From Diospyros lotus (lineage: Eukaryota > Streptophyta > Magnoliopsida > Ericales > Ebenaceae): 64,000 nucleotides of DNA. The notes beneath the pieces are model-generated. The model saw only the letters and a program-made list of their open reading frames with translations, made no database searches and was not told where the DNA came from. The DNA lies in contig NC_068352.1 of assembly GCF_014633365.1 (NCBI RefSeq), positions 22,539,310 through 22,603,309 on the forward strand. The letters run 5' to 3'. The first letter of the stretch is position 1; every line of letters begins with the position of its first letter. The position numbers and the translations under genes are program-made. Shown here piece by piece: positions 1 through 64,000 of this stretch.

Positions 1-193
1 GTCGTACAACATGTTTCCTCTAAATATACTCGCACTTTGATGGATTTTCCTCTTTATTTATTTCGTAAATGATCTTTGGGTATTAATTCAACACGTTATT
101 CTCTCTATAGAAATTTCATTTTTACCATAACATTTACCCTTAAAAGAAATTATGTAATGCAGTTCTTATCCTTTTTCTTTCCTCGTCTTTCAG

Positions 194-423
194 GCTTTCA
201 CTGGATCAATCGTGGAGCACACTCACAACCTAGAAATAACTCCAAGGGAACAAATGACTAGTTCTAAGGTCGATCCACCATCTTGCATATTCATACAACA
301 ATCCTTGTGACCCTTGTTTATTTCCCCAGATTTAATCTGAAGACTTGGTTTTTTCCTTTGCAGCCCGAATCACCTGAAAAAAGTTCAAAGCCTGTATCCA
401 GATTCAAGATGAAGAGGAGGTAG
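194..423 (+). CDS. Last two coding exons of a probable URI-like prefoldin-domain protein (partial)
   Basis: Two short exons can be read. Exon A, 194-268, follows a pyrimidine-rich tract ending in CAG and gives 25 residues starting AFTGSIVEHTHNLE; it ends AAG before GTCGAT. A 95-bp intron (269-363) ends in TTTGCAG. Exon B, 364-423, continues in phase 0 with 19 residues ending KPVSRFKMKRR and a TAG stop at 421-423. A basic SRFK-type tail is known at the C-terminus of unconventional prefoldin URI (RPB5 interactor), a cytoplasmic and nuclear co-chaperone that helps assemble RNA polymerases. The exon structure is seen directly. The URI name rests on recalled family knowledge and a short tail, so it is tentative. 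Upstream exons lie outside the window. Confidence 0.5.
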
Positions 424-873
424 CAGAGATGCAGATTGTCTATATTTTGTTTGGGCAGTTGCTTCTTGTCTCAAACGTGGATAAAAGAGGCTCAAGGTAG
501 GAGTAGAAATAGGGAGAAACTGCGCAAATTTGGTAAGATTTATTGCCATTTCAAGTCCAGAGAGAGAGAGAGCTTCAAATCTCATATTAAAGAGTTGACT
601 AAAAGCAAGCCTCGATGCCGGAAGACGAGTGAATTGAAACATAAGAATGAGCTGACTGCAAAGATTTCTGGGATTTAGAGGGCATCCCTTCTTCTATCAA
701 TTTTAGGCCACCCAAGATGAACTTCGATCCATGTTGCCTTTCCCGGCTTATTTAATGATGGGCCTTTGGGAGTTTGAAGGTAAATTGGATAATGTTTGTT
801 AAAGGCTATTGAGCTTCCAATTATAGTCGTGCTAGGCCAAGGGCCGTTGCTCGGCGTGGCAAGGCGTACTGGG

Positions 874-876
<3 letters not shown>
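424..876 (+). other. Probable 3' UTR and downstream flank of the first gene
   Basis: This follows the stop codon at 421-423. It has mixed base composition with no further coding signal and ends at an AT microsatellite. Short ORFs here on both strands are not convincing. No clear polyadenylation signal can be chosen by eye. Confidence 0.4.

Positions 877-911
<35 letters not shown>
877..911. repeat. (AT)n microsatellite
   Basis: Uninterrupted alternating AT of about 35 bases, just after a GC-rich stretch. Confidence 0.9.
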
Positions 912-913
<2 letters not shown>

Positions 914-2400
914 TCGCACTTAAGAAGTGTGCAAAATTTTGAGTTAATTTAAATAACAGAACTGAACTAAACTAATTGAAATTGTTGGTTTGGTTTGGTT
1001 TGGTTTTTAATAAAATTTGATTTGGTTCGTTTGTTTTCTTTTTTTTTTGGATAGAAATTTTGATTAATCAGTTTTAGTTTGATTTTTGTGCCCAAAATAA
1101 CGGCATCGATAAAATTTACAAAATGACATCGTTTTTAGGCCCACGTGTGCACTGAAGAAGAAAAAAAGAAAAATAAAAGTCAGAAGACTCTTTGCCTTCA
1201 TTCTTTCTCCTTCTGCCTTTGTCCTTCCCCTTGATTGCTTCATTTTCTGCTTTTGACTGATGATTGTTGTTCTCGTCTCTCGTTGATCGTTGTCATTTTC
1301 GTCTTTTTCTTTACTTCGATCGGTGACTCTTGAGTCGAATGGAGAACCGATTCCTTTTGCCTTTGACCTTTCTTTTCCTACCTTCTCCTTTTGCATTCGT
1401 CTATTGACATTGTCATCCTTGTCTCTTGTTAGTTGTCATTGTCTCCCTTTTTCTTTTTGCTCTTATTGACAACCAGTAAGTTAAAAGGAGAATCTAGGTT
1501 GCATGAAAATAAAAATGGGAAATAAATACGATACAAAACAGAAATGGATAAACATCATTTTTTAAAAAAAAGTAAAAAATAGAAATGCAAGAGAAATATA
1601 TAAATACAAAAATATAGAGATTTTATTTTGTAAATATAATTTTTAACATAAAAAATTATAAAAATAGTTATTTAATCTAAAAATAAATATAAATTTGTAT
1701 TCAAACAAATTTTGTAAACAAATTCTATAAAATTTAAAAATTTTGAGTTAGAGATGAAATGCCATTCTAAATTGGCAACTTGTTTTTAATATTTTTTTAA
1801 TATTATAAAATAGTCACAAAAGTTTTTAAAATTGTAAAAGTAGTACATGAACATTTATTGGTGTTTCAAATATAGAAATGTTTAGAAAAGTCGAAACAAT
1901 ACTCTCGAGAAGTTTCTGTGCATCATAATGAAGAATCAAGTCCCATTCAACTTTGACCTTCTTTTTAGCACATTCTCTTTCGCCTTCACTCGTCAACACT
2001 ATCATCTCTATCAACCGCCATCATCCTCATCTTCCTTTTTGCTTCGATTGCCTATCCAGATAGCTGAGATCAATGATGGTTTTTCAATTTTTTTGGGTAG
2101 TTTTCAGTTTTGTTAGTTTCTTTGATTTTTTTGGTTTGTTTGTTCTTTCGATTTATTTGATTTTTTTTCAGTTGTTTTATGTTTGTTCGTTTTATTTGAT
2201 CGGTTCAATTTTTTCAATTTATGTTAGATATTTTTTTTGTTTGTTCAGGGTTCGGTTCAATTTTTTAAAGCAATTCAGTTCAATTTTTTAAAGTAAATTA
2301 ATTTTTTCAATTATTAGATTTTAGTCGGTTCGATAACCCAACTGAACATTTTCACATGCCTAGTGATACTATATATAAATATATTAAAAGATCATTTAGC
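912..2400. repeat. Possible remnant of a hAT-type element with GGTTTGGTT / CGGTTCAATT subterminal repeats
   Basis: The left part (near 985-1035) repeats GGTTTGGTTT. The right part (2090-2350) repeats TCGGTTCAATTTTTT-like units and ends with TCGGTTCGATAACCC. Such motifs occur beside the ends of plant hAT elements, including two others in this window. Matching terminal repeats or a target-site duplication were not found, so the boundaries are loose. Between them lie a pyrimidine-rich stretch (about 1190-1470) and AT-rich DNA. Small ORFs inside are low-complexity shadows. Confidence 0.3.
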
Positions 2401-4477
2401 ATATCCATGTAATTTTTTGTATTATATTTTGTAAATTGTATGTTTGTATGCATTTTTAACCTTCTCACTTGTCAAAATTTTGAGACAATAAAAACAATGA
2501 GATATTATTTGAAACAAATATATATATATATATTATGTAGTCTTGTGTATGATTTTTCAATAAAATGATTAAAAAATTATTCAATATCATATTTTAGTGT
2601 ATTATTAAAAAACATATTTCTTATTTTTTATAATTTAATAGAAAGAATATGTTCTATAAATTTTAAATGTCCAGAAACAATCTTCTTATGCAAAGGACTA
2701 CAGTGTAAAATTATTTCAATTTAATGAGTTTTTTTTTGTTTAGTTTTAATGAATTTTGTTAAAAAATAAAATTAAACGAAGGTCTTTTAGATAAGACATT
2801 TTATGGCTTAACTTTCATGATGTATTTATGTGTTGGTTTTATATTACTTTACAATGTATGGAAGTTATAGGGTAAATTGAACTCCAACTTCTTATGGTTT
2901 GGGCCATTGGGCACCCCCTTATAGTTTAAAAATGAGTTTAAAAGTTCTTATTGTTTTATTGTTTTTAACTAATATTTCATTCTCACTAATTATATTGCTT
3001 AAACCCTAATTAAAGCTAAATTAAATCAAAATAAAAAATAAATTAATTTATCATTGACAAGAACTTTTTGTTGACGATGAGTTTTGACTAACAACATTTT
3101 TGATAGGCCCTCAAAAGAATCCATCATTAGTGGATTCTAAACCTGTTAGTGATGAGTTCCTAAAACACAAAGAGAGAAGAAAAAGAGATAAAATGATAAT
3201 GAAGATGAATCGACAACAAGAAAGAGAGAAAAAAGAATAATTGGGAAAGAAGATGATTGTGTCTTCATTTTCAATAAAATATCTCTTTCTATCAATCTTT
3301 CATCACGATATCTTTTTTTTATCTATCTCTTTTATTTATTTATCAAGTCATCTTTAATAATGATTGATCTAGTGGAAACTCAATCGCTTGTCTTCTATAA
3401 TCCAATGCCAAATGCTGTCGATAGTTTATCGGCTAACAAAGGGTTCAAACATATAATATATCTTTTTATTTTCATAGTAGTTTAATTATGTTTTAATTTA
3501 ACTTAATTAACATGTTATTAATTTAATTAACTTAATTAAGATTTAAGCGACAAAATTAATAATAGAAGGGGTATTTACATTTTGTTTTTAATTTCGCTTT
3601 GTTCATAAATTTTCAACAGCTCTATGTTGAAAATTTGCAAATTGATTTCATCCTCTTGTCAACTATCTTAATGAATATTTATGTTTTATTGATTGAAGAA
3701 CAAACATATGGAATTTGTTTTTTTATTGCTCCAGTTTCGCCCACCAATCACCACTGGGAGCGGATCCAAGCGGGTGGGCTAGGCTGAAAAAAAATTGAGG
3801 GATATTATTAAAAAAATAAAAATAATTACCTTATAAATTTAAATTTTATTATGGAAAGCCCGACTCAACTCACTAATAAATCCGTCCCGCCAATGTAACA
3901 CACACACACACAAAGAGTTCATAGAGTTTAGAATTTTATGAGTCCCTTTAAATTCTTTAAATTAGAACTCTTAAATGCAAGATTTTTTTTTTCTAACTGT
4001 AGTTTTAACCTTTTTACTTGCCATATGGACAGGATTAAGGCTTTATGGACTTGGGAAAATTCTTTTAACTAATTTTGTTACAAGTAATTTTTTATTACAC
4101 TAAACAAGATTTTTTTTTAACACTACATTGTGATGTGAACATAAATAGACATCTTAAATAAGTTTCATTTAAATATTTTAGCTAGATGAAATGATTAATC
4201 ATTCGCGATTAGGTTTGTTTTTTTTTACTATAAAATTGTTTTTCAAAAACTTTTAAATTTTGTCAAAATTGACTTAAGTTTGGTCAATCAATACTTTTTT
4301 TTATTGACTAAAAATTTCCAAAACACTATTTTTTGAGAAGATAATTGGTTTAGTTGATCACGATCAAAGTTCTATCGATCAGAGTTGGGCAATTAGCTAT
4401 TTCTATTTGGGAATAACTCAAGTTTTGTTGATAAGTTTAGCAATTGAGAAGATACCGTAGTTTATTGCTCTTAAGAC
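2401..4477. other. AT-rich intergenic DNA, no gene seen
   Basis: Strongly AT-rich with short homopolymers and a small (AC)n run near 3898-3914. No ORF of interest, splice-bounded exon or clear terminal repeat was found on either strand. Confidence 0.6.
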
Positions 4478-4640
4478 ACATGTCAAGTGGTTGGGTTATG
4501 ATAAGTTGGAATTTACACTAGTAACTTATGAGTTCAATTTCTTATCCTACATAATGAGACAAAGTCTCAATCTGCGATTTATCTCCTCTGTTGAAATTGA
4601 AGGTACGAACGGTGGGAGATCGTGCAAGGGTGATAATTTC
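4478..4640 (+). repeat. Candidate tRNA-derived SINE
   Basis: A stretch resembling a tRNA A box (TCAAGTGGTTGGGTTATG, near 4484) is followed about 50 bases later by a B-box-like GAGTTCAATTTC (near 4531). That order and spacing are those of a Pol III type 2 promoter in plant SINEs. No flanking duplication or poly-A tail was identified, so this is a weak call. Confidence 0.28.
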
Positions 4641-5099
4641 AAGATATTATAATTTTTTTATTAATATTTTCTAATGTTTGGTCCACTGAAGTCTTCTAAT
4701 AATGACTAAAGTTGGATAATAAGTTTATTATTTTATTGATAATTTTTTAATATTTGATCGATCAAAGTCTTTAAGTGGCCCAAACAAATTTTTATCAATA
4801 ATTGTTTAGTCAACCAAGTGATGTACTTTAGTCAACGAAAATCATCCATATTGGTTTCTAACAAATCCGAGAAGGTAATTTAGTGGACTAAACTCTAATT
4901 TGATCAATTAAGTGTTGTCATCTTTAAGATTTTTACCTTCTAGGAATCCATTTATTCTTTCTTTTAACCTTCATTCATTTGAGTTAGTTTTACTTTGTGA
5001 GAGTTTTTCATTTGTTATAAGTGTGTGCTTATTAGTAAAATCATTTGCAATCAAGGTTTTAACCTTTGGACAAAAGCCCTCCTCTTGGGTTATTTATGG
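4641..5099. other. AT-rich intergenic DNA, nothing recognised
   Basis: No repeat boundary or coding signal was visible on either strand. Confidence 0.5.
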
Positions 5100-5562
5100 G
5101 CAAATAGTCTTTAAATTTTGCATTTCGTAATAAATTGATCGTTATACTTAAATTTTTGTACCGAAATCACTACATTTTGATTTTTTCTTAAAATTTAGTC
5201 AATCTTTTAAATTTTTTTTATTAAATTTCATTAATTAAATATTTTATGATATACATTAATATAAATTCCAAAATCATTTAATGCCAAAATTAACTTAAAC
5301 TAAATTATTAAATAATTTTGAGATTTATATTGAGGAAAATTTTTTGTTGCCCGAGATTTGTTTGACGTAAGATTTATTCAACACAGATAACATAACGATT
5401 TCCTCTATATTGATATATGTCACTGTCACGTCTATTAATAGAATATGAGAAAGAAAAAGAAAATGACTAAAGTTTAATAGAAAATCATATTTAATAGATA
5501 AAAATTTAAATATATAATTAATTTATTATAAAATACAAAATTTAAAAACTAACAATGTCCCT
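5100..5562. mobile_element. MITE-like foldback element, copy A
   Basis: The left end (CTTTAAATTTTGCATTTCGTAATAAATT, quoted in parts: CTTTAAATTTTGC then ATTTCGTAATAAATT) is complementary to the right end near 5519-5555 (AATTTATTATAAAATACAAAA). The two ends can pair as a terminal inverted repeat of about 40 bases around an AT-rich centre. Copy B at 5795-6190 has similar ends. No transposase is present. The exact ends and duplication could not be fixed. Confidence 0.45.
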
Positions 5563-5794
5563 TTTTACTACCAGGCAACTTACAAAAACTTAAATTTATT
5601 GATCAGTTATCACAAGTATGTTCAAACTAAGGATAATGACATCCTACCAATGCAAATAATTAACCATGGCTCTTAATCAAGGATAATTAGCAGACTATAT
5701 TACTTATCTATAATATTTTTTTTAAGCTTTTCATATTTTCTACCATCTTCTTCTTAATCTTATATAATTTTTTGGTTAATAAATAGGTAAGGGT

Positions 5795-6190
5795 AAGTTA
5801 CACTGTTAGTTCTTAAACTTTATATTTTGTAACAGATTAGTTACTATACATTAGTTTTTGTCACAATTAACCACTAAGGTTTGTTTTTTTGTTAAGATTT
5901 ACTCTATCTTTTAATTTTTTGTCAAGTTCTATTGATTTACTAACATGATATACAATAATATAACTTATAAAATCACTTGATTGTAGAATTTAGATAAATT
6001 TTAACATTAAGCGATTTTAGGGTTTTTTATTAAGGTATATTAGGGTAGTTTTTGCTAATATAATTTGCAAGAGATTAAATTTTAATTTTAACAAAAATTA
6101 AAATTTAATAACTGTGGGACAAATATTAAAATACATTAACTAATTTATTACAAAATATAAAATTTAACTAACAATATAATTTATTCTTTG
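5795..6190. mobile_element. MITE-like foldback element, copy B
   Basis: The left end contains TTTATATTTTGTAACAG followed by ATTAGTTACTATACATTA. The right end contains TACATTAACTAATTTATTAC followed by AAAATATAAA, its complement in reverse order. The inverted repeat is about 60-70 bases with mismatches. It shares end motifs with the element at 5100-5562, so both may be one non-autonomous family. Confidence 0.45.
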
Positions 6191-6210
6191 AAGTAATTTG
6201 CTGTCAAATT

Positions 6211-6780
6211 AGGGTCAATTTAAGTCTGACACTATAATATACCCTACGAGGTAACCCCTTTCTAAGGATATTTTCTTGTCTTAAATTGCAAGTACTTCAA
6301 CTACCGAACATATAGTGCAAGGCATAGCAAAATTTTCTGTCAAATTATCTGATAGGGTTAATTTAAGTTTGACACTATAATATATCCTATGAGATAACCT
6401 CATCTCTAAAGATATTTTCTTTTCTTAAGTTGCAAGTATTTCAACTATCGTACATATAGTGCGAGGGATAACAATTTTTTTTTTGTCAAATTACCTGATA
6501 TTTGATAGGGTTAATTTAAGTTTGACAGTATAATATAGCCTACGAGATAATCTCTTCTCTAAGGATATTTTCTTGCCGTATAGGTTGCAAGTATTTCAAC
6601 TACTGTACATATAGTGCAAGGCATAGCAAAATTTTCTTTCAAATTACTTAGGTTAATTTAATTTTGACGGTACAATATACCCTATGAGGTAACCTCATAT
6701 GTAAGGATATTTTGTTGTCTTATGCAAGTTTTCAATTACCACATATAGTGCGAGGCATAACAAAATTTTCTGTCAAATTG
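6211..6780. repeat. Tandem array of four diverged units of about 145 bp
   Basis: The phrase TTAATTTAAGTTTGACACTA recurs with changes starting near 6215, 6358, 6511 and 6653. In each unit it is followed by ATAATATA-CC-TA-GAG-TAACC, AAGGATATTTTCTTG and CATATAGTGC-AGGCATA. Spacing is 142-153 bases. The units differ by many substitutions, so the array is old. Confidence 0.85.
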
Positions 6781-6974
6781 AGTCTAGCCAACCCCTGTAT
6801 ATTTTAGAGTTGTGACATTATATATATATATATTAAGAAATATCAAAATATTTGACATTCGTGAATTATTGTGATGACAGATTGAGTCTAGCCAACCCCT
6901 ATATATTTTAGAGTTGTGACATTATATATATATATTAAGAAATATCAAAATATTTGACATTCGTGAATTATTGT
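6780..6974. repeat. Tandem duplication with 104-bp period
   Basis: A unit starting GAGTCTAGCCAACCCC at 6780 is repeated at 6884, including its TATATATA core and the phrase TTTGACATTCGTGAATTATT. The copies are nearly identical, so this is younger than the adjacent array. Confidence 0.9.
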
Positions 6975-7021
6975 GCATAACTAGTGGATTTACTAAGGGT
7001 GCCTGCAAAAAAATTAGGATT

Positions 7022-7509
7022 CGTTCTCTTTATTATTTTAAATTATTTTTAATTTTTTAAAATAGAAAAAATATATTTATTTTGTTATTTTCAAAAATAA
7101 AAAAAGTTTATAAAAAAATTCAAAATAACAAAAAATTATTTTGACTGTTTTTAGTCAAAACAACCAAAATATGAAAAAGAATGGGTAATTTATTTATTTA
7201 TTTATATTTTATTCTTGTAACGAAAAAAAATGTTGCAAGATTCACCAATTTAAAATGTATATATTTTTTAATAATATATTAGCATTAAATAATTCTAATT
7301 TATTGAATAATCAAATTTATTGAATAAAATATTATTAAAAATTATTTTCAAAATTTCAAACAAAATACGTTTTCTAGTTTTCTATTTTGAGAAACAGTTT
7401 TTCAAAATGACAAACAAAATGCGTTTTCTATTTTTTTTTAAACAAACTAAGAAAATAAAAAAAAAATTCAAAACTCAAAAACTGAAAATTAAAATTCAAA
7501 GAGAACACA
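7022..7509. mobile_element. MITE with GTTCTCTTT terminal inverted repeats, copy 1
   Basis: The left end reads CGTTCTCTTTATTATTTT and the right end AAATTCAAAGAGAACAC, giving an inverted repeat on a GTTCTCTTT core. The AT-rich interior, including AATAATATATTAGCATTAAA and ATTTTCAAAATTTCAAA, matches the interior of the element at 14815-15317 along most of its length. Two dispersed copies with the same ends indicate a non-autonomous DNA transposon family. The target-site duplication is not clear. Coding potential inside is spurious. Confidence 0.7.
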
Positions 7510-7846
7510 ATCTTATGTTTTTAAAGTATAGTAAACAGTTTAATAAAAGCTTTATTTAGAAATTTATACAAAAGAATAATAAAAGCAAGTCAAAATTTGT
7601 AACTAATAAGTTTTAATAAGGTGAAGAAAATTGCTGGACAAATTAAATTAGCTATAACAACTAGGAATTAAAATTTAATAAAAATGATACTTGTACACTG
7701 AGAAGTGGCAGTGGGTGTGATATTTGTATATTGGTTTATTGTGACACATAATATGATGCATTAATGCAAAAGTGTAACGAAAAGTCTTGAAAGTCAGGAA
7801 AGGTTACTGACAGGGTTATCGAATGGGAGTAAAAAGATGAAATTAT
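7510..7846. other. AT-rich spacer, nothing recognised
   Basis: No coding or repeat structure was seen. Confidence 0.5.
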
Positions 7847-8124
7847 CTTTGCCTAGCCTTCGCCTCTCTCCCTTCTCCCATGACTGCGCGATTGCCGACT
7901 GCCAACGCTGCTGCCTTGCCTCGCTGCCATTGCGTCGTCACCTCGTAGCCATTGCCTTGCTGCCTCGCCTCATCTCGTTGACTGTTGCTGCATCTGATGG
8001 TCGGCGAGGTGACGAGGCGATGGCTGCGAAGCGTAGATGTAATGGCGGTGACGTAGCAAGGCGAGACAGCAGTGTCGGCGATCTTGTGGCTATGGGAGAA
8101 GGGAGAGAGACGAAGGCTGGGTAG
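7847..8124. repeat. GC-rich imperfect inverted repeat (hairpin of about 280 bases)
   Basis: The left end (CCTAGCCTTCGCCTCTCTCC, then CTTCTCCCAT) pairs with the right end (ATGGGAGAAGGGAGAGAGAC followed by GAAGGCTGGG). Inner segments such as CCTTGCCTCGCTGCC and GTAGCAAGGCGAGAC also pair. The folded stem is more than 100 bases with mismatches and a short loop near 7985. Because of the symmetry, both strands show look-alike ORFs starting near the ends. It is a sharp GC island in AT-rich DNA. Confidence 0.7.
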
Positions 8125-9765
8125 TGGCATGCCTTGCAAAATTGTATTTTGTGCGAGGATATTTTGGTCTTTTTGAATCTATTCTATAAACCTCTTGGTG
8201 AGGCTTTCTGACCCTATAGAAGAACCCAAAGTGTAATACCAGGTGACACTTTTGGGTGTCTAAACAACATTTTCAAAAATTTTAATATACTAGCTGTATG
8301 CATGATATAATTTTTCTTTTTCTAAATTCTGTATCGCATGCCATGTCCCAAAATTATATGGGTTAAATACATATCTTAGCTTATGTATTTATATATTTTT
8401 TTCATTTAGATATTTGAACTTTCTGTTATTTCAAAAGCACCTTGAACAATGTAATTTCGAGTCAATTATATTCTTAAAATTTTTGTTATTTCAATTATAC
8501 CCATAATTTAATTATTTGAGTAAATGTGTAAGAAGAAAAAGGAAATGACAATATTTGTCTATTTATGGTATTTAACTTATAAAAATACTATAAATAGTAT
8601 ATATAAATTTTATGTACTATTTATGTTGATTTAGTCCACTTTATTTTATAAATACTTTATTTTATTTTCTAAAAATCAGATGGATTTATTGAATATCATT
8701 TTAACCTTCAAATACTTTTATTAATTAGTAATATATCGCACTTTAAAATATTTTACTAACCAATAAAAGCGTTTAGTGCTGAAAATAATGTGCAATTATT
8801 GTATTTTGTCTAAAAACAAACTGCATTAACATATTCCTTACTTTTTGTTTTTAGTGTGTAAATATTTTTAGTAGTTCATAATAAATACATATTTTTCTTT
8901 AATATGTTTCCAACAAATTAATAAGAGTGTATAGCCAGCAAAAAAAAAAAAAAAAAAGAATTTAATATATATTATTTGAAAATAAAGTACATTTTATTAC
9001 ATCTAATCATTATATTAATTTATTTACTTAAACTAAAAAATTTGGCTATACAAAAAATAATGATAATATCTTAAATATTTATTTATTTTATTTTCTTTCC
9101 TTGTCCCTTCAATAATCCAAACTCAATATGGCAATGAACCTTAATGACCATCACAAATAGACAACAATGGGGCAGCTTAATTTTTCCCCCCCATTAATTC
9201 CATCGTTTATTTCCTGCAATTTCGTCAATCTTAAAGCTTCAATAGACCCTTCTTTTTCTACTTTTATAAAAATAATATAGAAAAAATTGTCACACTCTAA
9301 TATTCAAAAAATTCTTTTTCTTATATTAAAAAAGTTAATTTTCTAATATTTAAAAATATTTTTTAAAAAATATTTTAGAATACATGATTATTTTTTTTAT
9401 TTATAAGGTTCAAAATAAATTTATTTAGAAAAAAATATAAATTTGTTTAAACAATTCAAGATAAAAAGTTACTTGATTTTTTCGGAGTTGTCAAATAAAT
9501 ATAATAAAAAATATTTTTATTTATATTTATATTTTAATTAATAAATACTATCTAAATAAACAAAGACGTCATACACTCACCGCATGAGAAAATGAAAAGA
9601 ATCCAAGAAATTCAAATTTCTGTAACGCAAACCCCTTGAAAAATTAAGAAATGTAATAAAATTTGGACAGCTGCCACAAACCCAGCCACCTTTCCATTAC
9701 ACGTATTTCCATTACGGCTCGCCATTTGCTCTCTCGCAACGGTAGCTTCCTCTCCCCCACCGCTC
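8125..9765. other. AT-rich upstream region of the phytocyanin gene
   Basis: AT-rich with a poly-A run at about 8940-8957. No gene or clear repeat ends were found. The last 150 bases become pyrimidine-rich and lead into the TATA box. Confidence 0.55.
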
Positions 9766-9772
9766 TATAAAT
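9766..9772 (+). promoter_or_regulatory. TATA box of the phytocyanin gene
   Basis: TATAAAT lies 76 bases before the ATG at 9842, within GCTCTATAAATTTCCCC. Transcription would then start near 9795-9802, at or just before the CT repeat. Confidence 0.7.
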
Positions 9773-9798
9773 TTCCCCCAATCTCTTCCTTCTCTCCC

Positions 9799-9801
<3 letters not shown>

Positions 9802-9834
<33 letters not shown>
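9802..9834 (+). repeat. (CT)n microsatellite in the 5' UTR
   Basis: About 33 bases of alternating TC end seven bases before the start codon. CT-rich leaders are common in plant genes. Length variation here would change the 5' UTR only. Confidence 0.85.
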
Positions 9835-9837
<3 letters not shown>

Positions 9838-9841
9838 TTCA

Positions 9842-10935
9842 ATGGCGTTCCAGAGATATTTCATCTCTCTGGTTGTGATCTTGGTCTGCTTTCTGGCCTC
9901 CTCGGAAGCTTACAACTTCTTCGTCGGCGGCAAAGATGGCTGGGTCCTGAAGCCCTCTGAGGACTACAGCCGCTGGGCTCAAAGAAACCGCTTTCAAGTC
10001 AATGATTCTGTCAGTAAGTAATTCCCCCTCCAAATCCTCCCCTTTGGAATAATTTTTTGTGGATTTTATTTGATTTTCCTTGTTGAGATTTCGATATCTT
10101 TTGAGTTTTCGGATTGTATTGTGAACTGTTTATCATTATTTCTCACAAAAAAAATGGTTTTTTTTTGGGCCGACATTTTCTCGTCTACTTAATTACTCAA
10201 TTTTTAATGGCGTAAGGCAAGTATGAGTAAAATAGTACAAGTCTATCCCTGTTTGTCCGCTGATTGGGTGGGCCCAAAAATGGCGACCCTTCCTTAGATG
10301 AGATTAATTAACCCAGTAAGAGCGATGTACTGTAATCTTATAATTCATTTAAATCGATATACATACAGTTTATTGCTTTGAATCCGTATATTTTTCATGA
10401 CGATGGTTTCGGGTTGCGTGTTTGCATGAAAAAATCAGTTTTCAAGTACAGCAAAGGGTCTGATTCGGTGCTGGTTGTGAACAAAGACGACTACTACAAC
10501 TGCAAGAAAGACAGTCCCGCCGGATCTCTCGAAGACGGCAACTCGGTGTTCAAGTTTAACCGCTCCGGTCCGTTTTTCTTTATCAGCGGCTATGGCGACA
10601 ACTGCGAGAAAGGTCAGAAGCTAATTATCGTAGTGTTAGCCGTGTGGCATAGGGCTCATGGAGCTCCCCAGCCCACATCGCTGCCGACTCCAACTCCAGC
10701 TCCTTGGACGGCCGCGCATCCACAGCCGCCGTCGCAGTCTCCGTCTCCGTCTCCGGTCGTATCGCCTGCTCCGGCGGCTGGGAGCCCCCAAGCTGATTCC
10801 CCGACTGGTTTGGCAACGGAGAATGCCCCTGGTATGGGTGCTCCGGCCCCCGCTCCGTCATCTGCGGCTGCAGTTGGTGATCCGGTCGGGTTTGTGGCGG
10901 CGGTTCTAGGCTGCTTCTTCTTTGGCTTGCTGTAG
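9842..10935 (+). CDS. ENODL: Early nodulin-like (phytocyanin family) protein, GPI-anchored, two exons
   Basis: Exon 1 is 9842-10013 and exon 2 is 10439-10935. The intron runs from GTAAGTA at 10014 to AAATCAG at 10438, and the joined codon gives Ile58. The product is 222 residues. Residues 1-23 form a signal peptide ending SSEA, residues 24-128 a plastocyanin-like domain, about 134-195 a Pro/Ser/Ala-rich region, and the last 20 residues a hydrophobic GPI-type tail. Cys79 and Cys113 should form the family disulfide. The motif GYGDNCEKGQ has Asn where copper-binding phytocyanins have a His ligand, and Gln replaces Met, so copper binding is unlikely, as in other ENODLs. Possible N-glycosylation sites are Asn55 and Asn98. 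These proteins sit on the outer plasma membrane and are linked to arabinogalactan-rich cell-surface functions. An apparent start at 10378 lies in the intron. Confidence 0.93.
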
Positions 10936-13109
10936 TTGATTTGGGAAGTGTAAGAACCGCAGTTGCTATATATTAGAGGATTCATTAATTTGAGGCTTCT
11001 TCTTTTTTGTTTTTTTCCTTTCTTTGTGGTATTTATTTAGTTTATTTGTGGCCATTAATGTTAACATTTTGTTTAATTCCTTAATTGGGAAGCCTCAAAT
11101 CCGCAATTAGAAATATTGGTTACTAATTTAAACTCGCTTGCTGTATTATGGTTGTGTATTCATTAAATACCCACTAATTTTAGTCACAATGGCATGATTT
11201 CAAAAAAATTAATCTTTCTTAGAATTCATATTGAAATATATATTCAAAGATTTTTATGTCCTTTCCTTACCTCTTTTATTTGGGTCAAATTTGAATATTT
11301 GTGGTGCCATTCTTACTATTAAAACATCTCAAAGTCTGTGGTATATGGTTTTAACTTTTTTACTAAAAAGGGAAAATATATCTTCGAGTTATTTTAATCA
11401 AGATTTAGGTATATATTATGAAAATTTAACACAATAAGTTATAATGTATGAGACTGATAAAAAATAAATAATTATATGACATAAGAAAAAAATTCTAAGA
11501 TAATGAGACATTTTAAGTTTCTAAACGTATTTCGATTAACTTAACGATCGAAATTGATGATTCAACCTATCCAAACCTTTATGAAGGACGTTGGTCGATA
11601 GAAGCGGTCTAATGAATAGGCCCAATATTCTTATCTCACCTAGGTCAATCAAAGTAGAATCTTAATTAGATTGATCAAACTTGGTTAGAAAATCAAAGTA
11701 GCATTTTGTTTGATCACTTAAGACAACTATAAAGTCTGAAATTTCTTGAGACTATTTTAAGATTTGATAGAAATACTAAGAGAATTTTTAAATATTTATA
11801 TAAAAATAAGTCATAATTTTTGTTATCATCAAAATATATCTATTGTACCCTTGAGTTTCAACGTTATGAATTTAAAAAACAAAGCAATGTCTTATGCCTT
11901 CAAAATTTATAGTGTCAAATAGTTACACAATTGTGTAAGAGGTTTAGACAGGGGCATGGGGTTGGGTTATATCTTCAAATTCAATTTTCTCTCTTCCCTA
12001 GCTAAAAGTGAGATACTCTATGATGAAATTTTCTCTTTAATCATAGATTTTTAAATTAATATTTAATTACTCATTTTTTAAATTAATATTGATAGTAATT
12101 TCTCTTTAATTTTGTTGGTTACATATTTCATGTCAACCAATAAAATTGTTTCAATTTCATGAAATAAAATTAATCTTCTAATTTTTGACCATGCGCATAA
12201 GTAGAGCAGATGCCATGCCACCGTACTTAGTGACCTCTGAATAATAATTCATTTTTTGAACAATTTTACCACTGCACCGTAACTTATTTTGTTTAAAATT
12301 TTGCTTTGAAAAAGTAAAAAGGAAAATACTTATCAAGTACCATCAAATTATGAACATTAATTTGTATTTGTTTTTATTTCTATGTGTGTAACACGATGTA
12401 CCCATCTAGCAAAGTCGGTTCAAGAGATAAGTTGGTGAGCCATGTGTTTAGAGTCCCAATCTTCTTGAACTTAATAAATAATTATTTTAATTTTATTATT
12501 AAAATAAAATTAATAAATTTTTAACTTTTAATTTTTTATTAAGGGATTGGGGGCCCCTAAATTAATGATGACCTAGGGTCTCCCAACCCCTTGAGTGGTC
12601 TTGCCATCTAGTAAAAAAAAATAAAAAGAAGCAAATAGCATTATTATCATTATAAAAAAAATTAAGAAACCTACCATTACAAGATATTGACAACAATGAT
12701 CTTTCATATTAAATATTGCAACAAGTAAATATTGTAGTTCTTGTTTGATTTTATTTAATTTTAAGGAAGTTGTGTTTAATAGTGTGGTACTATGAATTTC
12801 TCTTTATTGGAATTAGTTCCCCATGAAAGATATATTTACAATTGAGGAGACATTATAGGTTGAAAAGAATGAGGAACCCCATATAGTGAGGTTAGAGAAG
12901 GAAGACTACTAGTGGCAAACCTTTATTGTTGAATTGATGTTGTTGGTAGGGAAGGTTAGACAATAAATAAGACACCACCACCAAATGTCCATCTATGCAT
13001 ATGGTAGATCCTATCAAGGGTTTTGTAGAGATGCAATGATAGAGGAGATGGTTCCCGAGGGATTGATGTGCCAAGAGGAGGTGAAAAAAGAAAGGGTTAT
13101 ATCAAAAGG
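10936..13109. other. 3' flank of the phytocyanin gene and AT-rich intergenic DNA
   Basis: About the first 150 bases are the probable 3' UTR. Beyond that the DNA is AT-rich with no gene, terminal repeat or RNA gene seen. Small ORFs at 11231 and 12892 have no recognisable content. Confidence 0.5.
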
Positions 13110-13850
13110 AATGTCATTTTTAATGGCTTGGAGATTAAAGAATTTAATGAAGTGTCAAATCTAAATTAGACTACGAAGACCCTAACCCTATTGTGTTACC
13201 AATGTTAGAGCTGGAGATCTTAACAACCATGAAGAGTCAAAAGCCTTTGGAGTAGAGGAAAGTACCTTTTGCCTAGTCTAGAAATATTTGAGAAATAAAA
13301 AGGTAAAAAATTACAAGATTATTGTGCTAGAACTCACAAGGGAGTTGTTTGTGGATTTAAAAATAGATAAAAGTTATATGAAGAGAGACTACTTTAAGGT
13401 GCCAAGGGTGATGGGGTCTTGCAGTGACTAGGGGTCGAAGCCAAAGTCTAAAGAGAAAAGGGATCGAGGCTAAAAACTTGGTAAATGTCCAATAGGAAAT
13501 TAAGAAGATGGAAAAACAATTACCACTTTTAGACTCTAAAAATCTAAAGATTGGGGATCTTATAATTGAGGAGATCCCTGATTCTGCTTGGAGGAGAGAT
13601 GGGCTATTTTGGATTTGAAAAATGTCATTTTAGATGCCTTAAAAGATTGAATAATTCAAAGAAGTGTCAAATCTAGATTAGACAATGAAAAACCTAAGCC
13701 CTATTGTATCTTTATTTTAAGAGTTGAAGGAGGACAACTATCCTAACAATCATGAAGTTTCGTAAGGTTTTAGAGGAAATGAAACTAGCTTTTGCTTAGT
13801 TTGAAAAACTTTGACAAACAAAGAGGCAAAAAATTGATAGATTATTTGTA
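13110..13850. repeat. Diverged direct duplication of about 230 bp, period about 500 bp
   Basis: The stretch near 13110-13345 (AATGTCATTTTTAATGGC then GAAGTGTCAAATCTA and CCTAACCCTATTGTG) recurs near 13618-13850 as AATGTCATTTTAGATGCC, GAAGTGTCAAATCTA and CCTAAGCCCTATTGT. The copies share an order of motifs but carry many stops and indels. It may be the wreck of a coding repeat, but no protein family was recognised. Confidence 0.6.
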
Positions 13851-14390
13851 AAGAAAATTAGGAGTATGGACTCGGAGGAGGGCGAATTGGGTGTTTCAAA
13901 AACTTTTAAATATGATAAAATATTTGCACAAAAACTGTTTTGAACAATTTATGCCTTTGAAAATTGATGTTGTGAATATAAAATTTAATGTTGAAATTGT
14001 AAGAAGTAAGTGTTGAAAATAAAACTTGCTAAAAAGAGAATAAAAATAAACAATGTAGCACACAAGATACATAGTGATTCAGCACAACCTAATCTACTCC
14101 ACTACTTTAACTCTTTATCTAGGATTTTTCAATAGTTTAATAACTATTTTAGCATTTATAGGTTTAACTATAACTTTAGTTTTTACGGGATCAGTCGAAA
14201 CCTCAACTTACAAGTTAAGTTGAAAACTCTACTTTTATGGCTAAACAGTAACCTTACAAGCTTTTTCGGGCATGAAGCAACAACCTTTACAACATATTAA
14301 GAAAAGAAAATAATTGAGCAATAACTCACAGTGAAAATTAGAAATAACCCTCAATAATATGAATGAAAAGCTTACGAGGGAATATAAGAT
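13851..14390. other. Repeat-like DNA, family not identified
   Basis: The phrase GGAGGAGGGCGAATTGGG and the following A/T-rich text look like a dispersed plant repeat, but no ends or protein were recognised. Confidence 0.3.
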
Positions 14391-14760
14391 TACAAAAAGA
14401 GAGAATCAAAGAATAGGAAATGAAAAGTCCTTTCACTCTCTCTTTTGGTATTGAGTGCTTGAAGACAAGAGAATAACAATTTGATTTTCAGCTCAACTCT
14501 TATTTTTCTTTCTCATTCTTTTGGGGAGAACTCAATCTTAACATCAGTAACCTTTATTTCGTGCATGGCTTGGATACAAAAAGAGAGAATCAAAGAATAG
14601 GAAATGAAAAGTCCTTTCACTCTCTCTTTTGGTATTGAGAGCTTGAAGACAAGAGAATAACAATTTGATTTTCAGCTCAACTCTTATTTTTCTTTCTCAT
14701 TCTTTTGGGGAGAACTCAATCTTAACATCAGTAACCTTTATCTTGTGCATGGCTTGGATA
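14391..14760. repeat. Perfect-looking tandem duplication, unit about 184 bp
   Basis: The unit starts TACAAAAAGAGAGAATCAAA at 14391 and again at 14575. It runs through TCACTCTCTCTTTTGG, a long identical middle, and GTGCATGGCTTGGATA. Only a few bases differ (GAGTGCTTG/GAGAGCTTG and TATTTCGTG/TATCTTGTG), so the duplication is recent or is being homogenised. Confidence 0.92.
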
Positions 14761-14814
14761 TATATAACTTTGGCTTTTCAATGCATTGTTGCAGTTATCC
14801 AAAGGATAAGACTG

Positions 14815-15317
14815 CGTTCTCTTTGCTATTTTTAAATTATTTTTAGTTTTTAATTTTCTAAAATAAAGAAAATGGGTTCTCTTTGTTGTTTTTAAAAATA
14901 CATTTTTGAAAAAAAAAATTGTAAAGAAAACTCAAAACAACAAAAAATTATTTTAAATGTTTTCATCCAAAACAAACTCAAAACACATTTATTTATTAAT
15001 ATTTTATTATTGTAATGAGAAAAAATATTACAAAATTCATTAACTTTAACATGTATATATTTTTTTAATAATATATTAACATTAAATATTTCTAATTTAC
15101 TGAATAATCAAATTTATTAAATAAAATATTATTAAAAAAATATTTTCAAAATTTCAAAGAGAACGCGTTTTCTAATTTTCTGTTTTGAGAAATAATTTTT
15201 TAAAATGACAAAGAAAACACATTTTCAATTTTCTAAAAACAGACTACCAAAACAGAAAATTAGAAATGAAATCAAAACTCAAAACTCAAAACTGAAAATT
15301 GAAAAATAAAGAGAACA
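14815..15317. mobile_element. MITE with GTTCTCTTT terminal inverted repeats, copy 2
   Basis: The left end is CGTTCTCTTTGCTATTTTT and the right end AAAATAAAGAGAACAT. The interior, for example AATAATATATTAACATTAAA and ATTTTCAAAATTTCAAAGAG, matches the copy at 7022-7509. It carries a partial internal duplication of its own end (GGGTTCTCTTTGTTGTTTTT near 14874). No transposase is encoded. Confidence 0.72.
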
Positions 15318-15437
15318 TAGCTTGAACATTTTAAACCTGCAAGTCAACAGAGAATATGTGTTTTCTTGCATCTTTCAACAGTTAAATGTCCTTGAAATTC
15401 AAACATTAATAAATTACATGAAAGGATGTTCAGACAA

Positions 15438-17629
15438 TGTAACAACCCGTAAATCGTCATTTAATTTAATTATATTAAAAATAATAATTTTTGATGTTTT
15501 AAGGAAATAAGAAATTAGGGTAATTAATTATTTACTTTAGAATATTTTCTAAATTGTGTGATTTTTGGTAGTTTTGAGCGTTAGTGTAAATATTATAGGG
15601 GGGTGTGTGTGAATATTGAAAGTGGGGGGGGGGAGGCTGGTGCGTTTCCCTAAAAGGGACTGAAGATCCCTTTAAATTAAATGGGGCGCGATATAAGGTT
15701 AAAGGCGAGCGTGGGTGCGGTGGCTCACGGGTGTGGGCAAGGTCGCGGGATCTATTCCACGCGAGGGGGGGCTGTGTGCACGTGAGGCTGATTTTATTCA
15801 GCCTCTGGGCGTCCGAAACGACGTTGTTTCGGTTGAGGCAGTGGCCTCCCAGCGGCTGGCCCGCGCGCTGCCACGTGGCGCCCTCTCGTCCGCTTCTTTT
15901 TGCCCTATTTAAGCCCGATTTCTGGCGCTTTTGCTGCTATAGAAGCAGCAATTAAAGTGGAAAATTTCAGTGCGCTCCCGAACGAGAAAGTGGGAGATTT
16001 TGGGTGAAAAAATTTAGATTAAATTCAGTTTAATTGAATATTTAAATTGCCAGGTAGGTAGACAAGCTAGTAATAAATATTCTGTACGGTTGAAATTTTG
16101 TTTAGAGTCCAATTTTGTTAATTTTGGCAAATAATTTGGGTGTTGTACTTTGTATAAATTTTACTGCGTTGGGTCTAATCAAGCTTAAGGATATCTTCGT
16201 AAAGGCAAGTACTTTACGCCCTCCTCAACATTTCTTTCGTTGTCAATTTATTTGACCTCCCTTTGTTTGTTTCGGCCATTAATTAATTATGGAATTTTAA
16301 ATGGTTTGTTTTAAAATTTGATTTATTAAACTGATCTCGAGGGCTTTATTCGTTGGTTGCCTACGAGGGTTCGTGCCATCCCCATGCCTGTGAGAATGAT
16401 GTCGTACTCACCCGGGGCTAGGTTCTTAACTGTTCGGGTATTACTATGGATTTTGGTTGCTTATAGGCTAGAGCGGTTGGGTAGTAGGGGCAAGGGTCGG
16501 CTGTTCGGTGACGGAGTGACTATTGTACGGTCTATCTTAGGCCGTCGATTGGTCACTCCTATTCACTGACTCTTGACCGGTGCCAGGCACTGCTGACTAG
16601 CTCTGTCGTTACGTGATTATAGTATGCCTGGTTACATTTTATTCTTCTTGCATGGTTTGGTGTGCACATGGGTACGAGCTGCATGTTGGGGTTTTCATGA
16701 TCTGGTTATGCTTGGTCACGGACATCCTAGCTTGGTTATGATGCATCCAGCACGGGCATATGCATCGCGTGTGGTTTACTATGTGGGCGAAGCATGGCTT
16801 GATGCCTGGATGTATGGGTGCCAGTGTATGACGTTGACGCTCACTACGCCATTGCATTTTTATGTGCATTGCATGGCTACTGGTAGTTATTAGTTCTCGG
16901 ACGGGAGGACCGTTCCGAGGGAGCCTATGGCTCGGGTGTCGGGAGTACCGACATGGACACGGGTGACGGGATTACCGACCCGGGATAGCGCGCGTAGGTT
17001 TGTGGAGATTTATGTTGCCTTTCGGGGCAGCGATAGGTTGGTATGGGACTTGGGTGCCAGGTGTCTTATGTGGGCCCCAAGGACCGGTATGTGCTTTTAT
17101 TATGTTGCACTATCGTATTGTTGCGTCTCATGGCTTGTGTATATGTGTGAGACGGTGTTTGGGGTGACATTCTCCTCTATTTACTGTATAGCCTTCCTTT
17201 TCTTATAACTTACTGAGTCTTGCGACTCACCTTGCTTTCCATCATTCCAGGTAAGGGTAAAGTGAAGGCCAAGGGCGAGGATCGTTCCACCTAGCAGCCA
17301 GCTGTGTCGGTAGGGTGTACATTTAGCTTCCCCCTCGATTGTCTCTGATATTTTGTTAGGACTTCTGTCTCTCATTTTTGTTTGTACCGGGTTATTCCTT
17401 GTATCTTTTTTTGTTGGCATAGATGTCTGTATATATTTTTATATACTCCGTGACCGCTGTTCTAGCGGGGTACTCGTGGGCATACATGTATATCATTTTG
17501 CTTTCGCAGTTGTATTTTATATGTATGCATGCCAGGACATTTTTGTTTTATGTTTAATTCTCTTCCCTTATGTAAGCGCTTTCGTTCGGATAAACCGGGT
17601 GGTTGGGATATCCGGGCGGGGTGCTTGCA
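15438..17629. mobile_element. Solo LTR of a large LTR retrotransposon, 2192 bp
   Basis: It begins TGTAACAACCCG and ends GGGGTGCTTGCA, the TG...CA form of an LTR. It is flanked by the 5-bp duplication GACAA at 15433-15437 and 17630-17634. There is no primer-binding site, polypurine tract or pol sequence, so it is a solo LTR left by recombination between two LTRs of a full element. The long LTR and the TGTAACAACCCG start favour a Ty3/gypsy parent (inference). It is much less AT-rich than its surroundings, and CTATTTAAGCCC near 15905 could be its core promoter. ORFs inside are shadows. Confidence 0.88.
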
Positions 17630-17699
17630 GACAACATTTTGCAACAATTATATTCTTTGAAAACCACAAAGTTTCCATAGTTTAATGTTGTTTGTATCG

Positions 17700-18600
17700 A
17701 CTATATTTTTGAATTTCAACACAATATTAATCAAGTAAAACATATGTTACTTGAGTAAGATGCACAACTAGGCGAGTGATCATAAGAGTTAATCAATTAA
17801 GCTCAAATGTTACGTGACTACTTATAAGATTACTTGATTAAGCTCATTAATTGTATTAGTCTTTACTCAACTAATATATATGTTACTCGACTAAAAGATG
17901 ATGATATTTGATTAAATACTCATCATTTTAGTCGATTAACATTTTAATCATTTGGGAATTTAAATTTGTTATTTGATTAAAGTATGTCATTATTTGAGTA
18001 CAAACTACTTAGTCGATTAATAATTGAATTTTAGAGATCAGATCTTGTTCAGTAAATACTTATTCAACTAAGATACTTAGTTACTGGATTATGTATTATG
18101 TTACTCAATTAAGTTCATCATTTTAGTCGATTACTGTACAAGTACATAAACTTGACATTTTGCTCATGAATTGTTACACGGGTAAGGTTTCTAGTTATTC
18201 AACTAAAAAATGAATTACTTGATTATCACTTCTTTTTAATTAGTCGATTAACTACACATGTACAAAGACTTGTCACTTTAACTCTATTTCTTACTCGATT
18301 AATAAGTATGATTAATCAACTAATATATTTTCAGTTGATTAACATATTTGATTGCTCGATTAAGGTTTTTTAATACAATACTTGAGTAAACCAGGCTTAC
18401 ACTCGATTAGTTCTTTGATCCTTTAAGTGTTACTCAATTGGAAACATTCAAATACTCGAGTAATGTTTTGAATTTCCCAAACATATATGCTCAATTAATT
18501 TAGGACTTTACTAAAGTCATTTGTGTGTTACTCGATTAATGAATAGCCTTACTTGGTTAAGTCTTTAGAGACTTTGTTTTACTTGATTAAGATGTTTTCA
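17700..18600. repeat. Dense degenerate repeat of a 10-base motif, consensus near ACTCGATTAA
   Basis: Variants such as AGTCGATTAAC, ACTCGATTAAT, GCTCGATTAAG, ACTCAATTAAG, ACTTGATTAAG and ACTCGACTAAA occur roughly every 25-40 bases across about 900 bases, mostly in one orientation. Translation is closed in all frames. Clusters of short degenerate motifs like this occur beside the ends of CACTA and Mutator-type transposons, but no such end was identified. Confidence 0.6.
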
Positions 18601-20366
18601 TTAAAGTTTTGTGTTTAATTAGTTTTCATTATCAGAACATTTTCAAAATTGAACTCAACAATCTCCCATCTTTTGACAAGGGTCACTTAGGTAAGAGACA
18701 AAAAGGGCAAAAGTCCTCAAGAGATGAGAGTGAGGGTCATTTAGCGAAAAGGTTAAAAAAGGAAAAGCCAAAGCTTGAAGTGGTTTTGGGGACCCATGAT
18801 GCAAAGTAATGGTACTTATAGGTCGTGTTTTCATTGCTTGAGATACATGCAAAGAATCTCAAATTAGGGCCTTGGTTCAAGGTTGAAGTCTATGTTGATT
18901 GATTAGTGGATGGTCTCCACTTACTGTTGCATTAAAAGATCACCATTGTCATTGATTCTTATTGGTTGTCACCGTAACTGAACCACCATTCTTTCATTCT
19001 TCTTCTCATTCATTATCTCTCTCAAGCTAAACCATTGTGATAGTCTAGAACTCTATCACCTTAATGGACGATGATGGGGTTTTGTTGAAAGAAACTCATT
19101 ATGGTCATTGTTGCCAGTGATAAACCATTGGCGTGTGAAGGAGATGAGAAAAAAAAAAAAGGATAGGCAGGGAGAAGAAAAGGGAGAAAAAGAAGAAAAA
19201 GAAAGATGATAAAGGAACGGTTTAAAGCAAGGATGCAATAGACGTCAATTTTCATGTTCTGATAAAAGAGAAGTGAAGTTTGTGCTATGTTTGATGAAAA
19301 CAAATGGGTAATCAGTGCCATTTTGCCAAACCATAAGTGTGTTGTAACACCACTCTCTAGATATGTTAGGACCTAGGGAGTTACGGATTTTTTCAATAAG
19401 TACACCTTACTCCAAGGTTTCTAAAATTCATTTTTTAACTCTTTTAACATAACATTTTCGATAAAATTAAACTTAAGACAAAAATAATCAAAAATAATGC
19501 ACGAAAGGGAGTTTGGGTAGTAACCCAATGAAGAAATACACAATCACAAATACGTATTCATTTAAAATAAAACTTCAAAAATAAGTCCATAGAATGCAAG
19601 ACTCAAAATTACATCATTAGAATCTAAATGATAAGTTAGATACAAAATAATATAAAATTATAAAAATACCTAAATTATGTAGTGAGTACTCAACCTAGTC
19701 AAAGAGGTTCAACATGCAATGCATTAACCATATGTTAGGATACAATTATGGTGGTTTTCTCATTAATTGTTGTTTTGGGGATAACGCAATAACCCTTTAG
19801 ACTAACTTCGTATTCCTATGATGGTAAAACAATGACATACATGTAATTAAGCCAAATAATCATGTGCTCAATGCAAATAACATACACTTTGATATATCAC
19901 AATCAACAATAAATACAATAATCAATGCATATGAAATAAATTGGGTTTTTGGAGAGAATTACTCACTTTAGTTTGCAAAATGATTACTTAAACTCAGTTT
20001 CTCAATTTACTTCGCAGTCTCGATTGACTTGCCTAGAATGTTTCTCAAACCTTGGACCCACTTGACACGTGTCTTTTGCTTCAAAACAATTTTTTGAATT
20101 TTTTATATTTTTTCTAGACTTCTTCTTTGTTTTTTTTTATTTTTCTTCTACTCTTTCCTTTTCTTTTTGTTTCCTTCTTGGTGCACAGGAATGACATGTT
20201 CGGCTCACGTGCATTGGCCATGTGTTTACTTTGCATGCAGGGATGGATGCAGAGAGGGGGCTGGGGTTGAGCTGTGACTGAATTTTTATATATTTATATA
20301 AATATATATATTACTGTTTACTATATATATTTTACTGTTTAGTTGGGGTTGGCACGGGTTGAAGCC
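18601..20366. other. Intergenic DNA, no gene recognised
   Basis: Mixed-composition DNA up to about 19330 includes a purine-rich stretch at 19140-19215. AT-rich sequence follows to 20366. Small ORFs here have no family features. Confidence 0.5.
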
Positions 20367-20374
20367 CGTGTCAG

Positions 20375-22489
20375 TAGAGTTGGCAATAGTTTGGTTTGGT
20401 TTCGATTTTTGTTAAAACCATAATCAAATCAAACTTAAAATACTAAAACCAAAATCAAACCATTAACCTATTAGTTTTAAAAATTAAAAATCATAACCAA
20501 ACCATTCGATTTCGGTTCAGTTTCGGTTTAATCATGATTTTTTTAGTTTGATCTATACCAATAAAAAAAGACAAACTCTTGCAAATAGAATTCATAAAAA
20601 AATTTTATAACTCCACAATAAACAAAGACAAACTCTAATAAAATTATCTTATTTTTGCATAAAGTTACAAATTAACTTCAAACTTCTTGGATAGAAAATC
20701 ACATCTCCAAACCTACAATTATTAAGATCAATAAATTAATATTTACATAATTAAATTATAATTTAAGCTAAAAAAAATTAACTACAAAAGTTAATATCTT
20801 TATCAACAATATTAATATCTTCTTCGTAAATTGATGCATATCCATTTGAAATGAATGAGCCAACTCCATCTAACAAAAATATAAATATAAAAAGTAAATT
20901 AATATAAAAAATTTAAAGTCTTAATAATAAAAAATAACTAGTAAATGAAATAAATTCACTTTTTTCCACTTTATTTGACAACCAACTTCCTTATCAGAAG
21001 CATTTACCTCTTGAGAACTCTCCATCGGTATTGATTGATGAGTTTATTCATTGGATGAAGATCCGCTCACAAAACATTGTTTTGTGCTGCCACTTTGTGA
21101 GTATGCCATATTCTGTAAAAAACTTACTTAAATTTAGCTATCAATCGAGAGAATCAAAGAACTAAAAGAAGATAAACCATACCAAGTACGAAAACCTAAA
21201 ACAAAGGCAGCGAGCAAAGTGCCCAAGAATTCTACCTAAATATGGCCTAGAACATCAATTCCATGTGCACAACTTAATGCTTGCATGTGCCTAAGAATTT
21301 GCAGGTGTCCTAGACATATATTCCATTAGGCAACTTCTTGCTAATGTGGCCTTCCAAAAATGCTTATAAAAATATATTTAGCCAAAGAAAAATTCTTATT
21401 GCAAAGGGATTGTTTATTTTTTGGTTCTCATCAAATGCACATGCACGAAGCACATTCTTTTAGTAATATGAGAAAGTATGGGCAAATGGCAGTTGGCGAT
21501 TTAATGAATCATTCCAGATTCCTAGCATAATCTCATACAAAGCTCTACTATAGTAAATAATTTGAGTCTCATTACTAGAAGAGTATGGGTATTCCCTGCA
21601 AATTTAGGGATTGTTCAATTTGGGGATTAAACTCAAAGTTTTTCATTTGGAACAAAAAGAATTGCATAATAATGAAATGAAATTCTATGATTATGACTCT
21701 CCTAGTAGTTTTTAGCTGTCAATCGAGAGAATCACAGAACTAAAAAAGATAAACCATACCAAGTGAGGGTGGGCGAGGCTGACTGACCGAGCAAGAAAGA
21801 AACAGAAAGCAAGGGCGAGCGCTAGTGGACGAGTAAGAGAGATGAGGCAGAGAGCGAGAGGCAGTGAGGGTGAGAGAGATCGAGGCGAGCGAGAGCAAGA
21901 TGGGCCAAGCCCTAGTGAGAGGAGGAGAGATCCAGTGAGGGCGAGCGAGAGAAAGAGAGATACAGAGAGCGAGGGCCACTAGCGAGCACGCGCAGATGAG
22001 CAAGAGAAATAAGGCATCGAGGGTGAGAGAGATAGAGGGCGAGTGAGAGCAAGAGGGGCCGAGCCCTAGCGAGAGCAAGAGAGATCCAGCGAGGGCGAGC
22101 GAGAGTAAGAGAGATGTACAGAGCGAGGGCAAAGGTGCGCAAACGAGCGAGAGGCAATAAGGGTGAGAGAGAACGAAAGCAAGGTCGAGAGAGGAAGGAG
22201 AATAGAAGAGGAGAAGGGTTTGCAAGCAAGACAATTGGGCTGGGGTGGGGTGTATATAATATATATATTATATATACATATTATATATATTATATTATAT
22301 ATATAATTATATACTATATATATTTTTTGTTCGGTTACCCACCATTCGGTTCGATTTCGGTTTGGGTTTTTGTATGGTTTTAGTGAAAATTATAACCAAA
22401 CCATTACCCAGTCAAACGATTTTTAACTGCATTAACCGATTCAGTTTCAGTTTCATTCCTCACAGTTTCGATTGCAATTGTCATCCCTA
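20375..22489. mobile_element. Non-autonomous or decayed hAT-type element, 2115 bp
   Basis: The left end is TAGAGTTGGCAATAG and the right end, read inward, TAGGGATGACAATTG; 10 of the first 13 bases match. It is flanked by CGTGTCAG (20367-20374) and CGTGTCAA (22490-22497), an 8-bp duplication with one mismatch, as expected for hAT. Subterminal GGTTTGGTTTCGATTT on the left mirrors TTCGGTTCGATTTCGG on the right. The minus strand near 20990-21110 may hold a start of a hAT-like protein, but no intact transposase exists. A direct repeat of about 50 bases (ATCGAGAGAATCA...CATACCAAGT) occurs at 21144 and 21720. Confidence 0.75.
21765..22205. repeat. Purine-rich GAGCGAGAG minisatellite inside the hAT element
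   Basis: Irregular repeats of GAGCGAGAGCAAGA, GTGAGGGCGAGCGAGAG and GATCCAGCGAGGGC run for about 440 bases with G and A almost exclusively on the plus strand. Long ORFs antisense to it, rich in Ser and Leu, are by-products of the repeat. Confidence 0.8.
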
Positions 22490-22927
22490 CGTGTCAACCC
22501 CCTTACATCCACCCCTGTTCGCATGCACATGTACTTCATGCACTTGAAACCTCATACATCTCTATTATTTTCTCTAGTTGCTTATTTGTTGCCAATGACT
22601 ATTTAGCTTGTTATTCTTCAAATTTTTCCTCTTATTTTCTTTTATCTTATTTTCTTTTTTCACTAACTTTTGTTGTGATAATTTGTTTTACTTGAATTAG
22701 TTTGAACTTCGATGACTACAAAGTCCCTTAAAACAAATATATTTCTGATCTCTCTTTTTGAACTTTTTTCAAAACCCCTATACTTGCAAACCTCAAATTG
22801 ATGATCTAAAATGAATCGATTGTGTGTTTAGATCTCATTGAGTTGTAGTTTATTGACGCTTGATTTCGACTGACCAATCACCTTAACTTATTAAATCTTC
22901 AACCATTTTTGCTAGTTAAGAAGTCCT

Positions 22928-23155
22928 TGTAATATCTCGAGAGCCCAGAAAAGTTAGTATTTATCAAGGATAGTATAAGGAAAGAAACAATACCAGCTAG
23001 ATACCTTTTGGGTTAAATGTCGGCAAAGAACTTCCAAGTTAAGCGTGCTTGACCTGGTGGTAATCCAAGGATGGGTGACCCCCCTGGGAAGTTCATGTAG
23101 ATCCATCAGGGTAAGTTGTTCCGGTCCTTATTATCGCTCAATACAAGATATTACA
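22928..23155 (+). mobile_element. Cassandra TRIM solo LTR carrying 5S-RNA-like sequence
   Basis: It starts TGTAATATCTCGAGAG and ends ACAAGATATTACA, 228 bp, flanked by GTCCT at 22923-22927 and 23156-23160. It contains AAGTTAAGCGTGCTTG (23036-23051, A box and intermediate element) and GGATGGGTGACC (23069-23080, C box) of 5S RNA. These are features of Cassandra, a terminal-repeat retrotransposon in miniature. It closely matches the LTRs in the copy at 34713-35814 in opposite orientation. It is not a functional 5S gene: the 5' and 3' thirds of 5S RNA are missing. Confidence 0.93.
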
Positions 23156-23160
23156 GTCCT

Positions 23161-24895
23161 AGATCATTATTGGACTACCTTTATAATTGTCCTAGTCTTG
23201 CCAAATGAGAAGATCATTGATGGTGTAGCAACAACTCCTTGTCATGTTCACATTGCAATTATTTTGAAATTATAATTTTACCCATTTTTGTTCTTCTAAA
23301 TTCTAATTAGGCCTTTTCCATGTGCTTAACTTTAATAAATTTCATTAAAACCCAAATTACTTTAAAACATATCATTCTACTCAAATCTTTTGGAAAATTG
23401 CACTTACACCCCCAAAAACTTTTGATGAATTATATTAATACCCTAATTACAAAATTACCAAAATACCCTTGAGATGGTAATCCAAATTACAAAAATGCCA
23501 TCAAGCCATTCCTTTTATGGAAATTACCATATCTTATTTTTCAATTTTTCTTAGAAAAATGTCGGTATTACATACAATCCCCGTTAAAGAATTTTCATTC
23601 TCTAAATTTTCTTAAGTTAGGGCTTTGGAAAAATGCTCCAAAATTCCTCAAATTATGGTAATTAAGTCATTTTCTTCGATTCCTTTATTTCAAATTCAAG
23701 GGTATTACTGATGCTATATATGTGAAATTCACCCTTAAAATTTTATTTACTTGATGGAGTTGGTTATAAAAGAAAAAAAATATATCTCCTAATTTAGTAT
23801 ATTGTTGATGATTCCATATATTTTATTTTATTTATGTGTAAGATTTTTTGGTTCTAAAAAAGAGTTTTAATCTTTACTAATTTTTGTTATCAAATTTGTG
23901 CTATAATACGTAAATGATGGTGTTTCTTAATTTGTATTTTTATACAATAAAAGCTTATGGGAGTCACCATTCACCATGCTAGAGCTTGGTTTAGGAGTGT
24001 AGTGGCTCCCTTTCAGGTGGAGTTAGAAAATTTTTTAGTGAGGGTGAAAATTATTAAAGAAAAAAATATGAAACAATGTAATAATATAAATAGACTAAAA
24101 GTTAACATAATTTATTCAATCCCTTATAGCGAGAATTTGAAATTGGATTATCAGAATTTATAATTTTAATTTATCAATTAATTTTTTTATAACTAAAGTA
24201 GTTGAATTTAGGTAAAAATCTAGCCCAATATGAATGAGAGTCTGTTAAAAATGTTAGATCAGTGTAAACCTCAATGAATGGCGTTCCAAGGTCCTCACTG
24301 AGCCTTCATTGCGGCCCTTCTCCTATTTAATATTAATATTCAACATTAATGGTTGATGGCCTTGTTGAACTCCCATGATTATATTATTAATGAAAAAAAT
24401 AAGTAATAATAATTAGAAAAATTAAAATTATCAAACAAAACCTTCTTATGTATTCATCACCTCTTCTTGAAGATAGGAATTAGTTTATGCTTTGGACAAA
24501 TTACAAGAACTTTGCATGGTTGATATGTTTTTTACCAATTGCAAGACCTATTGCAGCCAAAAGACGTCAGGATCCCAAAGCAAAGGTCCTTGGTGGCTCT
24601 AGCTGAAATATCATTTCTGGTTTACTAATTATTGTGGGTTCAATACCCATTAATTTTAATGCAAAAACAAACACTGAAAAAATTAATTAATAAATAATAA
24701 TAAACTGGACAATTTAGATTAGTCAAGCTAATCCAATGAGGAGGATTGTGAGAGATCAAGTTGTCCACGGTAGGTGGCCAACATGGGCCCACATGGCAAC
24801 CACTGGGACACCTCGTGAGAGGTAGCCCTCCCAGACCAACCATGGTTGTTGCTGGGGGCTCCAGAGAAATGAGCCCTCGGGGCCTGTTGAGGTGG
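23161..24895. other. AT-rich intergenic DNA, no gene seen
   Basis: No coding exon or terminal repeat was recognised. A moderately GC-rich stretch from about 24740 leads to the next MITE. Confidence 0.5.
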
Positions 24896-24903
24896 GGCCA
24901 TGC

Positions 24904-25562
24904 TAGAGATGGGAAATGGATCGGCCCGCCTCATAGCCCAGCTCAGTCCGTTATTGTAGCAAACGGGTCGGGTGGCCCGCCCAGCAAAATGAGGGTTGTG
25001 CCGGGCCAACGATATGTGACCCTCGACTCGACCCACTAAAATGGCCCATGGACCAGCCCATCAATTGGCCCGCTAAAATGGCCCGGCCCGGCCCACTAAA
25101 AATAAAAAAATATTTAAAAAATTATCTTTGTAATTAGTAATTATAAATATATTTTAAACATAATAATTAAAAATTATATTTATTATAAACATAATTTTAT
25201 TGTAATGTTTGTAAGTATAATTATGTTTATAAAATTATGTTTATTATAAACATAAAAATTATAAGTAAATAATGTTTACTTATAAACATATTTTAAAAAA
25301 TATTAGTTACATTTGAGAAAAAAATATATTTTTTTAAATTGTATTTAAAAAAATTAAAAATAAATGGTTCACGGGCCGGCCCAAACAGCTAGGCCCACGA
25401 GCTGCCCAACAGGCCCACGGCCCAGCCCGTCCCATTTTGGCCCATTTATTAAGGGTCACAGGGCCGTGTCGGGCCCCAATTTCCATTTCCCTGGCTCAGC
25501 CCACCAAATGAGTGGGCCAAACGGGATGCGGGTCGGGCCGACTTGCGCATTTCCCATCTCTA
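24904..25562. mobile_element. hAT-type MITE with GGCCCA-rich arms, copy 1 (659 bp)
   Basis: The ends are TAGAGATGGGAAATGG and its complement GCATTTCCCATCTCTA. They are flanked by the exact 8-bp duplication GGCCATGC at 24896-24903 and 25563-25570, diagnostic of hAT insertion. Both arms are packed with GGCCCA/TGGGCC and CGGCCCG motifs. The centre (about 25090-25360) is AT-rich and not shared with the shorter copy at 29865-30148. No transposase is encoded. Confidence 0.92.
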
Positions 25563-25570
25563 GGCCATGC

Positions 25571-27240
25571 CCTACTTTGCTAAGGCCGTTGTAGGTTGAG
25601 CACGGCCAGGGTTGCCATGGACCAATCCTAGCCCAAGAGCTAGTCTCAGGGAAGGGTAATTTCACCCCTTCAAAGGGTGGCTTTCCTGTCAAAATGTTTT
25701 CTTGAGTACCATGGGATCTCATGTAATGTGTAAATTATAATAATTTCAACATTCAAAAATCTTTTCGAGAGGATAAACTTGAGTACCATGGGGGTCCGAA
25801 AGAAATGAACATCATATGTAAGAGATGAATATCATTATAAGAATTATAATCTTGAACTATTTAGAATTACTTTATATCCCTCTGTAAATAGATAAATACT
25901 TATTCCAAAAAATTTATGTTTCTAATATATATTAGTGTGAATTCTGTTCTATAAATTTTGGTATTCTCACTGTCTAACTTAAGTATTAGAGTATTAACGA
26001 TGGGATGTCCCAGAACCCTTGAACTATTTTTTTCCTAGCAGACTCAGATGGTCTGACGACAATATTCCCAAACAAATAAATTTATTATTGTAATTCGACA
26101 ACAATAATATACAAACTCATTATGGTTTGAATGCAATAGAGTTTTATTTTTGTGATTTAAAAATATTTTTGTAGGCTATTATAGTTTTTTTTTTTACTCG
26201 ATCATCTATATATTAATTCAAAGATCATCTATATATTAATTCAAAAATCTCTCTAAAGTAGATGTTCAAGTAAAAAAAAGTAAAGTATTTGAATTTTTAA
26301 AGACATTTTGAAGTCACATGAGTTCCTGTACAAATGACCAAATCAAAGGAGATTTTAATGTAATTTATTTAAAAAATATTAAATACTTAATATTAAAAAA
26401 TATTTTCAACACTAAAAATATTTATAGTATTGAGTATATTTAATCCTCGAGCAGAATTATACTTAATATTAAATATAAAAAATTTTAAAAGTCTTTTCCA
26501 TCTTCTTTACATTTTGAAATTCAAGCTTAGATTTTTTATGAAAATTTTGGGTTAAATTTGATGCCAAGAATAGTAAAAATATTTAATTAATATTATATAT
26601 TATTTAATAGAATCTAAGACTATGAGAGTTGATATGTTGCTCATGTGCTCGACACGAGCTAGCAAGGAGGATAATGGTGTGTGGGCCCCACCACCCTTAT
26701 AGGATCTACACCTCTTCTTTAAAATTGTTCGAGTTTGACAATTATTATGGTACCAACACGAGCAATGTAACAATTTTATTAAGATTACATTTGATACAAC
26801 TAGATTAAAGAAAAAGGAAAGAGAATGAAATATAATGACTATTCTATTTTAATGCCATGTTTGACATAAGTTGGAATAGAATGACCATTTTAATGTTTGG
26901 TATGTCTTCATTTTAATAAAATGAATTGAAAAAAATCAACCAGCTGGCGAAAATCCCCTTTTACAATATAAAAATAAAAAGTCTTATTAAAATAGTATTT
27001 AATTTCCCATAATCATATAATTGTTGAATATATATAAAAAAATATTTTCAGCCTTCTTTGCTTAAAAATAATCAATAAAAATAAAGTAAAAAATTATTTA
27101 AATGCCAAAAAAGTTATTTAATTAAAAATAATCATATAATTGTCGAATATATATATATATATATATATAAATAATTCTTTTTATCCATCTTTACCTAAAG
27201 AAGACTGAAACCCAACAGTTGGATTCGGTAATTGAAGAGG
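25571..27240. other. AT-rich intergenic DNA with small duplications
   Basis: A 22-base phrase (GATCATCTATATATTAATTC) is tandemly duplicated near 26201-26245. AATAATCATATAATTGT recurs at about 27009 and 27127, followed by a TA run near 27150-27168. No gene was seen. Confidence 0.55.
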
Positions 27241-27716
27241 GGAAGGGCTACCGATGGAAGAGATGAGGGCGGCTCATGATGGATGGTGCTGGCTGCAGAA
27301 GAAGGGTGGATAATGGCAGAGGGGGACGATAGTGATGACGAAACGAATGGTTAGAGAAGGAAGAAAAGCTGGGTTGGCGTGTCGTTGGTTGCGGAGGAGG
27401 CGAACGATTGTGGGGGTTGGTGGCAGAAGATGGGGGTTGGGATGGGAGTCGCCGATATCCAATGGATGTAGCTGGAGGAGATGAAAGTTCGTAAAATGGG
27501 TGGTTTTTAGTGACCTTTGGCAGAGGAAGAGGGGAGGCTACGTTGCGGTGTTTCCGGCGGTAAAGGAGGCTGATAGTCGGTGGCTGGCGACAGAAATAGG
27601 GGCTGGGAGTCGCCGGTTGCCAACATATTTGATCGGAGGAGATGAGTGGTTTTTGCCAAACTTTTTGGTGATCTCGCAGCGACGACGGCCAGCAGCCTAA
27701 GGGTTTGTTCTGTCAT
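27241..27716. repeat. GC-rich island with degenerate GGTTG/GGCGG repeats
   Basis: A G-rich stretch repeats words such as GGGGTTGG, GATGGGAGTCGCCG and GGTGGTTTTTAGTGAC. One 30-base phrase (GGGAGTCGCCGAT/GGGAGTCGCCGGT) recurs at about 27444 and 27606. ORFs on both strands look repeat-driven. It resembles the GC-rich cores of MITE-like units elsewhere in the window, but no ends were found. Confidence 0.4.
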
Positions 27717-27779
27717 AAAAAATATTTTTTAATTTTTTAACTCTAATTTTACAATTAAAAATACCATGACATTTTATAT

Positions 27780-27905
27780 TTCAAAAAATAATAGCATTCA
27801 TTTCTAAAACATTTATAAAAACCTCTTTTTGATATTTATAAAAATATTCAACAAAAGATATTTTCTAATTTTTCTATAAATAAATGCTATTATTTTTTAA
27901 AATAT
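27780..27905. repeat. Small foldback repeat
   Basis: AAAAAATAATAGCATTCATTT near the left end pairs with AAATAAATGCTATTATTTTTT near the right end. Arms of about 21 bases enclose about 80 bases of AT-rich DNA. Confidence 0.6.
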
Positions 27906-29515
27906 AAAATATTATAGCATATTTAGTTATAAAATGGAGTTGAACATTAGACAATAGTTTCCACAATAGGGAGAACCCTTTTTCCTTTCCTTATTTCCTA
28001 TTTAGTAGATTGCATGCATCTATGATTAAAAATTCGAGTAAATTTTATGGGATACCTTTGAGATTTGGTGAAAAAGTCGAGAGTCTCATTGTATTTTGGG
28101 ATTGTCAATCACCTTTTTTGCTAATATTAGCTGACAACAATTAATTTTTTTTCAAATTTTAAACATACTATATTTTTTCTCTCAACACTGAAATTGGAAA
28201 AACAAAATAAACTTACAGTCAGTGTGGTTAGTGATGGCATAAGCTATCACCTCCATTGCTAGCTTATCTTGACCATGATGGGTTTCTAATCAATTGCGAC
28301 TTTAAATTTTTTATCAAAAAAGTTTCGTTAGAAACTCTATCACTCGTGAACTCTATCATGATTTGGTGAGCTTTTAATATGATAGAGATAGAAAGAGAGT
28401 TTTATTGTGTCGATTTTTATTGATTGTCATCATATTTGAGTCACCTTTATATTTTTTTCAATTTTTTGTTAAAGAGTAATGTTATAGGACATGACAATCA
28501 TCAGTACATGTGATAACACATGAGAGTGTTTAGTTGACATTATAATAAAATCTGTTGAGTGTCATTTCATTTTTTCCAATTAAAGAGAAATTGTTTAAAA
28601 TCAATGATGAAATAATTAATTTTTATATTTTTATAAAGATAAGTAATGTTAATGCTATTTTTGAAAATAGAAAACTACCCAATACCATTGAGCCAAACAT
28701 TAGGGCTGCCACATAAAATTTATCCTTCAATTTTTTTTTTAACATTAGGGTGGGGGGGGGTTGCATATTTTCATATTATTTTTATTTATATAGATCTTAC
28801 TTTTTTATGTATAATTTTTTGTTTAAAAAAAAAGATTTAAGCTTTACCCTTGTTGTTGCCAAATTTGAGCTCTAATAACTAAAAATATGATGTTTTATTT
28901 TCTTAAAAGATTTATTTTTTAAAATCTTCATATCTACTTTGTCTATTAATGTGCCCTTTGTACTGTTTTATTTTTTAAATTTTAGTAATAATATGGAATG
29001 CAGGATATTTATGGTGCGAATAAAATATGGGAGAGAATATAAATATTTTTTAAAAATTAAATTATAATTTATTTTTTTATAATTCTTATATAAATGAACT
29101 GACTAAATTAAAAATTTGTCACTCGACATAAATAAAAATAAACAATTAAGTAAATGAAGCAATGGAGATCAAAAGAGAGAAAAAAAAAATATACGAGGAT
29201 GAAAGGTATTTCTCATCCAAAGTCGATCTCATACCTTTCTTTATTTTTAAAACCCTTTTAAGTTGTAGTATGATTTTTATTTTACATGAATTTTAATTTA
29301 ACTAAATAAAGATTATGAATAATTTTAGTTTGAGTTACTTTAATTAATATATATATATTTTTACAGGAATAGTGTCTTAGCCATTTTGAGATAGTTAGAG
29401 AGATTAAATTAATAAAAAATAAAATTTAAAAATATTTAAATAAAAAATAATAAAATTTAAGGGTACATGGTGAATTCACTAGCGCGATTAGTAATCATAA
29501 TAGTTAATACATTTT
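27906..29515. other. AT-rich intergenic DNA, no gene seen
   Basis: Contains a G run near 28744-28754 and many A/T tracts. No coding or repeat boundary was recognised. Confidence 0.5.
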
Positions 29516-29519
29516 GCTC

Positions 29520-29690
29520 CCAACTTTAAATGTTTTCTTTTGTCGGGACTCCGGTGCTTATGTCTTTAATTTTATTAGAGAGAGTAAATCATGATATATG
29601 CCTCAAGAAGACCAGAACTCGAACTTGTAATCCACTAAAATAATATCGACATATCATTTGTCCTTCCTTTACCAATTGAACTGTGCCCTA
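29520..29690 (-). repeat. Candidate tRNA-derived SINE
   Basis: On the minus strand GGCACAGTTCAATTGGT (29671-29687) resembles a tRNA A box. About 50 bases on, CAAGTTCGAGTTCTGGT (29611-29627) resembles a B box. Flanking duplications were not found, so the length is approximate. Confidence 0.35.
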
Positions 29691-29864
29691 TGGGCTATTT
29701 TGCTCCGAACTTAAACTTACCCCAGAAGGATAAGCCAAAATCAAATGTATTTATTACTAGTATTATAAAATTTTAATATAATAAATTTTTATACATTTAT
29801 CATATAATATAATATGTCTTTCTAGTTCTGGCACAAGGTATAAAGCAATTTACTTACTCCCTTG

Positions 29865-30148
29865 TAGAGATGGGAAATGGCTGGGCGGCCCATGGGACGG
29901 CCCACCTCATAGCCCGGCTCGTTATTGTAGCAAACGGGCTGGCCCATGGGCTCGCCCAGAAGGCCCATGGCCCGGCCCGCCCCACTTTGGCCCATTTATT
30001 AAGGGTCACAGAGCCATGCCAGACCCAAGTTTCTATTTCATTGGCCCGGCCCGTTTCTCTTGTGGGCCAAATTCAGCCTGACCCACCAAATGGGTTGGCC
30101 AAGCGGGATCCAGGCCGAGCCGACTCGTCGACCAATTTCCCATCTCTA
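29865..30148. mobile_element. hAT-type MITE with GGCCCA-rich arms, copy 2 (284 bp), beside the FAR1 exon leader
   Basis: The ends TAGAGATGGGAAATGG and AATTTCCCATCTCTA are flanked by the exact 8-bp duplication CTCCCTTG at 29857-29864 and 30149-30156. It shares the phrase CATAGCCC-GCTC-GT-ATTGTAGCAAACGGG and TTTGGCCCATTTATTAAGGG with copy 1. It holds five GGCCCA and one TGGGCC, the core of site II promoter motifs bound by TCP factors. It sits immediately upstream of the likely transcribed leader of the next gene, and a TATAAAG (29839-29845) lies 20 bases before it. Confidence 0.92.
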
Positions 30149-30447
30149 CTCCCTTGGGCTCTCGGAAATTCTCCTTGGAATGCCCAATTATCGTCCTTGG
30201 AACAATCCCCAAAACCAAATGCCTCTCCACCTTCCAATTTCCCTCTAAAAGTTAGAAACTCTCTCTCTCCTTCTTCCCTTTCCCTCTTTCCAGTTTCCAC
30301 CGCCGTTTCTGCAATTCTGTGCTCTGCTCAATAGCCTTCAATTCGCCGTCTTCATCGTCCTTCTTTAACACAACATGTTCCATCCAGTTTCTGACAGTTA
30401 GGGTTTCTCTTCTCCCCTAACAAAGCTCTCAACTTCCCCTACTAACG
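30149..30447 (+). promoter_or_regulatory. Probable 5' leader exon of the FAR1-domain gene
   Basis: A pyrimidine-rich, moderately GC stretch (CTCTCTCTCCTTCTTCCC and similar) fits a plant 5' UTR. It ends at ACG before GTACTG at 30448, a possible though weak donor. Acceptors follow at 31315, 31330 and 31344, just before the ATG at 31360. The leader and its intron are inferred from composition and splice signals only. Confidence 0.4.
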
Positions 30448-31029
30448 GTACTGTTCTGATCCTGTCCTGTCTGCGCATGTAATAATTAATGTGATTGGAA
30501 ATTTGAAGTCTGTGCTGGAAATTAGATGAACTATGGTCGTGCATTACTGAATGGAAGTTTAAGCGCTTTTCTGTATTTGAATAGTTAGGTCCAGTCGTGG
30601 CTATTTCTTTCTAAAATACTTGGTTTTGGTGGAAATCATTTGCATTTTTGTTTTGGGAATTTGATCTAATTTAAGACGTGTTATGAGATTTTTTGTTGGT
30701 TGCTGCGGGGGGCTTCAATTAAAAAGCTTGTCTGCTTGGTTCTTATAGAGATCATAAAACCATGACGCCATTGTTTGGAAATAGCATTGCTAGCATGCCC
30801 TGGTATAGGAGCAATATGATAGTCTTGTCATTTGTGATGCTGGTGATTTCTCTGTTACTTCATTTAAGACATGGATTGCTGGTGTGCCTGTACGAGATTG
30901 ATGGTGTTCTTTGGTAATACAAGCAACAAAATGCATTTGTTCTTGATATTGCTTAGGTCTCCTCTTGGCACTTCAAGTTTGTTGTCACTTGCTGTGCATG
31001 CACCGTTTAAACATCAATTGCGTCTGCGT

Positions 31030-31033
<4 letters not shown>

Positions 31034-31060
<27 letters not shown>
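31034..31060. repeat. (TA)n microsatellite in the leader intron
   Basis: A run of about 27 bases of alternating TA. Confidence 0.9.
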
Positions 31061-31066
<6 letters not shown>

Positions 31067-31359
31067 TTAATCACAAGTGGTATTAAATGATTAGGCTAGG
31101 TTTTTGAGGTTTCACTTTAGAGCTTGATGGATCTGCTTCATGTTATTCATGCTTCTAAAGATAAATATTTAATCACAGTTCTCTTATAAACATTTGTTTG
31201 TTAGATATGTTGTTTCACTAAATTCCAGCCCCACTCTTTTCGAGGCTTGCATGCACTTGCACACCTAGAAAACCAAGTGCTTTTTTTTTTCGTCTCCCTC
31301 TTTGTTCTTCTTTAGGTCATATTTCTCCAGGTTTGACTTGCTAGGTGAAACTCAACATT

Positions 31360-31894
31360 ATGGAAGTTTGGAATGTGGATGAGCAAGTCGGACAAAACAA
31401 GATGCTTCCACCACCGATGGGAACCTTTCAAACTCGTGAAGAACTCCTTAAGCATGTTCGGGATTTTGCTTTGGCACAGGGCTATATGGTATCTATTAAG
31501 GATTCTTCCAAGGATAGATATGTGACGATTGCATGTGACCGAGGTGGTGTCTATCGCAAGAGGGTCAAGACTGGAGAAAATATGCGTCAAAGGAAAGCAT
31601 CTTCTCGCCTTACAAATTGTCCTTTTGAAGTTGTGGGCAAGAAGGATGATGACTTGTGGGTGTTAAGCATTAAACACGGAGAACACAATCATGAACCTTC
31701 AAAAAGCAAATACGATCACCCTTCTTGCCGCCGCTTTTCAGAAGAAGAGATCCTTATCATAAGAGAGATGACTGTTGCTGGTAAACGGCCATGGCAAATA
31801 CTGAAGGTACTGAGGCAAAAAAACCCAAATCTAGTATCTGATTCGAGGAACGTTTACAATGTCAAGGCTAAGATTCGCAGAGAGATGCTATCAG
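31360..31894 (+). CDS. FAR1-type DNA-binding domain exon (178 residues plus one base)
   Basis: The ATG at 31360 gives MEVWNVDEQVGQ; the extra codons upstream back to 31345 have no ATG. Residues 20-115 form a FAR1/FHY3-type WRKY-GCM1 zinc finger with Cys59, Cys87, His109 and His111 in place. Residues 120-178 are a basic helical tail (SRNVYNVKAKIRREML). FAR1-family proteins are nuclear transcription factors derived from Mutator-like transposases, and most continue into a MULE transposase domain; none follows here. The frame closes at 31921 if unspliced. A donor, TCAG before GTCAGG, at 31894/31895 leaves phase 1. That matches the acceptor of the DEP1 exon at 48407, so it may be the N-terminal part of a fusion, or else a truncated FAR1 gene. 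No frame damage is seen. Confidence 0.88.
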
Positions 31895-33115
31895 GTCAGG
31901 ATCTTTTACCCTTTTTTTATTGATAGGGCAGAGACATATAGAACATGTAGCATGCGTATATTTTTGCTTCTAAATTTGCAAATCATGGCAAGGTTTACAA
32001 ACTGCTCATATGTAGGATTGTTGGGTCACCTTCTGCCATTTACACATTTCAGATAGGAAAAACTGCTTGCCGGAATTTTCCTATTAGGCTTGATTTGGAA
32101 TCTCAAAAAGAACTTAGAATTACTTAGTCAAGTTATCTTGAACTATTCCAGATTCATGCAGCCCGTACAGCGGAAGGACCGTATAATTTTCATGTCATTG
32201 GTCGGTTAACTTATGTTTCTTTTACTCATTGTAGTAGGCTTTATAGGATAAGGTAGTTTTGTGATATAGGATGTACACAGAAATAGTATTAATTGTATTA
32301 TTTTTCCTGGGGTGTGATGTATCTGTAATCTTTGTCGTTATTTTGCAATCATTATTTTGGGAGTACATGTTTAGATTTATACACCAACTTAGGAAGTTTG
32401 TTTTATGGAACAGATGTTGATATACATTTGTTGTATATCCTTCCAACAGATATTAAACTGATAATAGATTCCAGATCTAATCTGAAGGCCTGACAATATA
32501 TACCTCTCCATCATTTTGGGTCCCCCAGCAAATAATAAGCTTGTCATAGCCTGGAGAAGTTATAATGATATTATCTTCTTTCTTATCCATTATGACTTCG
32601 TTGAAACAAATTGCCTTTATTCCTCTAGAGTCTAGACTGTTGAGAAGCTAGCTAGGACACCGTTAAGTGACAATAGGCACTCGTACCAATTGAAATTAAT
32701 TTTCATGATATTTTCAAGAATTAAGGAATTGGTGAGTATAGTAAAGTTCATTCTTTGTTTTCTAAATCTAATGACCATAATCTCGTAGGCAGCATTTGAT
32801 GATTAACTGCAAGGAATAAAACCTTTTTCTTTCAATGCAGAATTTGCTTTTCTTAATTATTTTCTTGAGTAAAATCTCTTTCTAAAACTTTCCGACATTT
32901 TAAATGAGATTGTATAATCAAAATCTTACTATCTAAAAGTTCTGCTTAAATTAGATGCATGTGGAAAGGGTTTTCCATCTTTCTTTCTTTTTACTTTCTA
33001 TAAAACTACTTTTCCATTAACTCTTTTGACAACTAAATAGCATATGTTTATTTTATATCTTTTGGTTGGATAGGGTGCAAAAGAGAAAGATCAAGAAATA
33101 TTTGGTGGGCGACTC
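31895..33115 (+). other. Intron or 3' flank after the FAR1 exon
   Basis: Intron-like, T-rich DNA. No further FAR1 or MULE coding sequence was recognised in it. Confidence 0.5.
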
Positions 33116-33118
33116 TTA

Positions 33119-33970
33119 GGGTGCGTTTGATTGCAAGCATAGAATTTGCATGGAAAGAAAATATTTTATAGGCAATTGAATTGCCTCGAATTAAATTTCA
33201 GGGAAAATGTTAATTGAAGGTGTTTGATTGGCTTAATTTTTTACCTAAAAATTGTTGTACTCTTCCAACTTTTGATGTTTGATTGTCATTATTTTCTATG
33301 GAAATAATCACATATACACATGTAGTTAATCAATAATCAAATACACAAATCAATAATTAACTACATAAAATAATCAAATATACGTATATTCAAAAAATAA
33401 ATCAAATATACATACACAAAATATTCAAAAAATAAATCAAATATACATAGAAAAATATACATACACCCAGCCACAACCGCCGTTGCTGTTCAGCCACAAT
33501 CGCTGCCATTGCTGTTGCCACCATCGCCGTTCAGCCACTCTCATCGCCACTGCCGCTGCCATTGCTCATTGCAGCTGCTACCATTCTTCAGTCACCACCC
33601 ACGGCTTTGCCGTCATCGATGGCCGCTGCTGCCATTGCCGCTGCCATTGCAACCGCTACCATTATCCAATCACTGCCAACGCCTTCGTCGTCGTCGATGG
33701 TCGCCACTACCAATCTCCGTTGATGGGCGGTGGTGGAAGGGGAAGGCCAGTTGCTGCTGGGTGGGTTTTTCCATTTCCATGGACAATGAAATCTCCCCGC
33801 CCCGCTAAATGAGAAAATCAATTCCAGCAAAAGTGAGAAAAGAGCATCACGTGACCACAACTTGGAAAATATTTTTTATAGAAAATTTGGCCAATCAAAC
33901 ACCTCAAAAGCTGGAATTTGAGTGGAAAATAACAATTTTTCATGGAAAAGAATGCAAATCAAACAGACCC
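33119..33970. mobile_element. MITE of PIF/Harbinger (Tourist) type with GC-rich core, 852 bp
   Basis: The left end is GGGTGCGTTTGATTGCAAG. The right end, read inward, is GGGTCTGTTTGATTTGCAT. TTA lies on both sides (33116-33118 and 33971-33973), the usual Harbinger duplication. The outer thirds are AT-rich. The core at 33470-33800 is a degenerate (GCC/CCATTGCTG)n GC island with a palindromic tendency. It encodes no transposase; Ala/His-rich ORFs come from the repeat. Confidence 0.75.
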
Positions 33971-33973
33971 TTA

Positions 33974-34350
33974 GTTATAAGTGTCTTAAAGAAGATATTG
34001 CCACAAATTGAGATGATTGACGAGCTAGAATTTTCATGTAGCCGACTGCACCTAGTGGGATTAGGAGCTTGTTTGGTATCATTGTGCTCTCAAAACACAG
34101 CTGTTTTTGTTTTTAAGTTTTACAAAAGCAGTGTTTGGTAAAACACAACTTTTTAAACTGCAGTTACTTCTCTAAAAAACATGTTAAGCTGTTTCAAAGA
34201 AAAAGCAAGGGCCCCATGGCTTTTTATAAAAAGTAAGCAACTTATAGTGGGACCCACATCTATTAATATTCCACATTCTGTTGCCAAACACTAATATTTA
34301 ACATTGCTTTTGCAATATGACACAAAAAGGCACAACACAGCACAACAATG
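33974..34350. other. Intronic or repeat-like DNA, family not identified
   Basis: GCTTGTTTGGTATCATTGTG on the left and CACAACAATGTGTC on the right suggest weak inverted ends of another small element, but they could not be confirmed. Confidence 0.3.
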
Positions 34351-34680
34351 TGTCAAGGCTAAAGCCAGGCAATGAATTCTCCCTAATTCAGTGTGAATAA
34401 GGAAGTTAACGGAGAAGCAGAACAGAGAAAATAGAGAGAGGGAGAGTTTAGAAAGAGGGAAATAGGGAGAGTGAAGAAAGAGATTAGTAAGGAGGAAGAA
34501 ACGATGTTCTCATTAATTCCTCGATGCCCCAATCTGAGAGGATCAATGGGGTTATATACAATCTGTCGGAGGATTCCCACCAATGACAGCTTCTACACCC
34601 TTCTATTGTTATAATTGCTCAACTTCTACACCCTTCTATTGTTATAACCACTTGCATGTGACTCCCCCCTAGATGTAACA
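34351..34680 (-). repeat. Probable 3' LTR of a chromovirus remnant
   Basis: It begins TGTCAAGGCTAAAGCC and ends CTAGATGTAACA on the plus strand, a TG...CA unit of 330 bp. It contains a tandem copy of CTTCTACACCCTTCTATTG. Read on the minus strand it would follow the chromodomain fragment at 40867-41420 once the intervening copia element is removed. Its 5' partner and a clear polypurine tract are missing. Confidence 0.5.
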
Positions 34681-34712
34681 AACTCATATAATGGCAAAAC
34701 TGTTGGAGATAA

Positions 34713-35814
34713 TGTAACGACCCGTTCGAGCGATAGGAAGGACCGGAACAACTTACCCTGATGGGCCTACATGAACTTCCCAGGGGGGTCACCCATCCCT
34801 AGATTACCCCAGGTCAAGCACGCTTAACTTGGGAGTTCTTTGCCAACATTCAGCCCAAAAAGTATCCAGCTGGTGTTGTTTTTTTTCTTACACTATCCTC
34901 GATATATACTAACTTCTCTGGGCTCTCGGGGTATTACATTCTCCCCCCCTTAAGCACATGACGTCCTCGACATGCGACCTTACAACCGGTCCCAGATCTC
35001 CCCCCTTGCATGGCCGATGTGGGATTCGCCTAAGGTGCCTACACGCACCCTCCATAGGGGCCTACACACCCTCCTCGGGACTCAACCTCCTCGCTGAGGT
35101 TTGCCCCACCACTGCGCTCAGAGGCTCGGGGGTCGGCTCTGATACCATTTGTAACATCTCGTTCGAGCGATAGGAAGGACCGGAACAACTTACCCTAATG
35201 GGCCTACACGAACTTCTCAGGGGGGTCACCCATCCCTGGATTACCCCAGGTCAAGCACGCTTAACTTGGGAGTTCTTTGCCAACATTCAGCCCAAAAGTT
35301 ATCCAGCTGGTGTTGTTTCCTTCCTTACACTATTCTCGATATATACTAACTTCTCTGGGCTCTTGGGGTATTACATTCTCCCCCCCTTGAGCACATGACG
35401 TTCTCGTCATGTGACCTTACAACCGGTCCCAGATCTCCCCCCTTGCATGGCCGATGTGGGATTCGCCTAAGGTGCCTACACGCACCCCCCATAGGGGCCT
35501 ACACACACCCCCCTCGGGACTCAGTCTCCTCGTTGAGGTTTGCCCCACCACCGCGCTCAGAGGCTCGGGGGTCGGCTCTGATACCACCTGTAACGACCCG
35601 TTCGAGCGATAGGAAGGACCGGAACAACTTACCCTGATGGGCCTACACGAACTTCCCAAGGGGGTCACCCATCCCTGGATTACCCCAGGTCAAACACGCT
35701 TAACTTGGGAGTTCTTTGCCAACATTCAGCCCAAAAGGTATCCAGCTGGTGTTGTTTCCTTTCTTACACTATCCTCGATATATACTAACTTCTCTAGGCT
35801 CTCGGGGTATTACA
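34713..35814 (-). mobile_element. Cassandra TRIM with three LTRs and two internal domains
   Basis: Three LTRs of 226 bp lie at 34713-34938, 35150-35375 and 35589-35814. They are separated by internal segments of 211 and 213 bp. The outer ends read TGTAACGACCCG and GGGTATTACA, flanked by GATAA at 34708-34712 and 35815-35819. On the minus strand each internal segment starts with TGGTATCAGAGCC, the initiator-Met tRNA primer site, and ends with a G-rich polypurine tract. The LTRs carry the 5S-RNA-like AAGTTAAGCGTGCTTG core, changed to AAGTTAAGCGTGTTTG in the right-hand one. No protein is encoded. Confidence 0.95.
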
Positions 35815-36090
35815 GATAATCTTAGAATAAAATAGATAAAGCCGGACAAAGGGAAATGAATTCAAAGATGCAACGAAGATAAGAAGATAGAGCAGAAGAT
35901 ATATTCGAAAATATAGGAGTTTGAATTACTCCAAATCTGTTATTGTATTTTAATTTTAAATACCCTAATCTTTAGCTAAGAGATAAGAAGTATAGCTGTA
36001 TTTAAAGTAGCTTGTATCCTAGAAGAGATAGAAAAGTTTATGTGCATTTGAGTTCTTTTTCAATCAGAAATCCAAGTCTGAAATTGTTCA

Positions 36091-36103
36091 TGGTATTAGA
36101 GCT
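36091..36103 (+). other. Copia primer-binding site
   Basis: TGGTATTAGAGCT directly follows the 5' LTR end TTGTTCA. It matches the initiator-Met tRNA 3' end complement with one change (TGGTATCAGAGC is usual). Confidence 0.85.
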
Positions 36104-36139
36104 TGGTTCTCGATAATCAGCACACCAACTTTTCTCAAG

Positions 36140-37135
36140 ATGGCCGACTCCTCAACCACAAGTGCAACCTCCAATATAGGTCCTCCTACAGCCTCTCGAT
36201 CGATTCTTCCAACCCTTTCTCCTCCCTTCTCGTTAGATCACCATACTCTCCAAATCACACAACATAAACTTAATGGGACCAATTTTCGGGAATGGTTTCA
36301 GTCAGTTATGTTGGTGATGAAAGGCAAAGGAAAAATGGGATATCTCATAGGAGTAATACCTCAGCCAGATCTTGAAACTACTGAGCATGAAGCATGGGAT
36401 GCTGAAAACTCTATAGTGATGGCTTGGCTCATCAATTCCATGGAACCAAAGATAGGGCGAACCTATCTATTTTACAAGACAACAAAAGACGTATGGGATG
36501 CTATCCAGAGCCTATATTCAGACATGGAGAACACATCACAATGCTTTGAGGTGAGATCATCTTTGAGAACCACCCGCCAAGGTAACCATTCGGTTACTGA
36601 ATACTATAATATTCTATCTGAATTATGGCAAGAAAATGATCTGTTTTATGATATACAATGGGAGTGTACGAAGGATGGAGTAAAATATGCAAAGATTGTG
36701 GAGAAAGAGCGGGTATTTGATTTCCTACATGGATTAAATCCGGACGTAGATGAAGTCTGCGAAAGGCTCCTAGGGATGAAACCCTTCCCTTCCATCAAGG
36801 AGGCCTTTGCTGAGGTTAGGAGTTAGGAAAGCCGAAAAAAGGTCATGTTAAACACAGCTCCTGAGGTAAATAATTAGGATGGATTAGCACTTACAGCCTT
36901 GAAGCAGAGGACAACAACACCTCGAGGAGATCATGTAAAAGACCGACCTTGGTGTGATCACTGCAAAAGACTATACCATACTAAAGATACTTGCTAGAAA
37001 ATACACGGGAAGCCTGCTAATTGGAAGGGGAGAAATCAGAATCAGAAAAGGCCACAAGCAGCTTATGCAGTGACTGTAGAAGAAGGTAAAAGTTTTACCT
37101 TATCCTCTAATCAATTGGAGGTTTTGCAGTAGGTT
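36140..37135 (+). pseudogene. Copia gag (Gag polyprotein with zinc knuckle), stop-interrupted
   Basis: The ATG at 36140 opens 228 residues of copia-type Gag (UBN2-like), including FREWFQSVM, a W-rich centre and VFDFLHGLNPD. Gag coats the RNA genome in virus-like particles. A TAG at 36824 and another at 36875 end the open part. The frame continues to a zinc knuckle (C-X2-C-X4-H-X4-C) at 36953-36994, followed at once by a TAG at 36995 where copia elements have Trp. A further TAG is at 37130. Confidence 0.88.
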
Positions 37136-40100
37136 TTTAAACAAACAGGGATTTCAAAACCCTCCAATTCTGAGGAAGTAATGAATCCAACCACCTCCCA
37201 AGTGACCCAAGGTAAGAGTTATAATTGCTATCTTTCTAAGTTACTAAATGGGACTGATTGGATTGTTGATACAGGGGCCTCCGACCATATGACCGGATCC
37301 ATGTGTGGCATGGTGGATTACAAACGTTGTGATAGGAATATAAAGGTGACTATGGCAGATGGTACAATATCGTATGTTGAAGGGAAATATTCAGTATACT
37401 TAAATGATTTATGGCTAAAATCTGTCTTATATGTGCCCTCTTTAAGATGTAACCTGCTTTCTATTAGCAAAGTCACTAGAGATATGAACTGCAAAGTAAT
37501 TTTTTCTCCTACTCAATGTGTGTTTCAGGACCTAATTTCGGGGAGAATGATTGGCAATACTGAGGAGAGAGAGCGCCTTTACTATGTGAAAGGACCAGCT
37601 ACTATTGCTGCTTCTGTTCTGATTCCTAGGTTACAAAATTTATTTGTTTCTTCTGCTATTTCAGATTCTAATATTCACTTATGGCACAAGAGATTAGGCC
37701 ACCCGAATTTTCGTTATTTAAAGCTTTTGTATTCTCGTTTATTTATAGCAATAAAATAAGTGATTCTTTCAACTGTGAACAGTGTATTCTTGCTAAACAA
37801 ACAAAAATCTTCACATCCTATTCATGCGTATAAACCAACCAAACCTTTCTACATAATCCATAGTGATGTATGGGGACCAACTAGGATACCAAATTTGACT
37901 AACACTCGCTAGTTTGTTACCTTCATTGATGACCATACCAGGGTATGTTGGGTATTCTCGATGAAGGAAAAATCTGAAGTTTACATAGTTTTCAAAAAAT
38001 TCCATCAAATGGTCCGCAACTTATTCCACACATCCATCCATATTCTTCGATTAGATAATGGAAAAAAATACTTCTCATCCGAGTTTGAGACATATTTAAG
38101 TGACAATAGTATTTTTCACCAAAGCACATGTCCTTATAATCCCCAACAGAATGGTGTGGCAGAAAGGAAGAACCAGCATTTGCTCGAAATAGCCTGAACA
38201 CTCATGTTTTCTAGTTCTATGCCTACATCCTATTGGGGAGAAGCCATTCTCACTTCAGCCTATCTCATTAATCGGATACCTTCTAAAGTTCTCAGCTTGA
38301 AAACCCCTTTAAACACTCTGATTACCGCATATTCTCACCTTACCCGCATTCTAAACTCTTTGTCCCCTAAAGTTTTCAGCTGTACTGCTTATGTTCACAA
38401 CTACAGCTCTAAATTACATCCAAAATCCTTGAAGTGTGTATTTGTTGGTTATTCTCCTACATAACAAGGATACAAGTGTTATTGTCCTAACACAGAAAAA
38501 TTCCTTGTGTCTTGTGATGTCTCCTTTCTAGAACATCAGTCTTATTACCTTACAACCAATTTGCAGGGGGAGATTTCAAGTGTAGATTAGGGTAGGGATA
38601 ATTGTTGGGATGTTAGTCTTCTTCCTGAAACAGTGACCTCATCTATTCCTATTTCGAATGATGTAACAGATTTAGGGGGTGAAGAACAGCAGCAACAGTA
38701 ACATATTTCAGAAACAGGTCCTAAAACATGATTGCCAATGAAAGTATATCCAAGGAGAAAGGATCTTGAACCAAGGCAAGATCAATCATCAGCCCCGGGA
38801 CAAGGTCCAACACAAGAAGAGGAAGAGAGGACTGAATCAGTAGCACCATTTGAGGCACCCAGCAAGTCCAACAATGCAGAACCAGAGACTGCAGAAGCTG
38901 AACCATATGGCCTAGATATTCCAATTGCTTGGAGAAAAGGAGTATGGTCATGTACTTGACATCCTCTAACTAACCATGTGGTGTACTCTCAACTATCCCA
39001 AAGTTTCATGGCATTTACCATCAAAGTGGATGAGGTGCAGATTCCAAAAAATATTAATGATGCCCTGCAGAAACCAGATTGGAAAGCAGCTGTTATGGAG
39101 GAAAAGGATGCCCTAGTGAAAAATGGTACATGGAAAGTGGTAGATTTGCCTCAAAATAAGAAAATAGTAGGGAGCAGATGGGTATTTGCTATAAAACATA
39201 GAGCTGATGGAAGCATTGAACGATATAAAGGCAGGTTGGTGGTCCAAGGATTCATTCAAACTCAAGGTATAGATTATGAAGAGACCTTTGCACCCGTCGC
39301 AAAGCTCAATTCTATACATGTGTTACTTTCAATTGCAGCTAATTTAGATTGGGAACTATACCAACTTAATATAAAGAATGCATTTCTTAATGGAGATCTA
39401 GAAGAAGAGGTATATATGAGAATGCCTCCCAGATTTGAAGAAAAAGGGAAGGCTTGCAGATTAATAAAATCGTTATATGGACTGAAACAATCTTCTAGGG
39501 CCTAGTTCAAGCGGTTTAGTACTACATTGCATTAGCTAGGGTACCAACAAGGGTAGTCTGACCATACTTTGTTTACTAAACATGTTGTTAATGGCTTTAA
39601 AACTATCTTAGTTGTCTATGTGGATGACATTATCGTTACAGGTGATGATAAGCAGGAGATTTCAGCATTAAAGGAGCAATTACAACAATTTTTTGAAGTA
39701 AAAGACCTTGGGAAGATGAGATATTTTCTTGGGATGGAAGTAGTAAGGAGCAAGGAGGGAATCCTTATATCCCAAAGAAAATACACTCTAGACCTATTAA
39801 AAGAAATAGGCAAGTTGGGGTGTAAACCAGCCAATACACCGCTAGAAACCAACTGGAAATATAATGAAGATGGGGTTGAGAAAGCAGTTGACAAAGAAAG
39901 GTATCAAAGATTAGTAGGAAGGTTGATATACTTGTCTCTTAACGTCCAAACATCTCATATGCAGTGAGTAAAGTAAGTCAATACATGCATTCACCAACTA
40001 GCAAACATCTTGATGCAGCTTATCATATACTAAGATACCTAAAAGGGACTCCTGGCAAAGGTATTTTGTTTAGAAAGACCGAAGACCGAGGAATTTAGGG

Positions 40101-40548
40101 GTTCGTAGATGTTGACTGGGCTGGTTCCTTAGAAGATAGCAAATCAACTTCTGGTTATTGCGCAAAACTATGGGGAAATCTTGATACGTGGAGAAGCAAA
40201 AAATAAAGTGTGGTAGCTAGGAGTAGTGCTGAAGCAGAATACCGAGCCATAGCCCAAGGTATTTGTGAAGTAATATGGCTAGAAAAGTTCATGAATGACT
40301 TGAAGATGCCTAATATTGATCCTACAAGACTATACTGTGACAGTAAATTTGTCATTAGTATAGTAAATAACCCAGTCTAACATGATCAGATGAAGCATGT
40401 AAGAATTGATAGGCATTTCATCAAACAAGAGATTGAAGAAGGAGGAATAAACCTAGTATATATCCCTATCGGTCTATAAGAAGCTGATACTCTTACCAAG
40501 GCAATGAACAAACAAGGATTTGAAGTGATAAGAGGCAAGCTGGAATGA
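37136..40548 (+). pseudogene. Copia pol: protease, integrase, reverse transcriptase, RNase H, stop-interrupted
   Basis: The order is typical of copia. The protease motif WIVDTGASDHM is near 37258. GAG-pre-integrase LWHKRLGHPNF is near 37678. The integrase core has IDDH, LDNGKKY and NGVAERKN (37925-38175). The reverse transcriptase runs about 38978-39970 with VYVDDIIVTG near 39613. RNase H has SSAEAEYRA near 40224 and the end is at 40548. At least 14 in-frame stops interrupt it, including 37910, 38195, 38462, 38957, 39503, 39533, 39554, 40096, 40204, 40378 and 40477. A short out-of-frame stretch lies near 37745-37807 and one base is lost near 39942. Most stops stand for Gln, Arg or Trp codons. 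It cannot produce a full polyprotein. Confidence 0.92.
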
Positions 40549-40578
40549 AGGATATCTATTCTCCAACTTGAGGGGGAG

Positions 40579-40861
40579 TGTTAGAGATAATCCTAGAATA
40601 AAATAGATAAAGCCGGACAAAGGGAAAGGAATTCAAAGATGCAACGAAGATAAGAAGATAGGGCAGAAGATATATCTGAAAATATAGGAGTTTGAATTAC
40701 TCCAAATCTGTTATTGTATTTTAATTTTAAATACCCTAATCTTTAGCTAAGAGATAAGAAGTATAGCTGTATTTAAAGTAGCTTGTATCCTAGAAGAGAT
40801 AGAAAAGTTTATGTGCATTTGAGTTCTTTTTCAATCAAAAATCCAAGTTTAAAATTGTTCA
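40579..40861 (+). repeat. Copia 3' LTR
   Basis: It begins TGTTAGAGATAATCC right after the polypurine tract CTTGAGGGGGAG and ends AAATTGTTCA, followed by the duplicated AAAAC. Confidence 0.95.
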
Positions 40862-40866
40862 AAAAC

Positions 40867-41420
40867 TAAAAATCACATGAAAATTCCACCCCAAAACCAC
40901 CACCACCACCACAAATTTTTTGTCCTAAAGAAATGCTGAGAAGGCTCGCCGATTGGGGACACTGCTTGAGTAGGTTAGGCAAGTTTTCCTAGGTACTGTT
41001 GTTTGCACGGAGATTTTCCCACTTCACTAATACCTGTATGAGTGGTGCCCCGTGTTTGTACACCACATGCTTGTCCAATATGGCTTCGAGCTCCATAGCT
41101 TTGTTAGTCTCCTTAGGAAGTAAGGGTAATTTAGGACTCACCGATTGTGTCCCCACTAACTTTCAAAAGAGAGACGTGGAACACGGGGTGAATTTTTGAA
41201 CTCTCAGGCAACTGTAAACGATAAGCCACCCTCCCAATCTTGGCAATTATGGGAAATGGCCCATAATATTGTGGGCTTAGTTTAGACACCTGTCCTTGTG
41301 TGATGGACTTAAGATGAGGATACCTCAGCCTCAAATACACTTACTCCTTTACTGAAAACTCCTTTTCACTCATTTTTCTATTAGCAAATTGTTTCATTCT
41401 ATCTTGGATGTCACGAGGTA
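40867..41420 (-). pseudogene. Chromovirus (Ty3/gypsy) pol C-terminus with chromodomain, fragment
   Basis: Minus-strand frames give the integrase C-terminal region (KLSPQYYGPFPIIAKIG, then IHPVFHVSLLK at 41131-41340). A chromodomain-like stretch follows (MELEAILDKHVVY, then QVLVKWENLRANNST at about 40995-41105). Chromodomains guide integration into particular chromatin. A stop replaces the conserved Trp just after NNST, and a frame change separates the two parts. The upstream pol is missing beyond about 41420. The copia element lies between this piece and its probable 3' LTR. Confidence 0.82.
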
Positions 41421-41762
41421 GCAAGGTATTACAGAAAAGTGAAAACAAAAAAAGAAAAGATGGTCATGGACTCAATGAGAGAGACAGAGAGAGGGTGCCT
41501 CACAAGTTTGCATGTGGAAGCTTTAGAAGTAAGCATCCCAAAATGATGTTATTTGATTGATGTAGCTTGAACAAAGTACTCTACCCTAGGCTTTAGCCAG
41601 TAGGACCATTGCATTTTTTAACTTGTTATGATAAGCATCACCTTATGCAAATTATAAAGAAAGACAATCCATATAGCTTACATCACTGGCTGAAAAAGTC
41701 TTAATTGTGTTTATCCTGTGTGCAGATTTCCTGATTTAGCGATCACCTAAAACAATTTTTTG
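41421..41762. other. Intronic DNA, nothing recognised
   Basis: Low-copy-looking sequence between the chromovirus fragment and the inverted repeat. No exon was identified. Confidence 0.45.
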
Positions 41763-43615
41763 GCTTTGAATGGTTTGGAATGCCAAAACTCATCCCAAAG
41801 CCTTTATTAATAGAATTTCCCGGCTAATGATATTCTGCCACTTGACTCACTATGAATGGCCTTCGTTTTTGTGTCCTATCATCTCATGCCACTTGTCCCA
41901 TCATTATGGGGCTTTATCATGACTTTTCTTTTAGCTAATCATATTGCACCACGTGTCGCCTCAATTATTGTGCATCATTATTACTATACATGTGCAATAA
42001 CCAAATTGCGCCACTTGTCGAGCACAAGCCAATCACATGTTGCCACCTCATGCCTCATCATAACTCTCCATGTTCAACCAGTTACAAGCCTCCACATACC
42101 CTTCCACTTGCACCTCTATTATTACCTTCCATGTGCAACCAATCAAAATCCTCCAAATATCGCCAACTCGTGCCTCATTTTACGTGCCTTATCATTACTT
42201 CTCCTCTGGTCCAATCATCATTTGCCAAGTGTCCTGCCACCTAGCACCCTCATCATGACTCATAATTACCTCCCAAATTGTGGCTAATCACTTTGTGCCA
42301 TTTGTCCCAAGCTAGATTGAAATAATATTTGGAATCCAAAGTTGAAATGTAATTTGGAATCCAAAACTAGATTTAATAAGATTTGAAGTCCAAAACTAAA
42401 TTTGAAATCCAAAGCTATATTAGAATAAGGCTTCACATCTGGAACCTTTGTGTTATTGCTCTTTGGATCGAACCTTTCAAATATTGTACTCTTGCCTCGA
42501 ACATTTCAATAATTGCACTTAGACCCTTTGCAACTTGGTCCTTGGGCCGTCCTAAAATTTTCTTCATGCCCTTGGAGAAGGGGTTTATTATGTTAATACC
42601 TCAGGATTTTGGTAAATTACACTTGTGCCCCGGGTTTTTCAGAAACTGCACTTTCACCCGAGCTCAAAAATTACGATTTTGCCACTAGTTTCGAAACTGT
42701 ACTTTTACCTCAGAACTTTCATAATCTCTTGAAATGTCATTTTTCCTCAAACATTTGAGTTCAAAATCCTAGGGTATTAATGTAATAAACCCTTTTTCCG
42801 GGGGGCATAAAGGAAATTTTATGACAGCTGGGGATCAAGTTGCAAGGGGTCTAAGTGCAATTATTGAAAAGTTTGAGGCAAGAGTGCAATATTTGAAAGG
42901 TTCAGGCCAAAGAGCAATAACACAAAGGTTGCAGATGTGAAGCCTTATTCCAATATAGCTTTGGATTTCAAATTTAATTTTAGACTTCAAATCTTATTAA
43001 ATCGTTTTGGATTCCAAATTACATTTCAATATAACTTTGGATTTCAAATATTATTTCAATCTAGTTTGGAACAAGTGGCTTAAAGTGACTAGCCACAATT
43101 TGGGAGGTAATTATGAGTCACGATGAGGATGCTAGGTGGTATGACACTTGGCAAAGGATGATTGGACCAGGGGAGAAGTAATGATGAGACACGTAAAATG
43201 AGGCATGAGTTCGCGATATTTGAAGGATTTTGATTGGTTGCACATGGAAGGTAATAATGGGGGTGCAAGTGGCAGGGCATGTGGAGGCTTGTGATTGGTT
43301 GAACATGGGGAGTTATGATGAGGCATTAGGTGGCAACATGTGATTGGCTTGTGCTCGACAAGTGGCGCAATTTGGTTTGATGCACATGAATAGTAATAAT
43401 GACGCACAAGAATTGAGGCGACACGTGGTGCAATATGATTAGTTAAAGGAAAAGTCATGATGAAGTCCCATAATGATGGGACAAGTGGCATGAGATGATA
43501 GGACACGAAAACCAAGGCCACTTGTGGTGAGTCAAGTGGCAGGATATCATTGGTCGGGAAATTCTATAAATAAAGGCTTTAGGTTGAGTTTTGGCATTCC
43601 AAATTATTCAAAGTC
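41763..43615. repeat. Large inverted repeat: two arms of about 850 bp with a 150-base loop
   Basis: The left arm 41763-42611 is the reverse complement of the right arm 42762-43615, with roughly 85-90% identity by eye. TTTGGAATGCCAAAACTCA near 41776 pairs with TGAGTTTTGGCATTCCAAA near 43587. Within each arm a degenerate unit built on TGCCACTTG...ATCATNA repeats about every 45-60 bases. CTATAAATAAAGG near 43564 looks like a core promoter. Similar-looking ORFs on opposite strands are produced by the symmetry and are not genes. The arms may be two opposed LTR copies. Confidence 0.88.
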
Positions 43616-44614
43616 AAGATTATGCCATATTGAGAGGTGCAAAAGTGAGGGGAAGATTCTGCAAAAAAGGGAGGGGGGGGGGGAGCTCTGCCAAAAATAA
43701 GGGAGAACTGACCTTGCTGGAATTTTTTGGTCTTCCTCGGAGTTCGTGCCAAACAGTCTGAAAAATAGTGAAAAAACCTAACCCAACAAGCGTGAACAGT
43801 ACACTCGAAAGGTAAATTGTCAAGGTGAGTGGTTCCTGCATTTTTTGTGACACTTTGAGCATTTGTTGCTTCACTTGTGCATGGGTGTTGACTTACATAT
43901 CATATTTTCCTTGGTTTACTTGTATTCCTTCTGCTTTGTTATATATCATGTCATTTTGGTGACTGTGGTTGGTTGTTGGGACATCATGAGTGATCTCATG
44001 ATCTTGCGGTGAGCCAAGATCTCGTGCTCTTGCGATTTATCAACGTGTTGCCATGATGACTACCATAGGAGAGGTTTCATATTGCATATTGCATTTGCAC
44101 ACATATATTCTTCTTTCATGAACCATTTCACTTAGATATTATTGTCTAACTTGGGTGTTTCACAGTTCTGGGATATTCAACATCTCAGGTATAATAGACG
44201 TGTCAGGTACTATAGGTGCAAGCCCGAGCAAGTGGCAAGGAGGTGGTGGACATTCAGTTTAAGCCTTCTTGAAACGTTATATATGATTTTGTAGTACGAT
44301 TGTTGTATTGTAAATAGCGGCTACGATACTTAAATTACAAGATGTATGGGTGTATGTATGAAGCTTCTATAACTCTATAAGGGTGTGAGATGTATGTTTG
44401 GAATCTGTAATAAACATTACAGCTACTATGAAGATGCGTGTGTGTGTGTTTGTTCTATCGACCTGATTTAAGGTAACATCATGGAAATCCTAGCTATTTT
44501 AGCATTTTAGGTTCGATCCTTACTTCCGCTGACAAAGAATTTTCCATAATGCTCGAGTGATGTACATAGCATGTAATAGTTGTAATTAGCTTCTTAACAT
44601 ATTAAAAATACAAG
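43616..44614. other. Repeat-like DNA between the inverted repeat and the next LTR element
   Basis: Moderate GC sequence with a G run near 43670-43682 and later TGTGTGTGTG near 44443. It reads like part of an LTR or leader, but no ends, primer site or coding domain were recognised. Confidence 0.35.
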
Positions 44615-45063
44615 ATATGTGTCATGAACCTAGGACTTAACCTAGGATCAGTTTGGGAATCGGAAGAATCCGATTCAACTAAGGTTGAGAACAGAAGGAA
44701 ATTAGGGGGAATTTGAAAGAATGAGGGAGAGATTAGAAGAAGTGTTGGGGGATTGGAAGAATAGAAAGGGAGATGAAGATCAAGGAAGGGGAGAGAATTT
44801 GGAGGAGGAGAAAAACAGATTCAATTCATTAATTTATTTGATAAGGAAACAAACCCATTATAGCAACCTTATATAGGCATATTTGCTTCCTAACAGCCTA
44901 GCACATGCTCCCATGTGCTTCTAACCATTTGCTAGAATATCTCTAACAAACTATTTTATCCTATTACAATAATACCCTTTTATTGCTCATAGGGTCATGA
45001 CAATTCCCCCCTCCTTAAGAGAGTTCTTGTCCCCAAGAACTTGTCGCAAGTAGCCGTCGCTCT

Positions 45064-46113
45064 TCATCCAATTCCAACATTCTCTATGCGGATCATCCTT
45101 CTTTCTTTCTTTCTACTTCTAGGTCTCTTCTTCTTCATTCTTAGGTTTTCAAGATCAATTCCAAGTATAAATTGGCCCATAATTTCTATAGGGAAAACTT
45201 CATTACCATCCACGACAAGTAAGGAGAGCAGATTTACAACCATAGTTGTTGTTATTGTACCCCCATTCAACCCATAGCCATGCTCTGCTGCAAAAATATC
45301 AACAACAACCTCAAAATGCAGCAATGGGGGATTGTAGACTTGCCTTGAATGCTCATACCAAGGCTGTTTGTGAGCATTAACATTAGGAGCTGCTGCCATT
45401 TCAATTCCAACCAACAATTTCTCAATGACTGACACCTGTCTTTCATCTCGATCTTCTTTCCTAACATGATTTACATCTTGATTAGGCTGTGCATCACCGG
45501 GATCTGCTTCTTGCTCTTGTAGAGTGTGGTCTACCCCAATCTCCTCATCCAATCTTCTTTCATCCTTGGAATCCTGAGTTTCCATTGACTTGTTCGCTTC
45601 ATTTACAATGCCAACTTCCTTAATATTGGCTGAAGTTTCAGTCGGAATTTCTTGATTACATGAAAATAATTCAGCAACTCCTTCCTCGTGTTTGCTGGAA
45701 TTTCCCTCTATGTGAACTTCTCTTTCAATAATTTCTGATTGTCCCTTTTCCTTTGTTGCCTCATCAACCTGTTCATCATAGATTCTTTTTGAACAATGCC
45801 ATTCACCACCAATTTTATCACTGATGTTGCCTTCCTCCTTAATAGTTATGTTGAAACCAGTATCCTTCTTCCACTCCACGTTGGAGGTAAGCACTGATTT
45901 GCTCTTCCATAATCTTGACTTCTCCTTTGGCTGCTCCATTTCAAGGAAGTCCTTATTATTAAAACTTCTGTAATAATCATTAAAGTATTCTACCGGAAAG
46001 TTGTAATAATACTTTTTAATAAGTATCATTGCAAACTCTTGTAGCTTCTCGCGAATCATACGGCCAAATTCCTCGCACTCTTCATGAATCCCATTGCTTA
46101 TTCCTTTGTCCAT
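45064..46113 (-). CDS. Uncharacterised 349-residue ORF inside the small LTR element
   Basis: I do not recognise this protein. It starts MDKGISNGIHEECEEFG with ATG at 46113. Residues 1-60 are aromatic-rich (KKYYYNFPVEYFNDYY). Residues 65-230 are acidic and hydrophilic, rich in Glu, Lys and Asn, and probably disordered. A more hydrophobic part follows (about 270-320, VVDIFAAEHGYGLNGG), and the tail is very basic (MKKKRPRSRKKERR). The stop is about 60 bases from the polypurine tract, where a pol 3' end would normally be. It has no Cys-His knuckle, DTG, YVDD or DDE motif. It may be a captured host fragment, a highly derived structural protein or a chance-preserved ORF. Its length without stops argues for selection or youth. 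Confidence 0.5.
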   Translation of the reverse strand: MDKGISNGIHEECEEFGRMIREKLQEFAMILIKKYYYNFPVEYFNDYYRSFNNKDFLEMEQPKEKSRLWKSKSVLTSNVEWKKDTGFNITIKEEGNISDKIGGEWHCSKRIYDEQVDEATKEKGQSEIIEREVHIEGNSSKHEEGVAELFSCNQEIPTETSANIKEVGIVNEANKSMETQDSKDERRLDEEIGVDHTLQEQEADPGDAQPNQDVNHVRKEDRDERQVSVIEKLLVGIEMAAAPNVNAHKQPWYEHSRQVYNPPLLHFEVVVDIFAAEHGYGLNGGTITTTMVVNLLSLLVVDGNEVFPIEIMGQFILGIDLENLRMKKKRPRSRKKERRMIRIENVGIG

Positions 46114-47906
46114 GTTGCTGCCAACTGAAAATGTAGCCTCCTTTGGCTACCATTGAGGCTCCATTCCAGCTGAAAATAAAGCATTCTTCTTCTGCAATTG
46201 AGACTCCAATGTCCTTGTGCATATACTACTCCCCATGGCCTCACGAGCAAGACATCCCCCCTAAAAATGCAACATCCTTCTACTGCAATTGAGATTCTCT
46301 CGGTTTCATCCTGATGTCATCCTCCATCAAAATTCAAATAGATGGTGGAATCGCCTGGACTGCTCGCCTCCTTTGATTAATTTTGATGCAACTAACAGAA
46401 TTCTCCAAAATTGAGAATTTGATGGCTGCAGTAGTTTATGAATTGGCTTCCAATTCCGCCAAATCTGCTTCGGCTTGCTGACCCAACACTGCCCAGCCTT
46501 AGAAAATAGCCGTAATCAACCTACTCCTCCACTTCACACAATCGCCTCTGCAATTGATCCAATAAGTGGCAAATTGTAGCCACTGTTCTGCTTTAAGGTC
46601 AGGTTTATTGTAGCAGTGGAAGAAGCCGCACAATTACAGCAACTTGATCGGCCTTCTAGAGTTACCCAGGGCTATCTAATCTCCTGACTCGCCTGCTGCA
46701 ATGATTCCCTATGCTTACTGGAATCGACTGGGCTTGAATCTTCCTTGCCTTCCACGTTCGGCCTCAGCTATCAGCCCAAGTTCAATCTTTGTAACCTTAG
46801 GAAATTGCTCAATGGGTAGTTCCAGTCGTGGTGGTGATCCTCCGATGGCTTGGAATTAGCTAACCCATGTCTCCACTCTTAATTAACACTCCTTCGTGAT
46901 TGAGTCCTGCCCAACTTGACCGGCTTGTAATTTCGATTGGTGAGACGTCCATCTCGTCCGCTCAAACTGTGCGATTCACCGAAAGGCTGCCTCGGCTGAT
47001 GACAACAATTGATACGACCACAACACCAAATCCTCCCTCTATTTCGATCGTTAATCTCTGCTCGTAATGGGTACGACCGCAACACTACGCCTACTCCAAT
47101 TTGCGATCACTTCTGATTCCAAAATCACCACTCACTGCTAGTTCAAATCGCGACACCCACTGCAAAATAGCTATCACTTTGTTAATGGTCGCGACACCTT
47201 CCTTGAGTGATTGTGCTGCACCCACGGATTTTTTTGGAATTGAGGATCGATTACTATGGAAGGAGGCTGAGGACCATCGCTAAGATACAATGTCCAAGAT
47301 CACCTGCCCGACCAAACCGCGATCGCGAGAAGCTTGCTACACAATCGCGATCGCTTGGAACTCTTGCACCAGTCGCAACCTCCTGGCCATTCGCGCCAAC
47401 CTCTGGTCACCCACTCCAGTTGTGACCTTCTAAGTTGAGGACCACTGGCAGATAGTAGCTCCTTGAATTCGCCTGGGTTGTCGAGAATCGTGGCTATATC
47501 TCACCTCCTCTATCACGGTCGGATATGAAAAATCACTAGCCAGAAACCGTCCTTCGAAGTGCCTCTAGAAATCGGCAACACTCTGAGTTTCACCACCGAG
47601 CGTCACTGCTGACTTCGCCTCCAAAAATCGACAACACTTCCAATCAGTTCCTTCGACTCAACCACCGGAGCCTTAGCCGAAGTCACTCTTCCTACTTCTC
47701 CTTCAGATTCAAGCCGACACTCAACTCTTCGTGCGTTGGAATCAATTCCAAGATTCAATGGTCGTCTTCGTCTTCAAAACTCGGACTGTAGTGTCTCTGA
47801 TCTTCCAATCACTCCCGTACCATCGGAATTCACCGAACTCTGCTCGTTGAATATTAATAGGATTTGACAGAATCACAACCGAGAATCGTTGGCTTTGATA
47901 CCAATT
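46114..47906 (-). other. Long leader of the small LTR element
   Basis: Between the 5' LTR/primer site and the ORF, this stretch is more GC-rich than its surroundings, with repeated words such as CAATCGCGATCGC and TCGACTGGGC. It is closed in all frames apart from short ORFs. No gag was recognised. Confidence 0.5.
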
Positions 47907-48406
47907 TGTCATGAACCTAAGACTTAACCTAGGATCAGTTTGGGAATCGGAAGAATCCGATTCAACTAAGGTCAAGAACAGAAGGAAATTAGGGGGAATT
48001 TGAAAGAATGAGGGAGAGATTAGAAGAAGTGTAGGGGGATTAGAAGAATAGAAAAGAAGGAGATGAAGATCAAGGAAGGGGAGAGAATTTGGAGGAGGAG
48101 AAAAACAGATTAAATTCATTAATTTCTTTGATAAGGAAACAAACCCATTACAGCAATCTTATATAGGCATATTTGCCTTCTAATAGCCTAGCACATGCTC
48201 CCATGTGCCTCTAGCCACTTGCTAAAATATTCCTATCAAACTATTCTATCCTATTACAATAATACCCTTTTATTGCTCATAGGGTCATGACAATATGGAA
48301 TATGTGTCTTGACCTCTCTTCCTCTCATATAAATCCACAGAAATGAAGACATTCAACTTCATTTTTTGTGACTTCAATCTCTCTCTCTCTCTATATTTAT
48401 TTGTAG

Positions 48407-51400
48407 GCAAAAGGATTGCACCACCACCGACCTCTTTGGGAATTGTGAACAACGGTATAATGGGGGCTGGAATACCATCAGAACAGATGGCTGCAAATGG
48501 CGCGACAATGCAGGAATCCATTGACAATCCATATCTGGAGAATGATGCTGTTAAAGAAACTAAGGTGTTGGCATCTGAACTCTGTCGGCACTTCTATACC
48601 CTTGGATGGTTATTAGGTTCTGGAGGCAGCATTGCCATCAAAATTCATGATGATTCCATCCCCAAGTCTCGCCAGCTGATTGTCATGTCTCCTTCTGGTC
48701 TGCATCTCTCTCCCCATTCAAATCTTCTCTGCTTGCATGAATTCTTTGTGTTCTTCTGGCATGATATTTGTATGGCTTCATCTCTCTGTGGAGTTTTTCT
48801 TTCTTTACTTGTGGAAATATGTTTGCTGTGCAGGTGTACAGAAGGAAAGAATGGTTCCAGAAGACATGTATGTGCTTTCTTCTGATGGATTTATTTTGTC
48901 TACACCTCCTCTCAGGCCCTATCCATATAAACCCCTGAAGTGTACTGATTGTGCTCCTCTCTTCTTAAAGGTAACTGTGTTTTCATTCAGTTTTTACTTT
49001 TCATTTTATTTTATTTATTCATGTTATTTTATTTCATTTCTTTTGTGTTAGTGTGATGACTGATGAGGATAGAGGCCTAGCCTGCTGGCTCATCTTTTAA
49101 TCCAAGAAAACTTTTGGCTTTATAGTGGCTTTGGTGTCATGTTGTTTCTTGACCTTTGAGGTCATCTGTGTTCAAGCTGCAGTTATGCGCAAAATATTAG
49201 AGTCGCAAGTTGTAGTGCATTGGAATCCATTGTTTCTATGCTCATAATAGAATCTTAGGATTTGAAGTGACAAAATATTTTATTGAAAATACTGATGTTC
49301 ATTGACGGTTTTTGTAGGGTTGTGTTTTATTTCAAATCTTTGATTATTTGAACCAATCATGAAAGCATTAGACAGCCTCAAAACATTGATACAGTTCAAA
49401 TCTTTTATTGTTTGAACCTTAATTGTGGAGGTGGTACTTTTTTGGGGTCTGCTCTCTATGAATAAAGAAGCACCTTTTTGATGGTATATATTTTACTATA
49501 TATAATGACTTTGGGGAACATGATTGGGATATGTGACATAGTTAGTGCTGTAGATATGCAAATTTATTTTTTATTTATATAATAGCTATATAAAACTAGG
49601 AAATTGTATATTTACTATTTAGATCAGTTGACTTTTGATTCTTAGAATCCCTGATTTTTAGGAATTGATAAAGAGGTGGAATCTCCTTAATTAGGTAGAC
49701 CTTTGAATATAAATACAGTCGATGCACAACACATTCAAAAATAACAAAGGTTTTACTTTTCTCCACAGTAACAGATAACATAATGAGAATAGAATCAACT
49801 TTTTCATTGATCAATGCATATTTTTGTTTGATTTTGATGGTGCTTTGTGGGTTTTCCATGATCTTTTCAATGAAAAAGTTGATTCTATATCCGATAATAC
49901 ACTGATAGCATAGGCTATATCTTTGCAATAAAAGTTTGTGTTCCCTTTGGAAATCTGGTTTTGGGTTAAAAAGATCCTTTGAAGAAAGAAGTAATTCTTC
50001 TAGATCTTGAACTGAATATTGCTTTACAATATATACTAGATGGGAGATCATATCTCGATATCTTTGAAAAGAGAATAATAGAGAAGGTCACGAAAAATAC
50101 AAAAGGGAAAGAAAGAAAAAACAGAAAAAAAAAAAGAACTTCTAAGAAATCTCCAATAATCCTAAGAAATAGGAAAATGACATATTTAAGAAAGGAGATA
50201 TATTTAGGAATAAATCCTAAGAAATCTCCATCAATCTTCAACACTCCCCCTTCAAGCTGGAGCCGTAGCAGATCTTGGAGGAAAATCCTCAGGTAATCTG
50301 GCCTGAAGCATTGTAGAAATCATCCTCATCATTCCATCCATCCTTTGGTTGGTGTTAGTCGTAATTCCATCTAGCCTTTGGTTGACATTAGTGAGTTGTT
50401 CCGTAAAACTTCTTTCCATGTTTTGCACAACTTCTCTGATTAGTGCATTTTCTTCTCTGCTAAGACTCACCTCCTCCTGTGTCTGTTTTAAACCTAGCTC
50501 CAGAACATCAAGCCGCACCTCCAACTGCTTCATCTTTGTTCCTTCTGCCATTTCCTGAATTCACTTACTCAAAAAAAATTGTTTTCTGATCTGCTTCAAA
50601 GGACCGACTATGAGCAGCAATCACCTGTGATTGGCTAGATCTTATTCAGCCTCCGGACTCAATTGATTTGATCTGCCTTCAAATTCTAATTGAAATTAAC
50701 TGCTGGGTGACAGATCTGAATCAGCCTCCTGAATCAACTGTTTCTGTATCAGCTTCTAAAATTCACCTAGCTTGCCGGAAATCGCTTGGCTCTATTTCAA
50801 TTTAACAGCTGAGAAACAGCCTATGGGTATTGCCTGAATTTGCTTCAATTAACAGCCGAGAAACAACCTATAGATATGGCGTGAATCTGTTTCTAGCACT
50901 CGCCTTCCTAACTCGCCTCAATTGCAATTCGGCAGTCAAGGACCACCGGCTTTGATACTAAATGTCATGCACTTAGGGTTTAGAAAGGAATTTGGAAGAA
51001 ATTGGGGGAGAGAGCAAAAAGGGAGGGAGAAACAGAGCAGAAAGAGAGAGAGAGCAAAGAGAATTGAGGCAGAACAGGGGAGATTGAGAGAGAGAGAAAT
51101 CTAGAGAGAAATGACTAAAATTCAGGTTATCATTCGACAATAACATTCTCTAACTAATCTAGCTTATTTATGGACTGTTTTATCTTTCAGTTAGTAGTTA
51201 ACTGAAAGATACAACATAAATCAACAGCTTAAGGTACAATACAATAAATGCATTATACTACAACTACTATTACATTTACTACTATACCCTCGGGGTCAGT
51301 GTTCTAAAAATCGGCCTAGGCAGTTGCCTAGGTGCCGTCAAGGCGCTAGACGGCCACTAGCTGCCACGATTATGGCATAATTGGCCCCCTTAGGTGCGGT

Positions 51401-54400
51401 TTGGCTAATTGGTACTGGGCGGCGCCTAATCGGCCAAGGCGGCCGCCTAGCCGCATGAACCGCCTGGGCCGATTATGGCCTAATCGGCCGCATGGGCCAC
51501 ATGAATCACTTGGGCCACCTAATCCATTTTGTATAAATCAATAGTTAGGGTTTTTGTTTCCCCCTACCTCTTATCTCTCTCGTCACTTTCCCTTTCTCTC
51601 TCTCGCACACCACCGCTGACCGTCTCTTACTGAATCGTCGTCGCCGCTTGCCCTTTTTGTCTCAACCTTTCTTGTCGCACGTCGCCGCCGTCTCTTGTGG
51701 AGTCGCTTCAGTCGTCTCTCTTGGCCCCGATTTCCCTTGGTCGTCGCCGCCAATCATCTCTCTCGTGTTCTTCCTCTGCCCTAGCCTGATACCCCAGTTT
51801 ATATATACTTAGAAATTATCAAAGACAATGTCTTGATTGAATTAAAATGAATGTGTACAATATCCTCTTTTAAGGAGAGGATTATTAGCAAAGAAGGAAA
51901 GAAATAATAGACAACATCCTACCATCCTAATTTACATTATTGTCTTTCCATATTTACATAATATTTACATAAAACACTGATCCTAGAGATCAGCCTTAAT
52001 TGAGCATAATTCTAGCACACACACACATATATATATAAGTTTTTGTTTATATAACAGATTTATTTATACATATAAATATATTGTTTATCTATAAATTTAT
52101 ATATATATAAACAACTGTTTATATACATAAATATATTGTTTATATAAGTTTCTGATTTATATATATAAGTTTTATTTATCTTTTTAACTCTGCTTTATCT
52201 GAAAATAACATGAAATCACATTAGAAACTAAAAAAAAAAAAAAAAAAAGCGGTTTGCCTAGGCTCTAGGCCCCAGTCTGGTGCCCGACTAGCGCCTAGCG
52301 CGTTTTGGAAACACTGCTGGGGTCGTGACACATTGATCCTTTGAAGCTCTCTAGGATTGATGTCATGTTCTTGGAAGTCTCAGACATCTTCCCACTGAAT
52401 AAGCATAAAACAATGAAGGAGATTGAAGGAAACAAGAATGGTAATGAAGGCCAAAGTAGCAAAGATGATGGTGATAAAGGCCAACAAGAAATCGCGGGAA
52501 GAACATAGGTCAGCAATGAAGGATGACAAGAAACAATGGATAACGTAAAGGGTTATAGGTACCCGGTTATGAGCCGCTCTGATACCATGAAGAAAGAAAT
52601 AATTCTATCTTGAACTGAATATTGCTTTACAATATATATTTAGAGATCGGGAGATTATATCCCGCTATCTTAGGAAAGAGAATAATAGAGAAGATCTTGA
52701 AATATACAAAAGGGAAAGAAAGAAAAAAGAGGAAAAAAAAACCTTCTAAACAATCTCCACTAATCCTAAGAAATAGGAAGAGGACATATTTAAGAAAGGA
52801 AATATATTTAGGAATTAATCCTAAGAAATCTCCAATGATCTTCAACATCCTTGACCATTTAGATTTCTTTTGTCTCGAGGCACAGTGACTTGGTTACATG
52901 GTGTAAAGTTAATCTTGCTCGTTGTTTTAATGTTATTAATCATTCATGCTAAAGTAAGAAACATAGTACGTATTTTATCAGATAGCAACCAAAGCTTGCC
53001 CCTAGTGTCCTCTTTTTCTGAGTAGACTTCTCAGTTGTGTATGCTATTATTGAGTTAGGTTGTGCTATATCAATAATGGAGTGGCTTGAATTAAATTGTT
53101 TTTGTAGTCTGTTATGGAGCTTGATACGTTTTATTGGGACTTGGGGCTTATATCTTAATAGTTTAACCTTTTGGTAGAATTGTTGACTTAATATGATATT
53201 GGATCTGTAGTTTCAGGTTAAAATATTGTCAATTTATTCTATGAATTCCTTTTTTGTTTTTAGTTCTTGCTCTATTTGTTATGTGTGTATTTTGCCTTTC
53301 TTTTATATTTGGCTTTAAATCCTGTTGGAATATCAAATCAAAAAGTTTGAATATGGATAAAACCAAGAGATAAGGTTGGTTGGAGATAAATTTGAAAACG
53401 GATGAGACCAAGAGATAAGGTTGGTTGGAGATAAGAGAAGATTCAAAAAATTAAACTGATAAAGAGGTAAATTCCTAAGAAAAAGGAGGTAGTTGATTTC
53501 AAGTGATAAGTCCAGCTTTAGTGATAAACTTTATCCTTTAAAGATATTCAATTTTCCTATTTTTTAGGAGATGTTGTAGAAGAATTCTTGTATATATACC
53601 CCATTCGTATACTCAATAAAATATTGAAGCAGTTTTCCATTTCATTAAGTAAGTTTTTTTCTTCCTCTGTAATCGAGTATTCTTCCAACGTTGCTTCAAT
53701 CAACTGTTATTAGTTATGTTCAAATCCATATGCAAGATGTGGTTGCATGTGCATGAGCTTTCAGAGAAGCTGGGATATACATTGTTGAACTCATTTCCTA
53801 ATAGCTTAAGCATTGGACAATTGGTTCCTTAACTTAGGGAAACTTGAGGCTGATTGTGCTATAAAGTCAAGTTGGTATTTGTTGGAGTACAAGAGTGAAT
53901 ACAACAAATACCAAGCCTTAACCCCACTAGGTATATGCATTCTAATTTTCCAATTAGCTCTATCCATTGACCATATCATTTGTGAGGCCATTTTTTTCTA
54001 TGCCATGCCTCAAGTTTCTTACCAAGTTTCCTTTGTACTCTTCATGATGCGGAACAACTGGAATGATTGTGGAAAATTGAAGAGGAAGAGAAGAAAGTAG
54101 GGGGAGAAGGAGAAGAAGCATAGAGGGAGATGGAAGCCTGAGAAAAAGAGAGAGAAAGAAGGATTCCATCAGAGAGTCAATAATTTTTATTCACTAAATC
54201 AAAAACATATTTATGAATTGCACCCATGAGCCTTATACATAGGCTTTAATAAGACCGAAGAAACAACTACAACTCTTGTAAAACTATGCTTAGCTAATAT
54301 GGTAACCTACAACAACAACACGAGTCTCCCACAATAGGAAAAAAACTAAAATAAAACTAAAATGCACTTAGATAGATCTACTAAAAGTCCTAATAAAACT

Positions 54401-57400
54401 AAAAATACATTTAGGTAGATCAAAAACTCCTACTCACATAACATTAGTATCTTTATTTGTTTTGATTCCTATCAAGTCTCTCACAATAGGGAAAAAACTT
54501 GTTCTCAAGATTTGTATTACCCAAACATATAGTGAGTGGTTGTGGGTGGGTGGGCTTAGAAAATTCATTTGCAACCAATGCCTTAATAGATGGAGAGAGT
54601 GTAGCTTGCATTGCTTTGAATGATGTGACTACACTACTCTTGAGAGGAAATTCTTAATTTGGTCAAGCAAGGGAAAGAGTTTCATAGATTGAAGTTGGTG
54701 GGTGAACGCACGTATTCCAATTTCCTAACCTGCCATTTGAACTTGCTTTGCACATATGCCATTCTAAGTTGGCTTGATGCTGGAATCTTGCCGGAGATTG
54801 GTTGCTACTAGGGGGTGCGCACGGTGCGGTTTGGCCGGTTTGAACCATTTTCAGCTCGCTAAACCGCTAGTGCGGTTTTCCGACCAAACCAGATCGCGGT
54901 TTGGTTGGGGTGTGGCCAAATCGCACCGCATTTGTGGTTTGATTTGTTGTGGTTTGAAAATAACCTGTTCAACATTTCAACATACAACATCCAACCTGTT
55001 ATAAATAAACAAAACATGCCTTAACATTGTTATAACCTATCCAACATGTTCAACAATTATAACCTGTCCGCAACTATTTAGCAATTATAATCTATTGGCA
55101 ACATATTCAACAACTATTTATCAATGAATTATAGTTGGCAACCACCAATCATAACTAAGTATTTAAAGTCCAAAACGGCAAAAACATGTGACGCAATAAC
55201 ATAACCATTCAAAATAAGATAAGTTACAATCCGATCAAAATACAAACTTAAAAGTTCAAAATTCACAACACAACCACACATGCTCCAAGCCTCCGACTTC
55301 AACTTTATCACTAATCAATGTTTACAGTATCTGTTGTCATAGTGGACTTATCTGTAATATTAAGAGAAACAATAAAGTTAGAAAAATAAAATGTTAAGAG
55401 TTAATACAAATAAAATAATAAACATGTTTGATGAGTAAATAAAAAATTACCATATTCAATTGATTCATAAGTAGCATGTTCTTCTAATACTGAAGTCATA
55501 TCCAATGGTAAAGACGTCCCTCTCAACCAATTTTGGCAACAAATCAACGCTTCTACCATAGATGGACACAATGAACTCCGAAAGCAATCAAGCACCCTAC
55601 CTCTAGTGCTAAAAGCTGACTCAGAAGCGACTATTGACACTTGGATGGCAAGAACATCTCGAGCAATCTCTAATAGGATATGGTACTTTGATGAAGTTAT
55701 CTTCCACCAATAAAATATATCTCAAAAGTATTATTTCTTATATCCTCATTAGGCTCAGCTAAGTACCTTTCAAGCTCATTTTTTATTTCAAAAGCATTAT
55801 CTTCAATACATTCTTTCTCAAAATCAGATTTGAACATGTTAACATCATCATCCTCATCAGAATCCACAACTGAAATCTTTTGTTCAGAACTTGTCCCACC
55901 TTGTTTATGTTCTCTTGATTGTCCATTTGAGTTATTTGTTGCATAAAAATGCACTAACTTCCCTAGAGCGCTCTTGATAGAATCCATTACATTTTTAACT
56001 TCATCTTCAGAATAGAGCTTGTGTAAACAAAATGCGACATATTTCATTTTGTACCTAGGATCAAGCACAACCGCCACATAAAGAAGTATATTTTGTTTTT
56101 CAATGTTGCCCCTATACTTATCAAATTTTATCTTCATGCTTGAAGCCATATCTTTCAAGATTGATTCGTATGATGAACTCCACTTGTTTAGTCTTCTACG
56201 TACATTACAAATTTCATGAAAATAATTATTTGCAGTAACATTCAAAGAGGCACTAAACACGAGAGTAGCATCATAAAAAGTCTTCAAAAACTTGCAGGAC
56301 GTTGCACAATTCTCCCAGTCTTTAGAATTTGGTGGCTTAATAGGCCTTTTCCCATTTCTATCATTTTCACAAAAATGTTGCAAATAGAGCAAATCCTCTT
56401 CTTCCAACAATTTAAACATGTCAACAAATCTCAGTGCATGCTCCAACATTAAATAAGTGGAGTTCCACCTTGTTGGAACATCCAAGCACACAAGAGCCTT
56501 CTCTTCTTTACAAGTATTCTTGACACAACTTTTGAATCTTGCCAACCTTGAAGGAGAAGCTCTAACATATCTAACTGCGTTATGTATAGCCATAATAGAG
56601 AAGTCCAGTTCCTTTAAGCTCTCACCCACTACCAAATTAAGAATATGAGCCGAACATCTCACGTGTAAGAATTCCCCATCACAAACAACACTGTTCCAAA
56701 TTTGCAATCTTTTCTTAATGTGCCCAATAGCCCCATTGTTAGAAGCAACATTGTCAATTGTGATTGTGAAAACCTTCTCAATACCCTATTGTTTCAAACA
56801 CGCGTCAATTGCTTTACCAATTGTCTCTCCCTTATGATTTGGAATTTCACAAAAGTTTAAGATTCTTTTTTGTATTTTCCATTCAAAATCTATAAAATGA
56901 GCCGTAAGCACCATATAGTTGACATTTTGAATAGAAGTCCATGTATCAGTGGTAAGGGAGACTCTTTGTGAATTCTTAACAAAAAATGACTTCAACTTCT
57001 TCTTCTCATCATTGTAAACTCTAATTATATCCCTAGCAATTGTAGTGTGTGAAGGAGGATCAAACTTAGGGCATGCAACACCACAAAATAATCTAAAACC
57101 TTCTTGCTCCACAAACCTAAATGGCAATTCATCAATGACAATCATTTCGGCACATGCTATCCTACAAGCTGCCTGACTAAATCCCATAGTTAGAAGATTA
57201 CTACCTCCAACACTTCCATCCTCATTGTCACTATTCTTTAGATAACGTAAAATCTTATGCTTCTTATCTTTTACTCTGTAAGGATTCTTCTTACATTGAT
57301 TGTTTACATGGTTCCAAAGAGTACTTGTCCCATTTTTTCTAGTATCACTTGCATAATTTTTACCACAATAGTTGGACACAGCTCTAGGGTTTGAAGGGTC

Positions 57401-59437
57401 ATCCACTTTTCTTGTAAAATGATCCCATACTTCAGATTGCTGCCTAGGTTTCTTTTTCATACCTTTGTCCTTAAACTTAGAAGGTAATGGAGGTTTAGAA
57501 CCACTGCCTTCATTGAGGTTTTTAACGGATGAATCATTGATGCTACTATCTGTTTCCATCTGCCATTGAAATTGAAGCAATAAAAAATTTGAAATGAATC
57601 ATTGGTGCTACTTTCATTGAGATATTTTCTTAGAAATGAATTATTTGGAATTAACATTGACTGAAAGATCAATTCTCAAAAAAATAAAAAATTCTAAGCA
57701 AATTAGACTGTAGTATAAGTCTTGTAATACATCTAGATCCATGAACACTTAATTATGAAATTTGTTATGATTTTAATATATTACATCAAGAAAATAGAAA
57801 AACTATTTTCAAGTTTAATCCTCATTCCAACTGAGCGGCTAGTGGCCACACAAAGAAACAGGGGTGCTCATGTCATGTGGCAGGCAAACCACAACAGTCA
57901 ACAGGAGTGTTTTGCTCTCTAGTAGGGACAATTAATATAGGCTACTCCACACTTGGCCAAGACCCATTTTAGGCTGCAGTTAGTCAATTGTTAGCCGAAT
58001 CTCCTATCAACTTGAGAAGTGCTCACGACCTATTTTAGACCCAATAACAACAAACAAACAAACACTAGACATTAATAAAATACGCACACCTACCTATTGG
58101 AGAACCGGTCTTCGCTGTCAAGTACATAGAATGGTCCTCGTTGGTGAGATGGGCGAACTGCTTCGGCCCCAATTATGTCTCGTAGATAGCTCTAGTTCCC
58201 CGTCGGTCCTCTCTTCTGCCTCGATCTGCCACAGCCGGCAGTGGAACCGTGGGCATGGCTGCCGACGATAATCCAAGGATGAGGAGAAAGAGAAAGCAGA
58301 AGAGAAGACAATGGAAGGGTGCAATAGAAGAGAAGACGATGGGCCGCTGAGGTGTCGAGGGATTTGTGATTGTAGGGGCTGGGGTGTTGATTAGGGTTGC
58401 GCTGGTGGGGGAGGGCCGGAGGGGTTTACCGATTAGGGTTGCGTGGGTGGGGGATGGGGCTACTGATTAGGGTTGCGCGGGTGGGGGAGGGGGCTGTCGA
58501 TTCCAATTAGGGTTGTGCGGGGCTGTTGGGGTACTTTTTATAATAATATTTTTAATTTTTTTTTTTATATTCTCTTGGGCGGTTCGGTTTAAAACCGAAC
58601 CGCCAACTGTACAAACCACGAACCACGAGGTTTGTACAGCCTCCAAACCGTTTTGGACTGCAAAAAAAAAAAAAAAAACCCGACCGGTTCGGTTCGGTTC
58701 GGTTTGGCCGGTTTCCACGGTGCACTGGTTTTTTTGAACACCCCTACCGAGGATGATTTTCTGATCCTATGGAATTAATGATGAAAGTCAACCTTTCTGT
58801 TTTTTTTGGTAGTCTCCTAAACTGTATAGTTTCTTAAGCTATATAGTTTTCTAAGTTGTATAGTTTGCTAAGCTATATTTGCAAGTTCTTACTTCTATAT
58901 AATTGTACTACTCGACCAAAGAAATATAGTGAAGTTCATTATTCTCCAAATTCTTCACCTGTAACCTAATACCACCTAAATTCTATCACACAATCTATTA
59001 AAAGTCCTATTACAACTAGATAAATCACAAGCTCCTAATCACATAAAACTAGTATCTTTATTGTTTTGAATTTCCTATCGTTTAGATTGCTGATTTGTTA
59101 ATAATGTTGCCTATATTTTCTGTAGGTTCTTTAATTCAGTTAAAGCTTATAATATTAATTTTTCAATGTGCCAACATATTTTCATTTGCATAGCAGTCAA
59201 GGGAAGAAAAAGTTTGTATACATTTTATAGATAGTAATGAAAAAGAAAATTCTATGGGATGATATTGTTTATATATTTTCTTTTTCTGTTTTGGATTTTT
59301 TTTTGCTTGTTTTAATGCATCCTTTTATTTATGTCCTTCAGGTTTGTGAGATATGTAAGGCTGGTGCTGTAATTCACAGCCATGGAATGGAATCATGTGT
59401 TGTAACAATGCTCCATCCCTTCTCAAATGAATTTAGA
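48407..59437 (+). CDS. DEP1: Methylthioribulose-1-phosphate dehydratase domain of a DEP1-like bifunctional enzyme (three exons, 3' incomplete)
   Basis: Exons are 48407-48697, 48834-48970 and 59342-59437. All have GT donors and AG acceptors and stay in frame. Translation from ATG 48460 (MGAGIPSEQ) or 48487 (MAANGA) leads into [11 protein letters not shown], the class II aldolase-like domain. QLIVMSPSG, then [15 protein letters not shown], and [12 protein letters not shown] follow; the last holds the two zinc-binding His of the family. Plant DEP1 dehydrates methylthioribulose-1-phosphate and then acts as enolase-phosphatase in cytosolic methionine salvage. Only the first third is here; nothing after NEFR at 59437 was found to 64000. 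Changes such as GWLLGSGG and VCEICKAG at usually conserved places suggest a diverged or decaying paralogue. Reading continues open upstream to the acceptor at 48406, in phase with the FAR1 exon at 31894. Confidence 0.85.
50252..50551 (-). pseudogene. Gag N-terminal fragment of Ty3/gypsy type
   Basis: A 99-residue ORF starts [18 protein letters not shown] and is a coiled-coil-like helix rich in Glu and Gln ([18 protein letters not shown]), as at the start of many plant gypsy Gag proteins. It stops in AGCTTGAAGGGGGAG, so the stop lies inside the copia polypurine tract. The capsid domain is missing. Confidence 0.6.
50963..52330 (-). repeat. Gypsy-type LTR (split) with adjacent primer site
   Basis: It begins TGTCATGCACTTAGGG and ends GGGGTCGTGACA on the plus strand. 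Without the inserted MITE (51297-52316 and its duplication) it is about 340 bp. The minus-strand TAGTATCAAAGCC at 50948-50960 next to it resembles the primer site of the element at 44620-48292. The position relative to the Gag fragment fits a 5' LTR, leader and gag start of one element. Confidence 0.72.
51297..52316. mobile_element. hAT-type MITE with GCGCCTAGGCGG-like ends, 1020 bp
   Basis: The left end is CAGTGTTCTAAAAATCGG and the right end, read inward, CAGTGTTTCCAAAACGCG. It is flanked by CTCGGGGT (51289-51296) and CTGGGGT (52317-52323), an 8-bp duplication that lost one base. Subterminal GGCCTAGGCAGTTGCCTAGG and GCGCCTAGCGCG are self-complementary. The centre is AT-rich with repeats of TTTATATATATAAG. 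No transposase is encoded. Confidence 0.75.
52331..52387 (-). pseudogene. Start of copia gag, cut after 19 codons
   Basis: The minus-strand ATG at 52387 gives [19 protein letters not shown], downstream of the copia primer site. The reading frame then runs into the gypsy LTR at 52330. Confidence 0.5.
52853..53317 (+). other. DEP1 intron 2, no feature
   Basis: T-rich intron-like sequence with no exon or repeat recognised. Confidence 0.55.
53323..53722. mobile_element. Solo LTR, 400 bp
   Basis: It begins TGTTGGAATATC and ends AGTTATGTTCA, flanked by AATCC at 53318-53322 and 53723-53727. The short length and the TGTTGGAATATC start fit a copia LTR. GTATATATACCCC near 53588 may be its TATA box. 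An internal direct repeat (GACCAAGAGATAAGGTTGG type) occurs at 53361 and 53408. No internal region remains. Confidence 0.85.
53728..54809. other. DEP1 intron 2, weak repeat relationship to 58980-59090
   Basis: AGTCCTAATAAAACTA...CATAACATTAGTATCTTTATTTG near 54390-54460 resembles AGTCCTATTACAACTA...CATAAAACTAGTATCTTTATTG near 58998-59062, on the other side of the hAT element. No gene was recognised. Confidence 0.4.
54810..58746 (-). mobile_element. hAT (Ac-like) transposon with decayed transposase, about 3.9 kb
   Basis: The left end TAGGGGGTGCGCACGGTGC and the right end, read inward, TAGGGGTGTTC...CAGTGCACCGTGG share an interrupted inverted repeat. Both continue into GGTTTGGCCGG / CCGGCCAAACC. 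Subterminal GCGGTTTGG and CGGTTCGG repeats fill both sides. A matching 8-bp duplication was not found: GTTGCTAC lies on the left and CCGAGGAT on the right. The transposase lies on the minus strand. The subterminal region at 58370-58500 holds a tandem GATTAGGGTTGCG repeat. Confidence 0.8.
55432..57559 (-). pseudogene. hAT transposase, broken
   Basis: The ATG at 57559 starts [15 protein letters not shown] zinc-finger region follows ([28 protein letters not shown]), in which the first Cys of the usual CNYCGK is Ser. The catalytic-core region has [19 protein letters not shown] and [13 protein letters not shown]. The C-terminal dimerisation region is [15 protein letters not shown], then [13 protein letters not shown] and [10 protein letters not shown]. 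hAT transposases excise and insert DNA with 8-bp duplications. A TAG at about 56784-56786 replaces Trp in the phrase before [13 protein letters not shown] frameshift near 55712, before WWK-ITSSKY, moves the C-terminus to another frame. It is not functional as read. Confidence 0.9.
58815..58875. repeat. Short tandem repeat, unit near TATAGTTTNCTAAGCTG
   Basis: About four diverged units of 16-20 bases (CTGTATAGTTTCTTAAG, CTATATAGTTTTCTAAG, TTGTATAGTTTGCTAAG, CTATATTTGCAAG). Confidence 0.75.
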
Positions 59438-59694
59438 GTAATTGTTTGAACCTCAACCAATTATTGGAGGAAATATTTTTCTGTCTTCTCTTTTTTTATT
59501 ACCTTCGATCTACTATTATTTCTTATATAGCTTGTATGGATTATGCGTGCTTCATGTGGATATATGTCCAAATACTGAATTTATCTACTTACATCTTTGG
59601 AAAATAGGCACAATTATATAAAATATTTTGAAATGCTTATAGTTAAGATAAATGTAATATATAGAGTACTATTGAGTACTTGTGTGTTTTTTTT

Positions 59695-59725
<31 letters not shown>

Positions 59726-60343
59726 GGGGGAGGTTTAATGAATGAGGAGTATGTATAAAATACTCTGGAAAATGCAAGTCTATACTTGTCTATATACAAG
59801 TTTCTGTATTTATACATATAACATCCTTGGGAACATATATGTTGAGCTAGATTTGTTTCACACGTATGCCAAGCAATTACTAAATGTGAGGGTTTGACAT
59901 TTAGTATTTTACAATGTTAAGGGACTTCTTACAAAATGTTGCTTGGTATGATTCTATGTATCTCTTCTTCGGTCAAACTAAGACTGGAAATTGTTACATG
60001 TGGTCCTCAGAAACTAGTTACCATTCCTTGTTTATCTGGAGAAATTGTTTATGTCTGACCCGCATTTCCTCAAGCTCATTAACAAGCTGTCTATTTTCTT
60101 ACTGTAAATATCTTGCCAAAAAGTCACCAGAAGTGAAGTTCTGTTTTGGAATCTAGAATGAATATCAAAACCTCTCTATGCTTGGGTGAAGTATTTGATG
60201 CAAGTGTCCATATTAATGCCTTAGAAGATTAACATCTTGTTGATGTGGTTGAAAAAAAAGATTGGGTAAATGCATGGCTTCTAAGATGCCATGTATGAAG
60301 TGAGTTGCAGAATGATAAGTATATGATTATGGATGCAAGAGGT
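59438..60343 (+). other. Intron or flank after DEP1 exon 3
   Basis: It starts with a GT at 59438-59439, so an intron is expected. No later DEP1 exon was recognised. It includes the homopolymer tract at 59687-59730. Confidence 0.5.
59687..59730. repeat. T18 followed by G26 homopolymer
   Basis: Eighteen T then twenty-six G with no interruption. Such tracts are error-prone in sequencing, so the length is uncertain. Confidence 0.85.
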
Positions 60344-60651
60344 TGTCAGATCCAAAGGATCTGGCAAGGTAATTTGAATTATGTGAGGGAAATTTTGAGG
60401 GAAGATTCGAATTAGGGAGGGAGAGAGAGGACTAGAGAGAGAGAGAAAGTAATAGAAATGAGAGGGAAAAGATCATTCTCATTCATGACATGATCCCCAT
60501 CCTCCAAATTGGCTTATTTATAGCCATCCATACACACTTCTAGAGTGCACCCCACCAGATAACCTAATTGCCATAACTGCTAAGTAACAATGACAATAAC
60601 AAAAAAAATCGAGAAAAAACGAAGCCAATTACAATGCTTCCCTTACTAACA
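60344..60651 (-). repeat. Probable gypsy 3' LTR
   Basis: A TG...CA unit of about 308 bp, with a GA-rich stretch (GGGAGGGAGAGAGAGG) near 60415. The inner boundary is judged from ACTAACA next to CCCTGTTAACCC and may be off by a few bases. Confidence 0.5.
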
Positions 60652-60868
60652 CCCTGTTAACCCACTCGTGGAAATTGCTGGAGCAAGGCTGGCAAATATT
60701 CCCAATATGTGTGGTTTGGGTGTAGGTGCATCCATTAGGCCTGTAGTACGTAGGGCTATGTTTTGTAGGAGCAATTGTTTAAAATAGCTGCTGCTGAAAT
60801 CTTTTAACCTTCAAATAGACTTCATCCCCAACCTTAAACGTCATTTCCTTCCTCTTCCTGTCCACTTG

Positions 60869-61931
60869 CTATTTCATCCTTTGTTGGGTCACTGTAAGTT
60901 CTCTTTTGATCACCCGTAAGGCTTCTTGTCTTTGCCCCAAGTATTGATCCACCATGGTCTTCGTAGGGGTGTAGTGCATGATTGCAGGTAGTATAGGGGC
61001 CTTGTAACCAAATAGAGCTTCAAAAGGAGACCTCTTGAGCGAAGTGTGGTAATTGAATTTGTACCACCACTGTGCTAGAGGTAGCGACTTACTCCAACTC
61101 TTCGGCTTAGAAAAGCAGATACATCTGAGATAGGTCTCAAGACATTGGTTCACCCTTTTTGTTTGCCCATCAATTTTTGGATGGTAGGCCGTCGACATGT
61201 GTAGACCAACCCCCAATTTATTGAATAGTTCCTTCTAGAATTGACTAGTGAATACCTTATCCTGATTCGACACTATTGATTGAGGTAAGCCATGAATTTT
61301 GAACACTGAATCCATCAACTTCCTTGCCACTTCTGAGGCTATGAATGGATGTGCCATACCAATGAAGTAATTGAACTTAGTTTGTCTACTACTGCCAGAA
61401 TTGTATCAAAACCTTCTGACCTCGGTAATCCCTCCACGAAGTCTATAATAATCTGTTGCCAAGCTTGATCGGGTATAGCTATGGGCTGTAGCAAGCCTAG
61501 GTAGGGTACTTGTTTGTGTTTGCATCGTTGGCAAGTTTGGCATCTTAGTATATATTAAGTTACACCTCTTCTCAATCTCGGGCAATAGAACAACTATCTC
61601 ACTTGGTGGTAAGTCACATTCTGCCTGAAGTGTCCCCCTAAGGGAGAGTCATGCATAGCTTGGAGTATCCTCTCATTGAGTTGCACATCATTTTCAACCA
61701 CCATCCTCCCTTTATACCTGAGAAGCCCTGCCACCAAGGTATAGTCTTTTCGGCCTTGTGGTTGCACAACCAATTGGGATAGTATTTCCTTAATCCACGC
61801 TAAATGTTCATAGCTGCCTGATATGTCTTGAACCCATTCTAGCACAACAACTGACATAGCTTGGCAACTTCTTCATTCTTCCTTTTGAGATAAGGCATCA
61901 ACCACCCTATTCTCGTCCCTTTCCAATATTG
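60869..61931 (-). pseudogene. Gypsy integrase, broken
   Basis: The zinc-binding/linker part is seen at 61594-61857 (LLRYKGRMVV, HDSPLGGHFRQNVTY). The core end is at 60869-61216 (GVGLHMSTAYHPKIDGQTKR, then SLPLAQWWYKFNYHTS and YGYKAP-like text). The middle, 61217-61593, is in shifted or stopped frames. Beyond 61857 lies the RNase H end (VVDALSQKE-like). No chromodomain was recognised toward 60700. Confidence 0.85.
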
Positions 61932-61933
61932 TA

Positions 61934-62639
61934 TGTTGTGTGTGGTGAAGCATCAAATGATGCCGTTTGACGGAGGGTAAAGTTGGCAACCTCAGTAGCC
62001 CAATTGGGTGCCTGATGGATGGCCACTTGGCAACCATCCAACGGCCTTTGCTTTTCCCGACGCTCCTTGATTGTCCTTTGGCCTTTTCTGTTAATCTTGC
62101 TTCTCGATCATCCCTTGGCCGTCGATTGTGCCTTGTCTTGGATCCAATCTCAGCCGCTCAGATTCATTATATATTGCTACTGTGTCTCAAGATTGTTCGA
62201 GGGTGAAAAAGAAGAAAGAAAAGAGAGGAGGGCAGAGCGATTGGCAGAAGGTGTTTTCGGTGAGCAAGGGTTTCTCAGTTCTCTTTGTTCATTTATCTTT
62301 GTGTATTCTCTGGTTCTTAGGGTAAGCTTCTAATCTTTATTTTGTGATTAAGAGGCGGCTTTGTTAGAGAACCATTGATGTACAATGAGTGAGAGAGTTG
62401 TATGCATTGAGGGTGTATCTATTTTCTCCAAATAGTGCAGTGAGCTCTTCTTGCCAGAGTTCAACATGGATGTAGCCTTATTTTGGGATGAACCACGGTA
62501 AAATCTTTGTGTCTTTTTTCCTTTCTTATGCTTGCGTTTTTATTATTTGAGTAAGTTGTGTGATTGCCTTTTGCCGTGCGTGTTTATTGGATTCTGAGAT
62601 TATTTTTTGTTGTGTTTGAGTCTTCCGCTCTTCTCAACA
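61934..62639. mobile_element. Solo LTR inserted in gypsy pol, 706 bp
   Basis: It begins TGTTGTGTGTGGTGAAGC and ends GCTCTTCTCAACA, flanked by TTGTA at 61929-61933 and 62640-62644. Removing it and one TTGTA rejoins the gypsy reading of the RNase H end. TTATATATTGC near 62167 may be its promoter. The form suits a copia-type LTR (inference). Plus-strand ORFs inside are not genes. Confidence 0.88.
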
Positions 62640-64000
62640 TTGTATGGTCTAATTTAGGTCCAATAAATTGGTAACTCCTTTCCTTTGTAACTGAGTGTGG
62701 ATCCTTTGCTGTGTTAGAAACTTGAGGCTCTTGTGGTTTGTCTTGATCACGAATGAATTTCCCTCCTAATACCTCCATTTGTCCACAACCATTAACACTG
62801 TAATCAACTCTTTATCGTATATGCTCAAGCCCAAGTGCTTTGGAGCTAGGGCTTGGCTAAGGAAGGCCAATGGTCTACCATCTTGAGTTAGCACAACCCC
62901 CACCCCTGTTTCACACTCATCCATTTCTAGAGTGAAAAGTTTTGAGAAATTCGGTAGGGCTAGTACTCGTGCTTGAGTCATTGCTATCTTCAACATTTGG
63001 AATGCCTCCTTTGCCTCCTTGTTCCCCCCAAAATTATTCTTCTTGAGCAATTCAGTTAAGGGCTTACTGCTGCTCCCATAACTTATGATGAATTGCCTGT
63101 AAGACTTGGTTAAACCTAGGAAGCCCCTTAGTTCCTTAACCGATTGAGGTCTTGGCCATTCCAGCATGGTTGTGATCTTCTTTGGATCCGTACTGACCCC
63201 CTGCCCTGAGATGATATGGCCCAAGTACTCCACCTGAGTTTCAACAAAGGTGCACTTGACTTTTTCACACACAACTAATTACATTTGAGGATCTCGAAGG
63301 TTAGTTTGAGGTGGGTTATATGCTAGTCCAAGTTTGGACTATATATGAGTATGTCATCAAAGAATACAAGAATAAACTTTCTCAAGTAGGGTTCAAAGAT
63401 ATGGTTCATAAGGGCTTGAAATGTGGCTGGGGCGTTTGTCAAGCCAAAGGGTGTGACTAGGAACTCATAGTGCCCTTGATGGGTTCAAAAAGAAGTCTTG
63501 TGGGCATCGGTGGGGTTCATTCTAATTGGGTGGTAACCAAAAGTTAGGTTTATTTTAGAAAAGGCTGTGGCACCAGTTAGTTTGTCTAGGAGGTCCTCAA
63601 TGATAGGGATGGGGAATTTGTTCTTGGTTGTGATTGAGTTTAGTTGACTATAGTCTACACAGAATTGCCATGTCCCATCCGTCATCTTAACTAACAAGAT
63701 TGGGGAGGCAAATGGACTTTGACTTGGTTGGATGATGGCCTTAGATAACATCTCCTTTACTAGCTTCTGAATTTCGGCCTTTTGCAAGGGTGAGTATCGA
63801 TAGGCTCAGATGTTAATGGGCTCTGTATTTGGCTTTAAATGTATAGAGTGGTCTAGGAATCATTGTGGGGGTAGAGTGGTGGGTTTAGCAAAGAGATCCT
63901 CAAATTCCATTAATAGTGAATATAGGGAGTCACAAGTATTTACCTCATTGGTAGCGGCCTGACTGTGGATTATATTATTTCTGGTTGTCAGTCTCCCCTC
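62640..64000 (-). pseudogene. Gypsy reverse transcriptase and RNase H, broken
   Basis: The reverse transcriptase begins before 63787 (LQKAEIQKLVKEML). It has WQFCVDYSQLN at about 63640-63675 and the catalytic FFDD near 63353-63364. RNase H with its connection region spans 62766-63272 (VEYLGHIISGQG, RGFLGLTKSYRQF, LAFLSQALAPKH) and continues in another frame to 62640. The linker upstream of the reverse transcriptase (63800-63990) can be read with stops. A stop separates it from the body near 63808. Confidence 0.9.

Follow-up and report, generated by a model that had tools for sequence, protein, structure and literature searches.

The window analysed here, a stretch of 64,000 nucleotides on C15 of the 630-Mb Diospyros lotus genome, almost certainly contains the 5' portion of a single chimeric gene, in which a FAR1-type putative DNA-binding exon (exon 1) is followed by a diverged copy of the DEP1 gene (exons 2-13). 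The gene continues past the window: the full model has 13 exons separated by GT-AG introns over 93.6 kb (31360-124947, extended coordinates) and yields an open frame of 730 aa, nine further DEP1 exons having been located at 93142-124947 (extended coordinates) in DNA fetched from beyond the window. The parts of the gene inside the window, and the transposons in its introns, are as follows.

31360..31894, + strand: exon 1, FAR1 (WRKY-GCM1-type) DNA-binding module and a three-helix segment, ending in phase 1 at donor GTCAGG
31895..48406, + strand: intron 1, 16.5 kb, enlarged by transposons, crossed by the protein P0001 without further exons
35804..40861, + strand: Copia LTR retrotransposon in intron 1, outside the mRNA, with Gag and RVT_2 domains
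48407..48697, + strand: exon 2, encoding a linker and the first part of the dehydratase domain
48834..48970, + strand: exon 3, dehydratase (CTDCAPLF)
55401..57598, - strand: hAT transposase remains in intron 3 (between exons 3 and 4), with zf-BED and hAT RNase-H domains
59342..59437, + strand: exon 4, dehydratase zinc ligands (IHSHG), missing from the annotated isoform P0001
60869..63805, - strand: retroelement pol fragments in intron 4, with RT_RNaseH domains in one scanned piece (62766-63278)

Gene model and the junction of exons 1 and 2

The initial annotation had placed the phase 1 end of a FAR1 exon at 31894, directly before GTCAGG, and an acceptor able to take phase 1 in front of a DEP1 exon at 48406. 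Both placements were borne out by the sequence: the acceptor reads tttgtag/GCAAAAGG at 48406/48407, and the two exons join in phase in an open reading frame with no stop. No other coding exon had been recognised in the 16.5 kb between them, and this held as well, in that the NCBI protein P0001, named 'E1 2', has a junction identical to that of the window gene and spans the stretch without an extra exon; the Copia element lies inside it, and its 287-bp direct repeats (35804-36090 and 40575-40861) are 96% alike. P0001 has no exon 4 and continues beyond one donor site, and is therefore one isoform. Exons 4 and 5 are separated by an intron (intron 4) of about 34 kb.

When exon 1 is read through into the intron, the frame stays open for 8 residues beyond the junction Gly and ends at a stop at 31921-31923, as had been foreseen (an end near 31921). 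Such read-through might make a FAR1-only, FRF-like protein the main product and the fused transcript a minor one, and relatives do have FAR1-only ORFs of 180-261 aa with 74-81% identity (P0214-P0229), most of them reading past the junction into other letters and one of them being the annotated Ziziphus protein P0219. However, many such ORFs may come from genomic contigs and simply run on into the intron, the enzyme exons of the gene are open and conserved, and P0001 and P0019 (described below) are fused; we regard a mainly FAR1-only product as improbable. Some transcripts may nevertheless end near 31921, with DEP1 transcripts beginning at a promoter of their own.

A complete ordinary DEP1 gene is present on C10, where exon matches cover residues 1-527 of Camellia DEP1 with the motifs kept; the single stop within a match falls outside the exon match. 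A phosphatase-only match was also found on C15, at 33.56 Mb. The chimeric gene matches DEP1 ('E1 1') in its two enzyme domains and in their order, and shares with the C10 gene exon ends such as those after MSPSG, EFR and AKTQ; unlike DEP1, it has a FAR1 exon in front, belongs to a clade of its own and has lost the phosphatase nucleophile here. As to the extent of the enzyme part, the earlier proposal can be refined, since that part comprises a whole dehydratase and enolase-phosphatase.

Fused relatives and a second partner enzyme

A protein search for the combination of FAR1 and dehydratase, the check put forward by the initial annotation, was run with the fused model as a query against 5.8 billion proteins. 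Among the best 120 of 1040 matches, which were the ones examined, 27 proteins carry a FAR1 module ahead of DEP1, some of them being isoforms or near-copies. The fused proteins among the matches listed include ones from Camellia, Nyssa, Bertholletia, Xanthoceras, Liquidambar, Craigia and Castanea, and the matches from these seven genera include some spanning 90-99% of the fused model. The caveat that the phases would agree by chance one time in three is answered by these 27 relatives and by the identical junction in P0001, and the proposed placement of a WRKY-GCM1 zinc finger on a methylthioribulose-1-phosphate dehydratase is supported by P0001 and by the conserved eudicot gene. P0019 (601 aa) looks like a spliced transcript, because its longest contig measures 1902 nt and could not accommodate introns as well; a processed copy is the alternative. 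In P0024 the FAR1 exon is joined straight to the next DEP1 exon, and the phase is again kept.

A tree of DEP1 was built from 113 rows, seven named rows and rows with less than 380 aa of DEP1 having been left out. Twenty-one fused rows, the window gene included, lie inside a clade of 34 (SH-aLRT 99), and 79 plain DEP1 rows lie apart from it. The other 13 rows of the clade have no FAR1 in their models; remnants of the junction are visible in some of these models (P0029, P0038), and another, P0028, is almost identical in sequence to the fused P0011. P0115 was inconsistent, as it fell in the fused clade in the 113-row tree and on the plain side in a reduced 42-row tree, which left out eleven named rows and most plain rows. 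When the FAR1 module itself was used to build a tree, the 28 FAR1-DEP1 rows formed one clade (100/97). By the evidence of these sequences, the chimera is conserved in eudicots.

That the window instead holds two separate neighbouring genes, with phases matching by a one-in-three chance, is made conceivable by the long intron and by Acer yangbiense, where the annotation assigns the two parts to successive loci, EZV62_020385 (P0230) and EZV62_020386 (P0033). However, the Acer FAR1 model closes with REMSSSEQDTG and four further residues, and a matching REMSSCEQDTGKK occurs close to the start of P0029, a DEP1 model from the related Dipteronia. The Acer loci are therefore more simply understood as one split gene. 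Two separate genes are rejected by P0001, by the 26 further fused proteins (from the same best 120 of 1040) and by the 1902-nt contig of P0019, and we consider this reading extremely improbable. A processed (retro) copy of DEP1 was also rejected, because the introns have been retained.

Searching with the FAR1 part uncovered a second partner. The best 120 of 180 matches consist of 27 FAR1-DEP1 proteins, 92 proteins with an aldehyde dehydrogenase (ALDH) domain and one MULE protein. The FAR1-ALDH proteins, often named methylmalonate-semialdehyde dehydrogenase (MMSDH), come from Tetracentron, Theobroma, Citrus, Camellia, Ricinus, Populus, Vitis and others. They share the FAR1 module with the FAR1-DEP1 proteins and differ from them in their partner and in forming a separate clade in the FAR1-module tree, with support of just 84/76. 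In that tree the ALDH rows fall into two main groups (with examples of about 700 and 1060 aa), Tetracentron standing outside both and five ALDH rows being left out of the group count.

The genome was searched for the module as well (128 matches; 150 of 237 candidates scored), and at 57% identity or more it occurs in three places: the window, C5 and C6. The modules at the two ALDH loci are 57 and 64% identical to that of the window gene. On C6, linker and ALDH exons begin about 0.7-0.9 kb after the FAR1 exon, and on C5 the first matched ALDH exon lies about 1.9 kb past the FAR1 exon on the same strand; both loci may be spliced FAR1-ALDH genes. Among those 128 matches, the relatives that rank after the three module copies are at most 37% identical, and exon 1 as a plain MULE transposon copy was rejected.

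Only one relative among the 120 of 180 matches has a transposase domain. This protein, P0121 from Aristolochia, contains two FAR1-type modules and a MULE domain; in its second module the final LSG leads into RTPIQ at the position that corresponds to the junction of the fusion. The occurrence of the module before both DEP1 and ALDH, together with the module end in P0121, suggests that a single exon of transposase type became attached to two or more enzymes, the simplest route being splicing to exons further downstream; the module was presumably derived from a transposase and not the reverse.

Constraint on the FAR1 module and the enzyme active sites

Exon 1 alone scored 24.4 bits (E 5e-5) against Pfam FAR1 (PF03101), below the gathering score of 28.1 bits. 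Four fused DEP1 relatives scored 18.9-21.0 bits, and FAR1-ALDH proteins scored 20.5 and 17.7 bits, with no match at E <= 0.01 in P0122. Judged by these scores, the module is related to FAR1 and FAR1-shaped, yet it stays under the curated cut-off, which is probably why databases mostly name the protein as an enzyme alone. The C-C-H-H zinc ligands are present in the window gene (C59, C87, H109 and H111), and no fused row that covers them has lost any; P0023 and P0025 are without the stretch that holds the first Cys. A MULE domain was not detected at E <= 0.01 in P0002, P0005, P0009 or P0012, in which Aldolase_II and HAD domains were seen. Foldseek with predicted structures (pLDDT 66 for the first AF2 model) gave no significant match, and VIA-align of a second structure model compared only 998 Foldseek-ranked chains.

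Mean identity over the 105 pairs of 15 fused rows was 84% in the FAR1 part (residues 36-178), 80% in the dehydratase and 72% in the phosphatase, and the FAR1 part was more conserved than the dehydratase in 91 of these pairs. In a set of 12 fused pairs the corresponding ranges were 76-90, 77-89 and 69-81%, with the FAR1 part higher in 8; the four exceptions all involve P0012, a model that begins with other sequence. The phosphatase of plain DEP1 proteins is 81-87% identical (7 pairs). These values bear on whether the gene is a passenger, that is, a decaying DEP1 duplicate with an N-terminal relic, whose FAR1 part would have no selected role. The branches of the fused clade, which are longer than elsewhere in the DEP1 tree, the repeated active-site losses described below and the large transposon-filled introns are all consistent with decay, but the conservation of the FAR1 part above that of the dehydratase, the retention of its C2H2 ligands, and frames and splice sites that are open across 93.6 kb argue against it; we think a passenger quite unlikely.

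The Asp of DIEGTTTP, which we take to be the phosphatase nucleophile, is replaced by Ser in the window gene (SIEGTTTP) when human E-1 (1yns) serves as the reference, and in a later phosphatase motif Asn stands in place of Asp. Of 39 rows of the fused clade, 14 have lost the nucleophile (to S, E, T, N or G), compared with 0 of 80 others (Fisher p 2.6e-8, the rows not being independent; P0025 and P0027 are excluded from the count). On the reduced 42-row tree, 10 lost rows need at least 7 changes, only 3 of which are required by branches with good support. We predict that the phosphatase part is dead here and in several other lineages.

The dehydratase metal ligands are kept in the window gene and in most relatives. 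The HSH, MEMIKG and NHG motifs of the window gene, which presumably supply the metal-ligand His residues and the catalytic Glu, align to human APIP (4m6r) with two His, the catalytic Glu and the third His retained. The position two residues before the catalytic Glu is Asp in the window gene, as against His in relatives and in human APIP. P0018 and P0033 have HSL instead of HSH, and P0021, P0022 and P0024, whose contigs are equal in length, have Ser in place of the conserved Cys. A catalytic exon of the dehydratase is missing from models or isoforms in 10 of 41 clade rows compared with 0 of 80 others, several of the rows being isoforms of one gene.

The main rival to the explanation that we favour is an active enzyme at chromatin. 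The FAR1 part would tether a working dehydratase (and the phosphatase where the Asp remains) to DNA, and metabolites from methylthioadenosine would be handled near methyltransferases, or the protein would moonlight. In keeping with it are the retained metal and catalytic residues of the dehydratase in the window gene, the 80% mean identity of that domain, the 25 of 39 clade rows that still have the phosphatase Asp, and a moonlighting role reported for apple DEP1 in passages of PMC10514949. On the other hand, the window copy is without the phosphatase nucleophile and has Asp in place of the His near the catalytic Glu, and the frequency with which clade models lack the catalytic exon also speaks against a working enzyme. 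We judge this rival possible and rather unlikely.

A candidate regulator and its relation to known systems

We favour with moderate confidence an explanation in which the gene structure is combined with a DNA-binding regulator mechanism. The FAR1 exon of a transposase-derived gene would have been spliced to exons of a duplicated DEP1, and the spare copy may then have been freed from the Yang cycle, which the ordinary C10 gene can serve. The protein would act on DNA through its putative FAR1 zinc finger, and its class II aldolase (dehydratase) part would serve to build multimers and might also bind a ligand; both class II aldolases and MMSDH are multimeric enzymes. It is a tentative extension that the FAR1 module on DEP1 and on MMSDH-like ALDH, two unrelated enzymes of amino-acid metabolism, defines a eudicot-wide class of multimeric DNA-binding proteins, which might directly read methionine or branched-chain metabolites to set gene expression.

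In vertebrate host-transposase fusions the DNA-binding domain of a transposase is spliced to a host domain; here the partner is a metabolic enzyme, and the fusion is found in plants. The fusion has in common with FRS/FRF proteins (the FHY3/FAR1 family) a FAR1-type C2H2 module of predicted WRKY-GCM1 type and, like the FRFs, which are described in PMC6000157 as carrying the module without MULE and SWIM domains, it lacks both of these domains; unlike them, its module scores under the Pfam FAR1 cut-off and is followed by a metabolic enzyme. FAR1 domains with extra domains are also known from the 1,603 FAR1 genes with 570 integrated domains reported in NAR 2021 (main text of PMC8599713). The DEP1 and ALDH fusions may be among those 570 domains, and the words aldolase, aldehyde and Aldedh are absent from that main text. 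No FAR1 fusion with DEP1 enzymes, MMSDH or aldehyde dehydrogenase was found in the titles and abstracts searched, which covered few subscription papers, and none of six words looked for was present in the accessible text of PMC12112247 and PMC8002597.

In the chimera, transposon domestication and primary metabolism meet in a single conserved protein, for which most database names mention the enzyme alone, and the FAR1-ALDH loci in the same genome are a parallel to it. For proteins called 'E1 2', a role as a Yang-cycle enzyme should not be assumed. If the DNA-binding part works, the gene would offer an example, open to experiment, of how a metabolic enzyme became a gene regulator in a pathway that feeds ethylene and polyamines.

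Repeats in intron 1 and the upstream neighbour

Intron 1 of the fused FAR1-DEP1 gene contains a Copia element, and the copy of a dispersed repeat at 47904-48294 stops approximately 110 bp 5' of the exon-2 acceptor. The repeats of the intron, and an exon lying upstream, are as follows (window coordinates):

35804-40861, Copia LTR element with 287-bp direct repeats, 96% alike
41760-43617, nested inverted repeats with arms of 355, 246 and 172 nt (89-93%)
44617-45004 and 47904-48294, dispersed repeat pair
10336-10935, plastocyanin-like (early-nodulin-like) exon, Pfam Cu_bind_like

Judged from sequence, the nested inverted repeats are a foldback-like or MITE-like element. The first exon of the plastocyanin-like gene likely lies near 9840-10021.

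Dehydratase and phosphatase parts of DEP1

The exon carrying the dehydratase zinc ligands was repeatedly absent from the fused-gene models (P0001, the NCBI model of the window gene, P0013, P0020, P0023 and P0025). A further DEP1 match on the same contig comprises the phosphatase part only:

C15:33557797-33560105 (L047, L053), residues 284-527

The DIEGTTTP motif is retained there, and no dehydratase exons were reported among the DEP1 matches at this locus.

FAR1 module and aldehyde dehydrogenase exons

The same FAR1 module as that of the window gene directly precedes aldehyde dehydrogenase (ALDH) exons at two further loci detected as genome matches, the first of which is followed on its 3' side by extra ALDH exon matches:

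C5:40912916-40916002 (L027), FAR1 module and ALDH exons
C6:15569914-15572209 (L028), FAR1 module and ALDH exons
C5:40927742-40940372, extra ALDH exon matches

These extra matches suggest a tandem copy. When proteins were searched with the FAR1 module alone, FAR1-ALDH proteins accounted for 92 of the 120 matches listed.
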